A DNA stretch of 60,939 nt from Corallococcus carmarthensis (GTDB taxonomy: Bacteria; Myxococcota; Myxococcia; Myxococcales; Myxococcaceae). Below are positions 1 to 60,939 of this stretch, piece by piece (the stretch's first letter is position 1; the number at the start of each line of letters is the position of its first letter). The notes under the pieces are model-generated. The model did no database searches. It saw only the letters and a program-made list of their open reading frames with translations, and was not told where the DNA came from. The stretch lies in contig NZ_RAWE01000038.1 in NCBI RefSeq assembly GCF_003611695.1, positions 1 through 60,939 of the forward strand, in the 5' to 3' direction. Position numbers and translations under genes: made by a program.

Positions 1-49
1 GGCGGAAGGGGGAGGCCTGCGATCAGCAACGGGCCCCGCGGTGCGGCGT

Positions 50-337
50 CTACTTCTTCTTGGCGATGATGTTGTCGATGGCCGCCCGGTCCTCGGCGGT
101 GATGCGCTCGCGCGGGCCCGCGGCGTTGGCGGACTTCTGGGACACGGCGTCCTTCGCGTCCTCCAGCGCGTCCCCCACGCGGCCCTTCACCCTGTCCACC
201 GTGGAGGGGTTCATCGAGCGCTTCCAGGTGCGCTCCATGTGCTCCAGCGGCGAACGGCCGTCCACGTTGCCCCGCGCCAGGAAGACGCCGAGTCCCACCG
301 CGCAGGTCGTCCAGACCAGGAACTTCAACACGCCCAT
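50..337 (-). CDS. Small membrane-anchored hypothetical protein
   Basis: A 95-residue protein. Residues 3-20 form one hydrophobic segment (FLVWTTCAVGLGVFLA), and the rest is a charged, probably helical tail rich in Lys, Asp and Ala ending in KKK. This suggests a bitopic inner-membrane protein with a cytoplasmic or periplasmic tail. A purine-rich stretch (GGAGGATGTG) lies just before the ATG. The gene is divergent from the next one, with about 110 bases between them. I do not recognise the family and assign no function. Confidence 0.7.
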   Translation of the reverse strand: MGVLKFLVWTTCAVGLGVFLARGNVDGRSPLEHMERTWKRSMNPSTVDRVKGRVGDALEDAKDAVSQKSANAAGPRERITAEDRAAIDNIIAKKK

Positions 338-450
338 GATTCACATCCTCCTACGTCGTCTTACATCGCCCCCGGGGGCATGGCGAGTTTCCTGACCGGG
401 CCCGAGGGAGTCGCTGACAGGGGACGTGGGGACCCTTAAGGTCCACGGGC

Positions 451-1515
451 TTGCAGCCCGAAGAACTCATCAGGGCCGCCCAGACGCGGGCGGCGGGATT
501 GGACGTGGGGCGGGGGGACGCGGCGCTGGAGCGCGTGCGGGCCTCCGCCTCGGCGTTGTTCGCGAAACTGCCGGAGCCCCCGGTGTACCGGCGCGCGGAG
601 GACCCGTCGCGCAAGGCGGCCCAGGCGCTGCTGCCGGAGATGGAGCGGGTGCTGGCGGAGGCCTTCGCCGTGGCCCGCGAGTCGGCGGTGTCGCCGCTGG
701 TGGACCGGTTGGTGGCGGCCCTGCGAGCGCACGCGGAGGCGCTGGTGCACACCGCGGACGGCCGGCTGGAGGCGGCGGAGCTGGCGTGGCGCCGGGCCCA
801 GGAGCTGGAGCGGGCCGCGCACCCCACGCGGCAGATGGTGGGGCCGCCGTCGCGGCCGCCGCCGGTGTTCGACAAGGCCTCCGGCCTGTCCCGCTACGAC
901 CCTCGCAACGCGGCCCAGGCGACCGTGAAGCTGGTGTGCCCCAACACGGGCTGCAAGCGCATGGGGGACTACGCGTTCATCCCGACGCACGCCTACCACC
1001 GCTTCGTCTGCCCGGCGTGCCGGGTGCCCTTCCTGGCCTACTTCGGCGAGCTGAAGGGGCTGGAGGTGGAGCACCGGCGCAGCTCCAGGCGCTACCGCTT
1101 CACGGTGGATGAGGTGGGCAGCGCCGTCTCCACGCGCATCGACTTCGAGGAGGCCGGCGGACAGGAGTTCCCGGCGGCCCGGCGCGACCTCTTGGCCTTC
1201 CTCTACACGGAGCAGCGCGAGCTGAAGGTCGTGGTGAACCTCACCAACGGGAAGCTGATGTGGGTGAGCCCCGCGTCGTCGTGCTTCGTGGTGACGGCGG
1301 CCTTTGGCGAGGGGGCGCCGGAGCTGGTGGCGTTCCGGGCCTTCCGCGACGACGTGCTCCGGAAGAGCCGGCTCGGCCAGGGGTTCATCGACGGGTACTA
1401 TCACTGGGGCCCTCCGCTGGCGGCGTGGGTGGTTCGCCGGCCGCGGGTGCGGTCCGGGGTGCGCTGGGCCCTGACGCGGGTGCACGGCCGCCTGACACGG
1501 AAGGAACGCGGATGA
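451..1515 (+). CDS. Zinc-ribbon protein with C-terminal CFI-box
   Basis: A 354-residue protein read from a TTG start. The first ~140 residues are helical and Ala/Glu-rich. A four-cysteine zinc ribbon follows (CPNTGC near residue 163, CPAC near 188). Near residue 277 is the motif CFVVTAAFG, which matches the CFI-box found at the C-terminus of many otherwise unrelated bacterial proteins, followed by a basic tail. The CFI-box has no firm function that I know of. The stop codon overlaps the ATG of the following TlpA-like gene (ATGA), so the two are translationally coupled and may act together. No strong ribosome site precedes the TTG, so the start is uncertain. Confidence 0.75.
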   Translation: MQPEELIRAAQTRAAGLDVGRGDAALERVRASASALFAKLPEPPVYRRAEDPSRKAAQALLPEMERVLAEAFAVARESAVSPLVDRLVAALRAHAEALVHTADGRLEAAELAWRRAQELERAAHPTRQMVGPPSRPPPVFDKASGLSRYDPRNAAQATVKLVCPNTGCKRMGDYAFIPTHAYHRFVCPACRVPFLAYFGELKGLEVEHRRSSRRYRFTVDEVGSAVSTRIDFEEAGGQEFPAARRDLLAFLYTEQRELKVVVNLTNGKLMWVSPASSCFVVTAAFGEGAPELVAFRAFRDDVLRKSRLGQGFIDGYYHWGPPLAAWVVRRPRVRSGVRWALTRVHGRLTRKERG

Positions 1516-2090
1516 CACAGCAGGCTGGGACGGAAGGGACGCCGCCACCGGGCGCGCGCGGGGACAAGGCCAAGACGGCACTGTCGGTGGTGGCGGTGCT
1601 GGGCCTGGCGGCGCTGGCGTTCCTGGGCGTGCGCGAGGCGCAGCGGGCGCGGCTGGTGCCGGACGGGGTGTCGCCGCCGTCCTTCCAGCTGACGAAGCAC
1701 GAGGGCGGCTCGCTGGCGCTGTCGGACCTGAAGGGTCGGGTGGTGATGCTCGACTTCTGGGCGACCTGGTGCCCGCCGTGCCGCGAGGAGATGCCCTCGC
1801 TGGTGAAGCTGGCCAAGGAGTACGAGTCCCAGGGGCTCGTCTTCGTGGCGGCCAGCCGGGACGACGGCGCGACGGCGCCGCAGGAGGTGGACTACTTCCT
1901 CCAGCGCTTCCAGCCGGAGCTGCGGCCCTACGTCGTGTACGCGGACGACAACGTGGCGCGCGCCTTCGAGGTGAATGCGCTGCCCACGCTCTACTTCCTG
2001 GACCGCGACGGCAAGGTCATCGACGCGCAGCGCGGCATGCTGTCCGAGGACGGCCTCCGCCGCCGCATCGAGCGCGCCCTCAAGCGGTAG
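1512..2090 (+). CDS. TlpA/ResA-like membrane-anchored thioredoxin
   Basis: A 192-residue protein. One membrane segment (about residues 22-41) anchors a thioredoxin-fold domain outside the cytoplasm. The active site WCPPC is at residues 86-90, in the AhpC/TSA-Redoxin-TlpA context (FWATWCPPCREEMPSL), and the cis-proline loop is NALPTLYF. Proteins of this type reduce exported disulfides, often for cytochrome c maturation or envelope redox control. The ATG overlaps the upstream stop, and this start was chosen over longer frames because it gives a clean anchor plus domain. The partner thiol protein cannot be told from the sequence; the cysteine-bearing CFI-box protein just upstream is one possibility. 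Confidence 0.88.
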   Translation: MTQQAGTEGTPPPGARGDKAKTALSVVAVLGLAALAFLGVREAQRARLVPDGVSPPSFQLTKHEGGSLALSDLKGRVVMLDFWATWCPPCREEMPSLVKLAKEYESQGLVFVAASRDDGATAPQEVDYFLQRFQPELRPYVVYADDNVARAFEVNALPTLYFLDRDGKVIDAQRGMLSEDGLRRRIERALKR

Positions 2091-2114
2091 AGTGAAAGCG
2101 GTAGAGTGGAGGGC

Positions 2115-3953
2115 ATGATCCTCTACGACGCGGACACGGTCGACGCGTGCTCCTGGCCCCAGACGCCCCAGGCCCGGCTCGCGCGCGACTACTTCGTCCC
2201 GGTGATGAAGCGCGGCAGCACCGCCTTCCTCTCCGACCGCACCACCTTGCGGCTGGTGGCGATGGACGACCTGCGCATCCCGCTGGCCATCAACGAAGCG
2301 GAGTACGGCAACTCCCCGATGCACTCCACCTGGGTGCGCTACATCGGCCTGCCGGTGGCGGCCGTGACGGCGGAGACGTACGGCGCGGCGCGCGCGGTGG
2401 TGATGCGCGGGGCCATGCGCACGCTGGGCGCGATGCTGAAGGCGGCGCGCATCGACAAGTGCGTCTACGTGGACCACTGGCTGGTGCTGCGAAACCTGCA
2501 CGTGAGCCTCGATGAGGCGCAGGTGGAGCGCCTCACGGCCTTCCTGGCGGAGCACTTCCCCGGGCACGCCATCGTGTTCCCCGCCATCAACCCGGCGAGC
2601 GCGTCGCCCCTGCTCAACACGCTGGCCGCGCGGGACTACGGCTTCGTCTACGCGGCGCACACGCGCATGACGCTGCCCACGCAGGACGTCAGCCGGCAGG
2701 TGCGGGAGAACCGGCGCCGCGACGGGCGGCTGCTGGAGGCCGCGGGCTACCGCGTCGTGGACGGGCGGGAGCTGCCCGGCTGCGCGCCGCGGCTGCGGGA
2801 GCTGTACCGGTCGCTCAACGCGGACAAGTACCACTCCACGCTCGACTTCACGGAGGAGTTCTTCGCGTGGACGCTGCGCGAGGGGATCTTCCAGTACCGG
2901 CTCGCGGTGAAGGACGGGCGCGTGGATGGCTTCTACGCCACGCACGTCAGCGACGACGTCGTCTGGTCCCCCCTGTTCGGCTACGACCTGTCGCTGCCGC
3001 AGGAGCTGGGCCTGTACCGCGGGCTGGTGCACCGGCTCATGCAGGACGCGCTGGAGGTGGGGCTCACCATCGAGCTGGGGCCGGGCGCGGATCCGTTCAA
3101 GAGCCTGCGCGGCTCGCAGCCGGTGCCCCGCTGGAGCGCCTTCCACGTGAAGCACCTGTCGGGCTTCCGCCAGTATGCGTGGCGCACGTTGCAGCGCTAC
3201 GTCAACGGCGGAGTGCGGCCGGCCGCTAACGCCATGCTGAAGAAGATCGACGGTGACGCCGCCGTCGGCTTCGGTCCGCTGACGCTGCCCTTCACGCCGC
3301 CCACGGGCCAGACGCCGCGCGAAGCGGCCCGGGCGCTGCGCGAGCAGGTGGACGCGCTGGAGGCGTCGCTGGAGTCCGCCGCCCGGCAGGAGGGGGAGGA
3401 CCGGCTGCGCGAACTGGCGCCGCTGTCGCAGGCCCTGCACAACTGGCCCCAGCCCATGCCTCGCGTGGTGGCGCTGCGCGAGCGGCTGACGCGGCTGGAG
3501 CAGGACGCGCGCCGCAAGCCCGCGCCGGCCGTGGCGCCCGCGAGCGAGTCCCCCGCGGACCAGGCCCGGCGGCTGCTCCAGGACGCGACGCGGTGGGGGG
3601 AGACGATGCTCGTCGCCGCGCACCTGGGCGAGCTTCCGGCCCCGCACCTCAAGGCGCTGGTGGAGGCGCTGCGGCAGGCGGCGGGCAGCGTGGGCGTGGT
3701 GCTCACCGCCACGCGCGGCGGCAAGGTGGTGCTGGTGACGGCCGCCAGCGACGCGCTTCGCGGCCAGGGCGTGGACGCGGGCCAGCTCATGGCCCAGGCG
3801 GCGCCCTGCGTGGAGGGCAAGGGCGGCGGCTCGCCGGAGGTGGCGTGGGGCGGCGGCTCGCGCGCGGACGGCATCGACGCGGCGCTCGCCGCGACCCGGC
3901 GCTTCGTGGAGTCGCGGCTCGCGGGCCCGGTGCCGTCCGGCGGCGTGGGCTGA
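2115..3953 (+). CDS. FemAB/GNAT-like acyltransferase fused to DHHA1 (C-Ala) domain
   Basis: A protein of 612 residues from ATG 2115; a GTG at 2106 is an alternative. Residues 1-390 resemble the GNAT/FemAB-like family of peptidoglycan-biosynthesis type (DUF482-like), with HSTWVRYIGLP, RENRRRDGRLLEAAGYRVVDG and FYATHVSDDVVWSPLFGYD. A charged, probably coiled-coil linker follows (about 400-480). The last ~120 residues look like the DHHA1 domain at the end of alanyl-tRNA synthetase: DATRWGETMLVAAHL, GVVLTATRGGKVVLVTAAS and the diagnostic EGKGGGSPEVAWGGG. DHHA1 in AlaRS contacts tRNA, and Fem transferases use aminoacyl-tRNA, so the fusion suggests a tRNA-dependent aminoacyl transferase. That role is an inference. 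The next gene, trxA, is convergent. Confidence 0.78.
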   Translation: MILYDADTVDACSWPQTPQARLARDYFVPVMKRGSTAFLSDRTTLRLVAMDDLRIPLAINEAEYGNSPMHSTWVRYIGLPVAAVTAETYGAARAVVMRGAMRTLGAMLKAARIDKCVYVDHWLVLRNLHVSLDEAQVERLTAFLAEHFPGHAIVFPAINPASASPLLNTLAARDYGFVYAAHTRMTLPTQDVSRQVRENRRRDGRLLEAAGYRVVDGRELPGCAPRLRELYRSLNADKYHSTLDFTEEFFAWTLREGIFQYRLAVKDGRVDGFYATHVSDDVVWSPLFGYDLSLPQELGLYRGLVHRLMQDALEVGLTIELGPGADPFKSLRGSQPVPRWSAFHVKHLSGFRQYAWRTLQRYVNGGVRPAANAMLKKIDGDAAVGFGPLTLPFTPPTGQTPREAARALREQVDALEASLESAARQEGEDRLRELAPLSQALHNWPQPMPRVVALRERLTRLEQDARRKPAPAVAPASESPADQARRLLQDATRWGETMLVAAHLGELPAPHLKALVEALRQAAGSVGVVLTATRGGKVVLVTAASDALRGQGVDAGQLMAQAAPCVEGKGGGSPEVAWGGGSRADGIDAALAATRRFVESRLAGPVPSGGVG

Positions 3954-3956
3954 GCG

Positions 3957-4283
3957 TCACAGCACCTGGCGCACGGCCTCTTCCAGCTTCGCCCGGGGCA
4001 CGGCGCCCACGACCTGCTTCACCACCTTCCCGCCCTTGAAGAAGAGCAGGGTGGGCATCGCGCGGATGCCGTACTGCTCGGGCGTCCGGGGGTGGTCGTC
4101 CACGTTGAGCTTGGCCATCTTCATCCGGCCCTTGTACTCGGCGGCCAGCGAGTCGATGACCGGCGCGATGACCCGGCACGGCGGGCACCAGGTGGCGGTG
4201 AAGTCCACCAGCACCGGCTCCTGCGACTCCAGCACCTCGCGTTGAAAGTCCGCGTCGCCCAGCTCGATGACGTTGCCAGCCAT
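3957..4283 (-). CDS. trxA: Thioredoxin
   Basis: A 108-residue cytoplasmic thioredoxin of normal length. The active site is TWCPPC (Cys33, Cys36), so proline replaces the usual glycine between the cysteines (CGPC), which would shift the redox potential. The buried Asp region (VLVDF) and the cis-proline loop AMPTLLFF are present. It reduces protein disulfides with electrons from thioredoxin reductase. AAGGA lies 8 bases before ATG 4283, which selects this start over the ATG three codons upstream. Its 3' end nearly meets that of the Fem-like gene. Confidence 0.93.
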   Translation of the reverse strand: MAGNVIELGDADFQREVLESQEPVLVDFTATWCPPCRVIAPVIDSLAAEYKGRMKMAKLNVDDHPRTPEQYGIRAMPTLLFFKGGKVVKQVVGAVPRAKLEEAVRQVL

Positions 4284-4408
4284 GTGCCCCATCCTTGCGT
4301 GAAGGGCGCGGGCCTTCGCCTGGGCCGCGCCTCGTGTCCACGGGATGTAATCGCGGGCGGTGGCGGGCACGAGCACCCCTCGCGGGACGCATTGTTCCGC
4401 CAGGAGCC

Positions 4409-5320
4409 CTATTCCTCCTCCCACGGGAGCGCGGCGCCGCGCGCGGACAAGAGCTTCAGGAAGGCGCGCACCTTGAGCGGGAGCTGCCGGCTGCTCGGGT
4501 AGACGGCGAAGATGGGCAGGCCCGGGGGCGTGTCCGCCGCGAGCACGGGGATGAGCAACCCCGCGCGTACGTCGTCCGCCACCAGCGAGGCCGCGAGCCG
4601 CACGATGCCCAGGCCCGCGCGTGCCGCCGCCTGGCCCGCGCGCTCGCTCGGCACTCGCAGGCGGCCCGTCACCGGCACCGTGCGCGCGCTCCTGCCCTCG
4701 CCGAAGAACCACACCTCGTCGGTGCCGGACTCGGCCAGGAGGATGCACTCGTGGGCCGTCAGCGCTTCGGGCGTCCGGGGCGTGCCGTGGCGGCCGAGGT
4801 AGGTGGGGCTGGCGTAGTAGCCCGTGCGCACGCGTCCGAGCCTGCGCGCCATCAACGACGAATCCGCGAGCGGCCCGGTGCGCAGCGCCAGGTCGTACTC
4901 CTCCGCGATGAGGTCCACGTGCGTCTGCGCGAGCGACACCTCCACGCGCAGCCGGGGCTGGTGCAGGAGCAGCTCCGCGATGACGGGCGTGAGCAGCTCA
5001 CCCAGCAGGGACAACGTCGCGATGCGCAGCGTGCCCTGGGGCGTGCCGCGCGATTCGCTCACGGCCGCGTTCACCTCGCGGGCCTCGGCGACCAGCCGTG
5101 CGCAGTGCGCGTGGTACTCGCGGCCGGCTTCGGTGAGGCGGAGCCTGCGCGTGTTGCGCTCGAGCAGCCGGATGCCCAGGCGCTCCTCCAGGGCGGCCAG
5201 CCGGCGGCTCACCGTGGACTTGCGCAGGCCCAGGCGCTCCGCCGCGGAGGTGATGCTGGCCGTCGCCACCACCTCCGCGAAGAGGACCATGTCGTCCAGC
5301 AGGGGCGGGTTCGCGGCCAC
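4409..5320 (-). CDS. LysR-family transcriptional regulator
   Basis: A 303-residue protein from a GTG start. Residues 10-68 form the winged helix-turn-helix (FAEVVATASITSAAERLGLRKSTVSRRLAALEERLG). The rest is the periplasmic-binding-protein-like effector domain (GTLRIATLSLLGELLTPVIAELL). The closest general type is the subgroup related to CrgA/YafC that often controls a divergent oxidoreductase or efflux gene. No divergent partner is visible here: upstream lies the 3' end of a haem-c lipoprotein gene on the same strand. The target and effector are unknown. Confidence 0.9.
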   Translation of the reverse strand: MAANPPLLDDMVLFAEVVATASITSAAERLGLRKSTVSRRLAALEERLGIRLLERNTRRLRLTEAGREYHAHCARLVAEAREVNAAVSESRGTPQGTLRIATLSLLGELLTPVIAELLLHQPRLRVEVSLAQTHVDLIAEEYDLALRTGPLADSSLMARRLGRVRTGYYASPTYLGRHGTPRTPEALTAHECILLAESGTDEVWFFGEGRSARTVPVTGRLRVPSERAGQAAARAGLGIVRLAASLVADDVRAGLLIPVLAADTPPGLPIFAVYPSSRQLPLKVRAFLKLLSARGAALPWEEE

Positions 5321-5377
5321 GAGGGCCAGCCTATGCCCCGGCCCGGATGGGCGCGAGCCCGCCGTGTCCTTCCGGCG

Positions 5378-6067
5378 TCAGTCGTTGGCCGCGCCCGCGA
5401 GGATCCACGAGCGGATCAGCACGTTCAGGCCCGGGTGCTGATCGAAGTACTCCGGCTTGCCCGTGGGCATGCGGTCTCCGCACGCCGTGCCTTCCAGCTT
5501 CCGCACGAGCGCCGAGTTGTCCGGGTCGCCGGGCGCGACGCGATGGAGCGTGCCGCAGGCCTTGGCGGTGACGTTGATCAGGCTGGCGTGGCTGGTGTCC
5601 GCCGCGAGGCTCAGGTTGCCGGCCTTGCCGTGGCAGCCCGTGCATTGCACGGAGCTCCATACGGACTGGACGTCCGCGCCGTAGCGGGGCACCGACACGG
5701 GCAGGGTGACGGTCCGCACCACGGGCGGGTTCACGCCATCCGTGACGCTCACGGAGAAGGTGAACTCGCTCTGCGTGGCCACGACGGGTGAATACCACTC
5801 CGCGCTCGCGCCGGTGGTGCCGCCCACCCAGGTGCCGGGTGTGCCCGGGGTGAGCTGCGTCCACGTATAGTTCAGCGGGTCGCCATCCGGATCACTCGCG
5901 GTGATGGTGAACGTGCCGGTCGTCCCGGCGACCAGCGACGCGGGCGCGGCGACGGTGTCGCTCACGGTGGGGGACTGGTTGGGAGTGGGAGAGGCATCAT
6001 CGCCACAGGCGATGACTCCAGACCCGATGAACAGCAGGGCCAGCAGGAGCCGCGGGGAAGCGTGCAT
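5378..6067 (-). CDS. Ig/PKD-like lipoprotein with c-type haem site
   Basis: A 229-residue lipoprotein. Signal peptide 1-20 ends in lipobox GVIAC with the lipidated Cys at 21. A PKD/cadherin-like beta domain follows (TASDPDGDPLNYTWTQL ... FTFSVSVTDGVNPPVV), then a single c-type haem motif CTGCH at 142-146 with a candidate axial Met in DRMPTGKP and the usual IRSWILAGA ending. It probably carries one covalent haem in the envelope, either as a small electron-transfer domain or a structural haem, as in many myxobacterial Ig-plus-cytochrome lipoproteins. AGAGGA lies 7 bases before the ATG, which fixes the start. No oxidase or reductase partner is next to it. Confidence 0.85.
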   Translation of the reverse strand: MHASPRLLLALLFIGSGVIACGDDASPTPNQSPTVSDTVAAPASLVAGTTGTFTITASDPDGDPLNYTWTQLTPGTPGTWVGGTTGASAEWYSPVVATQSEFTFSVSVTDGVNPPVVRTVTLPVSVPRYGADVQSVWSSVQCTGCHGKAGNLSLAADTSHASLINVTAKACGTLHRVAPGDPDNSALVRKLEGTACGDRMPTGKPEYFDQHPGLNVLIRSWILAGAAND

Positions 6068-6203
6068 GGGGGGATCCTCTGAACGAGAGTGCCCGGCAAG
6101 CTGGCATGCGGTGGTGATTTCAACCCAGTGTCCGGAGGGGTTGGACAAAATCAGGCTGACGCACGTTCAGGATGTTCTTGAAGGCAGGCCATCAGAGAGC
6201 GCC

Positions 6204-6674
6204 ATGTTCCGAATCGAGTCAGAGAAAGAGTTGCTGCGCGCGTTCCGCTCCAGGGATCGCAAGTACGTCGAGCTGCCCAAGGGCACCCGGCTCCCGCTCT
6301 TCGTCCGGGACTACCTCGCCTGGGTGGATCCGTACGGCGTGCGCGTCTTCCTCGTGTTCGTCGCCCCCGGGGGCAAGACCCCCACGGGCATCGCCTTCCG
6401 CCGTGATCAGCAGGGTGACCCGACCCTGGCGCCCAAGATGTGTGACTGGTGCATGACGCCCACTGGCGCGGAGGTCGGTCTGCTCACCACGGATGTGGAC
6501 TCGAAGCGGCGGGTGGGTGTGATCGTCTGCCTGGACCTGCGCTGCGGTGAGCGGTTGGAGGCCCTGGCGGACCGGTCCGGCCGCAGCGTCCTGGACGACA
6601 AGGCGCGGCTCATCGAGCGCATGGCGCGCTTCGCGCACGAAGCGCTGGGCCTGGAGCCTGGCGCGGAGGAATGA
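6204..6674 (+). CDS. FBP (FusB-type EF-G-binding) zinc-finger protein
   Basis: A 156-residue protein. The C-terminal half has a treble-clef zinc finger with Cys80-x2-Cys83 (CDWC) and Cys109-x4-Cys114 (CLDLRC), matching the C-terminal domain of FusB/FBP proteins that bind elongation factor G and can rescue it from fusidic acid. The N-terminal part (LLRAFRSRDRKYVELP) is helical. In most bacteria the native role of this family is not settled; binding to EF-G or ribosomes is the family expectation. It converges on the NRPS gene, with a shared hairpin between them. Confidence 0.82.
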   Translation: MFRIESEKELLRAFRSRDRKYVELPKGTRLPLFVRDYLAWVDPYGVRVFLVFVAPGGKTPTGIAFRRDQQGDPTLAPKMCDWCMTPTGAEVGLLTTDVDSKRRVGVIVCLDLRCGERLEALADRSGRSVLDDKARLIERMARFAHEALGLEPGAEE

Positions 6675-6678
6675 GGAG

Positions 6679-6702
6679 GCGGGCCCGTGTGTCCGGGCCC
6701 GC
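6679..6702. terminator. Hairpin between convergent FBP and NRPS genes
   Basis: Perfect 9-bp inverted repeat GCGGGCCCG / CGGGCCCGC with a 6-base loop, extended outward by GGAG/CTCC across small bulges. It lies in the 39 bases between two convergent stop codons, so it probably ends transcription from both sides. There is no long T-run, as is common in high-GC genomes. Confidence 0.65.
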
Positions 6703-6713
6703 GCTCCTTCGCG

Positions 6714-9700
6714 CTACAGCGTCCGCAGGTGCTGGCGCAGCGGCTCCGCCACGCTGGAGGCGTGCGGCGCGCTCAGCATCGTGTAGTGGTCCCCCGGAAC
6801 GTCGTACGCGGTCACGGGCCCCGTGAGCCACGTGCTCCAGGAGGGCTCCTCGGAAGCGGCCGGTCCCACGGTGGCCCGGAACAGGAGCGTGGGCCCCGAG
6901 TAGCCACCGGAGGGCACGTAGGTGCGCTGGGCCTCGTAGAGCCGCGTGTGCACGGCGAAGAGGTGCTCGGCGCCCTCCAGGTCCAGCCCGAGGTCGTGCG
7001 CGGGCGTCCCCTGGAGCCGGCCCAGGAGGTACGCGAGGCGTTCGCGCTCCTCCATGGCCCGCAGCCGTTCCAGGTCCAGGGACAGGTCCTGCCAGCGCAG
7101 GCCGAGCGTCTGTCCGAAGAGCGCCAGCAGGCCGAGCGGATCCGCCTGGGGACGCGGTTGGGGCATGGGCACGGTGGAGTCCATCAGGGCCAGCAAATCC
7201 ACCCGCTCACCCAGGGCCTGGAGCTGACGCGCCATCTCCAGGGCCACGAGTCCGCCGAAGGACCAACCGCCCAGCAGGTACGGCCCCCGGGGCTGCACGG
7301 TGCGAACCTGGGAGAGGTAGTCGTGCGCCAGCGCCTCGACGGAAGCGGGAGGCAGGACGCCGCCCTCCAGGCCCGGCGCGGACAGCCCGTGGACGGGCCG
7401 GTCGTGGCCCAACTGGCGGACGAGATCGGAATAGCCCAGCACGCCACCGCCGCCGCCGTGGACGAGGAAGAGGGGACGCACGCCCTCCGTGCCCTCCGCC
7501 AGCCGCACGATGTTGGAGGGGCGCGAGGGGTGCGCCTGCTGGAGCCGCCGCGCCAGCTGCTCGACGGTGCCGTGCTGGAAGAGGGCCGCCATGGGCAGCA
7601 GGTGCCCGGTGTGCGCGCGGATGGAGGAGACCAGCCGCAGGGCCAGCAGGGAGTGACCGCCCAGGTCGAAGAAGTTGTCGGTGATGCTGACGCGAGGCAA
7701 GCGCAGCACCTCCGCGAAGGACGAGGCCAGTTGCTCCTCGAGCGGCGTGCGGGGCGCGACGTGGCTTCCGGACGCGGCGGTCTCTGGGGCGGGGAGCGCC
7801 TGGCGGTCCACCTTGCCGTTGGCGGTGAGGGGCAGGGCGTCCAGCGCCATCACGGCGGAGGGCACCAGGAAATCCGGCAGCCGCTGCTTGAGGAACGGGC
7901 GCAGTTCGGCGACGTCCAGGGACTCGGGCGCGACGACGTAGGCCACGAGCCGCTTGTCGCCGGGCACGTCCTCGCGGGCCAGGACGACGGCCTCGCGCAC
8001 CGCCGGGTGGGTGAGGAGCGCGGCCTCGATTTCGGGCAGCTCGACGCGGAAGCCCCGCACCTTCACCTGCGCGTCCGCGCGGCCCAGGAACTCCAGCACG
8101 CCGTCCTCGCGCCAGCGGCCGAGGTCGCCGGTGCGGTAGAGGCGCGCGCCGGGAGTCGTGGAGAACGCGTCGGGGACGAAGCGCTCCGCGGTGAGCGCGG
8201 GCTGGCTCACGTAGCCGCGAGCGAGCCCGTCGCCGCCCACGTAGACCTCACCCTGGACGCCAGCAGGCAGGGGCTGGCCGGAGGCGTCCAGCACGTACAC
8301 CCGCGTGTTGCCCAGGGGGCGCCCCAGCGGGACGCTGGCGCCCACCTGCGAGGCGTGCGTGAAGCGGTGGCTGGTGGCGAAGACGGTGGTCTCCGTGGGG
8401 CCATAGCCGGCGGTGACGGGGAGGCCCAGTTGCTCCAGCACCCGGCGCACGTGGGGAGCGGAGATGACGTCGCCCCCGGTGAGCACCTGGCGCAGGGAGC
8501 GTAGCGCGGGCAGGTGCGAATCCACCAGCTGGGTGAAGAGGCCCGCGGTGAGCCACAGCGTTGTCACGCCGTGGCGGAGGAGCACCTGCTCCAGCTCATG
8601 CGGATCCGTTGGAGGGTGGGGCGGGAAGACGGCCAGCTTCGCGCCATGCAGCAGCGCGCCCCAGACTTCGAAGGTGGAGGCGTCGAAGGCGAGGGGCGCC
8701 ATCATCAGCAGCGTCTCGTCAGGCCCGAAGCGGGCGTAGTCGACGCCGAAGAGGGTGCGCAGCACCGCGGCGTGAGGCGTGCCGACCCCCTTGGGCCTGC
8801 CAGTGGAGCCGGAGGTGAAGTCGATGTACGCGAGGCTCTGGGGCAGGGCTCTCGAAGGCGGCGCATGCGAGGGCAGCGCATCCAGGGACAGCTCCTCCAG
8901 CACGACGGGCCGCAGGTCCTCGTGAGGCAGGTTCGGCAGCAGGGCGCGAGTGGTGAGGAGGACATGGGGCCGGGCGTCCTCCACCATCGCGGCCAAGCGC
9001 GCGCGAGGGTAGGCCGGATCCAGCGGCACGTAGGCCGCGCCGGCCTTGAGGATGGCGACGAGGGAGACGACCAGCTCCAGCGAGCGCTCCAGGGCCAGGG
9101 CCACGCGCGAGTCGGTGCCCACGCCCAGCGAGCGCAGGTGCCACGCGAGCTGGTTGGCGCGCTCATCCAACTGCCGGTAGGTGAGGTGCGCGTCACCGAA
9201 CTCGACGGCGACCTTCTCCGGGAAGCGGGCCACCACCTGCGAGAACACCTCCGGCAGCGTGGCGTCGCGCGGGTACTCGGCCGCCGTCGCGTTCCACTCC
9301 ACCAGCACCCGCTGGCGCTCCGCTTCCGTCATCAGGGACAGCGACGCCAGGGGCGCCTCGGGCCGGGCCACGAGTGCCTCCGCCAACGTGCGGAGGCGCT
9401 CCGCCATGCGATGGGCCGTGTGTGGCTCGAACAGGTCGGTGTTGAAGCCCAGGGTTCCCACGAATCCTTCGGGGGACTCCGCCAGGCTCAACTCCAGGTC
9501 GAACTTGGCCGTGCTGTCCTCCACGTCCATCGCGTGCAACGTCAGGGCCTCCGTGCGCGTGGAACGCGGTGCGGTGTCCTGCAGGGTGAAGAGGACCTGG
9601 AACAGCGGCCCCCGGCTTGGGTCGCGAGCAGGCTTCAGCGCCTCCACCAGCCGCTCGAAGGGCACGTCCTGATGGGCGTAGGCCCCCAGCGCGACCTCCT

Positions 9701-12700
9701 TCACCCGGCGCAGCAGCTGGCGGAAGGACTCGCGGCGGTCCACGTGGGCGCGCAGCGCCAGCGTGTTGACGAAGAATCCGACGAGCCCCTCCAGCTCCTC
9801 CTGCTCACGGCCCGCGATGGGCGAGCCGACGGCGAAGTCCTCCTGTCCGGAGCAGAGGGCCAGCAGGACCTGCCAGAGCGCCAACAGCGCCATGAACGGG
9901 GTGCCGACCTCCTGCTGGCAGAGGGCCTTGAGCCCCCGCGAGACCGCCTGCGGCAGGCGCACGGGCACCCGCGCGCCCCGGTAGGTCTGCACGGCCGGGC
10001 GAGGCTTGTCCGTGGGCAGCTCCAGCGCATGAGGCATCCCGGAAAGCTGCTGCCGCCACCACCCCACCTGCTGCTCCAGCACCTCCCCCTGGAGCCAGTC
10101 CCGCTGCCACGCGGCGTAGTCCGCGTACTGGAGCGGGAGGGACCGCAAGGGCGAAGGCTGCCCTCGCGAGAACGCCGCATGGAGCGCTCCCAGTTCCTCG
10201 ACGAGGACGCGGTTGGACCAGCCGTCCGAAACGATGTGGTGCAACGTGACGAGCAGCACGTGGCGCTGCTCGGACAGGCGCAGCAGCGTGGCGCGCATCA
10301 GGGGCGCGCGCGCCAGGTCGAAGGGCGTCCGCGCTTCCTCCCTGGTCAGCCGGCGGACCTCCACGGCCTGCTCCGCCTCCGGCAGGTGGCGCAGCTCCAC
10401 CAGGGGCACGCTCAGCACCGCGTGCGGATGCGGGTGCTGGAAGGGCTCGCCGTCCTCGCGTGCGTGGAACGTGGTGCGCAGGGCTTCGTGACGGTGGACG
10501 AGCTCCTGGAGGACCCGCGACAGCGCCTCGGCGTCCAACGGCCCGTCGAGCTGGAGGGCCGCGGGGATGTTGTAGTGGACGCTTCCCGGTTGGAGCCGGT
10601 CGAGGAACCACAGGCGCTGCTGCGCGAAGGACAGCGGCAGCGGGCCGGTGCGGGGAACGGGCACCAGCGGCGGACGCCGCTCGGTCCACCGGGGCCGCGA
10701 GGCGCCCTCGATGCGCGAGGCGAGCGACTCCACGGAAGGCGCTTCGAACAGCGCGCGCAGCGGCAACGCCACGCCGGTCTCCGTGCGGATCCGCGAGACC
10801 ACCTGGGTGGCCAGCAGCGAGTGTCCGCCCAGGGCGAAGAAGTCGTCCTTCACGCCCACCCGTGGCACCCGCAGCACCTGCGCCCAGATGGCCGCCAGCT
10901 TCGCTTCCATCTCCGTGCGCGGCGCTTCGTACGTGCTGGTGGAGGCAGGCGCTTCCGGTTCCGGCAGTGCCTTGCGGTCCACCTTGCCGTTGGCGTTGAG
11001 CGGCAGCGAATCCAGCACCACCACCGTCCCCGGCACCATGTACTCCGGCAACCGCAGACGCAGGCGGGCCTTCAGCGTCTTTCCTTCCAGCGTCGCGCCG
11101 GCCTTCGGCGCCACGTAGGCGATGAGCTGCTTCTCCGCGCCCTCACCCCTCGCCACCACCACCGCTTCCTTCACCGCCTCCTGCTGGCGCAGCGCGGACT
11201 CCACTTCGCCCAGCTCGACGCGGAAGCCGCGCACCTTCACCTGGAAGTCCACCCGGCCCAGGTACTCCAGCACGCCGTCCGCCCGGTACCGCACCCGGTC
11301 TCCCGTGCGGTACATGCGGCTGCCTTCCGGGCCGTAGACCTCCGGCAGGAACCGCTCCGCGGTCAGCTCCGGCCTCAGCAGGTAGCCGCGCGCCTGGCCT
11401 TCGCCCGCCAGGTACAGCTCTCCCGCCACGCCCACCGGCACCGGTTGCAGGTCCCTGTCCAGCACGTACGCCCGCGTGTTGGCGAGCGGCCGGCCGATGT
11501 TCGGCACCTCCTGCCGTCCCACCAGCGACACCGTCGAGTACGTCGTGTCCTCCGACGGGCCGTACAGGTTGTAGAGCTTCTTCACCGTGGGCACCGCGTA
11601 CACGGCCTTCGCCAGCGTCTCCGGCAGCGCCTCGCCCGCGAGGTTGACGACCCGCACCGTGGGCGGCACCGCGCCCAGCTTCACCAGCTGCGCCATCGCG
11701 GACGGCACCGTGTTGATCAGCGTGACCCCGGCGTCCGGCTTCGCCTCGGCCAGGGCCAGCGCGTTCTGGACCACCACCACGCTGCCGCCCCTCACCAGCG
11801 GAGCGAAGAGCTCGAACACGGACAGGTCGAAGTTGAGGCTCGTCGCCGCGAGCACCGCCCGCGTCTCCTCCTCCGTGAACGTCTCGGTGGCCCACGTCAG
11901 GAACGCCACCGCGTTGCGGTGGGTCACCGCCACGCCCTTGGGGCGCCCCGTGCTGCCGGACGTGTAGATGAGGTACGCCACGTTCCGCGGGTGGAGCTCC
12001 ACCGTGGGCACCGTGGACGGCTCCCCAGCCAGGTCCGCGTCCGCGTCCAGACACACCGCCTGCGCGGTGAAGGCGGGCAGGAACTCCAGCAGGTGCGAAT
12101 GCACCACCAGGGCCGGCCCCTTCGCGTCCTCCAGCAGCCAGCCCAGGCGCTCCTTCGGGTAGCTCGGGTCCAGCGGCACGTACGCGCCGCCCGCCTTGAG
12201 GATGCCCAGCGTGCCCACCAGCACGTCCGCCGTGCGCTCCACGCACAGGCCCACGCGCGACTCGGGGCCCACGCCCAGCTTGCGCAGCCGGTGCGCCAGC
12301 TGGTTCGCCTGGAGCTCCAGCTGCCGGTATGTCAGCCGCTGTTCACCGCTCACCACCGCGATGGCCTCCGGCGTGCGCCGGGCCTGCGCTTCGAAGAGGC
12401 GGGGAATCGTCGCGTCGCGCGGGAACCCGGCCCGCGACGCGTTCCAGGTCACCAGCACCTGGTGACGCTCCGCGGGCGTGAGCAGGGGCAGCAGGCCCAC
12501 GGCTGCGTCCGGCGCCGCCACCGCGCCTTCCAGCAGCACGCGCAGGTGCTCCACCATCCGGGTGACGGTGGCGGCTTCGAACAGGTCCGTGCGGTAGCTC
12601 AGCGCGCCCTGAAGCCCCCGAGGCGCCGGGGCCAGGGCCAGCGTCAGGTCGAACTGGGTGGTCCGCTCCTCCCGCTCCAGGGGCAGCAGGCGCAGGGGCG

Positions 12701-15700
12701 CGGAGCCGCCGGGCAGCGACAGGGGTTGCGTCGGCGCGTTCTGCAGGGCGAGCACGACCTGGAAGAGGGGCGAGTGGCTCAGGCTGCGCTGGGGCTGCAG
12801 CTCCTCCACCAGCTTCTCGAAGGGCGCGTCCTGGTGCTCGTAGGCCGCGAGCGTGGTGGCGCGCACCTGGCCCAGCAGCTGGCGGAAGGTGGCCTTCGGG
12901 TCGACGTGCGTGCGCAACACCAGCGTGTTCACGAAGAAGCCGATGAGCCCCTCCGTGTCGCCATGCGTGCGCCCGGCGATGGGCGACCCGACGGTGATGT
13001 CCTCCTGGCCCGCGTAGCGGGAGAGCAGCGTCTGCCATGCCGACATCAGGCCCATGAAGAGCGTGGCGCCCTCGCGCTGACACAGCGCCTGGAGGGCCTG
13101 AGACAGCGCCTCCGGCAACGCCACGGGCACCTGGGAACCCATGGGCGACAGGATGCGCGGACGCGGCCTGTCCGTGGGCAGCTCCAGCAGCGGCGGCACG
13201 CCGGCGAGCTGACGGCGCCAGTAGGCCAGGTGGTGCTCCAGCACCTCGTCCTTCAGCCACGCGCGCTGCCACGCCGCGAAGTCGACGTACTGGACGGCCA
13301 GGGGCGGCAGCGGCGAAGGCAGCCCCGAGACATGGGCGCCGTAGAGCGCGGTCAGCTCCCGCACGAGCACGCCCATGGACCACCCGTCGGAGACGATGTG
13401 GTGCATGTTCAGCCACAGCACGTGCGTCCCGGGGTCCAGCCGCAGCAGCGCCGCGCGCAGCAGGGGGCCGCGCTCCAGGTCGAACGGGCGCAGGGCCTCC
13501 TCTTGCAACCGCTGTGTCACGGCCTCGTCGGAGACCGCGCCCAGGTCCATCACCTCCAGCGCGAAGGGCAGCGTGGGGAGGATGACCTGGACGGGCTCGC
13601 CTTCCCGCGAGACGAAGACGGTGCGCAGGGATTCGTGGCGGGCGATGAGCGCGGCGAAGGACTTCTCCAACGCGGTCACGTCCAGCGCGCCTTCCACGCG
13701 CAGGGCCAGGAAGAGGTTGTAGGCGGCGCTGTCCGGATCCAGCTGGTCCACGAGCCACAGCCGCTGCTGGGCGAAGGACAGCGGCAGCGGACCCGTGCGC
13801 GTGACGGGGACGAGGGGCGGCGGGGGCGGCAGCGCCACCACGCCCCGTCCGCGCAGCGCCCGGAGGACCTCCCGGGCCCGCCGGTACGCCTCCGCCCAGC
13901 TCAGCGTGTGGCCCTCGTGCTCGAAGGCGGCCACGCCGGGATGGAGCCGGGCCTGCGCCTGGAGGAGTCCGTGCAGGGACGCATCCTCCGCCGTGGCGGC
14001 GCCGGGCTCGCTCCAGCTGTGCAGCAGCAGCCCGCGCTCCTCCAGCGTGAGCATGGGCAGCGCGGAGAGGCGGCGCTCCGGTGCGTGGAGGGCTCCGGCC
14101 AGCAATGCGCGCAGGTGCCCCACCATGCGGCTGGCGGTCGCGGCGTCGAAGAGGTCGGTGTTGTATTCGAGCAGGCCCTTCAGCCCGTCGGCGGTGTCGT
14201 TCAGGGCCAGGGTGAGGTCGAACTTCGCCGTGCCGCCCCGGGGCTCCAGCGGGTGCAGGCGCAGGCCCGTGCCCAGCGTCTCCGGCATGGGCGCGTTCTG
14301 GTACGCGAGCATCACCTGGAAGAGCGGCGTGCGGCGCGGATCCCGCTCCGGCCGGAGCGCCTCCACCAGCTTCTCGAAGGGCACGTCCTGATGGGCATAC
14401 GCGCCCAGGGCCACGTCGCGGACGCGGGCGAGCAGCTCCCGGAAGCTCGGGTCGCCGTCCAGCTTCGTGCGCAGCACCAGCGTGTTGACGAAGAAGCCGA
14501 TGAGCCCCTCCAGCTCCGCTTGATTGCGGCCGGCGATGGGCGAGCCCACGCAGACGTCCTCCTGGCCGCTGTAGCGCGAGAGCAGCACCTGGAACGCGGC
14601 CAGCACCACCATGGAGGGCGTGACGCCCTCGCTCCGGCAGAGCGCCTGCATCGCGTCCGACAGCTCGCGCGGGAACTGGAAGGGCACCACCGCGCCACGG
14701 AAGGTCTGCACCGCGGGGCGGGGCCTGTCCGTGGGCAGCTCCAGCGCCTTCGGTGCGCCGTGGAGTTGCTGGCGCCACCAGCCGAGCTGGGACCCCAGCG
14801 CCTCGTCGCGCAGCCAGTGGCGCTGCCAGACGGAGAAGTCCGCGTACTGCACGGGCAGGGGCTGGAGGTGCGGAGTGCGGCCCTCGGAGTGGGCGGCGTA
14901 CAGCGTGGTCAGTTCCTGGAGCAGCACGCCCATGGACCACGCGTCGGAGATGACGTGGTGCATGGTCAGCAGCAGCAGGTGGTGCTGCGCGCTCATGCGC
15001 ACCAGGAGGACGCGCCAGAGCGGACCGGCTTCCAGGTTGAAGACCTGCCGGGCCTCGTCGTCGAGGATGGCGCCGAGTGCGTGCTCGGCGTCGGGCCAGG
15101 CGCTCAGGTCCATCCATCCCGCGGGCAACGTGGGGGAGGGGGTGATGATCTGGACAGGGCCGGAGGCCTGCTCACGGAAGGTGGTGCGCAGGGATTCGTG
15201 GCGCTGGAGCAGGTCGCGCAGGCCGCGTGCGAGCGCGGGCACGTCCAGCGCGCCTTCGAGCCGCATGACGAAGGGGAGGTTGTACGCGGTGCTGTCGGGC
15301 TCCAGCTTCGCGAAGAACCACAGCCGCTGCTGGGCGAAGGACAGGGGCAGCCCGTCGTCGCGCGGCACCGGCTTGAGCGCTGGCACCGGCAGCGCGGGGC
15401 GCACCGGGCCCTGGGACTCCAGGCGGCGGGCGATGGCTTCCACGGTGGGGGCAGCGAAGAAGTCCGCGATGGACAGCTCCGCCTGCGACGCGCGCCGGAT
15501 GCGCGAGAGGATCTGCGTGGCGCTGAGCGAGTTGCCGCCCAGGTCGAAGAAGTTGTCCTCGGCGCCGACCGTGCCCGTCTGGAGGACCTCTTCCCAGAGC
15601 GTCGTGATGAGCCGCTCGGTGTCCGTGCGCGGCGGGCGCGTCCGGGCGCGGGTCTGGAACGTGGAGGGTGCGGGGAGGGCCTTGCGGTCCACCTTGCCGT

Positions 15701-18700
15701 TGGCGGTGAGGGGCAGCGCGTCCAGCCGGCCCACGGCGGAGGGCAGCATGTAGTCCGGCAGCCGCTGCTTGAGGAACGGGCGCAGTTCGGCGACGTCCAG
15801 GGACTCGGGAGCGACGACGTAGGCGACCAGGCGCTTGTCACCGGGCACGTCCTCGCGGGCCATGACGACGGCCTCGCGCACATCAGGATGGGCGAGGAGC
15901 GCGGCCTCGATTTCGGCCAGCTCGATGCGGAAGCCACGCACCTTCACCTGCGCGTCCGCGCGGCCCAGGAACTCCAGCACGCCGTCCTCGCGCCACCGCC
16001 CCAGGTCGCCGGTGCGGTAGAGGCGCGCGCCGGGAGTCGTGGAGAACACGTCGGGGACGAAGCGCTCCGCGGTGAGCGCGGGCTGGCCCACGTAGCCGCG
16101 TGCGAGCCCGTCTCCACCGATGAACAGCTCGCCCTGGATCCCTGGAGGCACGGGCTGGCCGGAGGCATCCAGCACGTAGAGCCGCATGTTGCTGTGCGGG
16201 CGCCCCAGCGGGACGGAAGCACCCACCTGCGAGGCCTGCGTGAAGCGGTGGCTGGTGGCGAAGACGGTGGTCTCCGTCGGCCCATAGAAAGCGGTGACGG
16301 GGACACCCAGTTGCTCCAGCACGCGGCGCACGTGGGGAGCGGAGATGACGTCGCCCCCGGTGAGCACCTGGCGCAAGGAGCGCAGCGCGGGCAGGTGCGA
16401 GTCCACCAGCTGGGTGAAGAAGCCCGCGGTGAGCCACAGCGTCGTCACGCCGTGGCGGAGGAGCACCTGCTCCAGTTCGTGCGGATCCGTCGGAGGGTGC
16501 GGCGGGAAGACGGCCAGCTTCGCGCCATGCAGCAGCGCGCCCCAGACTTCGAAGGTGGAGGCGTCGAAGGCGAGCGGCGCCATCATCAACAGCGTCTCGT
16601 CGGGCCCGAAGCGGGCGTAGTCGACGCCGAAGAGGGTGCGCAGCACCGCGGCGTGGGGCGTGCCGACCCCCTTGGGCCTGCCGGTGGAGCCGGAGGTGAA
16701 GTCGATGTACGCGAGGCTCTGGGGCAGGGCGCTGCTCGGTGGTGCGTGCGCGTGCAGCGCGTCGAGGGACAGCTCCTCCAGCACGACGGGCCGCAGGGCC
16801 TCGTGAGGCAGGTTCGGCAGCAGCGCGCGAGTGGTGAGGAGGACGTGGGGCCGGGCGTCCTCCACCATCGCGGCCAGACGCGCGCGAGGGTAGGCCGGAT
16901 CCAGCGGCACGTAGGCCGCGCCGGCCTTGAGGATGGCGACGAGGGAGACGACCAGCTCCAGCGAGCGCTCCAGCGCCACGGCCACGCGCGAGTCGGTGGC
17001 CACGCCCAGCGAGCGCAGGTGCCACGCGAGCTGGTTGGCGCGCTCGTCCAACTGCCGGTAGGTGAGGTGCGCCTCGCCGAACTCGACGGCGACCTTCTCC
17101 GGGAAGCGTGCCACCACCTGTGAGAACACGTCCGGCAGCGTGGCGTCGCGCGGGTACTCGGCCGCCGTCGCGTTCCAATCCACCAGCACCCGCTGGCGCA
17201 GCTCGGCCGTGAAGGGGACCCCGGTGTCGCGGGGCTGCGCGGCGGCGCGGGCCTCCCACTCACGCGCGACGTCCTCCAGCGGAACCGTGGGCACGGCCCG
17301 CGCGCGGACCTCTCGCGGCTTGTGCGGTGCGGGGACCGGTTGCCCCTTGCCCGCGAGCGCCTCGTCGATGAGCCGGGCCACGGCCTCCAGCGTGGGAGAT
17401 TCGAACAGGCGCCGGAGGGGCAGCTCCACCGCGAAGGTCTGACGGATCCGGCTGAGCGCCTGCGTGGCCAACAGCGAATGGCCTCCCAGGTCGAAGAAGT
17501 GATCATTCGCCCCGACGCGCGCGACGCCGAGCAGGTCCTGCCACAGCCCCGCCAGGCGCTGCTCGGTGGGCGTGCGTGGCGCGACGTACTCGCGAGGGTC
17601 ACTCCCCGCCAGGTCCGGAGCGGGCAGCGCCTTGCGGTCCACCTTGCCGTTGGTCGTGAGCGGAAGCGCGGTCAGCACCACCACCGCGGACGGCACCATG
17701 TATTCGGGCAGCGCGTCCTTGAGGGCCGCGCGCAGTCCGGGGCCGTTGGCGGTGACCCCGTCACGCAGCACGACGTAGCCCACCAGCCGCTTGCCACCGG
17801 GCCCGTCCTCGCGCGCCACCACCACCGCGTCCCTCACCGGGGGCAGCTTCGCCAGCGCGGCCTCCACTTCGCCCAGCTCGATGCGGAAGCCGCGCACCTT
17901 CACCTGCGCGTCCACGCGGCCCACGAACTCCAGCGTGCCGTCCTCGCGCCAGCGCACCACGTCGCCCGTGCGGTACAGCCGTGCGCCTGCCTCGCCGGAG
18001 AAGGCATCCGGCACGAAGCGCTCCGCCGTCAGCGTGGGCCTCCCCGCGTAGCCGCGAGCCACGCCCACGCCGCCCAGGTGCAGCTCGCCCTTCACGCCCA
18101 CGGGCACGAGCCCGCCCCGGGCATCCAACACGTAGGCACGCACGTTGGCCAGCGGCCGGCCGATGGAGGGCACGCGTCCGTCCGCCGTGCACCCGGTGAG
18201 CGTGGCCATGACGGTGGCTTCCGTGGGGCCGTACGTGTTGAGGAACACGCGGCCCGGCGCCCACCGCGCCACCACCTCCGGGGGCAGCGCCTCACCGCCC
18301 GAGATGACGGTCCGCAGCGCGGGCAGCCCCTCCGGGGCCGTGGCCGCGAGCGTCGCCGGCGTGAGGCTGATGACGGTGAGGGCCTCGTCGCGCAGCAGCT
18401 TGCGCAGCGGCTCGCCGGGCATCAGGTCCTCCAGCGGCGCCAGCACCAGCGTCGCGCCACCGCACAGCGTGGTGAAGATCTCCTCCACCGACAGGTCGAA
18501 CGAGAGGCTGGCGAACTGGAGGACGCGGCTGCCCGGCCCGATGCCGTAGGCCGTGGCCTCGTGTGCCACCAGGTTGCAGACGCCACGGTGTTCGATGGCG
18601 GTCCCCTTGGGCGTGCCCGTGCTGCCCGAGGTGTAGAGCACGTACGCGAGATTCCGGGGCCCCACGCCGGAAGCCGGAGCCAGGACGCTCTCCCCCGCGA

Positions 18701-20561
18701 GATCCTCCCGCTCCACGTCGAGGCACAGCGCACGCGCGCGGTGCGCCTCCGGGAAGCGCTCCAGCAGCGGAGCCTGCGTCACCAGCACGGTGGCGCCGCT
18801 GTCCTCCAGCATGAAGGCCAGCCGCTCGCGAGGCAGCATCGGATCCACGGGCACCCAGGCACCGCCCGCCTTGAGGATGCCCAGCAGCCCCACGGCGACG
18901 TCGAGCGAGCGCTCCACGCTCAAGGCCACCCGGGCCTCCGGTCCCACGCCCCGGCGCCGCAGCGCGTGCGCGAGCTGGTTGGCGCGGGCGTCCAGCTGCG
19001 CGTACGTGAGCGACTGCCCCTGGAACTGCACGGCCACGGCCCCGGGCGTCCGCCGCGCCTGCGCTTCGAAGAGCGTGTGCAGGCAGCAGTCCTCCGGGAA
19101 GGGCGCGGTGTTCCCGGCCCACTCCCGCTGGACCCGCATCGCTTCGGCCGGGTCCATCAGCGGCAGCTCGGAAACGCGCCGGTCCGGATCCGCGACCGCG
19201 CCCTCCAGCAGCGTGCGCAGGTGCGCGAGCAGCCGCTGGATGGAGCCGGGGTCGAAGAGGTCCGTGTTGTACTCCGCCGTGAGGCGCATGCCCTGGGGCA
19301 CCTCCATGGCGATGAGCGACAGGTCCGTCTTGCTGGTGCGGTTGTCCACCGGCTGCGCGTCCAGCACGAGCCCCGGCAGCCGCAGCGGCGGCAGGGGCGC
19401 GTTCTGCAGCGTCAGCGCGACCTGGAAGAGGGGGTTGATGCTCAGCTGGCGCTCCGGCTTCAGCGCGTCCACCAGCTTCTCGAAGGGCACCTCCTGGTGC
19501 GCGTACGCCTCCAGCGTCGTCTCCCGCACGCGGCCGAGCAGCTCGCGGAACGACGGCTGGCCGGACAGGTCCGTGCGCAAGGCCAGGTAGTTGGTGAACA
19601 GGCCGATGAGCCCTTCCAGCTCCGCGCGGCCCCGGCCGGCCACGGAGGTGCCCACCACCACGTCCTGCTGGCCGCTGTAGCGCGACAGCAGCACCTGGAA
19701 GCCCGCCAGCAGCACGCCAAAGAGCGTGTTGCCCTCCGCGCGCGCGAGCGCCTTGAGCGCGTCCACCAGCGCGACGGGCAGCACCGCGTTGATGCGGGCA
19801 CCCCGCCCGGAGAGGACCGCGGGGCGGGGCCTGTCGGTGGGCAGCTCCAGCACCGCGTCCGGATCCAACCGCTCCCGCCACCAGCCCAGGTGCGAGTCCA
19901 GCACCTCGCCTCGCAGGAACTCGCGCTGCCAGGCGGCATAGTCCGCGTACTGCATGGGCAGCGGTGACAGCGGTGAAGGCTGTCCTTCCGCGAGCGCCGG
20001 GTACAGCGCGCTCAGCTCCCGCACCAGCACGCCCATGGACCAGCCGTCCGTGATGATGTGGTGCAGCTTGAGCAGCAGCACGTGCTCCAGCGCATCCAGC
20101 CGGTACAGCACGGTGCGCAGCAGCGGCCCCTTCTCCAGGTCGAACGGCTGGCGCGCCTCGTCCGTGATCAACCGCGAGGCCTCGGCCTCACGCTCCGCGG
20201 CGGGCAGCGACTGGAGGTCCACCACGGGGAGCGCCAGGTCCAGGGTGGGCGTGATGTGCTGCTGGGGCCGGCCGTCCTGCTCGACGAAGGTGGTGCGCAG
20301 CGGCGCGTGACGCCGCACCAGCGCCTGGAGGCTGGCGTGCAGCACGGCCGCGTCGAGCACCCCGGAGAACCGCACGCGGACCGGGATGTTGAAGGCGGCG
20401 CTGCCAGGGCTCAGCCGGTCCTGGAACCACATGCGCTCCTGGCTGAAGGACACGGGCGCATGCGTGGGGCGGACCTTGGTGCGCAGCAGCTCCGCCAGAC
20501 GCGCGCGCTTCTGCTCCGGGGTCATCCCCGCGCCATTACCTTCCGTTTCAAATGTCCTCAT
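6714..20561 (-). CDS. Multimodular nonribosomal peptide synthetase with TE, irregular module order
   Basis: A protein of about 4615 residues with four complete adenylation domains and a terminal thioesterase. Approximate domains: C1 30-460 (HHIITDG near 167); A1 490-970; PCP1 near 1027 (LGGHSLL); A2 1120-1630 with no C domain before it; PCP2 near 1675 (LGGNSLS); C2 1737-2130 (HHVISDA near 1869); a ~60-residue stub of an A-domain N-terminus 2190-2249; C3 2257-2680 (HHIVSDG); A3 2707-3200; PCP3 near 3243; C4 3307-3740 (HHIVSDG); A4 3747-4257; PCP4 near 4302; TE 4360-4615 (GWSFGG, GDHYTM). By alignment to GrsA positions, A3 reads DLFNNALTYK (a known Ala code), A4 reads DAFWLGGVFK (Val-like), A2 reads DAFWLGFVFK, and A1 reads DLESIGTVMK (not recognised). 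There is no epimerase. ATG 20561 or 20525 could be the start. No MbtH, transporter or tailoring gene lies beside it. Confidence 0.93.
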   Translation of the reverse strand: MRTFETEGNGAGMTPEQKRARLAELLRTKVRPTHAPVSFSQERMWFQDRLSPGSAAFNIPVRVRFSGVLDAAVLHASLQALVRRHAPLRTTFVEQDGRPQQHITPTLDLALPVVDLQSLPAAEREAEASRLITDEARQPFDLEKGPLLRTVLYRLDALEHVLLLKLHHIITDGWSMGVLVRELSALYPALAEGQPSPLSPLPMQYADYAAWQREFLRGEVLDSHLGWWRERLDPDAVLELPTDRPRPAVLSGRGARINAVLPVALVDALKALARAEGNTLFGVLLAGFQVLLSRYSGQQDVVVGTSVAGRGRAELEGLIGLFTNYLALRTDLSGQPSFRELLGRVRETTLEAYAHQEVPFEKLVDALKPERQLSINPLFQVALTLQNAPLPPLRLPGLVLDAQPVDNRTSKTDLSLIAMEVPQGMRLTAEYNTDLFDPGSIQRLLAHLRTLLEGAVADPDRRVSELPLMDPAEAMRVQREWAGNTAPFPEDCCLHTLFEAQARRTPGAVAVQFQGQSLTYAQLDARANQLAHALRRRGVGPEARVALSVERSLDVAVGLLGILKAGGAWVPVDPMLPRERLAFMLEDSGATVLVTQAPLLERFPEAHRARALCLDVEREDLAGESVLAPASGVGPRNLAYVLYTSGSTGTPKGTAIEHRGVCNLVAHEATAYGIGPGSRVLQFASLSFDLSVEEIFTTLCGGATLVLAPLEDLMPGEPLRKLLRDEALTVISLTPATLAATAPEGLPALRTVISGGEALPPEVVARWAPGRVFLNTYGPTEATVMATLTGCTADGRVPSIGRPLANVRAYVLDARGGLVPVGVKGELHLGGVGVARGYAGRPTLTAERFVPDAFSGEAGARLYRTGDVVRWREDGTLEFVGRVDAQVKVRGFRIELGEVEAALAKLPPVRDAVVVAREDGPGGKRLVGYVVLRDGVTANGPGLRAALKDALPEYMVPSAVVVLTALPLTTNGKVDRKALPAPDLAGSDPREYVAPRTPTEQRLAGLWQDLLGVARVGANDHFFDLGGHSLLATQALSRIRQTFAVELPLRRLFESPTLEAVARLIDEALAGKGQPVPAPHKPREVRARAVPTVPLEDVAREWEARAAAQPRDTGVPFTAELRQRVLVDWNATAAEYPRDATLPDVFSQVVARFPEKVAVEFGEAHLTYRQLDERANQLAWHLRSLGVATDSRVAVALERSLELVVSLVAILKAGAAYVPLDPAYPRARLAAMVEDARPHVLLTTRALLPNLPHEALRPVVLEELSLDALHAHAPPSSALPQSLAYIDFTSGSTGRPKGVGTPHAAVLRTLFGVDYARFGPDETLLMMAPLAFDASTFEVWGALLHGAKLAVFPPHPPTDPHELEQVLLRHGVTTLWLTAGFFTQLVDSHLPALRSLRQVLTGGDVISAPHVRRVLEQLGVPVTAFYGPTETTVFATSHRFTQASQVGASVPLGRPHSNMRLYVLDASGQPVPPGIQGELFIGGDGLARGYVGQPALTAERFVPDVFSTTPGARLYRTGDLGRWREDGVLEFLGRADAQVKVRGFRIELAEIEAALLAHPDVREAVVMAREDVPGDKRLVAYVVAPESLDVAELRPFLKQRLPDYMLPSAVGRLDALPLTANGKVDRKALPAPSTFQTRARTRPPRTDTERLITTLWEEVLQTGTVGAEDNFFDLGGNSLSATQILSRIRRASQAELSIADFFAAPTVEAIARRLESQGPVRPALPVPALKPVPRDDGLPLSFAQQRLWFFAKLEPDSTAYNLPFVMRLEGALDVPALARGLRDLLQRHESLRTTFREQASGPVQIITPSPTLPAGWMDLSAWPDAEHALGAILDDEARQVFNLEAGPLWRVLLVRMSAQHHLLLLTMHHVISDAWSMGVLLQELTTLYAAHSEGRTPHLQPLPVQYADFSVWQRHWLRDEALGSQLGWWRQQLHGAPKALELPTDRPRPAVQTFRGAVVPFQFPRELSDAMQALCRSEGVTPSMVVLAAFQVLLSRYSGQEDVCVGSPIAGRNQAELEGLIGFFVNTLVLRTKLDGDPSFRELLARVRDVALGAYAHQDVPFEKLVEALRPERDPRRTPLFQVMLAYQNAPMPETLGTGLRLHPLEPRGGTAKFDLTLALNDTADGLKGLLEYNTDLFDAATASRMVGHLRALLAGALHAPERRLSALPMLTLEERGLLLHSWSEPGAATAEDASLHGLLQAQARLHPGVAAFEHEGHTLSWAEAYRRAREVLRALRGRGVVALPPPPPLVPVTRTGPLPLSFAQQRLWLVDQLDPDSAAYNLFLALRVEGALDVTALEKSFAALIARHESLRTVFVSREGEPVQVILPTLPFALEVMDLGAVSDEAVTQRLQEEALRPFDLERGPLLRAALLRLDPGTHVLWLNMHHIVSDGWSMGVLVRELTALYGAHVSGLPSPLPPLAVQYVDFAAWQRAWLKDEVLEHHLAYWRRQLAGVPPLLELPTDRPRPRILSPMGSQVPVALPEALSQALQALCQREGATLFMGLMSAWQTLLSRYAGQEDITVGSPIAGRTHGDTEGLIGFFVNTLVLRTHVDPKATFRQLLGQVRATTLAAYEHQDAPFEKLVEELQPQRSLSHSPLFQVVLALQNAPTQPLSLPGGSAPLRLLPLEREERTTQFDLTLALAPAPRGLQGALSYRTDLFEAATVTRMVEHLRVLLEGAVAAPDAAVGLLPLLTPAERHQVLVTWNASRAGFPRDATIPRLFEAQARRTPEAIAVVSGEQRLTYRQLELQANQLAHRLRKLGVGPESRVGLCVERTADVLVGTLGILKAGGAYVPLDPSYPKERLGWLLEDAKGPALVVHSHLLEFLPAFTAQAVCLDADADLAGEPSTVPTVELHPRNVAYLIYTSGSTGRPKGVAVTHRNAVAFLTWATETFTEEETRAVLAATSLNFDLSVFELFAPLVRGGSVVVVQNALALAEAKPDAGVTLINTVPSAMAQLVKLGAVPPTVRVVNLAGEALPETLAKAVYAVPTVKKLYNLYGPSEDTTYSTVSLVGRQEVPNIGRPLANTRAYVLDRDLQPVPVGVAGELYLAGEGQARGYLLRPELTAERFLPEVYGPEGSRMYRTGDRVRYRADGVLEYLGRVDFQVKVRGFRVELGEVESALRQQEAVKEAVVVARGEGAEKQLIAYVAPKAGATLEGKTLKARLRLRLPEYMVPGTVVVLDSLPLNANGKVDRKALPEPEAPASTSTYEAPRTEMEAKLAAIWAQVLRVPRVGVKDDFFALGGHSLLATQVVSRIRTETGVALPLRALFEAPSVESLASRIEGASRPRWTERRPPLVPVPRTGPLPLSFAQQRLWFLDRLQPGSVHYNIPAALQLDGPLDAEALSRVLQELVHRHEALRTTFHAREDGEPFQHPHPHAVLSVPLVELRHLPEAEQAVEVRRLTREEARTPFDLARAPLMRATLLRLSEQRHVLLVTLHHIVSDGWSNRVLVEELGALHAAFSRGQPSPLRSLPLQYADYAAWQRDWLQGEVLEQQVGWWRQQLSGMPHALELPTDKPRPAVQTYRGARVPVRLPQAVSRGLKALCQQEVGTPFMALLALWQVLLALCSGQEDFAVGSPIAGREQEELEGLVGFFVNTLALRAHVDRRESFRQLLRRVKEVALGAYAHQDVPFERLVEALKPARDPSRGPLFQVLFTLQDTAPRSTRTEALTLHAMDVEDSTAKFDLELSLAESPEGFVGTLGFNTDLFEPHTAHRMAERLRTLAEALVARPEAPLASLSLMTEAERQRVLVEWNATAAEYPRDATLPEVFSQVVARFPEKVAVEFGDAHLTYRQLDERANQLAWHLRSLGVGTDSRVALALERSLELVVSLVAILKAGAAYVPLDPAYPRARLAAMVEDARPHVLLTTRALLPNLPHEDLRPVVLEELSLDALPSHAPPSRALPQSLAYIDFTSGSTGRPKGVGTPHAAVLRTLFGVDYARFGPDETLLMMAPLAFDASTFEVWGALLHGAKLAVFPPHPPTDPHELEQVLLRHGVTTLWLTAGLFTQLVDSHLPALRSLRQVLTGGDVISAPHVRRVLEQLGLPVTAGYGPTETTVFATSHRFTHASQVGASVPLGRPLGNTRVYVLDASGQPLPAGVQGEVYVGGDGLARGYVSQPALTAERFVPDAFSTTPGARLYRTGDLGRWREDGVLEFLGRADAQVKVRGFRVELPEIEAALLTHPAVREAVVLAREDVPGDKRLVAYVVAPESLDVAELRPFLKQRLPDFLVPSAVMALDALPLTANGKVDRQALPAPETAASGSHVAPRTPLEEQLASSFAEVLRLPRVSITDNFFDLGGHSLLALRLVSSIRAHTGHLLPMAALFQHGTVEQLARRLQQAHPSRPSNIVRLAEGTEGVRPLFLVHGGGGGVLGYSDLVRQLGHDRPVHGLSAPGLEGGVLPPASVEALAHDYLSQVRTVQPRGPYLLGGWSFGGLVALEMARQLQALGERVDLLALMDSTVPMPQPRPQADPLGLLALFGQTLGLRWQDLSLDLERLRAMEERERLAYLLGRLQGTPAHDLGLDLEGAEHLFAVHTRLYEAQRTYVPSGGYSGPTLLFRATVGPAASEEPSWSTWLTGPVTAYDVPGDHYTMLSAPHASSVAEPLRQHLRTL
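7792..9318 (-). repeat. Direct repeat copy 1 (A4 region of NRPS)
   Basis: About 1.53 kb that is nearly identical to 15673-17199, in the same orientation and at a constant offset of 7881 bases wherever I checked, so without net insertions or deletions. It encodes the linker and whole adenylation domain A4 through to the junction before PCP4. Confidence 0.85.
15673..17199 (-). repeat. Direct repeat copy 2 (A2 region of NRPS)
   Basis: Second copy of the ~1.53 kb adenylation-domain repeat, encoding A2. Similarity stops abruptly near 17199, inside the linker after VLVDWNATAAEYPRD, and near 15673, before PCP2. The C domain that precedes A4 was not copied. This supports internal duplication or gene conversion of an A domain. 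Confidence 0.85.
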
Positions 20562-20742
20562 GTATTGAGAATAGCCCGCGAACAGGGGGCACTGGGTAAA
20601 AGCGACCCTCGGAGTTATTCCCGAATATTTCGACGCGGCGCACTCGACAGGACGCGTCGTGCGGCCGGGTGACGAGGCCTCGAAACGGGGCTTTTTGCCC
20701 CAGGCCTCCAGCCACCCCACAAATAAACAAAGGCAATGATTG

Positions 20743-20769
20743 GGGACGGCCCGTGCTCCGGGCCGTCCC
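20743..20769 (-). terminator. Terminator of the OmpA-family gene
   Basis: Perfect 11-bp stem GGGACGGCCCG / CGGGCCGTCCC with loop TGCTC. It starts 11 bases after the minus-strand stop codon and is followed on that strand by a T-rich run (AATCATTGCCTTTGTTTATT). This is a classic Rho-independent terminator, and it also insulates the NRPS upstream region (20562-20742) from the neighbour. Confidence 0.85.
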
Positions 20770-20780
20770 AATGGACCGCG

Positions 20781-22703
20781 TTACTTCTTGCCCGCCGGCG
20801 TGCCCGCGTCCGGCGTGGCCGGGGGCTTCGGCGGCGTGCCGGTGCCAGGCTCGGGAGTCGCGGGAGGCGTGCCCGGTCCGGGGACCGGCTCGGTGCCGGG
20901 CGGAGGCGGCTGGCCGTGGGGCACGATCGTCTCCTTCGGTCCGGTTTCGATCTCCGACTTCACGAGCTTGAAGTCCACGCGCCGGTTCTTCGCGCGGCCC
21001 AGGGCCGTGTCATTGGTGGTGATGGGCCGGTCGAACCCGAAGCCCTGCGACGTGAGGCGCTTGCGGTCGATGCCCTTCTTCACCAGGTAGTCGAGCACCG
21101 ACTTCGCGCGCCGGTTGGACAGGTCCATGTTCAGCGTGCGCGAACCCTTGTTGTCCGTGTGCCCTTCAATCTGCACCGGCCCCAGCGTGGGGTTCTTCAC
21201 GAGCACCGTCGCCACCTCGTCCAGCAGCGGGTACGACTGCTTCTGGATGACCGCGGAGTTGGTCTCGAAGAGGATGTTGCCCTTGATGCGGATGCGGTCC
21301 GACTCCACCACCACGTAGGGCGGGGCGTCGTACGGGCAGCCGTTGTTCTCCGGCGGGCCGGCCACGTCGGGGCAGTCGTCCTCGCCGTCCGGAATTTCGT
21401 CGAAGTCCGTGTCCGGGCAGCCGTCGAAGTCCTTCAGGCCGGGCACCGTGGGGCACTTGTCCAACGGGTCGATGACGCCGTCGCCGTCGGTGTCCTTCTC
21501 CGACTCCGGCGGGCAGCCCTTGTTCTCCTTCGGGCCGGGCTTGCTGGGGCACGCGTCGTCGCCGTCCGCCACGCCGTCGCCGTCGTTGTCCGGATCCGGG
21601 CAGCCGTCCTGGTCCTCGAAGTCGTCCTTGTCCTCGGGCTGCGTGGGGCAGCGGTCGCGCACGTCGGGCACGCCGTCGCCGTCCGAATCCGGCCCCTCGT
21701 CCTTGAAGGTCTTGTCGTAGCGCAGCGCCAGCATGACGCGCAGGGCCTCGCGGCCGTAGCCGGTGGTGACGTTGAGGCCGCGGCCCACGTCCAGCTCCAC
21801 GCCCCAGTCGCCCCACACCTTCGCGCGGGCGCCCACCAGCAGCTCCCACGGCGACTTGAGCGAATCCGCCTGGTCGAAGTTGAAGGGGCGCGCCAGCGGC
21901 GTGCGCAGGTGCATTTCCGCGGTGGCCTTCACCTCGCGCAGCCGGCTGATGTCCGGCAGGTCCACGATGCCGCCCGCGCCCAGCGTCAGCTCGTCGTCCA
22001 CGCGCAGGTTGAGGTACTGCGCCGCGGGGCGCACCAGCACGCCCGCGTTGCCCAGCACGCGCACGGGGCCCAGCTTCTTCTCCACGGCCAGGCGCGGGGC
22101 GAACACCACGCCGCTTTCACCCGTGAAGCTCTGGGCGCTGCCGGTGGGCAGCCGCACCTCCGCCACCAACGCGAGCCCCAGCGGGAAGCGGTCCGGGTTC
22201 AGCAGGCTCACGCGCGGCAGCACGCGGATGTCGCCCAGCGTGGTGCTGCTGACGCCCGCGGCGCCGGGGAAGTCCGGCGAGTTCAGCGCGTCCCCCAGCA
22301 GCGAGAAGTTGTCGCCCTGCACGAGCGTGAACGGCAGGTCCACGCCCAGCTCCAACCGCTCCAGCAGCTGGTAGGCGAACAGCACGTGCGCGTCCAGCCG
22401 GTAGGGGATCAGGTCCCCCAGCTTCTCGTCACCCAGCTTGAGGGCGAGGATGCGCCAGTTGAAGTCCAGCAGCAGCGCGCCCCGGTAGCTGCCCACCGGT
22501 TCCACGGTGGCGCCTTCCAGCGCGATGCCGCTCGACTGCGCGGCCGTGGGCTTCACGGGGACCGCGTCGAAGCCTCGGGAGAAGGGGTCGGGTTGGGCGT
22601 GGGCCGCTGCCGTGGTGAGCAGCAGGCCCAGGACCGCGAGTCGCAGGGCCGCGCCGCACGCGGACCGGCTCCACGAAACATGTTCGGAGTCGGGGCATTG
22701 CAT
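20781..22703 (-). CDS. OmpA-family outer-membrane protein with thrombospondin type-3 repeats
   Basis: A 640-residue protein. The N-terminal export signal ends near LLLTTAAAHA. A predicted beta-barrel of ~300 residues follows, then calcium-binding TSP3 repeats at about 338-457 (repeated DxDxDGxxDxxDxCP units). Next comes an OmpA/MotB-like peptidoglycan-binding domain (about 471-581: ILFETNSAVI, IEGHTDNKGSRTLNMDLSNRRAKSV) and a 55-residue Pro/Gly/Thr-rich tail. Such proteins link the outer membrane to peptidoglycan and are numerous in myxobacteria. The start is uncertain: ATG 22703 lacks a close Shine-Dalgarno, and the GTG at 22724 sits too close to one. A terminator follows the stop. Confidence 0.88.
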   Translation of the reverse strand: MQCPDSEHVSWSRSACGAALRLAVLGLLLTTAAAHAQPDPFSRGFDAVPVKPTAAQSSGIALEGATVEPVGSYRGALLLDFNWRILALKLGDEKLGDLIPYRLDAHVLFAYQLLERLELGVDLPFTLVQGDNFSLLGDALNSPDFPGAAGVSSTTLGDIRVLPRVSLLNPDRFPLGLALVAEVRLPTGSAQSFTGESGVVFAPRLAVEKKLGPVRVLGNAGVLVRPAAQYLNLRVDDELTLGAGGIVDLPDISRLREVKATAEMHLRTPLARPFNFDQADSLKSPWELLVGARAKVWGDWGVELDVGRGLNVTTGYGREALRVMLALRYDKTFKDEGPDSDGDGVPDVRDRCPTQPEDKDDFEDQDGCPDPDNDGDGVADGDDACPSKPGPKENKGCPPESEKDTDGDGVIDPLDKCPTVPGLKDFDGCPDTDFDEIPDGEDDCPDVAGPPENNGCPYDAPPYVVVESDRIRIKGNILFETNSAVIQKQSYPLLDEVATVLVKNPTLGPVQIEGHTDNKGSRTLNMDLSNRRAKSVLDYLVKKGIDRKRLTSQGFGFDRPITTNDTALGRAKNRRVDFKLVKSEIETGPKETIVPHGQPPPPGTEPVPGPGTPPATPEPGTGTPPKPPATPDAGTPAGKK

Positions 22704-22900
22704 ACCGAGGCTCTTAGCACCCACCTCCCCCCGCCGGAAGAAAAGCCACCCTCGGCGTGCGTGCTACAGCCTCATGCCATTTCTACAAACCCCGAGCGCC
22801 CGCGGATCCGCCGCGCATCCTGTCCGCTACGACACACTTCGCGCAGGGCCACCGGTTTCCCGGCGCGCGTGACGCCGTGCGAGCAGCGAGAAGAAGGGCC

Positions 22901-23923
22901 ATGAACCGGTGGCTCGTGTGGGGCTGTGTCCTGGTGGCGGGCTGTGGCACCCGCGAGGCGAACGTGCGGCGCGACGCGCTGGCCGCGAAGGCCGCGGCGC
23001 CCGAAGGCACGGTCATCTTCGAAGGAAGCTGCGACGCGTCCGGCGCGGTGGAGCTGGGCCAGGGCCTGTTCGTCGTGGCGGACGACGAGGACAACATCCT
23101 GCGCGTCTACGATGCGCGGAAGGGGGGCCGTCCGCTGCGCACGGTGGACCTGTCGCCGTCGCTCGAATTGCCGGTGAAGAAGAAGGCACCGGAGACGGAC
23201 ATCGAAGCGGGCTCGCGGTTGGGCAACCTGGCCTTCTGGCTCACGTCGCATGGCCGCAACAGCGCCGGCAAGAAGCAGCCCGCGCGCCTGCGCTTCTTCG
23301 CCACGGGCGTGGAAGACCCCGAGCACGTCCAGGTCGTCGGGCAGCCGTACACGCAGCTCTTGGAGGACCTGCTCGCGGATCCCCAGCTCGCGCCGCACGG
23401 GCTCACGCAGGCGGAGCCGCTGCCGCCCAAGGAGCCCGGAGGCCTCAACATCGAAGGGCTGACGGCGATGCTGGACGCGCCCGGGATGCTGATTGGTTTC
23501 CGGAGCCCGCTGACGCAAGGCAAGGCGCTGGTGGTGCCGCTCCTGAACCCGGAGGCGGTGGTGCGCGACGGCGTGCCCGCGCGCTTCGGGCCGCCCCGGC
23601 TGCTGGAGCTGGGCGGGCTGGGCATCCGCTCGCTGTCGTCGTGGCGGGGGCGCTATCTGATCATCGCGGGGGCCACTGCTTCCGAGGCCCGCTCGCGGCT
23701 GTTCACCTGGAAGGGCGGGGACGACGCGCCGGTGCCGGTGACGTCGGTGGACCTGTCGGGCGTGAACCCGGAGGCGTTCTTCACGCCGGACACGTCGGGC
23801 GACATCCTGCTGCTCAGCGACGACGGCACCGTGCGGGTGGACGGGGTGGAGTGCAAGCGCCAGAAGGATCCGGCGCTCAAGCGCTTCCGCGGCGTGTGGA
23901 CGGCGTTGCCGGAAAGCCCCTGA
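22901..23923 (+). CDS. DUF3616-like lipoprotein
   Basis: A 340-residue exported lipoprotein (MNRWLVWGCVLVAGC, lipobox LVAGC). The body looks like the DUF3616 beta-propeller family: a substrate-free repeat pattern with FVVADDEDNILRVYDA, DIEAGSRLGNLAFWLTSHGRN and GLNIEGLTAMLDAPGMLIGFRSPL. The function of the family is not established, but similarity to esterase/phytase-like propellers is often noted. A purine-rich ribosome site (GAAGAAGGGCC) precedes the ATG. It is divergent from the OmpA-type gene and convergent with the M16 operon, ending 21 bases from it. Confidence 0.75.
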   Translation: MNRWLVWGCVLVAGCGTREANVRRDALAAKAAAPEGTVIFEGSCDASGAVELGQGLFVVADDEDNILRVYDARKGGRPLRTVDLSPSLELPVKKKAPETDIEAGSRLGNLAFWLTSHGRNSAGKKQPARLRFFATGVEDPEHVQVVGQPYTQLLEDLLADPQLAPHGLTQAEPLPPKEPGGLNIEGLTAMLDAPGMLIGFRSPLTQGKALVVPLLNPEAVVRDGVPARFGPPRLLELGGLGIRSLSSWRGRYLIIAGATASEARSRLFTWKGGDDAPVPVTSVDLSGVNPEAFFTPDTSGDILLLSDDGTVRVDGVECKRQKDPALKRFRGVWTALPESP

Positions 23924-23944
23924 GCGCCGGAAGGGGCGCGGACT

Positions 23945-25534
23945 TCAGCGCTCCATGAACTCCGCGGCCGGGGCGACCTGGATGGCGTCCGGACGCACCG
24001 GCAGCTTCTGCTGGATGATGGTTTCATCCAGCTTGAGCAGCTCCGGCGGCTTGGGTGACGCGTAGGTGATGGGCGAGGGCGCGCCGGACTTCAGCTTCTG
24101 CGCCAGCCCCTGTGCGTCCTCCGTGACGAACACGAACGCCAGCTTCTCCGACTGGAGCTGCCGGCGCACGGCGGCCTGCACGGACTCCGGCGTCATCTGC
24201 GTCAGCGCGTCGCGGTAGGCATCCAGGAAGTTCGGCGTGCCGTAGTAGAGCGAGTCGATGGCGTAGCCCAGCCGGCGCTGGTCGGTCTGCTCCCACAGGC
24301 GCGAGTAGCCCTGGAGGAAGCCGCGCACCAGGTTGAAGCGCTCCGGGCTGAGCGGCTCCTTCGACATCCGCTCCAGGAAGTACACCGCGCCGCGCGTGGC
24401 GAACACGCCGTTGGCGGGCACCACGGGGCGCAGCCAGAGGGAGATGTCCTGCTGCGTGCGCACCAGGTTGGTGCGGTTGAACGTGCCGTTACCCCGGTCC
24501 TCGATGAAGTGCTCGACGTAGGCGTAGTCGCCGTAGTTGAGGCCGCGCTGTTCGCGCAGCTCGTTGAAGAGCACGCCGATGAACTGGCGGTGCTCCCCCA
24601 GGTTCGACAGCGCGAACGCCACCGGGAAGAAGTCCGGGTCGCCCCGGCGCAGCGGCGTGACGAAGCCCATGCTCACGGCGGTGGAGAGCGTGGGCTTCTG
24701 GAGGATGAGCGTGCGCCCCGCGGACGACTTCACGGTGGGCAGCTCCACCCGGGGCGCTCCCGTGGCGGGCAGCGCGGAGAGGCGCGTGGTGACGGTCTGC
24801 TGGATGTTCGCGTCCACCGGGCCCGCCAGCCCGATGACCAGCCGGTCCTGCGTGAAGACGCGGCGCGCGTGCGCCTTCACGTCCTCCAGCGTGAGGGACT
24901 GGAGCCCCTGCACGGTGCCGCCGGTGTAGTGGGCGTACGGGTGCCCCGCGTAGAGCAGCGCGTCCAGGCCCACCTTGCCGAGCGTCTCGTCGTCCTCGCT
25001 GCGCAGGCCGTTGCGTACGGCGTTGAGCGCGTTGGCGCGCAGGCGCTCGAACTCCGCGGGGTCGAAGCGCGGCTGAATCAGCGTGTCCGTGAAGAGCAGC
25101 AGGAACGCGGGCAGGAAGTCCTGGTGGACGCGGCCGGAGAGGGTGGTCATCTCCTTGTCGGTGACGACCTTGAGCTCGGCGGCCATGGGGTAGAGCGCTT
25201 CCAGCAGCTGCGCGGCGGTGAGCCTCTGCGTGCCGCCCTCCGCCATCAGCTTCGCGGTGAGGGCGGTGAGTCCCTCCTTGCCCTTCGGGTCGTCGATGGA
25301 GCCCGTGTGGAAGACGAGCCGCACGCTGACGATCGGCGTGTCCGGCCGGGCCTGCACGACCAACTGCATCGGCTGCGGCTGCTTCAGCGGCACCGCGGGC
25401 ACGCCGCCCGGCTCGGGCGGCACGGGCTCCCCGGGCGGGTTCTGTGGCGGGGGTTCCGGATGGGGCTTGTGGGCGCAGCCGGCCAGGGACAGCGCGGCGG
25501 CCAGGACGAGCGACACGGTAGCGCGGGTCTTCAT
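23945..25534 (-). CDS. M16 peptidase-like lipoprotein, zinc site lost
   Basis: A 529-residue lipoprotein (lipobox LSLAGC) followed by a Pro-rich spacer and an M16 (insulinase/MPP/PqqL) fold. Where active M16 proteins have HxxEH, this one reads GLTALTAKLMAEGG, so the zinc ligands are absent. It does keep the R/Y loop of the C-terminal domain (QRGLNYGDYAYVEHF). This is the expected look of the non-catalytic subunit of an M16 pair. Its ATG overlaps the stop of the active partner upstream (TGATG), so the two are coupled and probably form a heterodimer in the periplasm. Confidence 0.88.
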   Translation of the reverse strand: MKTRATVSLVLAAALSLAGCAHKPHPEPPPQNPPGEPVPPEPGGVPAVPLKQPQPMQLVVQARPDTPIVSVRLVFHTGSIDDPKGKEGLTALTAKLMAEGGTQRLTAAQLLEALYPMAAELKVVTDKEMTTLSGRVHQDFLPAFLLLFTDTLIQPRFDPAEFERLRANALNAVRNGLRSEDDETLGKVGLDALLYAGHPYAHYTGGTVQGLQSLTLEDVKAHARRVFTQDRLVIGLAGPVDANIQQTVTTRLSALPATGAPRVELPTVKSSAGRTLILQKPTLSTAVSMGFVTPLRRGDPDFFPVAFALSNLGEHRQFIGVLFNELREQRGLNYGDYAYVEHFIEDRGNGTFNRTNLVRTQQDISLWLRPVVPANGVFATRGAVYFLERMSKEPLSPERFNLVRGFLQGYSRLWEQTDQRRLGYAIDSLYYGTPNFLDAYRDALTQMTPESVQAAVRRQLQSEKLAFVFVTEDAQGLAQKLKSGAPSPITYASPKPPELLKLDETIIQQKLPVRPDAIQVAPAAEFMER

Positions 25535-26898
25535 CACGGCGTCCCTCCGGCGGCGGTGGCCTTGGGGGTGAGGGTGAGGACGGTGAGGTTGGTGTCCTCG
25601 AGGTACTTCCTCGCGAACAGGGTGATCTGCTGGGGCGTCACGCTGCCCAGCATCTTCAGGTAGCTGGCGAGCGCGTCGGGGCGGCCCATCACGCCCGCGT
25701 AGAGGGCCAGGTCGATGGCCACGTCGCGCGGCGTCTCCAGGTCCATCAAGAGGCCGTAGCGCAGGTGGTCCTGGATGGCCTTCAAGCGCGCGCCATCCAC
25801 TGGGGCGCCGGCCACGGCCTTCACCTCGCGGCGCAGCACGGCGTCCACGGCGGCGCGGTGCTGCTCGTCCTGGAGGGTGGCGTCGATGGGGAAGAGGTAC
25901 GGGTCGCGGTGGGGCGTGTTGTAGACGTTCAGCGACTCCACGTACTGCTTCTCCAGCACCAGCTCCTTGTACGCGGGGCTGGTGTCGCCCACGAGGTACT
26001 CGGCGAGGATGGACTGGATGGCGGCGTCGGCCGTGTCCGCGCGGGCGGCGGGCGTGTGCCACGCGAGCACGTGGCGGGGCTGGGTGGGCTGCGGCCAGTC
26101 CACGTGGACGGAGCGGGCCTTCGTCTGCGGGGGCTCGGTGGGGATGGTGACGTTGGTGGGCTGGCGCGTCCAGCCGCCGTAGGCCTGGGTCACCTGGGAG
26201 ACCACCTGCGCGTCGTTGAAGTCACCGACGATGAAGAGCGTGGTGTTGGCGGGCGTGTACCAGCGCTCGAAGAACGAGCGGCTGTACGCGTACGCCTTGG
26301 GCATGGCCTGGATGTCCTCGTAGAAGCCCAGCGTGGTGTGCTGGTACGTGTGGCGCGTGAAGGCCGTCTTCGCCAGGGACTCCTCCAGCTTGAGGTCCGG
26401 GCCGGCGGCGTTCTTGTGGTACTCGCCCAGGACCGCGAGCGCCTCCGTCTGGAAGGCGGGCTCGGAGTACTCCAGGTTCTGGAAGCGGTCCGCCTCCAGC
26501 GCGATGAGCTTCTCCAGGCCGGCGGTGGGGCCGTACACCTGGTACACGGTGATGTCGTCGGTGGTGAACGCGTTGTCGTCGAAGCCGTAGCCGCCGAGGA
26601 TGCGCTCGCGCTGGCCCTCCGGGTTCGCCTTCGTGCCCTTGAACATCATGTGTTCGAAGAAGTGGGCGAAGCCGGTGCGGCCGGGCTCCACCTCGTTGCG
26701 CGAACCCACGCGCACGGCGGTGACGTACGCGACGATGCCGGGCGAGTTGAACGGCACGCGCACCACGGTGAGCCCGTTGGGCAGGCGCGTCGTGTTCAGC
26801 GTGTAGGGGAAGAAGCGGGAGGCGTCTGGAGGCGGCTCGGCGGACGCCGGAAGCACCGGCATCAGGAGCAGCAGCAGGAGGGGCAACAGGCGGCGCAT
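25534..26898 (-). CDS. M16-family zinc metallopeptidase, catalytic subunit
   Basis: A 454-residue exported protease (signal peptide 1-20 ending ASA). The inverted zinc motif HFFEH is intact at residues 79-83 (FAHFFEHMMFKGT), with the downstream glutamate region of the family (ALEADRFQNLEYSEPAFQTEALAVLGEY). M16 enzymes degrade or process peptides inside a closed chamber built from an active and an inactive half. The inactive half is encoded immediately downstream. Substrates are unknown. Confidence 0.92.
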   Translation of the reverse strand: MRRLLPLLLLLLMPVLPASAEPPPDASRFFPYTLNTTRLPNGLTVVRVPFNSPGIVAYVTAVRVGSRNEVEPGRTGFAHFFEHMMFKGTKANPEGQRERILGGYGFDDNAFTTDDITVYQVYGPTAGLEKLIALEADRFQNLEYSEPAFQTEALAVLGEYHKNAAGPDLKLEESLAKTAFTRHTYQHTTLGFYEDIQAMPKAYAYSRSFFERWYTPANTTLFIVGDFNDAQVVSQVTQAYGGWTRQPTNVTIPTEPPQTKARSVHVDWPQPTQPRHVLAWHTPAARADTADAAIQSILAEYLVGDTSPAYKELVLEKQYVESLNVYNTPHRDPYLFPIDATLQDEQHRAAVDAVLRREVKAVAGAPVDGARLKAIQDHLRYGLLMDLETPRDVAIDLALYAGVMGRPDALASYLKMLGSVTPQQITLFARKYLEDTNLTVLTLTPKATAAGGTP

Positions 26899-27005
26899 GC
26901 GCGGACCCTTTCGGTGCCGGGAAAGCGCGGGACGTTACGCCGGAGGTAGGCCGGGTGGGGGAGGCTTTCTGAAAGCGCGTGTCACCTGCGCACCAGAGCC
27001 GCGCC

Positions 27006-28013
27006 TCACACGGTGATGACGATCTTCCCGAAGTGGCCGCCGGACTCCATGTGGCGCAGGGCCTCGCGGGCCTGGGTGAAGGGGAAGACGCGGTCGATGA
27101 CGGGCCGGGTCTTCTCCTGCGTCATGGCCTTGAGCATGTCCTCGAACATCTCGCGGCTGCCCACGTAGGTGCTGACGACGCGCAGGTGCCGGGTGCTGGT
27201 GGTGCGGATGTCCGGCTTGCCGGGAGCGCCGGTGAGCAGGCCGATGAGCGCGATGTGGCCGCCCTCCTTCGTGGCCTCGACGGAGCGGGGCAGCGTGCCC
27301 GCGCCGCCCACCTCCAGCACATGGTCCACGCCCTGGCCGCCGGTGAGGGTGAGCACGGCCTTCTCCCAGTCCGGCGTCTGGCGGTAGTTGATGAGCCCGT
27401 CCGCGCCCAGCTGCTTCGCGCGTTGGAGCTTGGCGTCCTGGCTGGAGGTGATGAGGACGCGGGCGCCGAGGAGGCGGGCGAACTGGAGGGCGAAGATGGA
27501 CACGCCGCCGGTGCCCTGCGCGAGCACGGTCTGCCCGGCCTTGAGGCCGCCCTGGGGGACGAGCGCGTTCCAGGCGGTGACGGCGGCACAAGGGAGGGTG
27601 GCCCCCTCCTCGTAGGAGAGCCAGTCGGGGAGGACGACGAGCCCTTCGGCGTCCAGGCAGACGTACTCCGACAGGACGCCGGGGATGCCGCCGCCGAGCG
27701 CGTGGGCGACCTTCTCCGGGGTGCGTTCACCGTCGGTCCAGACCTGGAAGAAGGTGGGGGACACGCGGTCGCCGACCTTCACGCGGGTGACGCCGTGGCC
27801 CACGGCGACGACCTGTCCGGCGCCGTCGGAGCAGGGGATGAGCGGGAGCTTCAGGCCCGGGTAGGTGCCGCGGGCGATGATGAGGTCGCGGTAGTTGAGG
27901 GAGACGGCGTGGATGCGGACGAGCGCCTGGCCGGGGCCCGGTTGGGGCTGGGGCGTCTCCACGAGGTTCCAGCTGGAGGAGCCGGTGGTGTGCTGGAGCT
28001 CGTACGCCTGCAT
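27006..28013 (-). CDS. Zinc-less MDR-family NAD(P)-dependent oxidoreductase
   Basis: A 335-residue medium-chain dehydrogenase/reductase of the quinone-oxidoreductase-like group. The N-terminal GroES-like domain has SLNYRDLIIARGTYP. The Rossmann nucleotide site is GTGGVSIFALQFARLLGARVLITSS, and the C-terminal part ends FGKIVITV. The cysteine and histidine ligands of the catalytic zinc in alcohol dehydrogenases are absent, so it probably reduces an alpha,beta-unsaturated carbonyl or quinone. It is a single gene, transcribed divergently from ssrA. Confidence 0.88.
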   Translation of the reverse strand: MQAYELQHTTGSSSWNLVETPQPQPGPGQALVRIHAVSLNYRDLIIARGTYPGLKLPLIPCSDGAGQVVAVGHGVTRVKVGDRVSPTFFQVWTDGERTPEKVAHALGGGIPGVLSEYVCLDAEGLVVLPDWLSYEEGATLPCAAVTAWNALVPQGGLKAGQTVLAQGTGGVSIFALQFARLLGARVLITSSQDAKLQRAKQLGADGLINYRQTPDWEKAVLTLTGGQGVDHVLEVGGAGTLPRSVEATKEGGHIALIGLLTGAPGKPDIRTTSTRHLRVVSTYVGSREMFEDMLKAMTQEKTRPVIDRVFPFTQAREALRHMESGGHFGKIVITV

Positions 28014-28098
28014 GGGTGTGACTCCGGAAGGAGGGGCTGCCCGTGGGGCAGGCAGGGAGGGGGATGTTGCCGGAGCGACCTCCGTGCATTCAGGAGGA

Positions 28099-28126
28099 TT
28101 GACGGGGGGCGTTCAGCGGTTAATGT
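28099..28126 (+). promoter_or_regulatory. Candidate ssrA promoter
   Basis: TTGACG (28099-28104), then 16 bases, then TAATGT (28121-28126), placed about 45 bases upstream of the mature tmRNA 5' end. That leaves room for a short precursor leader to be removed by RNase P. Confidence 0.5.
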
Positions 28127-28171
28127 AGGTCGAGTGCGGAGCAGCGGTGGCCGCATGACGTACATCGAACC

Positions 28172-28532
28172 GGGGGCGACCTGGCTTCGACGGGGGCAAT
28201 GACGTTCGAGACGCGTGCCGAGCTTGTTGGGTGCTCGTAAAACCGCCGACAACAACACAAAAGCCAACGACAACGTTGAGCTCGCGCTGGCTGCCTAACT
28301 AGCAGTCTCTAGTGCGCGGTCCCCCTGCTCTCGGTCCGTGGGGTGGGGATGGGCCGTCATAATGCGGACTGGCTGCCAAGGGTGCCTGGGCCCGAGGCGG
28401 CGAGATCTTTCCAGGACCGGCATCGGGAATCCCGTCCGTGGGAGTCCAGGTGACGTAGCAAATCGCGGACTACGCACGTAGGGTCAAAGAGCCGACGGCT
28501 TTCGGACGAGGGTTCGATTCCCTCCGCCTCCA
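28172..28532 (+). ncRNA. ssrA: Transfer-messenger RNA
   Basis: About 361 nt. The 5' end GGGGGCGACCTGGCTTCGAC pairs with the 3' acceptor strand CGCCTCC (28525-28531, one G-U pair), with discriminator A at 28532; the T-arm GGTTCGATTCC is intact. The tag frame resumes at GCC 28245 and ends at TAA 28296-28298, giving ADNNTKANDNVELALAA, which ends in the usual protease-targeting LAA. tmRNA rescues stalled ribosomes together with SmpB. The 3' end is the prophage attachment site, so this part has probably been supplied by the phage att copy. CCA is not fully encoded. Confidence 0.96.
28470..28532. other. attL region at ssrA 3' end
   Basis: The integrase frame and the tmRNA 3' end overlap here, and prophage genes begin directly to the left of the int stop. 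This marks the host/phage junction attL inside or next to the tmRNA T-arm and acceptor stem. The matching attR lies beyond the right edge of the window, so the exact core cannot be set. Confidence 0.75.
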
Positions 28533-29774
28533 CATAGAAGTTGCCGTATCCATTGAGTGTTTCTCCTGACGTAACACCGACGTAACAGCGACCGCGCTCC
28601 CCGAGGGCAGCAGCCCCTCGGGGAGGGTGAGCTTGAGCATCGCGACCTGCTCGCACAGCACGTGCCAGGGCGGCGTGGTGTAGGCATCCACGATGTCGCC
28701 TTCGGGCCCGTGGGTGACCCAGCGGAGCAGCTCCTTCCGCGCTCCATCCCCAATTGCCAGGGAGATGAACGTCCGACGGGCATCGTGCTGCCGGCGGCGG
28801 CGCAGGCCCAACAGTTCGAGGTCCTCCAAGAGGCGCTTGTAGCTGGAGGACGAGCTGAGCAGCCCGCCATCCACGGACGGGACGATGAAGTCCTCGGGTT
28901 CCGGCGGGCGGCCGTACTGCCGTGCCCACCCCTCCGCGTGCCAGGCCGCTAGGAGTTGCGCCAGGGCAGGGTGGACGGGCACCTCGCGCACCACGCCCGT
29001 CTTCGTCGCCGCCTTCAGCACCTTCCGCTTCGAGGCATAGCTGGTGTCCACGACGAGCTTGCCCAGCGGGGTGGTGCCGGGCAGGTAGTCGCGCCACCGC
29101 CGCGGGCTGATTTCGTTGACCCGCAGGCCGCCCAGGTTCTCCAGCGCGTAGAGGACGCGGTGCCGCTCCGGGAGGCGCTGGTCAGTGACAAGCATCAGCA
29201 CTTCTTCGCGCGTGAACACCGCTTCTCGACGCCACGTCGGGTCTCGGTCCAGCTTCTTCGGCAGTTCCCCGCGGCGCTGCTTCAGAACGCACGGCGTCGC
29301 CGCGATGAGCTCCTCCGTGAGTGCGTCGCTGAACATCACCCGCAGCGCACCGTAGATGTGCAGGATGGTGCGAGGGGCGAGCTTCCTCTTGCCCTGCACA
29401 GTCTTTTTGGCCTCCAGCGCTCGGACGAGCTGAAGGACATGCCTGGGCCGCACCTCACTCAGGAGCATGTCGCCGATGAGTGGGAGCGCGTGCTGCAGGC
29501 GGTCTTCGTCGGAGTCTGAGGAGGCAACCCCCCTCGCCCGTCGCTCGTTCAGCCAGCGCTCGGCGTACCGCCGGACGGTGATGGGACCCAAGCCCGCACC
29601 CGCGAGTCCGCTCTCCTTCTCCGCGCGCACCTTCCGTTCAATGGTCGCCAGCAGCTTGCGCGCCACCGTTTCGTCCTTGCTCTTGGAGGACTTGTACCTG
29701 CGAACACCTGTGGCGTCGTAGAACCAGACCCACCAGAAAGGGGAGTCGGCGCGCTGGTAGATCTCCCCGCTCAT
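28470..29774 (-). CDS. int: Prophage tyrosine integrase ending antisense to tmRNA
   Basis: A 434-residue tyrosine recombinase. It has an N-terminal arm-binding region, a core-binding domain (about 63-165), and a catalytic domain with Arg218 (GGLRVNEI), the H330-D-A-R333 box, His355 (WVTHG) and Tyr365 (DAYTT). It cuts and joins attP and attB. The last 20 residues (WRRRESNPRPKAVGSLTLRA) are encoded antisense to the tmRNA acceptor/T-arm, because the frame runs through attL into ssrA. The episomal phage should therefore carry a different C-terminus unless attP restores it. The start overlaps the stop of the upstream excisionase-like gene. Confidence 0.93.
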   Translation of the reverse strand: MSGEIYQRADSPFWWVWFYDATGVRRYKSSKSKDETVARKLLATIERKVRAEKESGLAGAGLGPITVRRYAERWLNERRARGVASSDSDEDRLQHALPLIGDMLLSEVRPRHVLQLVRALEAKKTVQGKRKLAPRTILHIYGALRVMFSDALTEELIAATPCVLKQRRGELPKKLDRDPTWRREAVFTREEVLMLVTDQRLPERHRVLYALENLGGLRVNEISPRRWRDYLPGTTPLGKLVVDTSYASKRKVLKAATKTGVVREVPVHPALAQLLAAWHAEGWARQYGRPPEPEDFIVPSVDGGLLSSSSSYKRLLEDLELLGLRRRRQHDARRTFISLAIGDGARKELLRWVTHGPEGDIVDAYTTPPWHVLCEQVAMLKLTLPEGLLPSGSAVAVTSVLRQEKHSMDTATSMWRRRESNPRPKAVGSLTLRA

Positions 29775-30073
29775 CAGCCGGCCCGCCCGAGCGCCTTGTC
29801 CGCCAGCCGTTCAATATCGACGTCGGACGTCGCCTCTCCAGGCTCCCGTGCCATCACCTCCAAGAGTTGTCGCCGACTGACCCTCACGTTGCGGCCCTCG
29901 CCGTACCGCTTCAGTGTCCCGTCGCGGAGCCATCGACGAATGCTGGTGACGCCGTAGCTCACGAGCGCGGCGGCCTGGGTAACGGTGAGGAGGTCTCCTG
30001 TTGTCCCGGGGGCAGCGCTCAACTCCTCGCGGAGCACCCTCCGGATGATGCTCTCCAGCTGTACTTCGGTCAT
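29774..30073 (-). CDS. Excisionase-like helix-turn-helix protein
   Basis: A 99-residue protein with a central MerR/Xis-type winged helix: LLTVTQAAALVSYGVTSIRRWLRDGTLKRYGEGRNVRVSRRQLLEVM (about 28-75). The AAAL...IRRWLRDGTL...RVS pattern is that of the small HTH_17 DNA-binding proteins often used as excisionases. Its stop overlaps the integrase ATG (ATGA), so dosage of the two is coupled. It probably controls the direction of recombination, but could instead be a small repressor. Confidence 0.82.
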   Translation of the reverse strand: MTEVQLESIIRRVLREELSAAPGTTGDLLTVTQAAALVSYGVTSIRRWLRDGTLKRYGEGRNVRVSRRQLLEVMAREPGEATSDVDIERLADKALGRAG

Positions 30074-30621
30074 CGAACTCCCCCGCTCGGACGATACTGA
30101 ACAAGATGATAGGTCGAGAAGATGAGCAACGACCCTAGAGGTCGAAGCCTCGTCCGCAGCTGTTCGCAGGCATTGGCGTGCTCCCAGCCACGCGCGCGTT
30201 GAGCAACTCCCGCGCCAGCGGCGTGCAGAAGGGCACTGATGTCAGGTCGTCTCATGAAGAGACATGCGTCTCGCTCGCGAGACGGCACGGATGCCGAGAC
30301 GCTGGGGCTGGCGTTGGCGTTGGGATGGTCGTCGTGCCCTGCGTGACCCATGCGAACCCCACCCAGAAACAAAGAGGTGCTCCGCCGACGGACCTAAGAA
30401 ACGCCGACGGAGCACCGGAGGGCGGGTGTCCCGACATCACTCGGGTGCACCGGCCTTTTCTGGTAGCCGGCCGCACGAAGGCGGAGGCCAAGCTCGATTT
30501 GGGAGGCGATCCACCGCTTAGGTCACTGCTTCAGCGGACCGCTGGAACTACGCAATACCTCAAAAGGGGTAACACCAGTCAGGCAGCCGCGCAAGTGGGC
30601 ATCTCGCGGAAGACGGGCGCA
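30074..30621. other. Gene-poor stretch in prophage left arm
   Basis: About 550 bases with no convincing gene. Frames here have poor composition or are antisense shadows. It holds a hairpin at 30376-30416 and the upstream region of the excisionase/integrase pair, which has an AT-richer patch (ACTGAACAAGATGATAG) near 30100 that could carry the int/xis promoter. Confidence 0.5.
30376..30416 (-). terminator. Hairpin downstream of the 284-aa prophage gene
   Basis: Stem GGTGCTCCG / CGGAGCACC with an internal direct repeat (CCGACGGA twice). Read on the minus strand, the stem is followed by TCTTTGTTTCTG. It lies about 200 bases after the minus-strand gene ending at 30622 and could end its transcript before int/xis. 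Confidence 0.55.
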
Positions 30622-31476
30622 CTACATGCCGGCGGGGCGGTAGCACTTGCCCTTGTGCTCATACTGCTTGTCGCCGCACGGAGCTTGTCGGTCGGTGGCA
30701 ACCCAACACGCCCCGTTGATCAGTCGCTCGCTGGCATCGGGGTCGCAGTCTTTCGTCTTCTGGCCCTTGAGTGGGCGCTTTGGGACCTCAATCGACATTT
30801 CGGGCGCATCAGGCGTCGAGGCCGCGAGAACGAGGCCAATGGGCACGTGCGGTGGTCGCGCCGGCGTCGGCCCCGAGGCTCCGCTCGGCATCATGATGGA
30901 GCCCAGGATGGCGGCGCCCGCGAGGACGACGGATACGTAGCCGCTCGTCAGCGTGTTGCTCCAGGTCCGTGCGAGCACCCGCCGGGCTCTCCTCCAGTGC
31001 CTGCGCGAGCGCAGGATGGGACCGCGGGGCCGAGCTGGGGCGCGAAGGTGCGCCATGGTGGCGGCCAGTTCGCTGCGCGTGCAGGTGGACTGCACCATCG
31101 CCTTGGCGAGGCTCAAGGCGCCCTCCGCGACGCGCGCCACGTCCGCGTCGGATGCGTCCTCCGACACGTTGGCCAGCCGGACACGGACGCGCGAGGGCGC
31201 ATCCTCCGTAGCTGCTCGCGCGGAGACGACCATGTCCACGTCCACGTCCGGGTGGAAGTCCGGGTTCCGTCCCGTGGCATGGAGGTCGAGCGACGGGGCG
31301 CCCGTCTTCGCGTCGCGCACCTGGTATAGGCGGCCCAGCAGGATGCGCCGGTAACGGCGGATGATGATGTCGAGCGGTCGCTCATGGCTTCCCGCGCGCG
31401 AGGCCTTCGTGTTGCTGCCCCCACTGCGCAAGGACACCGACACCGGGCCCCGCCAGATATTCTCCGCCTGCCGCAT
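30622..31476 (-). CDS. Membrane protein with kinase-type cysteine tail
   Basis: A 284-residue protein from ATG 31476, which has GAGG at good spacing; longer frames are possible. A soluble N-terminal domain is followed by one membrane segment (SGYVSVVLAGAAILGSIMM). The outer C-terminal domain has a four-cysteine pattern: KTKDCDPDASERLINGACWV ... APCGDKQYEHKGKCYRPAGM. This tail closely resembles the extracytoplasmic C-terminus of many myxobacterial Ser/Thr kinases, but no kinase domain is present. It sits by the putative control region of the prophage, divergent from the next gene. It may be a lysogeny-conversion factor; the function is not known. Confidence 0.72.
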   Translation of the reverse strand: MRQAENIWRGPVSVSLRSGGSNTKASRAGSHERPLDIIIRRYRRILLGRLYQVRDAKTGAPSLDLHATGRNPDFHPDVDVDMVVSARAATEDAPSRVRVRLANVSEDASDADVARVAEGALSLAKAMVQSTCTRSELAATMAHLRAPARPRGPILRSRRHWRRARRVLARTWSNTLTSGYVSVVLAGAAILGSIMMPSGASGPTPARPPHVPIGLVLAASTPDAPEMSIEVPKRPLKGQKTKDCDPDASERLINGACWVATDRQAPCGDKQYEHKGKCYRPAGM

Positions 31477-31548
31477 ATGCCGCCTCGCGCGTGGTCGCCT
31501 GATGTCGTGGTGGTCGGATCCTCTCCGAGGGACCGAACACGCCAAAAT

Positions 31549-31610
31549 GTATCCCATACGGGATTCAGGTCAAGAGGCTTGGGTTGCGAGTGGGATTCAG
31601 ATGGGGATAC
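31549..31610. promoter_or_regulatory. Candidate operator in divergent intergenic region
   Basis: GGGATTCAG occurs twice (31560-31568 and 31592-31600), 32 bases apart, about three helical turns. The pair is bracketed by inverted GTATCCC (31549-31555) and GGGGATAC (31603-31610). The element lies between divergent prophage genes starting at 31476 and 31638, which is where a phage repressor would be expected to act. Confidence 0.5.
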
Positions 31611-31637
31611 AAATGGCGCCCGCATACGGAGGTGCCG

Positions 31638-31922
31638 ATGCTGTTCGAGCCCGAAGAAGAGAAGTTCGACGACCAGTTCAGCATGCGCGCCCCTGCCTCT
31701 CTTGGTGAGCGCGCGAAGGCCATGAAGGAAGCGGAGCGGCTGCGCTCCGTTAACAGCGCCCGCGTCAAGGCGATGCTCCTAGGCTTCAGCGTGTACGACT
31801 GCCTCTCGAAGCATTCCGACACTGTGCGTTCGCTGGCGGCCAGCGAACGGCTCGGGCCCGACGAGGTTGCGGTCCGGCTGCTGGAGGAAGCCCTCGCGGC
31901 CCGGGAGAAGAAGCGGCGGTAG
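31638..31922 (+). CDS. Small prophage protein, possible regulator
   Basis: A 94-residue protein from ATG 31638, which has GGAGGT five bases upstream. It is highly charged and helical (SLGERAKAMKEAERLRSVNSARVKAMLLGFSVYDCLSKHSDTVRSLAASERLGPDEVAVRLLEEALAAREKKRR). The C-terminal helix-turn-helix-like pattern and its position beside paired operator-like repeats suggest a small DNA-binding protein. I do not recognise a named family. Confidence 0.65.
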   Translation: MLFEPEEEKFDDQFSMRAPASLGERAKAMKEAERLRSVNSARVKAMLLGFSVYDCLSKHSDTVRSLAASERLGPDEVAVRLLEEALAAREKKRR

Positions 31923-31932
31923 ATCCGGCGTC

Positions 31933-31956
31933 GCCCCTTCCTCTGCGGAGGAGGGC
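31933..31956 (+). promoter_or_regulatory. Start-codon stem-loop (GCCCCTTC type), before 31959 gene
   Basis: GCCC (31933-31936) and GGGC (31953-31956) pair across a loop beginning CTTCCTCT, ending two bases before ATG 31959. It is the longest-loop version of the element seen at many prophage starts. The Shine-Dalgarno GGAGGAGGG lies in its 3' half. Confidence 0.55.
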
Positions 31957-31958
31957 TG

Positions 31959-32180
31959 ATGCGTCACCGCCGACCCAGGAAGCCGTCACCCGAGCTGCAG
32001 CGTCACCGGCAGGTCCGCGCGGACTACCTGCGCGACCTCGCCCGGATCCAGGGCAAGGCCGACCCGAGCCCTCCGCCGCCGCGCGAGCTACCCCCCGAGG
32101 AGCTCTGCCCCACCTGCGGCGGCCCGACCTTCGTCATGAGCTACGGCCGGGTGTGCAGCCTGGGACTGCATGACGGCTGA
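31959..32180 (+). CDS. Small CPxCGG zinc-knuckle protein
   Basis: A 73-residue basic protein. The N-terminal half is Arg-rich and helical, a Pro-rich linker follows, and then CPTCGG near residue 50 with a further Cys (YGRVCSLG) that could complete a small metal site. A strong ribosome site (GGAGGAGGG) precedes the ATG. It is probably a prophage accessory protein; no function is assigned. Confidence 0.6.
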   Translation: MRHRRPRKPSPELQRHRQVRADYLRDLARIQGKADPSPPPPRELPPEELCPTCGGPTFVMSYGRVCSLGLHDG

Positions 32181-32247
32181 ACGCTTGTCAGGTGCCAAAG
32201 AGGACAGGGGCCGTGCTACGGCTGGGCACTCTTCGCCTGGAGGGGGC

Positions 32248-32610
32248 ATGTCCCGCGTTGTGGTAGTCGTTGCTGTACTGGCTGTCGGTTGCTGCGTGAT
32301 GTCGTGTCGGCCGAGCGAACGCTCCAAGTACCTCAAGCGCACCGATGTCTCGTTTGAGGAGCTGCAGGCCGTCAGGCTGCGGCGTGTCGAGGTTGGCATG
32401 CCACAGGATGCAGTTCGCGCTTCGTGGGGGAAGCCCTGTGAGTCCAAAACCGAGACAACCGCCGAAGGACAGAAGGCTCGATGGATGTATTGCTCGAAGT
32501 GCCCACGTCGCGTCCGCGAGTTCCTAACCGAGGGCAACCAACCCGTTCAGTGCGCGGGCGAGAAGCTGGTGACCTTCCGCGATGGGCGAGTGACTGAAAT
32601 TCGGGAGTAA
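32248..32610 (+). CDS. BamE/SmpA-like small lipoprotein
   Basis: A 120-residue lipoprotein from ATG 32248 with GGAGGGGG just upstream. Signal MSRVVVVVAVLAVGCCVMSC has the likely lipidated Cys at 16 or 20. The mature part (VEVGMPQDAVRASWGKPCESK ... ARWMYCSKC ... VTFRDGRVTEIRE) follows the beta-alpha pattern of the SmpA/OmlA fold, where a short GM-x-x-x-V-x-x-x-x-G-x-P helix is followed by strands and a final FxDGxV. The function in a prophage is unclear: it could be surface exclusion or envelope adaptation. It meets the tail-tip gene tail to tail. Confidence 0.7.
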   Translation: MSRVVVVVAVLAVGCCVMSCRPSERSKYLKRTDVSFEELQAVRLRRVEVGMPQDAVRASWGKPCESKTETTAEGQKARWMYCSKCPRRVREFLTEGNQPVQCAGEKLVTFRDGRVTEIRE

Positions 32611-32613
32611 TCC

Positions 32614-35028
32614 TCACGCCTCCTGGCGGAACCTCACGCCGTCGAGGTTGAACTCTGACGTGCTGCCGGAGATGGGCGTCACGGCGCCGTCGGAGGTGAC
32701 GCGCACGCGGCCGAAGAGGGTGCCGCAGTCCACCAGCAGGTGCTGCTCATTGAGGGGGCGGTAGCCGACCGGCAGCACGAAGGCCGCGCTCCCCATGGTG
32801 CCGGACCGCATCGCGCCTCCCAGGACGACGTCCCCGGCGATGTTCTTGTAGAAGTTCGGGTTTCGCGGAGCGCCGACACCTACCCAGCCAGAGGCGGCAA
32901 TCATTACCGCTTGCTGATAGTCCGGTGGGCGAGGCTGGAACGTCACTCGCGCCGAGTCCACGTGGCAGGTGTACGCCTGCGCGGTGCTCTTGCCGACGAA
33001 GAGCTGCGCATACCGGGCAGTGCCTGGCGCCGTCATCGTGACGCCGCGGCCCAGCTCCTGCCACGAGCTGCCGTTGAGCTGGAGCTCGTCCACGACCACG
33101 GCCCCGGCGAACCCGAACGTATCGGTCAGCCAGCGGATGAGCAGGATGCCTTTGAACGTGGGGTTTGAAATCGACTCGCTCCCCCCTCGCACCATCGCAC
33201 TGGCGGCAATCAGGTCCCCGGGGCGGATGGCAAACACCTGCGACGCCAGCAGCGTCGCCGCCAGCGTGGGCGCGAGCCAGACGGAGCGGACACCGGAGTA
33301 GATGGCGGAGCCTCCAGCTCCATCGAATGCGTCCACGTTCCACACGCCACCCGAGACACCCCAGCCATCCGGCGGCGAGTCGGGGTTGCTGAGCGCCTCG
33401 AAGTCCGCGTTGAGCGGCAGGATGGCGTACGTCACGGTGGGCAGGAGCATGGACGGCGCGACGTACCTGGGCGCCAGCGTTACCTCCGAGCTGGTCGGGC
33501 CCGCGTTGCCCTTCACATCGCGAGGGATGACGCGTGCGTAATACGCACGGCCCGCCACCAGGTCAGCCACCTCGAAGCGCGTGGCACGGCTGTTCGCCCG
33601 GTACGTGGCCGCCGACGGCGTGAAGCTGGGCGAGCTGCTGATGTGCAGCTCGTAGGAGTCCCAGGGCGTGCCGTCCGCCGCGGGGGTCCACGCGAGGCTG
33701 AAGCCGTTGACGGTGTTCGTCACCGTCAACCCGCTCGGCGCCGCCGGCCCCGTGAAGGGAGCGGACGGCGCGACGCCAGGACGCGCGTCGCGCTCCATCC
33801 ACTCCGCGCGGCTCGTGCTGGGGCGCCCTTGGAGATGGAGCGTCGTCCGTGCCTCGCCGTTGGTCGCGCACTCGAAGTCAGCGGAGACGATGCCCAGGCG
33901 CTGGGCCGCGTCGAAGTGCACGCCATCCGGCAGCACCTGCACCAGGTCCGCCTCCTGGAGGTACCAGTGAATGCCCGGCAGCGTCGGCGACATGCTGAGC
34001 GCCGACTCGGACAAGTCCGCGATGGCCGCGTCCGCCAGACGCTGCGCCTCCGCCTGGGTGTCGATGAGCGAGGACGCGCCCTCCGCCACCTGCATCCACC
34101 GGCGTCCGTAGAGCGCGACGCTGGTGGCGCTGGTCGCCGTCACCGTCTTGCGCTTCTTCGTGCCGGTGGCGTCCTTGTCGGCCTTGTCGGAGTAGACGAC
34201 CTCCACCACGTTGCGGATGTGCTCCAGGTTGCGCTTCAGCTCGCCCAGCTCCAGCACGTTGTCCGGGCCGAAGGTGGCCACGGGCGTGTCCGTCAGCCGG
34301 TCCGGCGACCAGAGGGTGAGCGCGAAAGCGCCCGCGTCCTCGCGCCAGCGCATGCGCACGTCCCAGCCAATCTGCCCCGCCAAGAAGCGCACCGCATCCA
34401 GGAGCGGCTCCCGCTTCTGGATGTAGGGCCCGCGCACGCTGCTCGGGTTCACGGGCGTGTAGAGCCCGTAGCTGCTCATGCCGTTGTCGTTGAGGATGGA
34501 CTGGATGACGGACTGGACGGGCGTGCCGGCGGTGCTGCCGTACTGGCGCTCCACCTCCGCCCAGGTGTCCTGTAGCAGCCCGCCGAGGTCGCGCCCGGTG
34601 ACGCGCAGTTCGTCCCCGCCCGCGTCCACCTCGTCGATGCGGCCGCGCCACACCTCGCGCCAGCTGCCGCTGGGCACGTGCGCGCGGCGCGTGTCCAACG
34701 GCACCGTCGCCACCTCGATGCGGAGATACGCACCCTCGCGAATCAGCGGCTGGAAGGTGCCGCCCGCCGTGTTGTGAGCGCTGCCCACGACCAGCGGTGA
34801 GAGGCTGAGGCGCTTCCCGTCGGGCCCGTTGCGGACGACGGTGACGGTGGCATCGGACACCGGCGCCTCGATGCTGTACGACCAGCTCGCGCCCAGCAGG
34901 TAGTCCCCGGCCAGGAGCGTGGAGAGGTCCGTCCACGTGGCGCCGCGCTGCACGAGCACGCGCAGGTGCGAGGCGAAGCCTGCGGGACAGGAGATGGCGG
35001 CGGCGTCAGCCGCGGAGAGGGAGCGCAT
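32614..35028 (-). CDS. Tail tip / baseplate hub protein with fibronectin-III domain
   Basis: An 804-residue protein, last in the rightward-to-leftward structural operon, which is where host-contact proteins sit. Residues 1-400 look like a phage tail hub: RIDEVDAGGDELRVTGRDLGGLLQDTWAEV, then the repeated two-strand pattern of gp27/gpD-like barrels. Residues ~410-500 are a fibronectin type III domain (APSGLTVTNTVNGFSLAWTPA ... ARVIPRDVKGNAGP). The last ~270 residues are beta-rich with a carbohydrate-binding look and are probably receptor-binding. It starts one base after the upstream stop. Confidence 0.8.
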   Translation of the reverse strand: MRSLSAADAAAISCPAGFASHLRVLVQRGATWTDLSTLLAGDYLLGASWSYSIEAPVSDATVTVVRNGPDGKRLSLSPLVVGSAHNTAGGTFQPLIREGAYLRIEVATVPLDTRRAHVPSGSWREVWRGRIDEVDAGGDELRVTGRDLGGLLQDTWAEVERQYGSTAGTPVQSVIQSILNDNGMSSYGLYTPVNPSSVRGPYIQKREPLLDAVRFLAGQIGWDVRMRWREDAGAFALTLWSPDRLTDTPVATFGPDNVLELGELKRNLEHIRNVVEVVYSDKADKDATGTKKRKTVTATSATSVALYGRRWMQVAEGASSLIDTQAEAQRLADAAIADLSESALSMSPTLPGIHWYLQEADLVQVLPDGVHFDAAQRLGIVSADFECATNGEARTTLHLQGRPSTSRAEWMERDARPGVAPSAPFTGPAAPSGLTVTNTVNGFSLAWTPAADGTPWDSYELHISSSPSFTPSAATYRANSRATRFEVADLVAGRAYYARVIPRDVKGNAGPTSSEVTLAPRYVAPSMLLPTVTYAILPLNADFEALSNPDSPPDGWGVSGGVWNVDAFDGAGGSAIYSGVRSVWLAPTLAATLLASQVFAIRPGDLIAASAMVRGGSESISNPTFKGILLIRWLTDTFGFAGAVVVDELQLNGSSWQELGRGVTMTAPGTARYAQLFVGKSTAQAYTCHVDSARVTFQPRPPDYQQAVMIAASGWVGVGAPRNPNFYKNIAGDVVLGGAMRSGTMGSAAFVLPVGYRPLNEQHLLVDCGTLFGRVRVTSDGAVTPISGSTSEFNLDGVRFRQEA

Positions 35029-35029
35029 G

Positions 35030-35857
35030 TCAGATGTCTTCCGGTTGCTGCATCAACTCGAAATCCATGTACTGGCCCTGCACCCGCGCGCCGTCCTCGT
35101 CGTACTCCACCGCCTGCGCGTCACCCGCCTGGCCCAGCACGCGGCAGGGCCCGGGCAGTCCGGTGCCCGCCGCGGTGTGGTACGGCAACGGGCCGAAGGG
35201 CGCCGTCGCGGTGGCCCACTGGGGCACCCACGCGGCCGGCACCGTGTAAGGCAAATAGATGAGGTCGCTCACAGCGACGTCGGCTGCGGCGCTCACGGTC
35301 AGCACGCCTTCGCCAATCGAGACGAAGAGCCCCACCTCGCCCTCCATGTCATCGACGATGCCCAGCTCGCTGCCGTTGATGTGGAGGACGTCGGGCTGGA
35401 AGCGCGCGACAACGTGACTCCATGGACCAGAAACACCGGCGCGAACCCAGAAGCCGACGGTGCAGTCCGGGCGGGCGCCTACCACCCACGCCACTTCCTC
35501 GCCGGGGTTCAGAAACATTGCGCCATAGCCCCAGCGTCCTGCGATGGCGGTGCCCGCCTGTGGCACGCCGTTGAGGCTGGAAGCCACCAGCCCCTTGCTA
35601 GAGGTGAAGGCGTTGACGGTCGCCGCCGCGAAGTCCCAGCTGTGCCCGTCGCCGTCGATGAGGCGGCGCAGCGCCTGCGCTTCGGTCATCGGCATGAGTG
35701 GCGTGCCGGCGGACCAGGTGTAGACGCGCGCCCGGGCACCGCTCTGCGCCCAGCCGCGGAACGTCCGCACACGCGGGCCCAGCAGAGTGGGCTTCTGCGT
35801 GAGTCCCTTGGCGGCTGAGCACCGCACCTCGATGCCGCTGAGGGTGAGATAGGCCAT
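35030..35857 (-). CDS. Tail protein following the tape measure (distal-tail-like)
   Basis: A 275-residue, beta-rich protein with many Trp and Gly and no membrane segment. By gene order (tape measure, this gene, tail hub) it is probably the distal tail protein or a baseplate adaptor. A concanavalin-like central part (CTVGFWVRAGVSGPWSHVVARFQPDVLHI) suggests a lectin-like fold, so it may bind cell-surface sugar. A GCCCCTTCTC stem-loop ends at the start codon. Confidence 0.65.
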   Translation of the reverse strand: MAYLTLSGIEVRCSAAKGLTQKPTLLGPRVRTFRGWAQSGARARVYTWSAGTPLMPMTEAQALRRLIDGDGHSWDFAAATVNAFTSSKGLVASSLNGVPQAGTAIAGRWGYGAMFLNPGEEVAWVVGARPDCTVGFWVRAGVSGPWSHVVARFQPDVLHINGSELGIVDDMEGEVGLFVSIGEGVLTVSAAADVAVSDLIYLPYTVPAAWVPQWATATAPFGPLPYHTAAGTGLPGPCRVLGQAGDAQAVEYDEDGARVQGQYMDFELMQQPEDI

Positions 35858-35874
35858 GCCCCATGAGAAGGGGC
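35858..35874 (-). promoter_or_regulatory. Start-codon stem-loop before tail gene 35857
   Basis: On the minus strand GCCCCTTCTCATGGGGC folds into a 5-bp stem with a 7-base loop and is followed directly by ATG. It is the most stable-looking member of the family. Confidence 0.65.
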
Positions 35875-35884
35875 GGGCCAGGCG

Positions 35885-38494
35885 CTACGTGTACCGGGAA
35901 GAGACGGGGGCCGTCGTCCCGTAGAGACGGATGCCGAAGCGCCGCTGAATGTCCTCGGCGCGCTTCTGGGCCTCCTCCATGGCCTCTTCGATGTCGAAGC
36001 CAGTGATGTTGAAGATGAAGCCGAGCGGCGAAGCGCGCGACGTCTCCGGCGCCGTCACCGTGTCCCCACCCGAGGGCGACGGCGGAGGCGTGGACGGCGC
36101 CGGCGCGGCGCCCCCGGTGGACGTGTTCGGCCCGTCCTGCTCGTCCTGCGAGTCGAAGCGCCGGAGGGCCACCTTCCACAAGTCAGGCACGTTGGTGAGC
36201 GCCTCGTTCACGTCCTCAAGGGCATCGCGGTTTTTCAACACTTCGGCCGTCTCCTTCGCCTTGGCCATGGCCGCGTCCCACGTCAGGCCCTCCAGTTCCT
36301 GGATGCTCCGAGCCAGGGACTCCGTGTCCACCTTCGCGGACTCCATCGAATTGGCCCACCCCTTGAGGAAGCCCAGCGGATGCGCGCCCAGGATGCTGAT
36401 GTCGCCCAGCTTCCTGAACACCCACTGCACCGCGCTGACGATGCCGTTCCACGCGGAGCCCAGGCCCTTGATGACGTAGAGGATGGCGATGGCCACGTAG
36501 CGCAACACCTGGAATAGGCCCTTGAGGACGTTGTCGAGGAGCCACGCCGTCGCCTTGCCCACTGCTTGAAACGCGGGCGCGAGCATCCTCAGCACCATGC
36601 CCACCAGGACGATGATGGGAGCGATGGACTCCATCGCCTCGCCCATCGCCTCCATCGTCGGCTGCACGACCTCCACGACCACGGACACCAGGTAGCCGAC
36701 CGCGCCCATGACGGTGTCGAGGCCGGTGGCGGCGGCGCCGAAGAGGTCCTTCAACATCTTGATGATGCCGTTGAGGACATCGATGGCCTCGGCCATTTCG
36801 TCGGATCCCATCACCAGCTCTCCGATGGCAGCCAGGAGCGCGCCCCACCATCCGCCGGCCTCGAACCCCTTCTTCGCGGAGTCGATGATGCCGCTGATTT
36901 CCCCGAGGCGTCCGAGGAATCCGTAGAGCAGGTCCGCCTTCGCAGCAGCTGCAGCGGCGGCGGCTTCCTCGGCGGCCTTGCGAATGGACTCAGCGAGGGC
37001 CTTGGCGTTGTCCTCCATCAGCTTGGCGTAGGCTGCCATGGCCGGAGAGCCCAACCCGCCGCGCAGGCGCTCCGCGAAATGCTCTGTTCCCTTGTGCCCT
37101 GCGGCAGACACCTCAATCCCATTATCGTCCGCTGCGCGCAGCTTTGCTTTGGCGTCCCCGTCGAAGAGCGAGTCGAGCAGGGACTTCAGCTCGCTCATCT
37201 TGCCCGTCCACTCCTCCACCGTCTTCGAGTTGAGGACCGCCGCGACCAGGTCCTTGATGCCAGAGGTGGCGTGCTCCAGCCCGAAGCCCACCGTGTCCTT
37301 TACGGCTCCCGCAGCCTCCTTCGCCCCGTCGGCAGCCTTCGTCGCCAGGAGCACGGCCCCCTTGTTCAACTCCGACGTCGCCTTGTCGAGACCCTCGGTG
37401 GCGGCAGACTTGACGGCGCCCAACGCGGCCTTGATGTCCTCCTTGAGCTTCTTCCCCGTGAGGTCCTCCATCGGCCGCAGCGCGCCCGCGATGCCGTGCA
37501 TCTTGGCTGCCTCGGCAATGGGACGGAGGATGCGGGCGGTACCTCGCACCAGGAAGGCGACGAAGTCGAGAGAGCGGTCCACCATGGCCTCGACAGTTCC
37601 AGCCACTGCGCTGAAGGCGAGGCGGAAGATGTTCGCTAGCCTCGTGCCCAGGTCGCTCAGGCCAGCCATCATCTCGGAGACGGACTGGGCCATCGAGCTC
37701 CAGGCCTCCTTGGCCAGGTACTTGATGTCCCCCCATGACTTGTAGACGCTTCCGACGAGCAGAGCGATGCCCGCAAGCGCGGCGACGACGGCCAGGATGG
37801 GGATGGCGGCAGCCGCGAAGCTGACGGCCATCCGCCCAACGCTGCCGAGGAGGGACGGGACGGACGTTGTGAAGTCCGCCACTGCGGAGCCCAGCCCTCC
37901 GACGCCGGACTTCATGCCGGCCAGCGCCTTGCCGATGTCCACCTGCGCCAGCGCTTGGAGGGACTGAAGGGCCTTGCCCGCGCCCACGCCCAGATGGGTG
38001 AAGACGGGCAGGACGGACTTGCTCATCTCCAGGAAGATGCCGAACCCCTTGAAGAGGCCCTCCATGGTCCCCGCCAGCTTGCCCACGGCGCCGATGCCGA
38101 GGCCCATCCCGGCCACCCACGCGGCCATGCTGGCCACTCCTCGCTTCGTTTCGGGCGAGAGGGATTGGAGCTTCGCCACCACCTGCTCGATGACGTGGGC
38201 GACCTTCTTCACCAGGGGCGCGAAGAGGTCCCCGAGTTCGGCGGCGAGCGTGATGAGCAGCGCCTTGATGTGCTCGGTCTGCTCTTTCATCGCCGCATTG
38301 GATTCGGCGGCGGCCGCAACGGCGGCGGCGATGCCCGCGGCGACGACGGCACCGATGTTCCCGATGGGCTCGGTCGCCTCCTTCACCTGCTTGGTGACCT
38401 TCTCCGCGTGCTTCACGAGCTTGCCCAGCGACGCCACGGCCTCGCCGATGGTCGCGGTGACGGCGACGTAGAGGTCTCCAACCTTCAGGGCCAC
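35885..38494 (-). CDS. Tail tape measure protein
   Basis: An 869-residue protein, the longest in the structural operon and placed just after the G/GT frameshift pair, as in lambda-like phages. It is Ala/Gly-rich and helical, with several hydrophobic stretches (IGAVVAAGIAAAVAAAA, IPILAVVAALAGIALLVGSVY, VLRYVAIAILYVIKG) of the kind that insert into the host membrane on DNA entry. The length would suit a tail of roughly 130 nm by the usual 0.15 nm per residue, which is an inference. The C-terminus is Pro/Ser/Thr-rich. Confidence 0.92.
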   Translation of the reverse strand: MALKVGDLYVAVTATIGEAVASLGKLVKHAEKVTKQVKEATEPIGNIGAVVAAGIAAAVAAAAESNAAMKEQTEHIKALLITLAAELGDLFAPLVKKVAHVIEQVVAKLQSLSPETKRGVASMAAWVAGMGLGIGAVGKLAGTMEGLFKGFGIFLEMSKSVLPVFTHLGVGAGKALQSLQALAQVDIGKALAGMKSGVGGLGSAVADFTTSVPSLLGSVGRMAVSFAAAAIPILAVVAALAGIALLVGSVYKSWGDIKYLAKEAWSSMAQSVSEMMAGLSDLGTRLANIFRLAFSAVAGTVEAMVDRSLDFVAFLVRGTARILRPIAEAAKMHGIAGALRPMEDLTGKKLKEDIKAALGAVKSAATEGLDKATSELNKGAVLLATKAADGAKEAAGAVKDTVGFGLEHATSGIKDLVAAVLNSKTVEEWTGKMSELKSLLDSLFDGDAKAKLRAADDNGIEVSAAGHKGTEHFAERLRGGLGSPAMAAYAKLMEDNAKALAESIRKAAEEAAAAAAAAKADLLYGFLGRLGEISGIIDSAKKGFEAGGWWGALLAAIGELVMGSDEMAEAIDVLNGIIKMLKDLFGAAATGLDTVMGAVGYLVSVVVEVVQPTMEAMGEAMESIAPIIVLVGMVLRMLAPAFQAVGKATAWLLDNVLKGLFQVLRYVAIAILYVIKGLGSAWNGIVSAVQWVFRKLGDISILGAHPLGFLKGWANSMESAKVDTESLARSIQELEGLTWDAAMAKAKETAEVLKNRDALEDVNEALTNVPDLWKVALRRFDSQDEQDGPNTSTGGAAPAPSTPPPSPSGGDTVTAPETSRASPLGFIFNITGFDIEEAMEEAQKRAEDIQRRFGIRLYGTTAPVSSRYT

Positions 38495-38512
38495 GGCATG
38501 ACTCCAGGACTG

Positions 38513-39141
38513 CTACCGCTTCGGCGCGGGCCTCGGGCCGAAGCGGTAGACGGTGGTGTTGGTGGTAGGGCCGCTCGCATGCGCCCGGGTGGGCGACGCG
38601 GCGGAGTGCTGAGGGTTCTGGACGCGGCGGTCGAACTCTTCGCGCTCCAGCTCGCTGTACGCGAGCAGGCGCACGATGTCGGACCAGGGCCAGGTGCTCA
38701 CCTCTGCCGGCGAGCGGTGCATCATCTTCGCCACCCCGTAGATGGCATTCAGCTCGGGGTGGCTTCGGAGTTTCCCTTTTCCTCCTCCACCGTCTTGCCG
38801 CCGAAGCTGGACGTGAACGCCGTCGCGGAGTCGAGGAGCCACGGCTCCAGCTTCACGGCCTCGAGGTCCTCCCGGCTGCCCAGTTCGAAGACGCGGCGCC
38901 GCCCGCCCGGGTGGTACAGGCAGGCGATGGCGACGCGGGCCAGGAAGTAGATGCCGGCGTCCTCGCTGGTGGGGTTGCGGTCCGCGTCGATCTCCCCAGC
39001 CTCCTTGCTCAGCTTCAGCACCAGGGTCTTGTCTCCGGCCGACGGCTCGCAGAGGTCGTAGTCGGCGCCGTCGATGACGAGGCGCTTGATGAACTTCCGG
39101 GCGGTGCCAATGGGCTTGCGGTAGACGGGTGTCTCGCTCAT
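38513..39141 (-). CDS. Tail assembly chaperone G-T fusion by -1 frameshift
   Basis: The 0-frame G protein and the -1 frame T segment join at G-GGA-AAC (38776-38770 on the minus strand). After the slip the frame reads LRSHPELNAIYGVAKMMHRSP and ends at 38513, giving a product of about 209 residues. This is the arrangement of lambda gpG/gpGT and is kept in most long-tailed phages even when sequences differ. GpGT recruits the tape measure to tail tube protein, and the ratio to gpG sets assembly. The T-frame alone has no plausible start (its own ATG lies within G). Confidence 0.85.
38749..39141 (-). CDS. Tail assembly chaperone G
   Basis: A 130-residue product of the unshifted frame (MSETPVYRKPIGTARKF ... 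TVEEEKGNSEATPS). It is an acidic, helical chaperone located between the tail tube and tape measure genes. The last six codons lie after the slippery site. The upstream region contains CTTCTCGGAGAAG, an inverted repeat near the start codon that resembles the prophage start-codon stem-loops. Confidence 0.85.
   Translation of the reverse strand: MSETPVYRKPIGTARKFIKRLVIDGADYDLCEPSAGDKTLVLKLSKEAGEIDADRNPTSEDAGIYFLARVAIACLYHPGGRRRVFELGSREDLEAVKLEPWLLDSATAFTSSFGGKTVEEEKGNSEATPS
38770..38776 (-). other. Programmed -1 frameshift site GGGAAAC
   Basis: Heptamer G-GGA-AAC in the correct X-XXY-YYZ phase of the G reading frame (codons AAG GGA AAC). It sits exactly where the -1 frame opens into the conserved T segment. 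Upstream AAAAG extends the A-rich slippery stretch. Confidence 0.88.
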
Positions 39142-39187
39142 GTCTGTCTTCTCCGAGAAGAGTCCTGCGGTGGAACAGAAGGGGCGG

Positions 39188-39646
39188 CTACACCTTGACG
39201 GGGGCGCCCTGGCCGGTGAGCGAGCACGTCAGCTTGTCCACGTCGGAGGACGGGCCGCCGCTGTCGAAGGACATGACCCTCACCGCGTACCGCACCCCGC
39301 GCTGGCCGGCGGTCGCGTCCTCGTCCTTGATGACGTGCAGGTAGCCCACCTGCCCGGAGAGCATGTGCGTCTCCATCAAGTCCTGCGCGGCGTTGCCCTT
39401 GATGCGGTGCCCGCTGACGTTGAGGGTGAGGCCGCGCAGCGTGGCGAGGTTGCGCTTGAATCCGTCGCTGCCGAAGTAGTTCGCGTCCACGCTGTCGACG
39501 GCCGTGGCGACGCTGCACTCGCTGATGCCGTCCAACTCGGTGGCGGGCGCCTCGACGGTGCCGTCCTCCAGGTTCACGAGGGTGGCCGTGGGCGTGGCGG
39601 TGAAGTGGATGCGCTGCGCGTAGAGGACTTCGGGCTCTCCAGCCAT
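39188..39646 (-). CDS. Major tail tube protein
   Basis: A 152-residue beta-rich protein, right size and place for the tail tube subunit (before the G/GT chaperones, after head-tail joining genes). It has alternating strands (LYAQRIHFTATPTATLVNLEDGT, TLNVSGHRIKGNAAQ, VRYAVRVMSFDSGGPSS). AAAGGA lies in front of the ATG. It stacks in rings to make the tail tube that conducts DNA. Confidence 0.82.
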   Translation of the reverse strand: MAGEPEVLYAQRIHFTATPTATLVNLEDGTVEAPATELDGISECSVATAVDSVDANYFGSDGFKRNLATLRGLTLNVSGHRIKGNAAQDLMETHMLSGQVGYLHVIKDEDATAGQRGVRYAVRVMSFDSGGPSSDVDKLTCSLTGQGAPVKV

Positions 39647-39659
39647 GACTCAATTCCTT

Positions 39660-40106
39660 TCACTTCGGGGGGAACATCTCTTTCAAAGCCTGCTCAAGGG
39701 CCGCCTTCACACCCTTGCGGCCGATGGTGCGGCTGCGGCGGAAGGCCTTCTTGAGGAAGTGCGGCTCCGGGTTGACGATGTCCCGGTCCCAATGCACGCC
39801 CTCATGGATGGCGCCGGCGGCGTGGTGCGCATAGCCCGCCACCCAGGTGACGGAGAGGCGCCGGTCCAGGTGGTACTCGGGCCCGTCCAGGAAGCCGGTC
39901 TCCGCGAGCGGGCGCTCCGAAGGCATCTCGTTCCCGTGCTCGTCGTACTCGACGGAGCGGTCCCCGCGCGGCACGTCGAACAGGGAGAGGTCCAGCGCGT
40001 GGCGCACGGTCGCGTAACAGGGCTTCTCCAGCTTGCGCAGCACGCGCTGCGGCTGCTGGCGCAGCTTGAGGAGCGGGGCGAGGTCGAGCTTCACGCGGAC
40101 GGGCAT
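39660..40106 (-). CDS. Head-tail joining / HK97 gp10-like protein
   Basis: A 148-residue protein from ATG 40106. Its second half (AGYAHHAAGAIHEGVHWDRDIVNPEPHFLKKAFRR) has the [HY]xxxxxEFGT-like exposed loop and the PxPFLxxAF ending seen in gp10-type neck and tail-completion proteins. It lies between the tail terminator candidate and the tail tube gene. A start-codon stem-loop precedes it. Confidence 0.75.
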   Translation of the reverse strand: MPVRVKLDLAPLLKLRQQPQRVLRKLEKPCYATVRHALDLSLFDVPRGDRSVEYDEHGNEMPSERPLAETGFLDGPEYHLDRRLSVTWVAGYAHHAAGAIHEGVHWDRDIVNPEPHFLKKAFRRSRTIGRKGVKAALEQALKEMFPPK

Positions 40107-40123
40107 GTCCCATGAGAAGGGGT
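40107..40123 (-). promoter_or_regulatory. Start-codon stem-loop before gene 40106
   Basis: Minus strand ACCCCTTCTCATGGGAC then ATG: CCC/GGG stem, CTTCTCAT loop. It is almost the same string as at 35858-35874, including the loop, although the coding sequences that follow are unrelated. Confidence 0.6.
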
Positions 40124-40135
40124 GGCCGTCCGGCG

Positions 40136-40540
40136 TCAGGCCGCATAGCTGAGGGTGATGGTGAAGACGAAGCGGTGGCGGTGGTTGCCGTCCTCGCCCA
40201 GGTACGCGGGCTGCCCCTGCGCGCGGCAGGAGACGTAGCTGGGCACGGCGGCCAGGTGCAGCGCGCTCCAGCAGCGCCGGGCCAGGGCCTGGGCCTCCAG
40301 GTACGTGAGGCCGCGCACCAGCACCTGGACGTCCGGCTGGAGGTAGCTGCGCCCCGTGCCCAGGTAGTCCTCGGGCGCGTCGCCCGGCACCTCGCGCACG
40401 GCCACCGCCTGGGGCGGCGCGGTGGCGGGCAGGGGGCCCGTGTAGAGGCTGGGCGGGGACGACGTCCGGGAGACGCCCAGCGCGGCCGCGTCCAGCACCT
40501 GGACCACGTGCAGCTCGACGTCGTGCAGCTCGGCACCCAT
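40136..40540 (-). CDS. Tail terminator / minor capsid-like protein
   Basis: A 134-residue protein from ATG 40540, overlapping the stop of the previous gene (TGATG). The pattern VELHVVQVLDAAALG ... VQVLVRGLTYLEAQALARRCWSALH ... FVFTITLSYA is that of phage minor capsid or tail terminator proteins that cap the tail tube. It is assigned mainly from position and this loose pattern. Confidence 0.65.
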   Translation of the reverse strand: MGAELHDVELHVVQVLDAAALGVSRTSSPPSLYTGPLPATAPPQAVAVREVPGDAPEDYLGTGRSYLQPDVQVLVRGLTYLEAQALARRCWSALHLAAVPSYVSCRAQGQPAYLGEDGNHRHRFVFTITLSYAA

Positions 40541-40860
40541 CAGACGTACACCTCGTAGTGGTCCGTCTCCCCGCGGATGTTGGGGCACGGGGTGACACGC
40601 AGCGGCCGGCGCCGCGTGTTGAGGTCGCCCGGCGTGGTGCCCGGCAGCCAGAGGGCATCCCCGGGCTTCACCTCCACCGTGGTGAAGAGGACGGCCTCCG
40701 AAGTGGCGTCGGTGCCGTCGGAGGTGACGAGGCGCTTCGTGCTGCCCTCGTAGCGGCAGGCGTGCTCGGTGGGCGCGGAGAAGTCCTCCTGCCCGCGGTC
40801 GTTGACGCCCAGCAGCCGCGCCAGGCCGAAGCGCTGCTTGAGGCGGTGGCCCAGCAGCAT
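40540..40860 (-). CDS. Head closure (stopper)-like protein
   Basis: A 106-residue protein that overlaps its neighbours at both ends (TGATG junctions), typical of tightly coupled connector genes. It is beta-rich with ALWLPGTTPGDLNTRRRPLRVTPC. By order (adaptor, stopper, terminator) it is probably the head-closure protein. A database match would be needed for a firm name. Confidence 0.65.
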   Translation of the reverse strand: MLLGHRLKQRFGLARLLGVNDRGQEDFSAPTEHACRYEGSTKRLVTSDGTDATSEAVLFTTVEVKPGDALWLPGTTPGDLNTRRRPLRVTPCPNIRGETDHYEVYV

Positions 40861-41516
40861 CACGCCGCTCCCTGGCGCGGGCGGCGGTACCGGGCCACCA
40901 GGCGCCGCGCGCGGGCGGGCACCGCCGGCAGCTGCCCGTCTTCGTCCGTGGCGCGCGTCAGGGAGGTGCCGCCAATGGACTCGGAGACGGCCTCCTCGGC
41001 GCCGTCCCCGTGCACCAGCGCGCCCACCACCATCTGCGCCGCCAGCTGGAGGTCCGCCGGCAGGTCCACCTGCAGCGCGGTGTCCAGGGCGGCCTGGCCG
41101 GGCGTCACCCAGCCCGCGTCGTAGGTGACGACGAGCTCGCCCGTGTCCTCCACGTGCAGCGGGGTGGAGGAGACGCCGGGCGAGTAGCGGCCGGTGAAGG
41201 GCCACGCCTCGCCGCGCGCCAGCACCCGGCCCATGACGGCGGACTCCAGCGCGTACGCGGCGGCCGGCAGCTCCACGCCGCACACCTCCACGCGCGTCAC
41301 CTGGCGCACGCCCCCGGAGCGCAGCCAGAGGTAGCGCCCGCCCGCGCTGGCCACCGACTCCACCACGCCCATGCGCCGGTGAAGCGGGTAGCCCACGTGC
41401 GCGGCCAGCGTCAGGGACGCGGCGGTGATGAGCAGCGGCAGGCGCTCGGGGTCGGCCGCGTCGCGCACGGTGGCGGGCAGCTGGGCGGCGGTGAGCAGGT
41501 CCTCGACGGCAGGCAT
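40860..41516 (-). CDS. Head-tail connector (adaptor, gp6-like)
   Basis: A 218-residue protein. It starts with helices (VEDLLTAAQLPATVRDAADPERLPLLITAASLTLAAHVGYPL), has a central beta hairpin (LVVTYDAGWV) and C-terminal helices (PADLQLAAQMVVGAL). This is the layout of phage gp6/SPP1 gp15-type adaptors that dock under the portal. A diverged GCCGCCCC...TTTCTGCCCC stretch lies upstream. Confidence 0.72.
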   Translation of the reverse strand: MPAVEDLLTAAQLPATVRDAADPERLPLLITAASLTLAAHVGYPLHRRMGVVESVASAGGRYLWLRSGGVRQVTRVEVCGVELPAAAYALESAVMGRVLARGEAWPFTGRYSPGVSSTPLHVEDTGELVVTYDAGWVTPGQAALDTALQVDLPADLQLAAQMVVGALVHGDGAEEAVSESIGGTSLTRATDEDGQLPAVPARARRLVARYRRPRQGAA

Positions 41517-41601
41517 AGGCACCTCGGGGCAGAAAGAGGGCCGGGGCGGCGCGAGGCCGCCCCGGCCCGAGCAGGCACGGGAGGGGAGGGCGTGCCCGCC
41601 G

Positions 41602-42036
41602 CTACACGGGAAGCGTCTGGCCACCGCCGAAGATGACGGTGGCGCCGATCAGCAGCGTGGGTGTGGCGCCGCCGGTGAGGTCCACCGTCTCCACGAAGCG
41701 GAGCCGGTCATGCGCGGCCGGCACCACCTCCTGGAGGTCCACGTCCAGCTCCGCGGCGGTGCTCGCGGTGGTGACGGTGAGGCTGACGGCGGCGCCGTCA
41801 CGGTTCTTCGCATCCGTCCACGTGGTGCCGTCGGCGCTCGTCTGCATCTTGTACGTGGCGGTGAAGGAGCTGGGGCCGTTGGCGGCCGCGCCCGTGACGA
41901 CGGAGAGGACGAGGCTGCGGTAGGTGCCGAAGGCGAAGGCGGCGCCGTTGCGCGTGCCCGCGGCGTTGGCCGCCGGGGCATGCGAGAGGTTGGCCGCGTG
42001 GATGAAGGCGCCGATGTTATTGCGCGTCGGGTGCAT
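41602..42036 (-). CDS. Virion structural protein after major capsid
   Basis: A 144-residue, Ala/Thr/Gly-rich beta protein without cysteines (FGTYRSLVLSVVTGAAANGPSSFTATYKMQTSADGTTW). Proteins like this between capsid and connector genes are often head decoration or cement proteins, but some are head fibres. It is described by position only. Confidence 0.65.
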   Translation of the reverse strand: MHPTRNNIGAFIHAANLSHAPAANAAGTRNGAAFAFGTYRSLVLSVVTGAAANGPSSFTATYKMQTSADGTTWTDAKNRDGAAVSLTVTTASTAAELDVDLQEVVPAAHDRLRFVETVDLTGGATPTLLIGATVIFGGGQTLPV

Positions 42037-42075
42037 GGGGCTGTCCTGGTTGAGGTTGGAGAGGCGGCGCGCGGA

Positions 42076-43281
42076 CTACCCGCCGTAGTTGGCGCCCGTG
42101 AGGAAGGCGAAGGCCTGCCGGTGGCGCAGGGCCCAGTCGCCCTCCCACACCGCCCGCAGCGTCATCTGGTCCGCCTCGAAGTCGCCGGTGGACTCGCCCA
42201 CCGTCACGTCCATGGCCGAGGCCTCGCCGTAGTACAGCTGCGCCGCCAGGCCGAAGCCGATGTGCTCCTTGCCCGCCAGTGACTCCGTCACCTTCACCGG
42301 GAAGCCGTTGAGGCGCGGATTCTCGAAGTCCTGGAGGCCCGGGAAGACGTAGCCCGCGCTGTCGCGCAGCTCCGAGAGGTAGAGGTGGTTGGCCGAGTCC
42401 ATGAAGTAGAAGGGCAGGTTGCCCGCCAGCTTCAGCTTCGAGGCCAGAATCGGCTTGATGAGCTTGAGCTTCAGGTCGTTGCGGATGTTCTCCGCCGTCG
42501 TGCCGGTGATGGCATTCTTGCTGGCGTTGGGCACCAGCTCGAAGATGCCGGTGGGCTTCTTCGCGCCCTTGCCGTAGAGGCCCGCCAGGTCCGTCTCCAG
42601 CGCCATGGCCTGCGTCACCTCGCGGCCCACGTCGGCGGAGGCGGTGCTGTTGCCCAGGCGCATCAAGTCATTGGACATGGGCACCAGGGCCATGGCCTTG
42701 TGCGCGCCCAGCTCGACGGTGCCCGTCTTCACGTCGGACTTCTCCGGCGCCTGGGACTCGCCCACCCAGTAGACGGTGGGGCCCTGGTTGATGCGGCCGA
42801 TGGTGAACTTGCCGCCGTAGCCGGAGACGGTGCGCGCGCCGGCCGCCAGGAGGATGGCGTCCTCGCGCAGCAGCTCGATGACTTCCTCGGAGCGCGTCTC
42901 GCGCGAGTAGAGGGCGCCGCCCTGCTCGAAGATGCTGCCGAAGACGCCCACCGACTTGCAGCGCTCCACGTAGGCCTTGAGCTTCTCCAGGCCCGGCCGG
43001 TTCGCGATGCCGAGCCGCTCGGCGCTCCGGACGTAGTTGGCCTTGATGAGGACGCCCAGGCGGGCCTGCGCGGTGCGGCCCTCGGGCGGATCCATCTGCA
43101 GGTCCTTCGCGCCGGACGTCACCGGGCCCGGGGCGACGGGGTTGGGACGCGAGGCGATGGCGGCCTCGGCAGCCTTCACGGCGGCCGCGTCCACCGCGCG
43201 CTGGAGGGACTCGGGGAGGGCAGGCGCTGCGGGCGGAGTGGCGGCCGTGGTGCCGGGCTTCGGCTTCGTCTTGTTCTTCAT
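42076..43281 (-). CDS. Major capsid protein, HK97 family
   Basis: A 401-residue protein. The first ~90 residues (Lys/Pro/Ala-rich start, then helices) form the scaffold-like delta domain expected to be removed by the prohead protease. The HK97 fold follows, with TVYWVGESQAPEKSDVKTGTVELGAHKAMALVPMSNDLMRLG and the C-terminal AVWEGDWALRHRQAFAFLTG. It forms the icosahedral shell. Its leader has a GCCGCCCCTTCTC element directly after the protease stop codon. Confidence 0.93.
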   Translation of the reverse strand: MKNKTKPKPGTTAATPPAAPALPESLQRAVDAAAVKAAEAAIASRPNPVAPGPVTSGAKDLQMDPPEGRTAQARLGVLIKANYVRSAERLGIANRPGLEKLKAYVERCKSVGVFGSIFEQGGALYSRETRSEEVIELLREDAILLAAGARTVSGYGGKFTIGRINQGPTVYWVGESQAPEKSDVKTGTVELGAHKAMALVPMSNDLMRLGNSTASADVGREVTQAMALETDLAGLYGKGAKKPTGIFELVPNASKNAITGTTAENIRNDLKLKLIKPILASKLKLAGNLPFYFMDSANHLYLSELRDSAGYVFPGLQDFENPRLNGFPVKVTESLAGKEHIGFGLAAQLYYGEASAMDVTVGESTGDFEADQMTLRAVWEGDWALRHRQAFAFLTGANYGG

Positions 43282-43325
43282 GGTGTGGCTCCGGAAGTCG
43301 GAAAGGGACTGCGGGGGTCGAAGGA

Positions 43326-43338
43326 GAGAAGGGGCGGC
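43326..43338 (-). promoter_or_regulatory. GCCGCCCCTTCTC element in capsid leader
   Basis: It lies immediately after the TAG of the protease gene and 45 bases before the capsid ATG. Here the GGGC partner is not next to the ATG, so this copy keeps only the conserved 5' arm. Confidence 0.5.
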
Positions 43339-44415
43339 CTACGCGGCGAGGGCGGAGTACTCGCGCAGCTCGCGGCCGGAGAGGGCGGCGGCCTGGGCGG
43401 CGGTGAAGCCGAGGTGCTTGCGGACGCGGAGCCGGAGCGCCTTGGCCTCCTCCTCGTCGGGCTCCTCTTCCACGTCCTCCCTCTCCGCCTCGGACGCGGC
43501 CTCCTCGTCGGGCAGCTCTTCGCCTTCGTCCGGCTCCGCGTCCTCGCCCTTCGCCTCCGCGTCGTCGGCGGCTACCTCGTCGGGCTCCTCGTCTCCGGGC
43601 TCGTCCTCGCTGGCGGCCTGCTCCTCGCCGCCGGCGAGCCACTCCTGGAGCGAGGCGATGTCCGCAGCGAGGTTGGCGCCCACCGCCTCCGCGAGCGGCA
43701 CCAGGACGCCGTCCTCGAGGCCCGCCGCGAGGAAGTCGGCGGCGAGTTGCGCGCTCGCCTGGAGGTGCGCGAGCAGCCCCTCCGCGAAGGACTTCGGCGT
43801 CAGCTCACCGCCCGTGTCGCCCGCGTCGCCGAGCTCCTTCTCTTCCTCAAGCCCCTCTTCGGGGGCGGCGCCCTCGGACTTGAGCGCGGCGAGCAGGGCG
43901 GCCTGGCTGGTGGCGAGCGCCTTGAGGGCCGAGGCCAGGCCCGGGCGCGCGCCGCGGCTGCCGAGCGAGCGCAGGCGCACCGCGTCAGCGTTGGCGGGCA
44001 CGTTGACGATGGACACCTCCAGCAGTTCCACAAGAGGGAAGTCGAAGCCGCCCTCGGCGTTGGGCACCGGCTCCTCCACCGGCACGAATCCGATGGAGCA
44101 CGCGCCCAGGCTGCCCGCCTTCACCTTGCCGGCAATCGTCTTGGACAGCTCGTCCACCTCATCGAAGACGGGCGCCATCACCCACGCGTCGCCCTCGCGG
44201 TAGCAGCGCGCGAAGCCCACGGGCGGGCTCCAGCTGTTGTGCTCCCACAGCAGCGGCACGCGCACCTCCTCGCCGTCGGCCTTCACCGCGAGGACGCGAT
44301 CCCCGTGCCGGTCGAGGTTGGGCGAGGTGATGCGGAAGACGGGAGCGCCGGCCGCGCCTTCGGCGGGCGGGGCGGCGCTGAGCAGCTTCTGGCGGATGGA
44401 CTTGGGCTTGCGCAT
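43339..44415 (-). CDS. HK97-family prohead protease with long acidic tail
   Basis: A 358-residue protein. Residues 1-170 are the S78-type serine protease with candidate His59 (LLWEHNSW) and Ser107 (SLGACSIGF). It cleaves the capsid delta domain and itself during maturation. Residues ~190-330 are a very acidic Glu/Asp/Ala stretch, probably disordered or scaffold-like, unusual in length for the family, so the protein may double as an internal scaffold. A start-codon stem-loop precedes the ATG. Confidence 0.9.
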   Translation of the reverse strand: MRKPKSIRQKLLSAAPPAEGAAGAPVFRITSPNLDRHGDRVLAVKADGEEVRVPLLWEHNSWSPPVGFARCYREGDAWVMAPVFDEVDELSKTIAGKVKAGSLGACSIGFVPVEEPVPNAEGGFDFPLVELLEVSIVNVPANADAVRLRSLGSRGARPGLASALKALATSQAALLAALKSEGAAPEEGLEEEKELGDAGDTGGELTPKSFAEGLLAHLQASAQLAADFLAAGLEDGVLVPLAEAVGANLAADIASLQEWLAGGEEQAASEDEPGDEEPDEVAADDAEAKGEDAEPDEGEELPDEEAASEAEREDVEEEPDEEEAKALRLRVRKHLGFTAAQAAALSGRELREYSALAA

Positions 44416-44432
44416 GCCCAGGGAGAAGGGGC
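44416..44432 (-). promoter_or_regulatory. Start-codon stem-loop before prohead protease
   Basis: Minus strand GCCCCTTCTCCCTGGGC followed directly by ATG: 4-bp GCCC/GGGC stem and 9-base loop. It starts 11 bases after the portal stop codon. Confidence 0.65.
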
Positions 44433-44443
44433 GGCGCCCGTCG

Positions 44444-45808
44444 CTACACGCGGTCCTCCTCGCCGCTGCGGTCGCGCGGCGGATTGGGCGTGGCGTTCGC
44501 TGCGGCGGACTCCACGTTGTTGCCCCCGCCGGCGCCGGGCAGGGGCTTGGGACGCTGGCCCTCCAGCTCCGGCAGCTCCGGCAGGTTCGCGAAGCGGCGC
44601 CACTCGTTCCAGGTGACGCCCTCGGTGGGAGGCGTCGTCATCGCGCGGAAGGTGCGCTCCCACTCCTGCGGACGCGGGTCCTCGTAGTCGAGGATGACGT
44701 CCCGGTCGATGAGGGGCACGAGGCAGTGCTGGTACCACGCGCGCCAGAACTCCAGGCGCGGCGCCACCGCGTACTCCGCCAGGTGGTACTTCGCGGCCTC
44801 CGCCGTCGCGCGGTTGCTGGAGGTGAGGTCGCCCACCAGCTCCGGCGGGACGCTGTACGCCTGGCGCACGTAGGAGCGCAGGCTGGCCGCGAGCTCCTTC
44901 GCCTGCAACTCGCGGTAGTTCACCTGCACCTGGGCGAGGGTCACGTCCGACGGGGCGAACCACACCTTGCCCGCGTTGGCGGGCCCGCGGAACTCCGCGT
45001 TAAACTTCTTCTGCATGTCCTCGGCGGCCTCGCCGGTGGTGCTGCCGTCGTCGTTGTTCTTGCTGCCCAGGCCGACGATGGCGGCGGGGATACCGCCGCG
45101 CTCGAAAGTGGCCTTCGTCGCCTTGTCGATGGCCTCGATGGTGTCGAGCTTGTCGCCCAGCGCAAGGCCTCGCCCGGCGCCGCGCCCCTCGGGATTGGCC
45201 GGCGCGAGCGCCTTCGCCCAGAGGACGTCGGACTCCGGCACCCAGCCCTGGTACTGCTGGTAGGAGATGAAGAAGGCGGGGCGGCCCAGCGCGGGCGTCA
45301 TCGTCACGTTGTGGGGCGGCACCACCTCCCAGCCCACCGGGCGCCCGTCCGCGCCGCGCAGCAGCACCAGGAAGGCCTCGCCCACCAAGTCCACGTGCAG
45401 CTGCGCGAGCTTCCGGTACTCGCGCCCGGGGAAGCGCGGGTGCGGCGACTCCAGCAGCGTCAGCAGTTCATGGGCATCCAGCTCCACCAGCTCGCCGCGC
45501 GCGGTTGAGTCGGCCAGCGCCTTGCGGCGCTTCCGCCCGTCCAGTGACTTCCACCGCGGATCCATCCGCTTCTCGCCGGGACGCACGCGCTTGAAGGCCT
45601 TCCACTGGGGCGTGGCCACCGCGTCGGCGATGGTGTCCACCACGGTACGTAGCCAGTCGTCCTCCTCATAGGCGAGGAGGACCTCTCGGCTCCCCCGGCG
45701 CGGACTGAAGCTGATGAGGGGTAGTGCGTGGACGAGCTGCGGCTTGCCGCCAGGCGGGCCCGGCACGAGGCCGAGCGCTTTGGCGACGCGGGAGAGGAGA
45801 GAGGCCAT
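44444..45808 (-). CDS. Portal protein, HK97 family
   Basis: A 454-residue protein with the HK97-type portal pattern: EEDDWLRTVVDTIADAVATPQWKAF, then YRKLAQLHVDLVGEAFLVLLR ... VVPPHNVTMTP, and RQAYSVPPELVGDLTSSNRATAEAAKYHLAEYAVAPRLEFWRAWYQHCLVPLID. It is the dodecameric ring through which DNA enters and leaves the head. The C-terminus is Pro/Asn-rich. The gene is separated from the terminase by an opposite-strand insert (the PIN-like gene). Confidence 0.93.
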   Translation of the reverse strand: MASLLSRVAKALGLVPGPPGGKPQLVHALPLISFSPRRGSREVLLAYEEDDWLRTVVDTIADAVATPQWKAFKRVRPGEKRMDPRWKSLDGRKRRKALADSTARGELVELDAHELLTLLESPHPRFPGREYRKLAQLHVDLVGEAFLVLLRGADGRPVGWEVVPPHNVTMTPALGRPAFFISYQQYQGWVPESDVLWAKALAPANPEGRGAGRGLALGDKLDTIEAIDKATKATFERGGIPAAIVGLGSKNNDDGSTTGEAAEDMQKKFNAEFRGPANAGKVWFAPSDVTLAQVQVNYRELQAKELAASLRSYVRQAYSVPPELVGDLTSSNRATAEAAKYHLAEYAVAPRLEFWRAWYQHCLVPLIDRDVILDYEDPRPQEWERTFRAMTTPPTEGVTWNEWRRFANLPELPELEGQRPKPLPGAGGGNNVESAAANATPNPPRDRSGEEDRV

Positions 45809-45825
45809 GCCCTAAGACAAGGGGT
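45809..45825 (-). promoter_or_regulatory. Start-codon stem-loop before portal gene
   Basis: Minus strand ACCCCTTGTCTTAGGGC then ATG: CCC/GGG stem. The loop differs by one base in the CTTCT core (CTTGT). It precedes the portal ATG although the operon is interrupted upstream. Confidence 0.55.
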
Positions 45826-45924
45826 GGTCCATGCCGCGTGCGAGGCGGATACGCTCAAAATGCCATCAGCCACACTCAGACTGACCACGCTGAAGCTCAC
45901 GTGGCGCTCTGCTATGGTGCGGCA

Positions 45925-46806
45925 ATGCACGTGCAATTTGACACAAATACATTCGGAGATGTGCTGGAGAATGAGGGGTGCCTTGAGTTGCTTGTGGATA
46001 TGGCGCCGAAACTTGACTGGTGGGTTTCGATCTCGCTAACCGCGCTTCCCGAGGTCTTAGGTATGGATGATGAGCATTATCAGCTGAGCCGTGCGCGACG
46101 CATCTTGGAGTTGCGCCAGCGACTGGGGGGAAGGTTCTTCATTGCCCGGGGCTGGGAAAGCTTGGCCTTCTGTGAACTTTCAGTTGGCATAGACTCTCCC
46201 TTGCATTTGCCGTCTCCAGAGGTGGATGAGATTTATTACTACCTGCGCACCGCCGTGGAAACACAGAGTCGCGATGCAGGAAGAATGTTCGTATTCACCA
46301 AGGCAATGCGCGAGTACAAGCGTAATGCGCGCGAGATGTTTGACCGAAACAAGCAGCGGCTTGCGTCGATTTGGCGCGACCAAAAAATTACTCCTCGAAC
46401 CATGGGGAGTATGCTGGCGAAATACACCGTTGCGTCAGTCCCTGACTGGCTGGTTTCGGGACTTGTTCGGGATAAGTATGGGCGCTCGCGCTATCAGCTT
46501 CGGTCTATTTATGCGAGACCGAAACGATTTAAGGCCATTCTGGGATGGTCGTCGCTTGTGAATATGGTGATGTTTGCTGATATCATTCCGCCTGGACTAA
46601 TTAGTGGGCATCCATCTCTGGGGATGCTCAAACGCCATGATAACGATTGGTATGATGCTGGGGTGGCAGCCTCGTCAGCATATTGCGATGTTTTTGTTAC
46701 ACATGACAAGACTTTGCGCCAGCGGTGTGAGTTTATGTGTGGGAAGGGAATGTTTCATTTTCGCCTGACGGGGCTCAAGGAACTCTTGGGGCCAGGATGC
46801 CCCTGA
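45925..46806 (+). CDS. PIN-like nuclease, inserted moron gene
   Basis: A 293-residue protein. The N-terminus MHVQFDTNTFGDVL and the C-terminal DVFVTHDKTLRQRC match the first and last acidic motifs of PIN-domain RNases (Asp6 and Asp261), with Glu43 and a DNDWYDAG cluster (239-246) as further metal-ligand candidates. PIN nucleases cut RNA and are common as toxins and in antiphage systems. The gene runs against the head operon, exactly between portal and terminase, two bases from the TerL stop. It is visibly AT-richer than its neighbours (near 50% GC by eye), signs of a late insertion. No antitoxin gene is seen. Family assignment is by motif only. Confidence 0.75.
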   Translation: MHVQFDTNTFGDVLENEGCLELLVDMAPKLDWWVSISLTALPEVLGMDDEHYQLSRARRILELRQRLGGRFFIARGWESLAFCELSVGIDSPLHLPSPEVDEIYYYLRTAVETQSRDAGRMFVFTKAMREYKRNAREMFDRNKQRLASIWRDQKITPRTMGSMLAKYTVASVPDWLVSGLVRDKYGRSRYQLRSIYARPKRFKAILGWSSLVNMVMFADIIPPGLISGHPSLGMLKRHDNDWYDAGVAASSAYCDVFVTHDKTLRQRCEFMCGKGMFHFRLTGLKELLGPGCP

Positions 46807-46808
46807 TG

Positions 46809-48338
46809 CTACGGCTCAGAGGGTTGCTCAGGGTCTTCTGAGTTAGCCGCAGGTTCTGAGGCGGCGCCGATGTTCCGACGCATCTTCACGACGTGCTTGT
46901 AGATGGGCCACACCATGGCGTCCACGCGGTCATCCCGCGCGTGTCCGCCAGGCGCCCCGGTGAACTTGCCGAGCTGCTCCTCGAGCTTCTCGTGCTTGCC
47001 CACCATATGCACGAGGCCCGCCGCCGCGAGCATGGAGACGGGGGCCGCGCGCTCCGCCTTCGAGTTGCGCGCACGCTCGGTGATCACCTTCACCTTCGCC
47101 AGGGTGTGGATGGTGGACGTCACCATGCTGCCGCCCGTGTTCGTCTCCGCGAAAATCCACGCGCGCGGCCGGTCCGAGCTGTCCTTCTTCGCGTGGAGTT
47201 CCCAGGCCTTGAGCGCGGCCACCGCCTTCTTCGCCCAGGCCGCCGGCTCCGGGCTCTTGAGTGAGAGGTCCGCGAGCACGTAGGCGTGATCGCGCCCGTC
47301 TTCCTCGCGACGCACGCCGACCACCACGATGCCGTGCATGTCCGCGCCCTTCTTCTCGCCGGTGGCGGGGTCCAGGCCCACCACGATGAAGTCGAAGACG
47401 GAGGGCGCGTCCTTCGGCTTCACGCGCGAGGCGTTCCAGTCCACGCCCCGGAAGAGCGCAGGGTCCAGGTCGAACTCCAGCTCGCCGTAGAACTCACGTC
47501 GGCCGATGGCGCTCTTCTTTGCGTCCAGGGCCTGGAGGGCGTAGTCGTCGTCCAGGTGGGCGCTGTTGTCCAAGGTGCTGGAGCGCGAGAGGACGAGGCC
47601 CCGGCGCTGCTTGAGAATCTCGCGGAAGAGCTCCGTAGGCGCGGGCGTGGTGGTGATGACCTTGCGGCTGGAGAGCCCCAGCCGCCGCATCCGCGCGGAC
47701 GTGCCGCGGCCGACGCGACCGCACTCGGTGAAGACGGCGACGGGGTCCTTCTTCCAGGCCACCACCTCGTCCAGCCACTCGAAGGTGTAGCCGTAGCCGC
47801 GGAACTTGTCCGCGTCGGCTGCCGGCAGGTAGTCGGCCTTCACGCCGTTGGGGAAGACGAGCTGCTTCTTCGACTTCAGGTGCTCAGGGCGGAACCACGG
47901 GGGCGCCAGGGTGAGGATGCCGCTGGGGCCCTCCAGCTGGTTCTTCTGAATCTCCGTGTACGTCGGGCCGACGATGAGGATGCGCGCCTCGGGGTCCACC
48001 TTCGCCTCGCGGATGACGGAGGCCGCGCCTGCGTGCGTCTTGCCGGCGCCGCGCCCACCGAGGAGGAACCAGGTGCGCCAGCGGGCGTACTCCGCGGACA
48101 CCATGTCCGGGGGCTGCTGGGCGGGGCGGAGGGAGTACTCCGGTTCGTAGTAGAGGACGAGCAGCTCCTGGGTGGAGAGGCCGAGCCGGTCCGCGAATCC
48201 CTCGGTGGTTCCGAACTCCGCTCGAAGCTGGAGCGCCACCCGGTCCAGGACGGAGTGCCGGCCGTGCGTCTCCGGGCGGATGACGGGCAAGCCCTTGAGC
48301 AGGTCCTTCCCGGCGGTGACAGCGGCGGCCTTGGCCAT
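46809..48338 (-). CDS. Terminase large subunit
   Basis: A 509-residue DNA-packaging motor. The ATPase has Walker A GGRGAGKT (94-101) and Walker B-like FEWLDEV. The C-terminal RNase H-like nuclease has DFIVVGLDPATG, a central Glu (FAETNTGG) and DDRVDAMVW. It cuts concatemeric DNA and pumps it through the portal. ATG 48338 was chosen because the stem-loop ends there and earlier residues are Arg/Ser junk. Its 3' end abuts the opposite PIN-like gene. Confidence 0.93.
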   Translation of the reverse strand: MAKAAAVTAGKDLLKGLPVIRPETHGRHSVLDRVALQLRAEFGTTEGFADRLGLSTQELLVLYYEPEYSLRPAQQPPDMVSAEYARWRTWFLLGGRGAGKTHAGAASVIREAKVDPEARILIVGPTYTEIQKNQLEGPSGILTLAPPWFRPEHLKSKKQLVFPNGVKADYLPAADADKFRGYGYTFEWLDEVVAWKKDPVAVFTECGRVGRGTSARMRRLGLSSRKVITTTPAPTELFREILKQRRGLVLSRSSTLDNSAHLDDDYALQALDAKKSAIGRREFYGELEFDLDPALFRGVDWNASRVKPKDAPSVFDFIVVGLDPATGEKKGADMHGIVVVGVRREEDGRDHAYVLADLSLKSPEPAAWAKKAVAALKAWELHAKKDSSDRPRAWIFAETNTGGSMVTSTIHTLAKVKVITERARNSKAERAAPVSMLAAAGLVHMVGKHEKLEEQLGKFTGAPGGHARDDRVDAMVWPIYKHVVKMRRNIGAASEPAANSEDPEQPSEP

Positions 48339-48355
48339 GCCCTCCGAGAAGGGGC
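48339..48355 (-). promoter_or_regulatory. Start-codon stem-loop before terminase large subunit
   Basis: Minus strand GCCCCTTCTCGGAGGGC then ATG. GCCC/GGGC stem, and GGAGGG within it is the only Shine-Dalgarno. It begins two bases after the TerS stop codon. Confidence 0.65.
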
Positions 48356-48357
48356 GG

Positions 48358-48924
48358 CTACTCCTCCGCCTCCGCCGGAGCTGGCATCGCCTTCTTGGCC
48401 TCGTTGTCGAGGAACCGCGCCAGCCGGTCAGCCAGCGTCTTCTGCGCCTCCTCCGGGGTGACGAGCTCGAAGGCACCACCGTCGCTACTGGTCGTCCCCA
48501 CGGTGCGAGGCAGGGTGAAGTTCTTCGGGTCGCTCAACCCCAGGCGCCAGCGCAGCCACTTGTCGTTGAAGGCGCGGTTGCCGATGTTCTCCATCGCGGC
48601 TGCTTGGAGGACGCGGCGGAAGTGCGCGGCGGCCGCCTCGTACTCCATGACGAACGCCGTGTAGATGTCCTCCGTCTCGCGCTCGATGGCCTCCGCGCCG
48701 CGCGTGCGCCAGCCCTGGACGACGGTGTCCGTGGTGCCGACGGCGGCAGCTGCGTCGCGCAGGGTGTCGCCTGCTGCGATGCGCCGGCACAACTGCGCGC
48801 CGAGCTGGGGCGTCAGCGTCGTCACCGGCCCGGGCTTGCCCAGGGGCCGGTAGTTCAGGAGCGGGTCGAGACTCACGGCCTCGTTGGGCTCGCGCTCGGC
48901 CCCGGAGTCGCGGTGGCGGGCCAT
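48358..48924 (-). CDS. Terminase small subunit
   Basis: A 188-residue protein from ATG 48924. An N-terminal helix-turn-helix (LGAQLCRRIAAGDTLRDAAAAVGTTDTVVQGWRTRG) would bind the pac/cos site, a central helical region makes the ring, and the C-terminus should contact the large subunit. It is the first gene of the late head operon. Confidence 0.82.
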   Translation of the reverse strand: MARHRDSGAEREPNEAVSLDPLLNYRPLGKPGPVTTLTPQLGAQLCRRIAAGDTLRDAAAAVGTTDTVVQGWRTRGAEAIERETEDIYTAFVMEYEAAAAHFRRVLQAAAMENIGNRAFNDKWLRWRLGLSDPKNFTLPRTVGTTSSDGGAFELVTPEEAQKTLADRLARFLDNEAKKAMPAPAEAEE

Positions 48925-48940
48925 GCCTTCCAGAAGGGGC
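48925..48940 (-). promoter_or_regulatory. Start-codon stem-loop before terminase small subunit
   Basis: Minus strand GCCCCTTCTGGAAGGC then ATG. Here CCTTC pairs directly with GAAGG (loop of two bases plus flanks), so the pyrimidine arm covers the ribosome site completely. Confidence 0.6.
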
Positions 48941-49208
48941 GCCAGTGCGCGCGCGCTTCGAGGCGCCCGAGCCCACATGCGAGCGCAGAAGACGCGCCAG
49001 CGGGCCGCCAGGAACGCGCAGAGCCCAAAAAATCAGGGGGTCGTCTCAGAGATCGCCGGGGATTTCCGGGAGATTTCCGCAGCGCAGGATTGCAGCGCGC
49101 CGAGCAATCCTTCCGGCAGGCGCAGATGTGGGTTTCCCACCCCAGGGGGAGGGGTCACCTATTCAATGGGGTTGTAATGTGCCCTTGTCCTACATGCCCC
49201 TGCCCCGG

Positions 49209-49228
49209 CGTGACCTACGTAGGTCACG
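49209..49228. promoter_or_regulatory. 20-bp perfect palindrome (candidate operator)
   Basis: CGTGACCTACGTAGGTCACG is fully self-complementary with no loop, so it suits a dimeric DNA-binding protein and not an RNA hairpin. It lies about 285 bases upstream of TerS. Confidence 0.6.
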
Positions 49229-49274
49229 GCCTCGCTGGATGCGCCCGTAAGTCCCCGCGCACGCACGCCACTCG

Positions 49275-49308
49275 CCGCGCTGGGAGCAGCAGGATGCTCC
49301 CAGCGCGG
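49275..49308 (-). terminator. 14-bp hairpin after small membrane-protein gene
   Basis: Perfect stem CCGCGCTGGGAGCA / TGCTCCCAGCGCGG with loop GCAGGA. It lies 16 bases after the minus-strand gene ending at 49325 and would separate it from the terminase operon. There is no T-run, so Rho-independence is unsure. Confidence 0.6.
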
Positions 49309-49324
49309 CTTCACGCCTGTCGGC

Positions 49325-49471
49325 CTACGCGAGCTGGTGTGCGAGCATCGCGAAGAACGCGACCACCATCGCAACCGTCAGGAAGAGCGCGATGAGGGCG
49401 TTGATCTGCTGTGCGTTCAGGTTCTTGGCGGCGCGGATGACTTCCCGCAAGACCTTGATGGCCATCTTCAT
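49325..49471 (-). CDS. 48-residue single-pass membrane peptide
   Basis: MKMAIKVLREVIRAAKNLNA, then a hydrophobic segment (INALIALFLTVAMVVAFFAML) and HQLA. A basic amphipathic N-terminus followed by one membrane helix is the form of small phage holins, antiholins and superinfection-exclusion peptides. AAGGGG sits 7 bases before the ATG. It is a single gene with its own hairpin, lying opposite the lysis-side genes. Confidence 0.62.
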   Translation of the reverse strand: MKMAIKVLREVIRAAKNLNAQQINALIALFLTVAMVVAFFAMLAHQLA

Positions 49472-49977
49472 GTGTGACCCCTTGCCGAGGGAGAGGTCGA
49501 ACGCTCGGCTTAATCGTTTAGCGAGGCGCCCCGATACTGTGCAGGTGGGTGCTGTGCTTACCGCTCCGCGAATTGAACGGTGGCGCCGGCTGGAGCGCGA
49601 CCCATGAGGCCGGGCGGGCAGCGCCTGGGTGCCACCGACTACGACGCGGAGGACAACCCCATCCCGTGAACGTGGCCTGGATGAGGCGCACCAGCGGCGG
49701 GCGGACATCGGTGTCGTGCATGCCCGGGTGGAAGGGGTGTCTCTCCGCGTGGTGGCCCGATCATCGAATGCATTCATTTCGTCAGTCGGCCCCGTGCACG
49801 CGACCAGCGCGGACGCCTCCAGGTGGGTGGACTACTTTCGGTGCCCGTGCCCGGACCTAGTCCACTCAGGGGTGCCGTCCCTCTGGCGCCGAGTTGGACT
49901 GGTCCGGAGGCACTCCCGACTTCCAGTCCAGTGGGCGGTGGCGAAGTCGCGCGGCATGGGCGCCCCTTCTCCCGGGC
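49472..49977. other. Stretch without a firm gene
   Basis: About 500 bases between divergent transcription units. On the plus strand a 120-codon frame (49629-49991) has a fairly protein-like middle part (HQRRADIGVVHARVEGVSLRVVARSSNAFISSV), but its start and end are poor and it runs through the stem-loop at 49962. It may be a decayed gene. Promoters for both directions must lie here. Confidence 0.45.
49962..49977 (+). promoter_or_regulatory. Start-codon stem-loop before leader ORF 49978
   Basis: GCCCCTTCTCCCGGGC followed directly by ATG; GCCC/GGGC stem. It precedes a 9-codon ORF and not the real gene. Confidence 0.62.
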
Positions 49978-50007
49978 ATGACCAAGCATGAGGGGAGCCG
50001 CGGATGA
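49978..50007 (+). CDS. Nine-residue leader ORF coupled to next gene
   Basis: ATG directly after the stem-loop, encoding MTKHEGSRG and stopping at TGA 50005-50007. The stop overlaps the ATG of the 70-residue gene (ATGA at 50004). AGGGGAGCC inside the leader is the ribosome site of that gene. Probably a translational-coupling leader, with no product function assumed. Confidence 0.5.
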   Translation: MTKHEGSRG

Positions 50008-50216
50008 GCAAGGCGACTGCGACGGTGAAGGTTCGGCTTGTCGTCGAGGTGAAGGTGAATTCCGCATGGGGCGATAACTGCACCGTGGGGCAGGTCCAGG
50101 AGCAGGGCACACGCGAGGCCATCGCCACGGTCACGCGACTGCTCACGGACTCGGCGGCATCGGTGGTTCAGGTGGACGCCTGCGTGATGACGCTGAGCCG
50201 CGAGCCCGCGCGATGA
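50004..50216 (+). CDS. Small prophage protein, 70 residues
   Basis: A soluble, Val/Thr-rich protein with alternating hydrophobic residues (ATVKVRLVVEVKVNSAWG ... ASVVQVDACVMTLSREP), consistent with a small beta-alpha-beta fold. Its start overlaps the leader ORF and its stop overlaps the next start. The family was not recognised. Confidence 0.7.
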   Translation: MSKATATVKVRLVVEVKVNSAWGDNCTVGQVQEQGTREAIATVTRLLTDSAASVVQVDACVMTLSREPAR

Positions 50217-50488
50217 AGACGCTCGTCGTGGTCCTCTGGCTGGCGTGGTTCCAGGTGACGACGGTGGCGGCCCTCCTCTTCCTGCGCCTGGTGCTGTGGG
50301 CATCCGGCATTCCAGCCGAGGAGGGCTGGCGCATCGCCATCACCTTCGTCGCGCTGGGCGCGGGCGTGCTCACCGCCGCGATGCTCACCACCACCGACGC
50401 GCTGGAGGAGCAGGCTCGGGCGCTCCTGGAGTGGCGCGCGTGCCGGCGGCACCAGCAGGCCACGCCGCGCCAGGTCGACGAGCAGTGA
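50213..50488 (+). CDS. Two-pass membrane protein (lysis-region)
   Basis: A 91-residue protein with two membrane helices (about 4-29, VVVLWLAWFQVTTVAALLFLRL, and 41-60, IAITFVALGAGVLTAAML) and a charged C-terminus. Size and topology fit a class II holin, and the position upstream of the endolysin supports that, but two other membrane proteins nearby are rivals. It overlaps both neighbours by four bases. Confidence 0.68.
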   Translation: MKTLVVVLWLAWFQVTTVAALLFLRLVLWASGIPAEEGWRIAITFVALGAGVLTAAMLTTTDALEEQARALLEWRACRRHQQATPRQVDEQ

Positions 50489-50700
50489 CGTCCTGCTCCT
50501 GTCCCCGCGAGCGCGAGGACCTGCCGTGCCCGGTGCCAGGATGCCCCGCAGGCGTGGCGCTCCCGCGCGGCTTCCACCGAGGTCCGGACGGCAGGCGCTG
50601 GCGCCGTGAGCTCGTCCCGGGCCCGCCCGGCGCGGTGTCCCGGTGGGCGTGGACGCGCTGGGCGCCCGCCGCGCCTCGCAGTCCACGCGCTCCCGGCTGA
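50485..50700 (+). CDS. Small cysteine-rich protein, 71 residues
   Basis: Starts at GTG overlapping the upstream stop (GTGA). It begins with a CxC...C...C cluster (TSCSCPREREDLPCPVPGCPAG) that could bind a metal, then an Arg/Trp/Pro-rich tail. Coupling to the gene before it is the main support. The tail has low complexity and could be spurious. Confidence 0.45.
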   Translation: MTSCSCPREREDLPCPVPGCPAGVALPRGFHRGPDGRRWRRELVPGPPGAVSRWAWTRWAPAAPRSPRAPG

Positions 50701-50753
50701 GGCTCGGATTCACGAATTACGAAATCCGTTAAGCCGTGCCTCGGCGGGGAGGC

Positions 50754-50770
50754 GCCCCTTCTGTCCGGGC
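50754..50770 (+). promoter_or_regulatory. Start-codon stem-loop before gene 50771
   Basis: GCCCCTTCTGTCCGGGC then ATG; 4-bp stem, 9-base loop. The loop CTTCTGTCC recurs at 56077-56085. Confidence 0.65.
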
Positions 50771-51160
50771 ATGCCCCCCATGAGTCCTGAGTTCGCCGCC
50801 GTCCTCGTCCTGGCCGTGAGCCAGCTCCTCGTGCCGCTCCTCAACGGACTGCTGTCACGCCGGCAGACGAAGCACGAAGCCGCCGTGGATCAGGTGCCGC
50901 TGCTCGTGCAGTCCCTGACCGCGGTGGCGCAGGACGTGCGCGACATCAAGGCCGACCTGCGCGTGGTGAACGAGCACGGCGCGAAGCTCCAGACGCAGGA
51001 CCTGCGACTCCGGGCCCTGGAGGACTGGATGGGCACCGCACGGCCGCAGCTGCACCAGGTGGTGAACCACGTCACGGTACTGATGGGGGAGCGCACCTCT
51101 CGGCAGCTCCAGCATGCCGCGAACGCGGTGGCCAAGGACACGGGCTCTGGCATCCCGTGA
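50771..51160 (+). CDS. Membrane-anchored coiled-coil protein (holin/spanin-like)
   Basis: A 129-residue protein with an N-terminal membrane segment (FAAVLVLAVSQLLVPLLNGLL, about 7-27), then a long amphipathic helix with heptads (VPLLVQSLTAVAQDVRDIKADLRVVNEHGAKLQTQDLRLRALEDWM). The form suits an i-spanin or a holin-family protein (for example phage_holin with coiled coil) acting with the endolysin gene further on. Its last part is polar. Confidence 0.68.
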   Translation: MPPMSPEFAAVLVLAVSQLLVPLLNGLLSRRQTKHEAAVDQVPLLVQSLTAVAQDVRDIKADLRVVNEHGAKLQTQDLRLRALEDWMGTARPQLHQVVNHVTVLMGERTSRQLQHAANAVAKDTGSGIP

Positions 51161-51257
51161 AAGGCCATCGAGTCGGCACCATGCCGGGCGTGCCCGTGTT
51201 GGGTAGTCAGACGCATTGCGCAGCGGCTCGCAGGCAATACGGGTACGGGCCCATTTG

Positions 51258-52055
51258 CTAGCACGAGAGCGGGTGCCGCTCGAATCGCACCGTTGACTCC
51301 TCTGTAAGAAACATCCGCGCCCGCCGTTCCACCCGTTCAACCTGAGTGGCGCAGTCATATATGAGCACTTCGCATGGGTTCTCGCTTTTGTGCTCACCGA
51401 GACCAACGCTCAGGATGTGCCCAAGCTCCGCGTCGAGCGCAGAGAGACTCAGTCCGTAGATGACGAGCCTTGGAGCCTTTGCAATGTATTTCCACATTGT
51501 CGTGATCCGGAGCGCCATCTCAGCTCGCTCTGCATCCGGCCTGAACGGCTCTTCTGTCCATTCGCTCGGAAGGTAAAGGAGCGATGGATTTGCAATGCTT
51601 CCATGGATATGCAGAATCGCTGATGGCGAACAAATATCCTTCTCGAGGAGCATGTCCCAGTTGGCGGTTATGAATATGTGCTTTCCCCAATGGCCGTTCC
51701 TGTAAATGTCTACAAACTCCTTCCGAAGGTGCAGTTCTCGCCGCTCTGTTGCGTCGCCAAGGTGCCGTGAGATGGACTTTTTTAGTGACAAGTCGAATTC
51801 CGACCACTGTGTTATCAGCTGGTTGTTGATGGTCTGATCGATCTTTTCATGTCGCCTGTTCTGTTCGAGGAATCGCCTCTGGTAGACGTGGGTAGCGAAA
51901 AAGTAGTTTGCCGCGTCGGGGTCAGTCCCAACGTGCGCTTCTGGTCTGAACTCGTTGATTGCTGAGAGGACCGGCGCCCATCCATTCTTGTCGATGCCAG
52001 AGCCGACAAGAAATACGGTATCGAGGCTTGGGACTTCGTTGGGCTCTGTTCTCAA
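51258..52055 (-). CDS. SIR2-like protein, prophage moron
   Basis: A 265-residue protein from TTG 52055 (AAGG at good spacing); a TTG at 52142 would add 29 residues. It has the marks of the SIR2 NAD-binding fold: VFLVGSGID near 14-22 for the GAG loop, FITANWDMLLE (129-138) for the TNYD motif, LHIHGSI (148-154) with the likely catalytic His, and LVIYGLSLSALDAELGHIL for the late GxS region. In antiphage proteins this fold destroys NAD+ on infection. The gene is opposite in direction to its neighbours and AT-richer, so it was probably acquired as a unit. No partner domain (TIR, STAND, Argonaute) is fused or adjacent. Confidence 0.78.
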   Translation of the reverse strand: MRTEPNEVPSLDTVFLVGSGIDKNGWAPVLSAINEFRPEAHVGTDPDAANYFFATHVYQRRFLEQNRRHEKIDQTINNQLITQWSEFDLSLKKSISRHLGDATERRELHLRKEFVDIYRNGHWGKHIFITANWDMLLEKDICSPSAILHIHGSIANPSLLYLPSEWTEEPFRPDAERAEMALRITTMWKYIAKAPRLVIYGLSLSALDAELGHILSVGLGEHKSENPCEVLIYDCATQVERVERRARMFLTEESTVRFERHPLSC

Positions 52056-52193
52056 TCTGGTGCCTTGTGTGTTGGTTTGGTTGCTGGGTGCGCTCTGAAA
52101 CGGTCGCTGGAGGCCGCAGCCCCCACATTCATCCCAAGTCAATGGGCGTGCCGCTTCGCGAGAATAGCGCCGCCAGTCGTGCGAGCCAAAAGC

Positions 52194-52208
52194 GCCCCTT
52201 CTCCGGTG
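52194..52208 (+). promoter_or_regulatory. Weak stem-loop copy before endolysin gene
   Basis: GCCCCTTCTCCGGT with GTG overlapping its 3' arm. GCC pairs with GGT through a G-U. The overlapped GTG opens a 21-codon out-of-frame ORF, and the endolysin GTG is 27 bases further on, with GGAG in front of it. Confidence 0.4.
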
Positions 52209-52234
52209 AACACCCGAAGTCCCCGGAGCCCGCC

Positions 52235-52726
52235 GTGCCCATCATCACCTCGCAGCGCGCCGCCTTCCTAGCCATCGTCCTCGCGCAGATGCACGCGCCC
52301 TACCGCTGGGGCGCGAAGGGCGCGCTGGTCTCGAAGGATGGCGCGCGCCTCTTCGACTGCTCCGGCCTCGTGACGTGGGCCTTCCACCAGGTGGGCGGGA
52401 AGGACTGGCGGGCGACGCACAACACGGACCGGTTGTGGGCGGAGTGCGTGCCGGTGGCGATCGCGGCGGACCTGCAGCCCGGGGACCTGGTGCTGTACGG
52501 CCGCGCGGGCCACACGACGCTGCACGGCAGCCCGCCGACCGATGTGGACCCGAACCACGTCATGGTGCACGTAGGCGCGGGCGTGGTGGTGGGCGCGTCC
52601 GGAGGCGGCAGCAAGACACTCACGCTGGAGGATGCGGCGCGCGATGACGCGAAGGTGAAGGCCTTCACCCGCGTGACGTACCGGCCGGACGTGCTGGGCT
52701 TCCGGCGCCTGCCCTTCGTCTCCTGA
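52235..52726 (+). CDS. NlpC/P60 peptidoglycan hydrolase (endolysin)
   Basis: A 163-residue cell-wall amidase/endopeptidase with the NlpC/P60 catalytic Cys42 (FDCSGLVTWAF), a His in DPNHVMVHVG, and PGDLVLYG before it. It cuts peptide bonds in peptidoglycan, here for host lysis. No signal peptide, so export needs a holin. GTG 52235 with GGAG seven bases upstream is the chosen start. The stop overlaps the next ATG. Confidence 0.88.
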   Translation: MPIITSQRAAFLAIVLAQMHAPYRWGAKGALVSKDGARLFDCSGLVTWAFHQVGGKDWRATHNTDRLWAECVPVAIAADLQPGDLVLYGRAGHTTLHGSPPTDVDPNHVMVHVGAGVVVGASGGGSKTLTLEDAARDDAKVKAFTRVTYRPDVLGFRRLPFVS

Positions 52727-53025
52727 TGGGCTCGCCTCCTCGATGCCGCCTGTGTGGCAAGCGCCTGGGCCAGTGCGACCATCCGCGCTGGTTGCCGCGC
52801 CGCCCCTTCCTGCTGGTGCCGTGCAGTCCACCCGCACGCAACAACGCGCAGCATGAGCGCTTACTGCAATCAGGGCAGTGTGAAGCCTTGGGGAACGCAA
52901 TACGTGCTCAGGGAGGGCTGATAGAACCAACAGCTCGTGTCTGGAGGACAATCTCCCCCATATACCCATGCCCCCTGGGCGTTACAGACCAGCCACCCAC
53001 CACTACCTGGTGCGCATGCGTATGA
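52726..53025 (+). CDS. Small zinc-finger-like protein, doubtful 3' part
   Basis: The frame starts with ATG overlapping the endolysin stop. Residues 1-40 (PPRCRLCGKRLGQCDHPRWLPRRPFLLVPC) contain four cysteines in a zinc-knuckle pattern. The rest overlaps the antisense secreted-protein gene and looks poor. Either the protein is really this long or the frame is partly spurious. Confidence 0.4.
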   Translation: MGSPPRCRLCGKRLGQCDHPRWLPRRPFLLVPCSPPARNNAQHERLLQSGQCEALGNAIRAQGGLIEPTARVWRTISPIYPCPLGVTDQPPTTTWCACV

Positions 53026-53169
53026 GATGGGCGTGCAGGCTCCCCCTACTACTTGGCCGGACGTGGCGCTTTCCTTCTGGCCGGCCTCCGTTGGCGCTCC
53101 GTAATTTGGGGTCGACGGCTGAAATGCAAGGATACCTAGGACAGCCAGCAGGATTGAAGCTGTTCGCAT
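52870..53169 (-). CDS. Secreted cysteine-containing small protein
   Basis: A 99-residue protein with an export signal (MRTASILLAVLGILAFQPS), then six cysteines (GACTPISYACAPGSGGWLVCNAQGAWVYGGDCPPDTSCWFYQPSLSTYC) that look like disulfide-bonded loops, similar in style to myxobacterial envelope proteins. It runs against the lysis genes and is a likely moron. Function is unknown. Confidence 0.62.
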   Translation of the reverse strand: MRTASILLAVLGILAFQPSTPNYGAPTEAGQKESATSGQVVGGACTPISYACAPGSGGWLVCNAQGAWVYGGDCPPDTSCWFYQPSLSTYCVPQGFTLP

Positions 53170-53223
53170 GATCCGCTCCTTCAGGCGCTTGGCCGTTCAG
53201 CGGCGGCGAAGCGCCGTTGGCTG

Positions 53224-53436
53224 ATGGCCACGTTGGCACATAGCATCGGCCGCGCCGTCCACAACCAGCACGGCATCCTGGTGTGCGCGGCGGACATCAC
53301 GGTCGTCAACAGCTACGGCTCCGTGGCCCTGCTCGTGAAGCCGCCCAACGCGCTGCCCTTCCCGGTGAGCATGGCCCGCCAGGCGGCCACCGAGGCGCCC
53401 ATGGACGGCTGCTGGAACTGGATGCCGCGCGTCTGA
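53224..53436 (+). CDS. Small prophage protein, 70 residues
   Basis: MATLAHSIGRAVHNQHGILVCAADITVVNSYGSVALLV ... AATEAPMDGCWNWMPRV. Compact, with a plausible beta-hairpin core and two cysteines. It ends just before the element in front of the next membrane protein (TGA followed by GCCGCCCCTTCT). Not recognised. Confidence 0.55.
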   Translation: MATLAHSIGRAVHNQHGILVCAADITVVNSYGSVALLVKPPNALPFPVSMARQAATEAPMDGCWNWMPRV

Positions 53437-53437
53437 G

Positions 53438-53478
53438 CCGCCCCTTCTGCGTGGTGCAGTCCCACTCGCACCACGCAG
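53438..53478 (+). promoter_or_regulatory. GCCGCCCCTTCT element plus 11-bp hairpin
   Basis: Directly after the TGA of the previous gene comes GCCGCCCCTTCTG. A perfect stem CTGCGTGGTGC (53447-53457) / GCACCACGCAG (53468-53478) follows, ending at the GGAG ribosome site of the gene starting at 53489. A diverged relative of the same string lies at 52800-52852. Confidence 0.65.
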
Positions 53479-53488
53479 GAGCAGCACC

Positions 53489-54103
53489 ATGAAGAAGCGC
53501 CTCACCATCGTCACCACCGCCGCGCTCGCGGCCATCCTCACCGCGCCCCTGGCTCTGGCCCAGTCGTCCACGCCCACCAGCGCGGAGCTGGCCCCCGTCT
53601 CCGCTCCCGTCGCGCTCGCCACCCTGGACGCCGCGCCGGCCGTCCTGGCCCAGGTGTCCGCCGGGGCCGGCGGTAGCTCCTGGAAGGAGCTGCTCACGCC
53701 CACCAACATCGGCATCGGCATCGGCGCGATCACCGGCATCCTCGGCCTGTTCGCGGGGGGATGGTCCTGGCTCACCGCGAAGCGCAAGCGCATCGTCGCG
53801 ACCGTGGCCTTCCACGCCTTCCATGTGGTGGAGGACTTCGCCGCGATGGACGAGGAGGAGAACGCCCTCGACAAGGTGGCCAAGGGCCTGGAGGTGGCGG
53901 ACTCCTGGCTGAAGGCCAATGGCTGGCGCCCGCTGAAGGCCTGGGAGCAGGAGGCGGTGAAGCTGGAGTTCGCCTCCATCCACGGCGCGCAGAAGGCCGA
54001 CGTGAAAGTGCGCGCGGAGGCGCTGGAGCTGGCGCTGGGCGCCATCGGCAGCACCGCCGCGCTGGAGCCGGTCGCCACGGCGGCGGTGGCGTCGGTCCCT
54101 TAG
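53489..54103 (+). CDS. Exported membrane protein of the lysis block
   Basis: A 204-residue protein with signal peptide MKKRLTIVTTAALAAILTAPLALAQ, an Ala/Pro/Val-rich spacer, and one membrane segment (IGIGIGAITGILGLFAGGWSWL, about 73-94). A cytoplasmic-looking helical domain follows (HVVEDFAAMDEEENALDKVAKGLEVADSWLKANGWRPLKAWEQ). It could be a holin or a virion membrane protein. The last ~40 residues are Ala-rich. It is preceded by a strong hairpin and followed by another at 54106. Confidence 0.65.
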   Translation: MKKRLTIVTTAALAAILTAPLALAQSSTPTSAELAPVSAPVALATLDAAPAVLAQVSAGAGGSSWKELLTPTNIGIGIGAITGILGLFAGGWSWLTAKRKRIVATVAFHAFHVVEDFAAMDEEENALDKVAKGLEVADSWLKANGWRPLKAWEQEAVKLEFASIHGAQKADVKVRAEALELALGAIGSTAALEPVATAAVASVP

Positions 54104-54105
54104 AT

Positions 54106-54133
54106 GCCCCGCGGCGTGAAGTCGCCGCGGGGC
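54106..54133 (+). terminator. 11-bp hairpin after gene 53489-54103
   Basis: Perfect stem GCCCCGCGGCG / CGCCGCGGGGC with a 6-base loop, starting three bases after the stop codon. There is no T-run. It may be a partial terminator or protect the 3' end. Confidence 0.55.
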
Positions 54134-54141
54134 TGTCGCGG

Positions 54142-54333
54142 GTGCTGAGCGATGTGCCGGTGAAGTCCGGCTACCTGGAGGCCTCCGCTGGTGCCTCTTC
54201 CCTCACGGGCGCCTACGCGCGCCTAGAGGGTGGGGCGAGGCTCCGGCAGGACCTGGGCCTCTTCGCCTTCGCAGAGGCCAACCAGCGGGAGCGGATGGTC
54301 GGCGCCGGCATGCGGTGGACGTTCGGCTGGTGA
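54142..54333 (+). CDS. Possible small beta-barrel-like protein
   Basis: About 63 residues from GTG 54142 (later GTGs are possible): SDVPVKSGYLEASAGASSLTGAYARLEGGARLRQDLGLFAFAEANQRERMVGAGMRWTFGW. The alternating strands and aromatic final residue look like the end of an outer-membrane barrel. The start is not clear, and it could be the 3' remnant of a longer gene. Confidence 0.45.
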   Translation: MLSDVPVKSGYLEASAGASSLTGAYARLEGGARLRQDLGLFAFAEANQRERMVGAGMRWTFGW

Positions 54334-54367
54334 CGCAGATTTCGTTGTGCGCTGGTCCAGAAATAAT

Positions 54368-54398
54368 GAGGCCCGCTCCGTTGTGACGGGCGGGCCTC
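54368..54398 (+). terminator. Rho-independent terminator of plus-strand lysis block
   Basis: Stem GAGGCCCGC / GCGGGCCTC, with an inner CCGT/ACGG stem and TGTG loop, followed by TAGTGTCTTGGTTTT. This is the clearest terminator in the prophage and closes the plus-strand block that starts near 50 kb. Confidence 0.85.
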
Positions 54399-54424
54399 TA
54401 GTGTCTTGGTTTTAGGCGCTACGC

Positions 54425-54568
54425 TTACTGAGGCTCGTGGCCAGGGTGGTAGTAGTTGAATACCACCAGGATTGAGCCATCAGGCATCCGGCGGTTCTCG
54501 GACACCTTCACCAAACTTCCGGTGATTGGCTGACTGCATGCTGCGCACTTCGCTTTGATTTTAATCAT
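54425..54568 (-). CDS. 47-residue CxxC protein
   Basis: MIKIKAKCAACSQPITGSLV ... VVFNYYHPGHEPQ. Cys8-x2-Cys11 and the late His pair may bind one zinc, so it is a miniature zinc finger. AGGAGAAGTA gives a very strong ribosome site, and the whole 54.4-54.65 kb patch is AT-richer than the rest. Possibly a host-takeover protein; function unknown. Confidence 0.68.
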   Translation of the reverse strand: MIKIKAKCAACSQPITGSLVKVSENRRMPDGSILVVFNYYHPGHEPQ

Positions 54569-54651
54569 TACTTCTCCTAATTGGTTAGTTGTTATTGGTG
54601 CTGCGTGGGGGATTATGCCACATCTTTTCAGAGGTTGCAAGGTCCTTGGAG

Positions 54652-55044
54652 TTATGATGGCGCGCTGAATCCTTGCACCTCGTGACTGGGCAGGGCGTCC
54701 TGGTGGGCGATAGCCCCAACTGCTCCCATCCACGCGCCGCAGGTGGCGCAGAGGTAGATGCGGCAGCCGCCGGCCAGGACCTGGGCGGCCACCTCCGGAT
54801 GCAGCACCAGCAGGTCGAGCGCTCCGGACGGATGGGCGCGCGGGATGCCGGCACGGCGGAGTTGGGCCGCGAGGGCTTCCACCCGAGTCCATGCGGCTCG
54901 GGAGAGGTGCAGTCCGTCGATGCGGACGGTGCTCCCAGCGGGCGCCTTGCGCCGCTCCGGGGGCGTCTTCGTCTTGTCGTGGGTGGGCACCGGGCGGACT
55001 TCGCACGCACGGGCACGGGAGCCAAGGGACAGGCGGGGCGGCAT
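54652..55044 (-). CDS. Hypothetical prophage protein with CxxC
   Basis: Up to 130 residues. The middle part (STVRIDGLHLSRAAWTRVEALAAQLRRAGIPRAHPSGALDLLVLHPEVAAQVL) is protein-like and is followed by YLCATCGAWMG. The first ~20 residues are doubtful, so the true start may be the GTG near 54990. The gene is divergent from the methyltransferase. Confidence 0.5.
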   Translation of the reverse strand: MPPRLSLGSRARACEVRPVPTHDKTKTPPERRKAPAGSTVRIDGLHLSRAAWTRVEALAAQLRRAGIPRAHPSGALDLLVLHPEVAAQVLAGGCRIYLCATCGAWMGAVGAIAHQDALPSHEVQGFSAPS

Positions 55045-55108
55045 CCCTCGTGCACCACGCGCGCGCGTGGTGCGACCCTCGCTCCACGCCCCCGACGAGG
55101 CCCCCAGA

Positions 55109-55813
55109 GTGAAGTCCTACTTCCAGACCGACACCGTCACCCTGTTCCACGCCGACTGCCGAGACGCACTGGCCGGACTCCCGTCCGAATCCGTGGACGT
55201 GCTGCTCACCGACCCACCCTACGGGATGGCCTACGAGGCCAAGGGGAAGAGCGGCGCCGCCATTCGCGCGGACGGCTCCCGCCAGGGCATGCGCGTCTTC
55301 CGCCAGGCGCTCACGGCTGCGGGCCCCGCGCTGAAGCCGGACCTGCACGCCTTCGTCTTCTGCCACTGGGAGAGCTGGCCGGACTTCTTCGACGCGGCCA
55401 GCGCCCACCTGAAGATCAAGGGCGCGCTGATGTGGTGGAAGGCGCGCGGCGGCATGGGTGACTGCGCCGCCAGCTTCGCGCCGGACTACGAGGTGGTGTT
55501 GCACGGGGCCGGGCCAACGCGCCGCGCGCTCGCTGGCAAGCGGCACGGCGCCGTCCTCGATGGCTACCCGCCGGTGCCCGCGCGTGCGCGCACGCACCCC
55601 ACCGAGAAGCCGGTCAACCTGCTGAGCTACCTGCTGGAGCGCTCCTGCCCCGCGGGCGGACTCGTCCTGGATCCGTTCGCCGGCAGCGGGGCGACGCTGG
55701 TGGCCGCCCAGCAGCTCGGGCTGCGCGCCGTGGGCGTGGAGCTCGAGGAGCGCTACTGCGAGGCCGCCGCCCGCCGACTGGAGGCTGGCACCGCCCTGTC
55801 CCTCGCGGCCTGA
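55109..55813 (+). CDS. Site-specific DNA methyltransferase (beta class)
   Basis: A 234-residue enzyme. DPPY (35-38, LLTDPPYGMAYE) comes before the SAM-binding FAGSG (LDPFAGSGATL, near 187), the order of beta-class N6-adenine/N4-cytosine methyltransferases. RTHPTEKPVNLLSYLLE is also conserved in the group. No restriction enzyme lies beside it, so it is probably an orphan that protects phage DNA or affects packaging or regulation. GTG 55109 with GAGG upstream was taken as the start. Confidence 0.88.
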   Translation: MKSYFQTDTVTLFHADCRDALAGLPSESVDVLLTDPPYGMAYEAKGKSGAAIRADGSRQGMRVFRQALTAAGPALKPDLHAFVFCHWESWPDFFDAASAHLKIKGALMWWKARGGMGDCAASFAPDYEVVLHGAGPTRRALAGKRHGAVLDGYPPVPARARTHPTEKPVNLLSYLLERSCPAGGLVLDPFAGSGATLVAAQQLGLRAVGVELEERYCEAAARRLEAGTALSLAA

Positions 55814-55818
55814 GTCCC

Positions 55819-56028
55819 CTACGCGCTGAGGTGCTCCACAACCTCCAGCGCCACGCGTGCGCCGAGCACCTGCTGGGCGTGGTGCTCGGCCGCGCGGTAC
55901 TCAATCCTTGCTGCTTCCAGCCGTGTCCGCGCGGCTGGACTTCCGTCCGACTCACGCTGCGCCCGCTGCAACTCCAGCTCCGCCCGCCCCAGGCGCCTCG
56001 CGAGCGCCTCCCTCGTCGTCGTGTCCAT
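55819..56028 (-). CDS. Small coiled-coil protein
   Basis: A 69-residue helical, highly charged protein (ALARRLGRAELELQRAQRESDGSPAARTRLEAARIEYRAAEHHAQQVL). It occupies the gap between the methyltransferase and RusA genes on the other strand. No strong ribosome site. It could be a small structural or inhibitor protein. Confidence 0.5.
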   Translation of the reverse strand: MDTTTREALARRLGRAELELQRAQRESDGSPAARTRLEAARIEYRAAEHHAQQVLGARVALEVVEHLSA

Positions 56029-56073
56029 GTGGCCAGGGGAAGAGCAGGAGGCGTGCCGCCAACTCGTCGCGCC

Positions 56074-56090
56074 GCCCCTTCTGTCCAGGC
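56074..56090 (+). promoter_or_regulatory. Start-codon stem-loop before leader ORF 56091
   Basis: GCCCCTTCTGTCCAGGC then ATG; GCC/GGC stem with the CTTCTGTCC loop shared with 50754-50770. Confidence 0.6.
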
Positions 56091-56117
56091 ATGGACAACA
56101 CGACGGGTGCCAGGTGA
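56091..56117 (+). CDS. Eight-residue leader ORF coupled to rusA
   Basis: ATG right after the stem-loop, product MDNTTGAR, stop TGA 56115-56117 overlapping the GTG start of the RusA gene at 56114. Same layout as 49978-50007 although the genes that follow are unrelated, which argues for function. Confidence 0.5.
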   Translation: MDNTTGAR

Positions 56118-56665
56118 GCGGCAGTAGCGCAACGCCGTGCGAGGTGCGGCTGGTGCTGCCGTACCCGCCCAGTGCGAACACGTACTGGAAGCCCTCCCGG
56201 GGCCGCGGACTGGTGCCCTCCGGCGAGGCCCTGGCCTACAAGGCGACCGTGGCCCGGCTGGTGGCGGCCACCGGTGCCCAGCCGCTCGCCGGGCCCGTGC
56301 GCCTCTCCCTCACCGCGTTCCGCCCGCGCCGCGTGGGCGACCTGGACAACACGCTGAAGGTGCTCGGGGACGCGCTCAACGGGCTGGCCTGGCTGGATGA
56401 CGAGCAGGTGGTGGCCATCCACGCGGAGCGCGCGGACGACGCGAAGGCGCCTCGTGTTGAGCTCGTGGCCACGGCGAAGCGGCACGCCACGCCGGAGGAA
56501 GCCGCCGCACACCGGCAGGCCCGGGCGGAGAGGGCCGCGAAGGCGCGGGCCACTCGGAACCGGAACCGCGCGGCGAAGGCGAAGGGGCAGGTGTCCCGGA
56601 AGCGGCTGGCGGACTTGGCGACGCCCGCGGTGAAGCGGGTCCGGGTGGGTGGCGCTGTCGGGTAG
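56114..56665 (+). CDS. rusA: RusA-family Holliday-junction resolvase
   Basis: A 183-residue endonuclease. The family core is seen in PYPPSANTYW and GDLDNTLKVLGDALNGLAWLDDEQVV, supplying the metal-binding acidic residues Asp76, Asp78, Asp86 and Asp95/96. It cuts four-way junctions left by phage replication or recombination, preparing DNA for packaging. The C-terminal ~60 residues are a basic Ala/Arg/Lys extension beyond the usual ~120 residues. The start is GTG 56114, coupled to the leader ORF. Confidence 0.9.
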   Translation: MSGSSATPCEVRLVLPYPPSANTYWKPSRGRGLVPSGEALAYKATVARLVAATGAQPLAGPVRLSLTAFRPRRVGDLDNTLKVLGDALNGLAWLDDEQVVAIHAERADDAKAPRVELVATAKRHATPEEAAAHRQARAERAAKARATRNRNRAAKAKGQVSRKRLADLATPAVKRVRVGGAVG

Positions 56666-56685
56666 GCGTGGTAGCTGAAAAGACG

Positions 56686-56718
56686 ACGGGCCCGACCGGG
56701 GAAGACGGTCGAGCCCGT
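56686..56718 (+). terminator. Hairpin after rusA
   Basis: ACGGGC-C-CGACC pairs with GGTCG-A-GCCCGT around loop GGGGAAGAC, one mismatch, 21 bases after the rusA stop. Only a short TATA follows. Probable terminator isolating the sigma-factor gene. Confidence 0.6.
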
Positions 56719-56765
56719 ATAGGCCAGGAGCGCTGGGGGAGCACCGCTGGGGACGCCAGTATACC

Positions 56766-56787
56766 GCCCCTGCGCGCGCGCAGGGGC
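56766..56787. promoter_or_regulatory. 22-bp perfect palindrome before sigma-factor gene
   Basis: Self-complementary halves GCCCCTGCGCG and CGCGCAGGGGC with no spacer, ending 11 bases before ATG 56799 and directly before its TGGAG ribosome site. It could be an operator for a dimeric regulator, or an RNA hairpin that hides the ribosome site. Confidence 0.65.
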
Positions 56788-56798
56788 TGGAGTCCTCG

Positions 56799-57809
56799 AT
56801 GCCCGCCTGTGCCCTTCGTCTTGCCGCTGCCCGCCTCCCGACGCTCCCGCCCGGCCCGCCGCCGGCGCCCACCCCTGACGATGAAATGGAGGCGCTGCTC
56901 CACCTGCTGCGCGAGCTGCCCGACGGCTGCCCGGAGCAGCACCGCGCGGCGGGCCGCCTCGCGGTGCTGGTGCGGCCGCACCTTGTGCGCGCGGCCAGCT
57001 CCGTCGCCCGCCGCTGGAAGGTGCCCGCGGAGGACCTGGAGCAGGAGGGGCAGGTGGCCACCTTCAAGGCCTGGCGCCGCTTCGTCCCGGGCCGCGAGCC
57101 CGGACTCTGCCTCTATCCGGCCTACGTGCTGCGCCTCGCGCGGCAGGCCATGGAGCGCTACGCGGCGGGGGAGCGCAGCGCCGTCCACGTCACTGACCAC
57201 GCCCTGAAGCGGCTGCGGCGCGCGAAGAAGGCGGCGCGGAAGGAGGGCGTGCCGGTGTCCACCGCACTGCGTGCCCAGGGGCTGGAGGAGGCCTCCATCC
57301 TGACGCTGGGGGAGGGCTCCATCTCCACCGTCTCCCTGGACCAGCTGATGGCCGGCGAGGACGGGCGTCCGGACGCTGCGGCGAACGCGGAGACGCGGCT
57401 GGATCTGGTGGACAGGACGGCCGCGCGTCACCAGCACGTGGCCGAGCGTGAGGCGGCCCTCACCGCGCTGTACCAGCTGCCCCGCCTGCAGCGCGTGGTG
57501 GTGCAGTCCCTCGCGGGCTACGGCCGCGCCCCGGGCGCGGAGCCCTCCGAGCGCACCGTGGCGCAGGAGCTGCGCCTGCCGGTGGACCAGGTGCACCGGT
57601 TGCACGCCCAGGGCCTGAAGCGGATGCGCGAGGCGATGGACGCCAAGGGGCTCGGGCCGGAGCTGCCCGCGCGCGCCGCGGGGAAGCTGCGCCAGCGCCG
57701 CGCGGCCGCACCCCGGGACGTGCAGCCGCGTCCGGCGGGGCAGGGGGCCCAGTTCGGCCTCGCGCTGCCTGCCGTGGAGTCCCGCCGCCCGTCGGCGTGG
57801 GGCGCGTAG
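56799..57809 (+). CDS. Sigma-70-like transcription factor of the prophage
   Basis: A 336-residue protein. LVRPHLVRAASSVARRWKVPAEDLEQEGQVATFKAWRRFVP with YVLRLARQAMERY matches sigma region 2, including the DLxQEG motif. TDHALKRLRRAKKAARKEG resembles region 3. LYQLPRLQRVVVQSLAG ... RTVAQELRLPVDQVHRLHAQGLKRMREAM is region 4, a helix-turn-helix. It should direct host RNA polymerase to phage promoters, probably late ones. An ATG at 56886 could also start it, as the first ~28 residues are Pro/Ala-rich. The C-terminal ~60 residues are basic and disordered-looking. Confidence 0.82.
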   Translation: MPACALRLAAARLPTLPPGPPPAPTPDDEMEALLHLLRELPDGCPEQHRAAGRLAVLVRPHLVRAASSVARRWKVPAEDLEQEGQVATFKAWRRFVPGREPGLCLYPAYVLRLARQAMERYAAGERSAVHVTDHALKRLRRAKKAARKEGVPVSTALRAQGLEEASILTLGEGSISTVSLDQLMAGEDGRPDAAANAETRLDLVDRTAARHQHVAEREAALTALYQLPRLQRVVVQSLAGYGRAPGAEPSERTVAQELRLPVDQVHRLHAQGLKRMREAMDAKGLGPELPARAAGKLRQRRAAAPRDVQPRPAGQGAQFGLALPAVESRRPSAWGA

Positions 57810-57811
57810 CC

Positions 57812-58090
57812 TTGCCCACCATCGTCGCGAATAGGGCGGGCACGTGCACCGCCGCCGGGTGCGGCGGGCGCATCCTCAAGGGCGAGTACGTGGAGTACTC
57901 CGCCGCCACCGGCACGCGGCACCTGGTGTGCGCGAGCGCGGACCAGGGCAGGCGCCCCAACCTCAAGGCGGGCATGTGCCGGTGCGGCGCCCAGGTGGCT
58001 CCGCGCGAGGGCACCCTCGTGCTGAAGGAGTCGAAGCGCGGGGCCAGCTTCCGGAAGGAGTGGCTGGTGCAGTGCTCGCGGTGCGCGTGA
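57812..58090 (+). CDS. Small zinc-finger protein
   Basis: A 92-residue protein from TTG 57812, or 97 from GTG 57797 overlapping the sigma-factor stop. Four or more cysteines in two groups (GTCTAAGCGGRI, then CRCGAQVAP ... VQCSRCA) suggest one or two zinc knuckles. It is probably co-transcribed with the sigma-like gene. Unknown role. Confidence 0.65.
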   Translation: MPTIVANRAGTCTAAGCGGRILKGEYVEYSAATGTRHLVCASADQGRRPNLKAGMCRCGAQVAPREGTLVLKESKRGASFRKEWLVQCSRCA

Positions 58091-58097
58091 GCGCCCG

Positions 58098-58466
58098 TCA
58101 GTCCAGGTCCTCCAACTCCAGTTCCGCCTGCTCGCGATAGAGAGGCACCACCTCCACGGCGAGCAGGTCCTCCAGCAGCTTCCGGGCCCCGGCTTTATCG
58201 CCCGCCTTCGCGAGGTCTCCAGCCAGCATCCTCGCGCGCGCCAATCGCATGGAGCCCTCGCGGATCCGTGCGCGGGCCTCCCGCAGAAGCGTGGTCGCGG
58301 CAGCTACGTCCTGGACGGCAGCCTGCGCATCCGGCTCCGGGATGGCCACCTCTCGCGCAGTTCGCAGCAGCAACTCGCGCACGTCGGGGGTGAGCGCCAG
58401 TGTTTCGCCGGCCTCGATGCGCGCGGCGAGCGCACGCACCTCGTCCCAGTTGATGTCCTGGCTCAT
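58098..58466 (-). CDS. DUSAM-domain protein
   Basis: A 122-residue helical protein matching the myxobacterial DUSAM domain: INWDEVRALAARIEAGETLALTPDVRELLLRTAREVAIPEPDAQAAV ... LLREARARIREGSMRLARAR ... GDKAGARKLLEDLLAVEVVPLYREQAE. The domain is also attached to sigma-54 activators in myxobacteria, and its function is unknown. It follows a cysteine-rich lipoprotein gene by four bases, so the pair is one unit. Confidence 0.85.
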   Translation of the reverse strand: MSQDINWDEVRALAARIEAGETLALTPDVRELLLRTAREVAIPEPDAQAAVQDVAAATTLLREARARIREGSMRLARARMLAGDLAKAGDKAGARKLLEDLLAVEVVPLYREQAELELEDLD

Positions 58467-58470
58467 GCTG

Positions 58471-58902
58471 CTACCGTCCCTTCCGTTGCCGGAAGCATCG
58501 GTCGTGCGGCCACTCCCCCTGCTGACCCTCACAGAGGCGGAAGCAGTCGTAGCAAGGGCCAATCCAGTCCTGATTCTGGCACTTCTCGTACTCGTTCATG
58601 CAGTAGCGCTTCCACTCTGGCAGGTCCTCGCGGGCCAACTCCTTGGCGACCCTGGCGGCGAAGAGGATTTCCTCCGCCTCGAAGTCCGTGGCGCCACACC
58701 GCGCGGGGTTGCCCGGGTGCGTCTTCACGCAGCAGCTGATGGTGGAGTCCTGGGGGCCGCACTGCGCCTGGGCCAGGTACACCGCGGTGGCGCTGGGCTG
58801 GGTGTCACTCGCCCGCGCATGGGCACTGCCGCCACAGCCCGCGCCCACCAGCGCGAGCACAGCCACCAGCATGCTTAGACAACGGGTGTTCCGACTGTCC
58901 AT
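58471..58902 (-). CDS. Cysteine-rich lipoprotein, myxobacterial family
   Basis: A 143-residue lipoprotein (lipobox LVGAGC). The mature part has ten or more cysteines in a pattern I recognise from many myxobacterial proteins, often at C-termini of larger exported proteins: ISCCVKTHPGNPARCGATDFEAEEIL ... LPEWKRYCMNEYEKCQNQDWIGPCYDCFRLCEGQQGEWPHDRC. The role is not known to me. Start ATG 58902, or a TTG at 58938 with GAGGAG in front. Confidence 0.75.
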   Translation of the reverse strand: MDSRNTRCLSMLVAVLALVGAGCGGSAHARASDTQPSATAVYLAQAQCGPQDSTISCCVKTHPGNPARCGATDFEAEEILFAARVAKELAREDLPEWKRYCMNEYEKCQNQDWIGPCYDCFRLCEGQQGEWPHDRCFRQRKGR

Positions 58903-58995
58903 GCATAGCTGCTTAGTCTTGATTTGCCTGGACTTCAATACTCCTCAGGAGGGAGCCAGGGCCGCGCCTGCTGGCCGGCCCCGGCCGCGACGCTC

Positions 58996-59961
58996 CTATG
59001 CAATGGGCGCGGGCAGCTCGTCCTCCACCTCGCGGAGACGCTCCACCGTGTCTCCTTCCTTCGGCTGGAAGGTGTCGCCGGGGAAGCCGATGAAGATGGG
59101 CAACCTGGCCGTCGGCTCCACGGACGTCACCTCGACCGCGACGCGCGAGCCCTTCAAGCGCAGCGCGTCGCCCCGGCGCACGTCGTGCTCCCCGCCTTCC
59201 ACCGCGAGGTAGATGCCGCCGCCCTCCTCGTCGCGCGCCAGCGCCGACACCTTCATGGTGACGAGGGACGCAGAGTCGTCGGTGGCAGGCTGCTCCTTGT
59301 CTGTCACCACCTCCAGCGTATCCCCCACCTTCACCTTGAAGGCGGCGCCCGGCGAGGCGATGAAGACGGGCGCCTCTTCCGCCGGCATGACGTCCGTCAC
59401 CTCGGCCGTCGCGGCAGTGTCCTGGATGCGCACGGTGGCGCCCTGGTGAACCGCTTCCAGTCCACGATTCACGGCGAGGTAGAGCCCGCCGGCTGCCTTG
59501 TCTTCTACCAGCCCCGTCACCTTCATCGTGCGCAGCGCGGGTGCGGGCTCCTTCGCCGGGGACGTGCTGCGTGTCGGGGTGGCCTGTCGCTGGCGCGCGC
59601 CGCGGAGCGCCTCCAGTTCCAGCTTCGCGCGCGTCGTCTCCAACTCGTCCTGGTTGCGCAGCACTTCCAGGAAGCGGACCTGCGAGCGCAGCGACTGCAT
59701 CTGGGAGACGAGGGCGTCACGCTCCGCGCGCACCAGGTCCAGCTGCGTCTCCGCCCGCTCCACGCGGAGGCGCACCAGTACGTCCACCGCGCGCCACGCC
59801 TGGCGCTCGCGCGGCAGCACGTCCTCCCACTCCGGCAGCGGGTTGCCAGTGCCGTCGTGCCTGTCCAACGCCTCAAGGAAGGCGTCGCGTAGCGGCTTCA
59901 CTTCTCGCTGGTCGCGCTCCAACTGCCCCAGTCCAATGCCTGCTCCGGTGCCTGTGTTCAT
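58996..59961 (-). CDS. Coiled-coil protein with tandem beta repeats
   Basis: A 321-residue protein with a very good ribosome site (AGGAGG, 7 bases before ATG). Residues ~20-130 are helical with coiled-coil heptads (RVERAETQLDLVRAERDALVSQMQSLRSQVRFLEVLRNQDELETTRAKLEL). Two related domains of ~80 residues follow, each starting TMKV and containing GG[LI]YLAV and FI[AG][SF]PG. They look like SH3/barrel folds made by tandem duplication. Possibly a virion fibre or host-interaction protein; no named family. Confidence 0.7.
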   Translation of the reverse strand: MNTGTGAGIGLGQLERDQREVKPLRDAFLEALDRHDGTGNPLPEWEDVLPRERQAWRAVDVLVRLRVERAETQLDLVRAERDALVSQMQSLRSQVRFLEVLRNQDELETTRAKLELEALRGARQRQATPTRSTSPAKEPAPALRTMKVTGLVEDKAAGGLYLAVNRGLEAVHQGATVRIQDTAATAEVTDVMPAEEAPVFIASPGAAFKVKVGDTLEVVTDKEQPATDDSASLVTMKVSALARDEEGGGIYLAVEGGEHDVRRGDALRLKGSRVAVEVTSVEPTARLPIFIGFPGDTFQPKEGDTVERLREVEDELPAPIA

Positions 59962-60100
59962 GGTGCTGCCTCCTGCTGGTGGTGCTGCGGGTGGACTCGC
60001 GCGGAAGCCGCGCGAAGGTGAATGCGAGTGCGAAGCTCCGAATGCGCGATAGCCGCGCACGCCGAGGACCGGGGCAATCCCTCGGAGTAGGTGCGGGCGC

Positions 60101-60916
60101 TCAATGGGGGCCCGCCGCGTGAATGAGGACGGATCGAGCCGGAGCGCCGAGCCGTGCGAGCGTCGCCTCGATGAGCGGGAGGCATTCGTCGTGGAGCGAG
60201 GCGGCAGCGAACCTGTCGGACGCCTCCAGCACGAGCATGTCGCCGTCCAGCGACGGACTCAGGCGGGCGAGTTGCTCGGCCACGTAGCGCTTGCCGTCCG
60301 CGTGGAGCGCGGCCAGCACTTGGCCCCAGGTGGCGCCCGCCTCGGTGGCGGGCAGCGCCGGGCCGGCCGCTGGCGCGCTCTGGGCGCCCTGTCCCGGGAC
60401 GTGCCGGCGCCATACCTCGGGGCTGACGAAAGCTCTCGTGGCGCACACCGGTTGGCGGGCCTGCCCCCAGGCGTCCTCTAGCCACGCAATCCATGCCGCG
60501 CGCAGGCGGGCCTCGTCGCCCCCGACGGCGGCTAGCGCGCCCGCGTACCAGGCGGCCCATCCCGGAGGGGGAGCCTCGGGGATGGCTCCCGGGAAGTGCG
60601 TGCAGCGCTGCTCCTGGGTCCAGGCGAAGAACACCTTGTCCGGGCTCGGCGCGTCCTCCTCCATCCACTTCGGCGGCGCCTTGCGGACGACAGGGGCCAC
60701 CGGGACAGGGGACGTGTCCCCGCCGGTGCGGGACAGGGGGACAGCCGGGGACATGTCCCCGGGGACAGGGGGACAGGAGACAGGGGACACGTCGCGCGCG
60801 CTTCCAGCAGCAGCACGCTTCTTCTCTCGCTGCTTCTGCTTCTTCTTCCTCTCGTACTCCCTCTGTCTTTCGTCTTTCGACGCTGTTGCTGCTGCTTCCC
60901 CCCGACCCCCCTTCAT
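60101..60916 (-). CDS. Phage replication initiation protein, DnaA-N-like C-terminus
   Basis: A 271-residue protein. A Lys/Arg-rich start (ERKKKQKQREKKR), a Pro/Val-rich linker encoded by the iteron DNA, a helical middle (WIAWLEDAWGQARQPVCATRAFVSPEVWRRHV), and a C-terminal domain that resembles the DnaA N-terminal fold (TWGQVLAALHADGKRYVAEQLARL ... GDMLVLEASDRFAAASLHDECLPLIEATLARLG). Such domains recruit the replicative helicase. Start ATG 60916 is 24 bases from the window edge, and a longer form cannot be excluded. Confidence 0.72.
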   Translation of the reverse strand: MKGGRGEAAATASKDERQREYERKKKQKQREKKRAAAGSARDVSPVSCPPVPGDMSPAVPLSRTGGDTSPVPVAPVVRKAPPKWMEEDAPSPDKVFFAWTQEQRCTHFPGAIPEAPPPGWAAWYAGALAAVGGDEARLRAAWIAWLEDAWGQARQPVCATRAFVSPEVWRRHVPGQGAQSAPAAGPALPATEAGATWGQVLAALHADGKRYVAEQLARLSPSLDGDMLVLEASDRFAAASLHDECLPLIEATLARLGAPARSVLIHAAGPH

Positions 60917-60939
60917 GTCCCCGGTTGTCCCCGGGGACA
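60702..60939. repeat. Iteron-like GGGGACA repeats (candidate phage origin)
   Basis: At least eleven copies of (G)GGGACA or its complement TGTCCC(C) in ~240 bases: near 60702, 60715, 60730, 60738, 60747, 60754, 60761, 60770, 60783 and three more at 60916-60939. Two copies meet as the perfect palindrome GGGGACATGTCCCC (60747-60760). The cluster lies in the 5' part of the replication gene, as in lambda O, and runs out of the window. Confidence 0.65.
60785..60939. other. Right window edge, prophage continues
   Basis: No attR, second tmRNA 3' end, primary repressor or helicase gene is seen before the edge, so the prophage is incomplete in this window. The repeats continue to the last base. Confidence 0.7.

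What the first reader, a model, noticed from the sequence alone, without database searches (positions are those of the whole stretch)
35858..56090. Recurrent stem-loop (GCCCCTTCT-N-GGGC) locked to start codons across the prophage
The same small hairpin ends within two bases of the start codon at 48925, 48339, 45809, 44416, 40107 and 35858 (minus strand) and at 31933, 49962, 50754 and 56074 (plus strand), with partial copies at 43326, 52194, 53438 and near 52801. The stem is GCCC/GGGC and the loop begins CTTCT. The coding sequences that follow are unrelated, so it is not carried by gene duplication. The GGGC/GGAGGG arm is the only Shine-Dalgarno at several of these genes and is paired with a CCUUCU arm that resembles the 16S rRNA 3' end. 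That suggests a shared translational switch, or a binding site for a phage protein. A promoter read by the phage sigma-like factor is the main rival idea. In the 28 kb of host DNA I noticed only one chance AGAAGGGG, inside a gene.
Basis: partly seen in the sequence, partly recalled or inferred. Interest (0 to 1): 0.9.

Follow-up and report, generated by a model that had tools for sequence, protein, structure and literature searches.

The report
Likely leaderless late promoters in myxophages
A ten-letter DNA signal sits at a fixed distance before many virus genes hidden in myxobacterial genomes; it is probably not an RNA hairpin but a promoter read by the virus's own sigma factor, making messages that begin right at the start codon.

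Summary
The repeat is real, enriched and prophage-specific. Across about 30 related myxobacterial prophages it is C[A/G]CCCCTTCT. It ends 7-8 nt before the start codon ('near') or 17 nt or more upstream, usually with a Shine-Dalgarno ('far'); at 221 homology-defined starts, 137 elements lie at 7-8 nt (101), 9-16 nt (0) and 17-51 nt (36). In the 10.8-Mb host genome CGCCCCTTCT-N7/8-ATG occurs 16 times, all in two prophage contigs. The hairpin is not conserved: the GGGC arm drifts with almost no compensation. At near genes the element occupies the Shine-Dalgarno place. Far sites show a pyrimidine-purine step where near sites have C|ATG, as expected of a transcription start. No -35 element was seen. 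The prophages encode a divergent sigma-70-family protein; of 96 family genomes, 19 have both motif cluster and sigma, 2 cluster only, 3 sigma only. Best explanation: single-element late promoters for the phage sigma, giving leaderless mRNAs at near sites and Shine-Dalgarno leaders at far sites. Promoter activity, start sites and sigma recognition are inferred, not shown. Closest described: phage Start-Associated Sequences (placement), T4- or AR9-type late promoters (mechanism).

The parts
48932..48941 (-). near element CGCCCCTTCT, 7 nt before ATG 48924 (small terminase)
   Evidence: orthologues near in 26 of 26
48347..48356 (-). near element, 8 nt before ATG 48338 (large terminase)
   Evidence: orthologues near in only 4 of 26
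45817..45826 (-). near element CACCCCTTGT, 8 nt before ATG 45808 (portal)
   Evidence: orthologues near in 28 of 28 with one-base variants allowed, 27 of 28
44424..44433 (-). near element, 8 nt before ATG 44415 (head maturation protease)
   Evidence: orthologues near in 22 of 26
43327..43336 (-). far element, 45 nt before ATG 43281 (major head protein), leader with GGAG
   Evidence: orthologues far with Shine-Dalgarno in 12 of 18, far without in 1
40115..40124 (-). near element CACCCCTTCT, 8 nt before ATG 40106
   Evidence: orthologues near in 18 of 18
   Evidence: orthologues far with Shine-Dalgarno in 4 of 12
35866..35875 (-). near element, 8 nt before ATG 35857 (gene after the tape measure)
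   Evidence: orthologues near in 6 of 14
49730..49739 (-). near element CACCCCTTCC, 8 nt before ATG 49721 (67-aa frame); new
   Evidence: a similar start (CGCCCCTTCT, ATGCACGAC) in L362
49961..49970 (+). near element, 7 nt before ATG 49978, which opens a 9-codon frame; predicted gene starts at 50004
50753..50762 (+). near element, 8 nt before ATG 50771
   Evidence: orthologues near in 13 of 17
52193..52202 (+). far element, 32 nt before GTG 52235 (NlpC/P60 protein), leader with GGAG
   Evidence: not counted, which used the wrong start 51959 for this gene
53439..53448 (+). far element, 40 nt before ATG 53489, leader with a hairpin and AGGAG
   Evidence: orthologues far with Shine-Dalgarno in 4 of 4
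56073..56082 (+). near element, 8 nt before ATG 56091, which opens an 8-codon frame; rusA-like gene from GTG 56114
   Evidence: in L040 the ATG opens a long frame; orthologues near in 3 of 7
31932..31941 (+). variant far-type element CGCCCCTTCC, 17 nt before ATG 31959, with GGAGGAGGG
   Evidence: orthologues: near 2, far 3, none 2 of 7
52801..52810 (+). variant element CGCCCCTTCC, no clear start assigned
56799..57809 (+). phage sigma-70-family protein, proposed reader of the element
   Evidence: PHROG sigma factor 2.6e-10; 24-member profile matches RpoS chains, best 3.1e-13; Foldseek prob 1.00 to sigma factors, low TM-scores

Best explanation
C[A/G]CCCCTTCT is a single-element late promoter (in the place of a -10, with no -35) used by RNA polymerase carrying the prophage-encoded sigma-70-family protein. 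Transcription starts 7-8 nt downstream. At near sites that base is the A or G of the start codon, so the mRNA is leaderless and needs no Shine-Dalgarno. At far sites it lies in the gap, and the gene has an untranslated leader with a normal Shine-Dalgarno. The GGGC before ATG is read as a discriminator/initiator, under strongest selection where the RNA end must be exact. Shown: sequence, spacing, class structure, lack of hairpin conservation and of a visible -35, prophage specificity, linkage to the sigma gene. Inferred: promoter activity, start point, sigma recognition, leaderless translation, late timing.
For: (1) Two distance classes with an empty gap. At 221 homology-defined starts (no Shine-Dalgarno required) 137 have an element of at least 9/10 within 4-75 nt: 7 nt 35, 8 nt 66, 9-16 nt 0, 17-51 nt 36. 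Among exact 10-mers: 6-8 nt 151, 9-18 nt 0, 19-70 nt 54, but there far was defined by a Shine-Dalgarno-like run, and one of the 11 unclassified sites has a GTG at 17 nt. A leader of a few nt would be neither leaderless nor able to hold a Shine-Dalgarno. (2) Far genes do have a Shine-Dalgarno: 24 of 28 with homology-defined starts. Near genes have a Shine-Dalgarno-like run at -15..-4 in 15 of 151; motif-less orthologous genes in 75 of 106. The lack at near genes follows partly from the element filling that place. (3) In 36 non-redundant far sites, pyrimidine-purine is at its maximum (21 of 36, 58%) at the step where near sites with 7-nt spacing have C|ATG; the other 19 positions range 6-42%. 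20 of 34 without the two mini-frame sites, p=3.7e-6 against the mean 0.22, position chosen after looking. (4) The far sites keep the CR prefix (54 of 59) although only 3 of 54 have the GGGC arm. (5) The set includes terminase, portal, protease, capsid, some tail genes and an NlpC/P60 gene. It is absent before the sigma gene (0 of 6), the methylase (0 of 3), and two genes at the left end of the element (0 of 2, 0 of 1). (6) A divergent sigma-70-family protein is encoded. In 96 family genomes: both 19, cluster only 2, sigma only 3, neither 72. All 20 viral contigs found by the sigma carry the motif. (7) Two sigma loci found by protein alone, outside the strict-motif clusters, were each flanked by a prophage with the 10-mer (4 and 9 copies; expected about 0.1 per 19 kb).
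Against: CCCCTTCT is GC-rich and unlike any -10 I know of (recalled). The sigma keeps a region-4-like part (6 of 24 members match Pfam Sigma70_r4), yet no -35 is seen. The linkage of sigma and motif may be common descent, since both travel in one prophage lineage, and many viral contigs are the same prophages as the genome loci. GGG is much stronger in near than far sites, which a promoter model explains only through the need for an exact start. Several structural genes mostly lack the element: terL 4 of 26 near, tape measure 3 of 18, major tail protein 1 of 13, tail gene 32614 2 of 12. G016 and G059 have motif clusters without the sigma (terL broken in G016, no terL found in 54 kb of G059). 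G025:C4, G025:C195 and G061:C251, with the sigma at or near a contig end, hold 0, 0 and 1 copies, and the G076 sigma fragment has none nearby. I saw no report of leaderless translation in myxobacteria in the titles and abstract starts listed (8 of 14 papers shown in the latter). No RNA data were available.
Confidence: 0.72

Rival explanations
1. The element acts in RNA by sequence, not structure: an RNA-binding protein or sequence-specific endonuclease recognises CRCCCCUUCU in longer transcripts and cuts 7-8 nt downstream, making leaderless or trimmed mRNAs, or controls access to the start codon.
For: Same spacing and class data; copies are co-directional with genes and often just after the upstream stop codon.
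Against: Needs an extra upstream promoter and an unidentified factor, whereas a sigma factor is encoded and linked. The pyrimidine-purine step at the predicted 5' end is typical of transcription starts.
Confidence: 0.12
2. A DNA operator for a phage repressor or activator (as the stoperators of Cluster A mycobacteriophages), placed in short intergenic gaps.
For: Short, asymmetric, repeated, prophage-specific, co-directional with genes.
Against: Does not explain the exact 7-8 nt spacing to the start codon or the empty 9-16 nt range.
Confidence: 0.09
3. One reading: a GCCC/GGGC hairpin that hides the Shine-Dalgarno or resembles the end of 16S rRNA.
For: Many near copies can form a 4-bp stem (85 of 149); slight excess of paired cells over shuffles (72 of 2000 shuffles reach it).
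Against: Among 123 sites the only pairs kept through changes on both sides are two A-T and one T-G at the outer pair; arm present at 3 of 54 far sites; GGGC lies at -4..-1, too close to serve as Shine-Dalgarno, and the usual Shine-Dalgarno place is filled by CCCCTTCT.
Confidence: 0.05

Closest known systems
Start-Associated Sequences (SAS) of Cluster K mycobacteriophages and Cluster EF Microbacterium phages (PMC3203893, PMC7302621; passages read)
   Same: Short, well-conserved asymmetric repeat with G/C-rich outer parts, locked to start codons of unrelated phage genes, mostly one orientation; nearly absent from the mycobacterial hosts examined.
   Different: SAS (GGGATAGGAGCCC, GGGAAAGGACCCC) sits in the Shine-Dalgarno place and contains AGGAG or AGGA; Cluster K SAS lies among non-structural genes. 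Here the element is pyrimidine-rich, has no Shine-Dalgarno, serves many structural genes, and has a far class with separate Shine-Dalgarno.
Phage T4 late promoters (TATAAATA, read by gp55/gp33/gp45; consensus recalled; gp33/gp55/gp45 roles seen in passages of PMC11598898)
   Same: Short single element, no -35, scattered before many late genes, phage-encoded sigma-like factor.
   Different: AT-rich element; gp55 is small and lacks region 4 (recalled); T4 late mRNAs generally have Shine-Dalgarno leaders (recalled).
Phage AR9 late promoters AACA-(6N)-TA/G (PMC5312081, passages read)
   Same: Short element followed by 6 nt and a pyrimidine-purine start.
   Different: Read by a phage multisubunit polymerase; AR9 leaders are 26-491 nt.
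Predicted leaderless SigA promoters of Cluster O mycobacteriophages (PMC4351075, passages read)
   Different: SigA-like -35/-10 promoters of the host; only a few per genome.

Membership tests
Phage late promoter read by a phage sigma factor | Conserved element at fixed distance from the transcription start | tested here: inconclusive
   Fixed distance to C|ATG or a pyrimidine-purine step; 5' ends not mapped
Phage late promoter read by a phage sigma factor | Phage-encoded sigma factor present | tested here: met
   missing in two degenerate motif-bearing prophages
Phage late promoter read by a phage sigma factor | Element placed before late (structural, lysis) genes and not before the sigma gene | tested here: met
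   terL and tape-measure orthologues mostly lack their own element
Phage late promoter read by a phage sigma factor | Sigma needed for transcription from the element | not testable with these tools
   needs in vitro transcription or a deletion
Leaderless genes | No Shine-Dalgarno before the start codon | tested here: met
   0 of 151 near sites at -17..-6 (largely because the element fills it), 15 of 151 at -15..-4
Leaderless genes | mRNA 5' end at the start codon | not testable with these tools
   no RNA-seq
Start-Associated Sequence (SAS) | Contains the Shine-Dalgarno core at ribosome-binding position | tested here: not met
   position occupied by CCCCTTCT
Start-Associated Sequence (SAS) | Conserved repeat within a few nt of start codons in one orientation | tested here: met
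RNA hairpin operator or translational switch | Stem kept by compensatory changes | tested here: not met
Stoperator | Repressor-binding site ending transcription elongation | not testable with these tools
   no binding data; fixed spacing to ATG argues against

The most novel reading that the evidence does not exclude
A promoter and a start codon fused into one unit: a GC-rich 10-bp element read by a divergent phage sigma fixes the transcription start on the A of ATG at many late genes, so that much of a siphophage's late regulon is translated from leaderless mRNAs, by-passing the Shine-Dalgarno route in hosts for which I saw no report of leaderless translation.
Probability: 0.5. Interest if true: 0.72.

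Novelty: new variant of a known kind. Interest (0 to 1): 0.58.

Why it matters
If right, it defines the late regulon and its switch in a lineage of myxobacterial prophages for which I found no close isolated relative, with a promoter that is neither AT-rich nor bipartite, and a simple system to study leaderless translation outside actinobacteria. It also offers a testable model (promoter position against Shine-Dalgarno position) for the unexplained start-locked repeats described in other phages.

Tried and rejected
Hairpin: tested by covariation on octamer-defined sites, on orthology-defined sites and on a portal alignment (MAFFT left the 7- and 8-nt spacers out of register and three rows were offset, so not used for counts).

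A -35 element: no conserved upstream position and no k-mer above shuffles (mono-nucleotide shuffles only).

Isolated relatives: against 50,697 phage records terL matched 87, all below 60% identity (32.5% for the top-listed; 30 of 87 rows seen), the portal two partial matches, the sigma none. A distant terL relative (L302, 30%) has one 10-mer that is not at a gene start: chance.

Host use: the copy CCCCTTCTACGTGGGCATG, once in each of several genomes of the genus, lies outside motif clusters and was not pursued. N7 spacers look like chance in coding DNA (impression, not tested).

Errors of mine: alignment A1 held one host-like sigma (L068; RpoH-like by its sequence) and one row with a long false extension (L105). 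The AlphaFold model, the Foldseek search on it and the first PDB profile search rest on A1; the cleaned A4 repeats only the PDB-sequence and Pfam searches. L073, without phage homologues, was among the 33 loci. One search used a wrong start for the NlpC/P60 gene (2 of 2 'none').
Full report
The window lies in a 10.8-Mb, 530-contig genome. From about 28.5 to 58 kb lies a siphophage-type prophage: small and large terminase, portal, head protease, major head protein, tape measure and tail proteins, major tail protein, methylase, RusA, sigma factor, NlpC/P60 protein and a weak integrase match beside a tmRNA gene.

Observation. CCCCTTCT occurs 15 times against 1.63 expected. Related prophages sharpen it to C[A/G]CCCCTTCT. 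Genome-wide, CGCCCCTTCT-N7/8-ATG occurs 16 times, 7 here and 9 on a second prophage contig, none elsewhere; the reversed pattern gives 2. CCCCTTCTN{3,4}GGGCATG is found in 37 of 147 genomes searched by class, often in groups on one contig; the reversed pattern has 6 hits in all.

Related prophages. Stretches around the groups were fetched and compared with window proteins: full-length terL identities run from 54 to 99%, one partial match 47%, so the set is diverse. Upstream of orthologous starts most sequence diverges except this element. With starts set by homology (262 starts) the near form is found at terS 26 of 26, portal 28 of 28, gene 40106 18 of 18, protease 22 of 26, gene 50771 13 of 17; the far form with Shine-Dalgarno at the capsid gene 12 of 18 and gene 53489 4 of 4. 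It is absent at sigma (0 of 6) and methylase (0 of 3), and mostly absent at terL (4 near of 26; in many relatives terL starts at the end of terS), tape measure (3 of 18), major tail protein (1 of 13) and tail gene 32614 (2 of 12).

Two classes. Of 239 octamers in 33 loci, 218 carry the CR prefix. After removal of duplicates, CR sites are near 151, far 54, other 11; non-CR sites are near 1, far 5, other 15. Far was there defined by a Shine-Dalgarno-like run before the start, so a check without that rule was made: of 221 homology-defined starts, 137 have an element of at least 9/10 within 4-75 nt, at 7 nt 35, 8 nt 66, 9-16 nt 0, 17-51 nt 36. With homology-defined starts 24 of 28 far genes have a Shine-Dalgarno-like run. 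Near starts are ATG 138, GTG 13; far ATG 43, GTG 11.

No hairpin. Among 149 near sites the base 5' of CCCC is G or A independently of the base at -1 (p=0.63), and 85 of 149 keep all four pairs. Among 123 distinct orthology-defined sites, paired cells are 77.8% observed, 76.8% shuffled (72 of 2000 shuffles reach it); fully paired 41.5% against 37.6% (123 of 2000); two sites show A-T and one T-G for the outer G-C, no other pair is kept through changes on both sides. This slight excess is told as it is; relatedness is not corrected for. GGGC stands at -4..-1 in 94 of 151 near sites, but at the same place in 3 of 54 far sites (GGG[C/T] in 11 of 54).

Why a promoter. In near sites the element fills the place where a Shine-Dalgarno would be: 15 of 151 have a Shine-Dalgarno-like run at -15..-4, against 75 of 106 motif-less orthologous genes. 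If transcription starts on the A of ATG none is needed. In far sites, where no start codon lies there, the pyrimidine-purine step typical of transcription starts is most frequent (21 of 36) at that distance; other positions run 6-42%; 20 of 34 without the two mini-frame sites. The 9-16 nt gap fits too, as such leaders would be too short for a Shine-Dalgarno. No -35 was found.

The sigma. Window 56799-57809 matches a PHROG sigma family and, just below its cut-off, Pfam region 2. A cleaned 24-member alignment matches RpoS chains at 3.1e-13 over profile positions 39-249 of 267; 17 of 24 members match Pfam Sigma70_r2 and 6 of 24 r4 at E 0.01. The model (pLDDT 77, pTM 0.42; made from the uncleaned A1) finds sigma factors in the PDB with probability 1.00 but low TM-scores, 0.27/0.33 for the best hit, so only the fold family and not the domain arrangement is supported. 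It is found at E 1e-12 in 22 of 195 genomes searched by phylum, all in this family. In the family, motif cluster and sigma: both 19, cluster only 2 (G016, G059: degenerate prophages), sigma only 3 (G024 and G063, whose prophages do hold the 10-mer by relaxed count; G076, a fragment), neither 72; Fisher 5e-15, not corrected for common descent. All 20 viral contigs recovered by the sigma carry the motif, 19 by the strict pattern and one by 10-mer count. Of 25 viral loci recovered by terL, the 24 with 56% identity or more hold 3 to 11 10-mers, the reversed 10-mer 0 or 1; 10 of the 25 stretches (12-21 kb) include the sigma. Many of these contigs are the same prophages as the genome loci (equal lengths, for instance 29,279 and 43,238 bases), so they are not independent. 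As a forward test, two sigma loci outside strict-motif clusters were opened: the flanks held a prophage with 4 and with 9 10-mers. Other sigma loci opened in that call held 0 (G025:C4, G025:C195, G076) or 1 (G061:C251).

How it most likely works. Early or middle transcription makes the sigma; core polymerase with this sigma starts at many single-element promoters before late genes; near promoters give leaderless mRNAs, far promoters leadered ones. Timing, recognition and start sites are inferred. The strongest unexplained point is why GGG before ATG is so much stricter in near sites; my reading is that a leaderless mRNA needs an exact 5' end.

Known relatives. Start-Associated Sequences of Cluster K and EF phages (passages of PMC3203893, PMC7302621) look most alike in placement, but contain a Shine-Dalgarno core. 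T4 late promoters (recalled, with gp33/gp55/gp45 from passages of PMC11598898), phage K late promoters without a -35 (PMC11598898, passages) and AR9 late promoters (PMC5312081, passages) are nearest in mechanism. The 2018 review of Myxococcus phages (PMC6070905) holds neither 'promoter' nor 'sigma' as a word start in its main text. In the listings (titles and abstract starts; some lists cut, for instance 12 of 431) I saw no paper on this element; that covers only that library.

Noticed in passing
28172-28533 and 28470-29774: A tmRNA gene (tag ANDNVELALAA) overlaps the end of an integrase-like gene on the other strand, so the prophage probably sits in the 3' end of ssrA.
   Followed up: partly
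53449-53488: The leader before gene 53489 has its own hairpin (GCGTGGTGC...GCACCACGC) next to AGGAG; in L064 and L067 a hairpin of different sequence holds the same place, a better candidate for a structured leader than the reported repeat.
   Followed up: no
56700-56798: A block ending CCAGTATACCGCCCCTGCGCGC just upstream of the sigma gene is conserved in several relatives; in L049 it forms a long inverted repeat. Possible control site of the sigma gene.
   Followed up: no
49978-50007 and 56091-56117: The ATG after two near elements opens 9- and 8-codon frames whose stop overlaps the start of the predicted gene (ATGA, GTGA); in L040 the second opens a long frame through rusA.
   Followed up: partly
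L045 (G016): A motif-bearing prophage with a stop inside terL and no sigma found: apparently a decaying remnant.
   Followed up: partly
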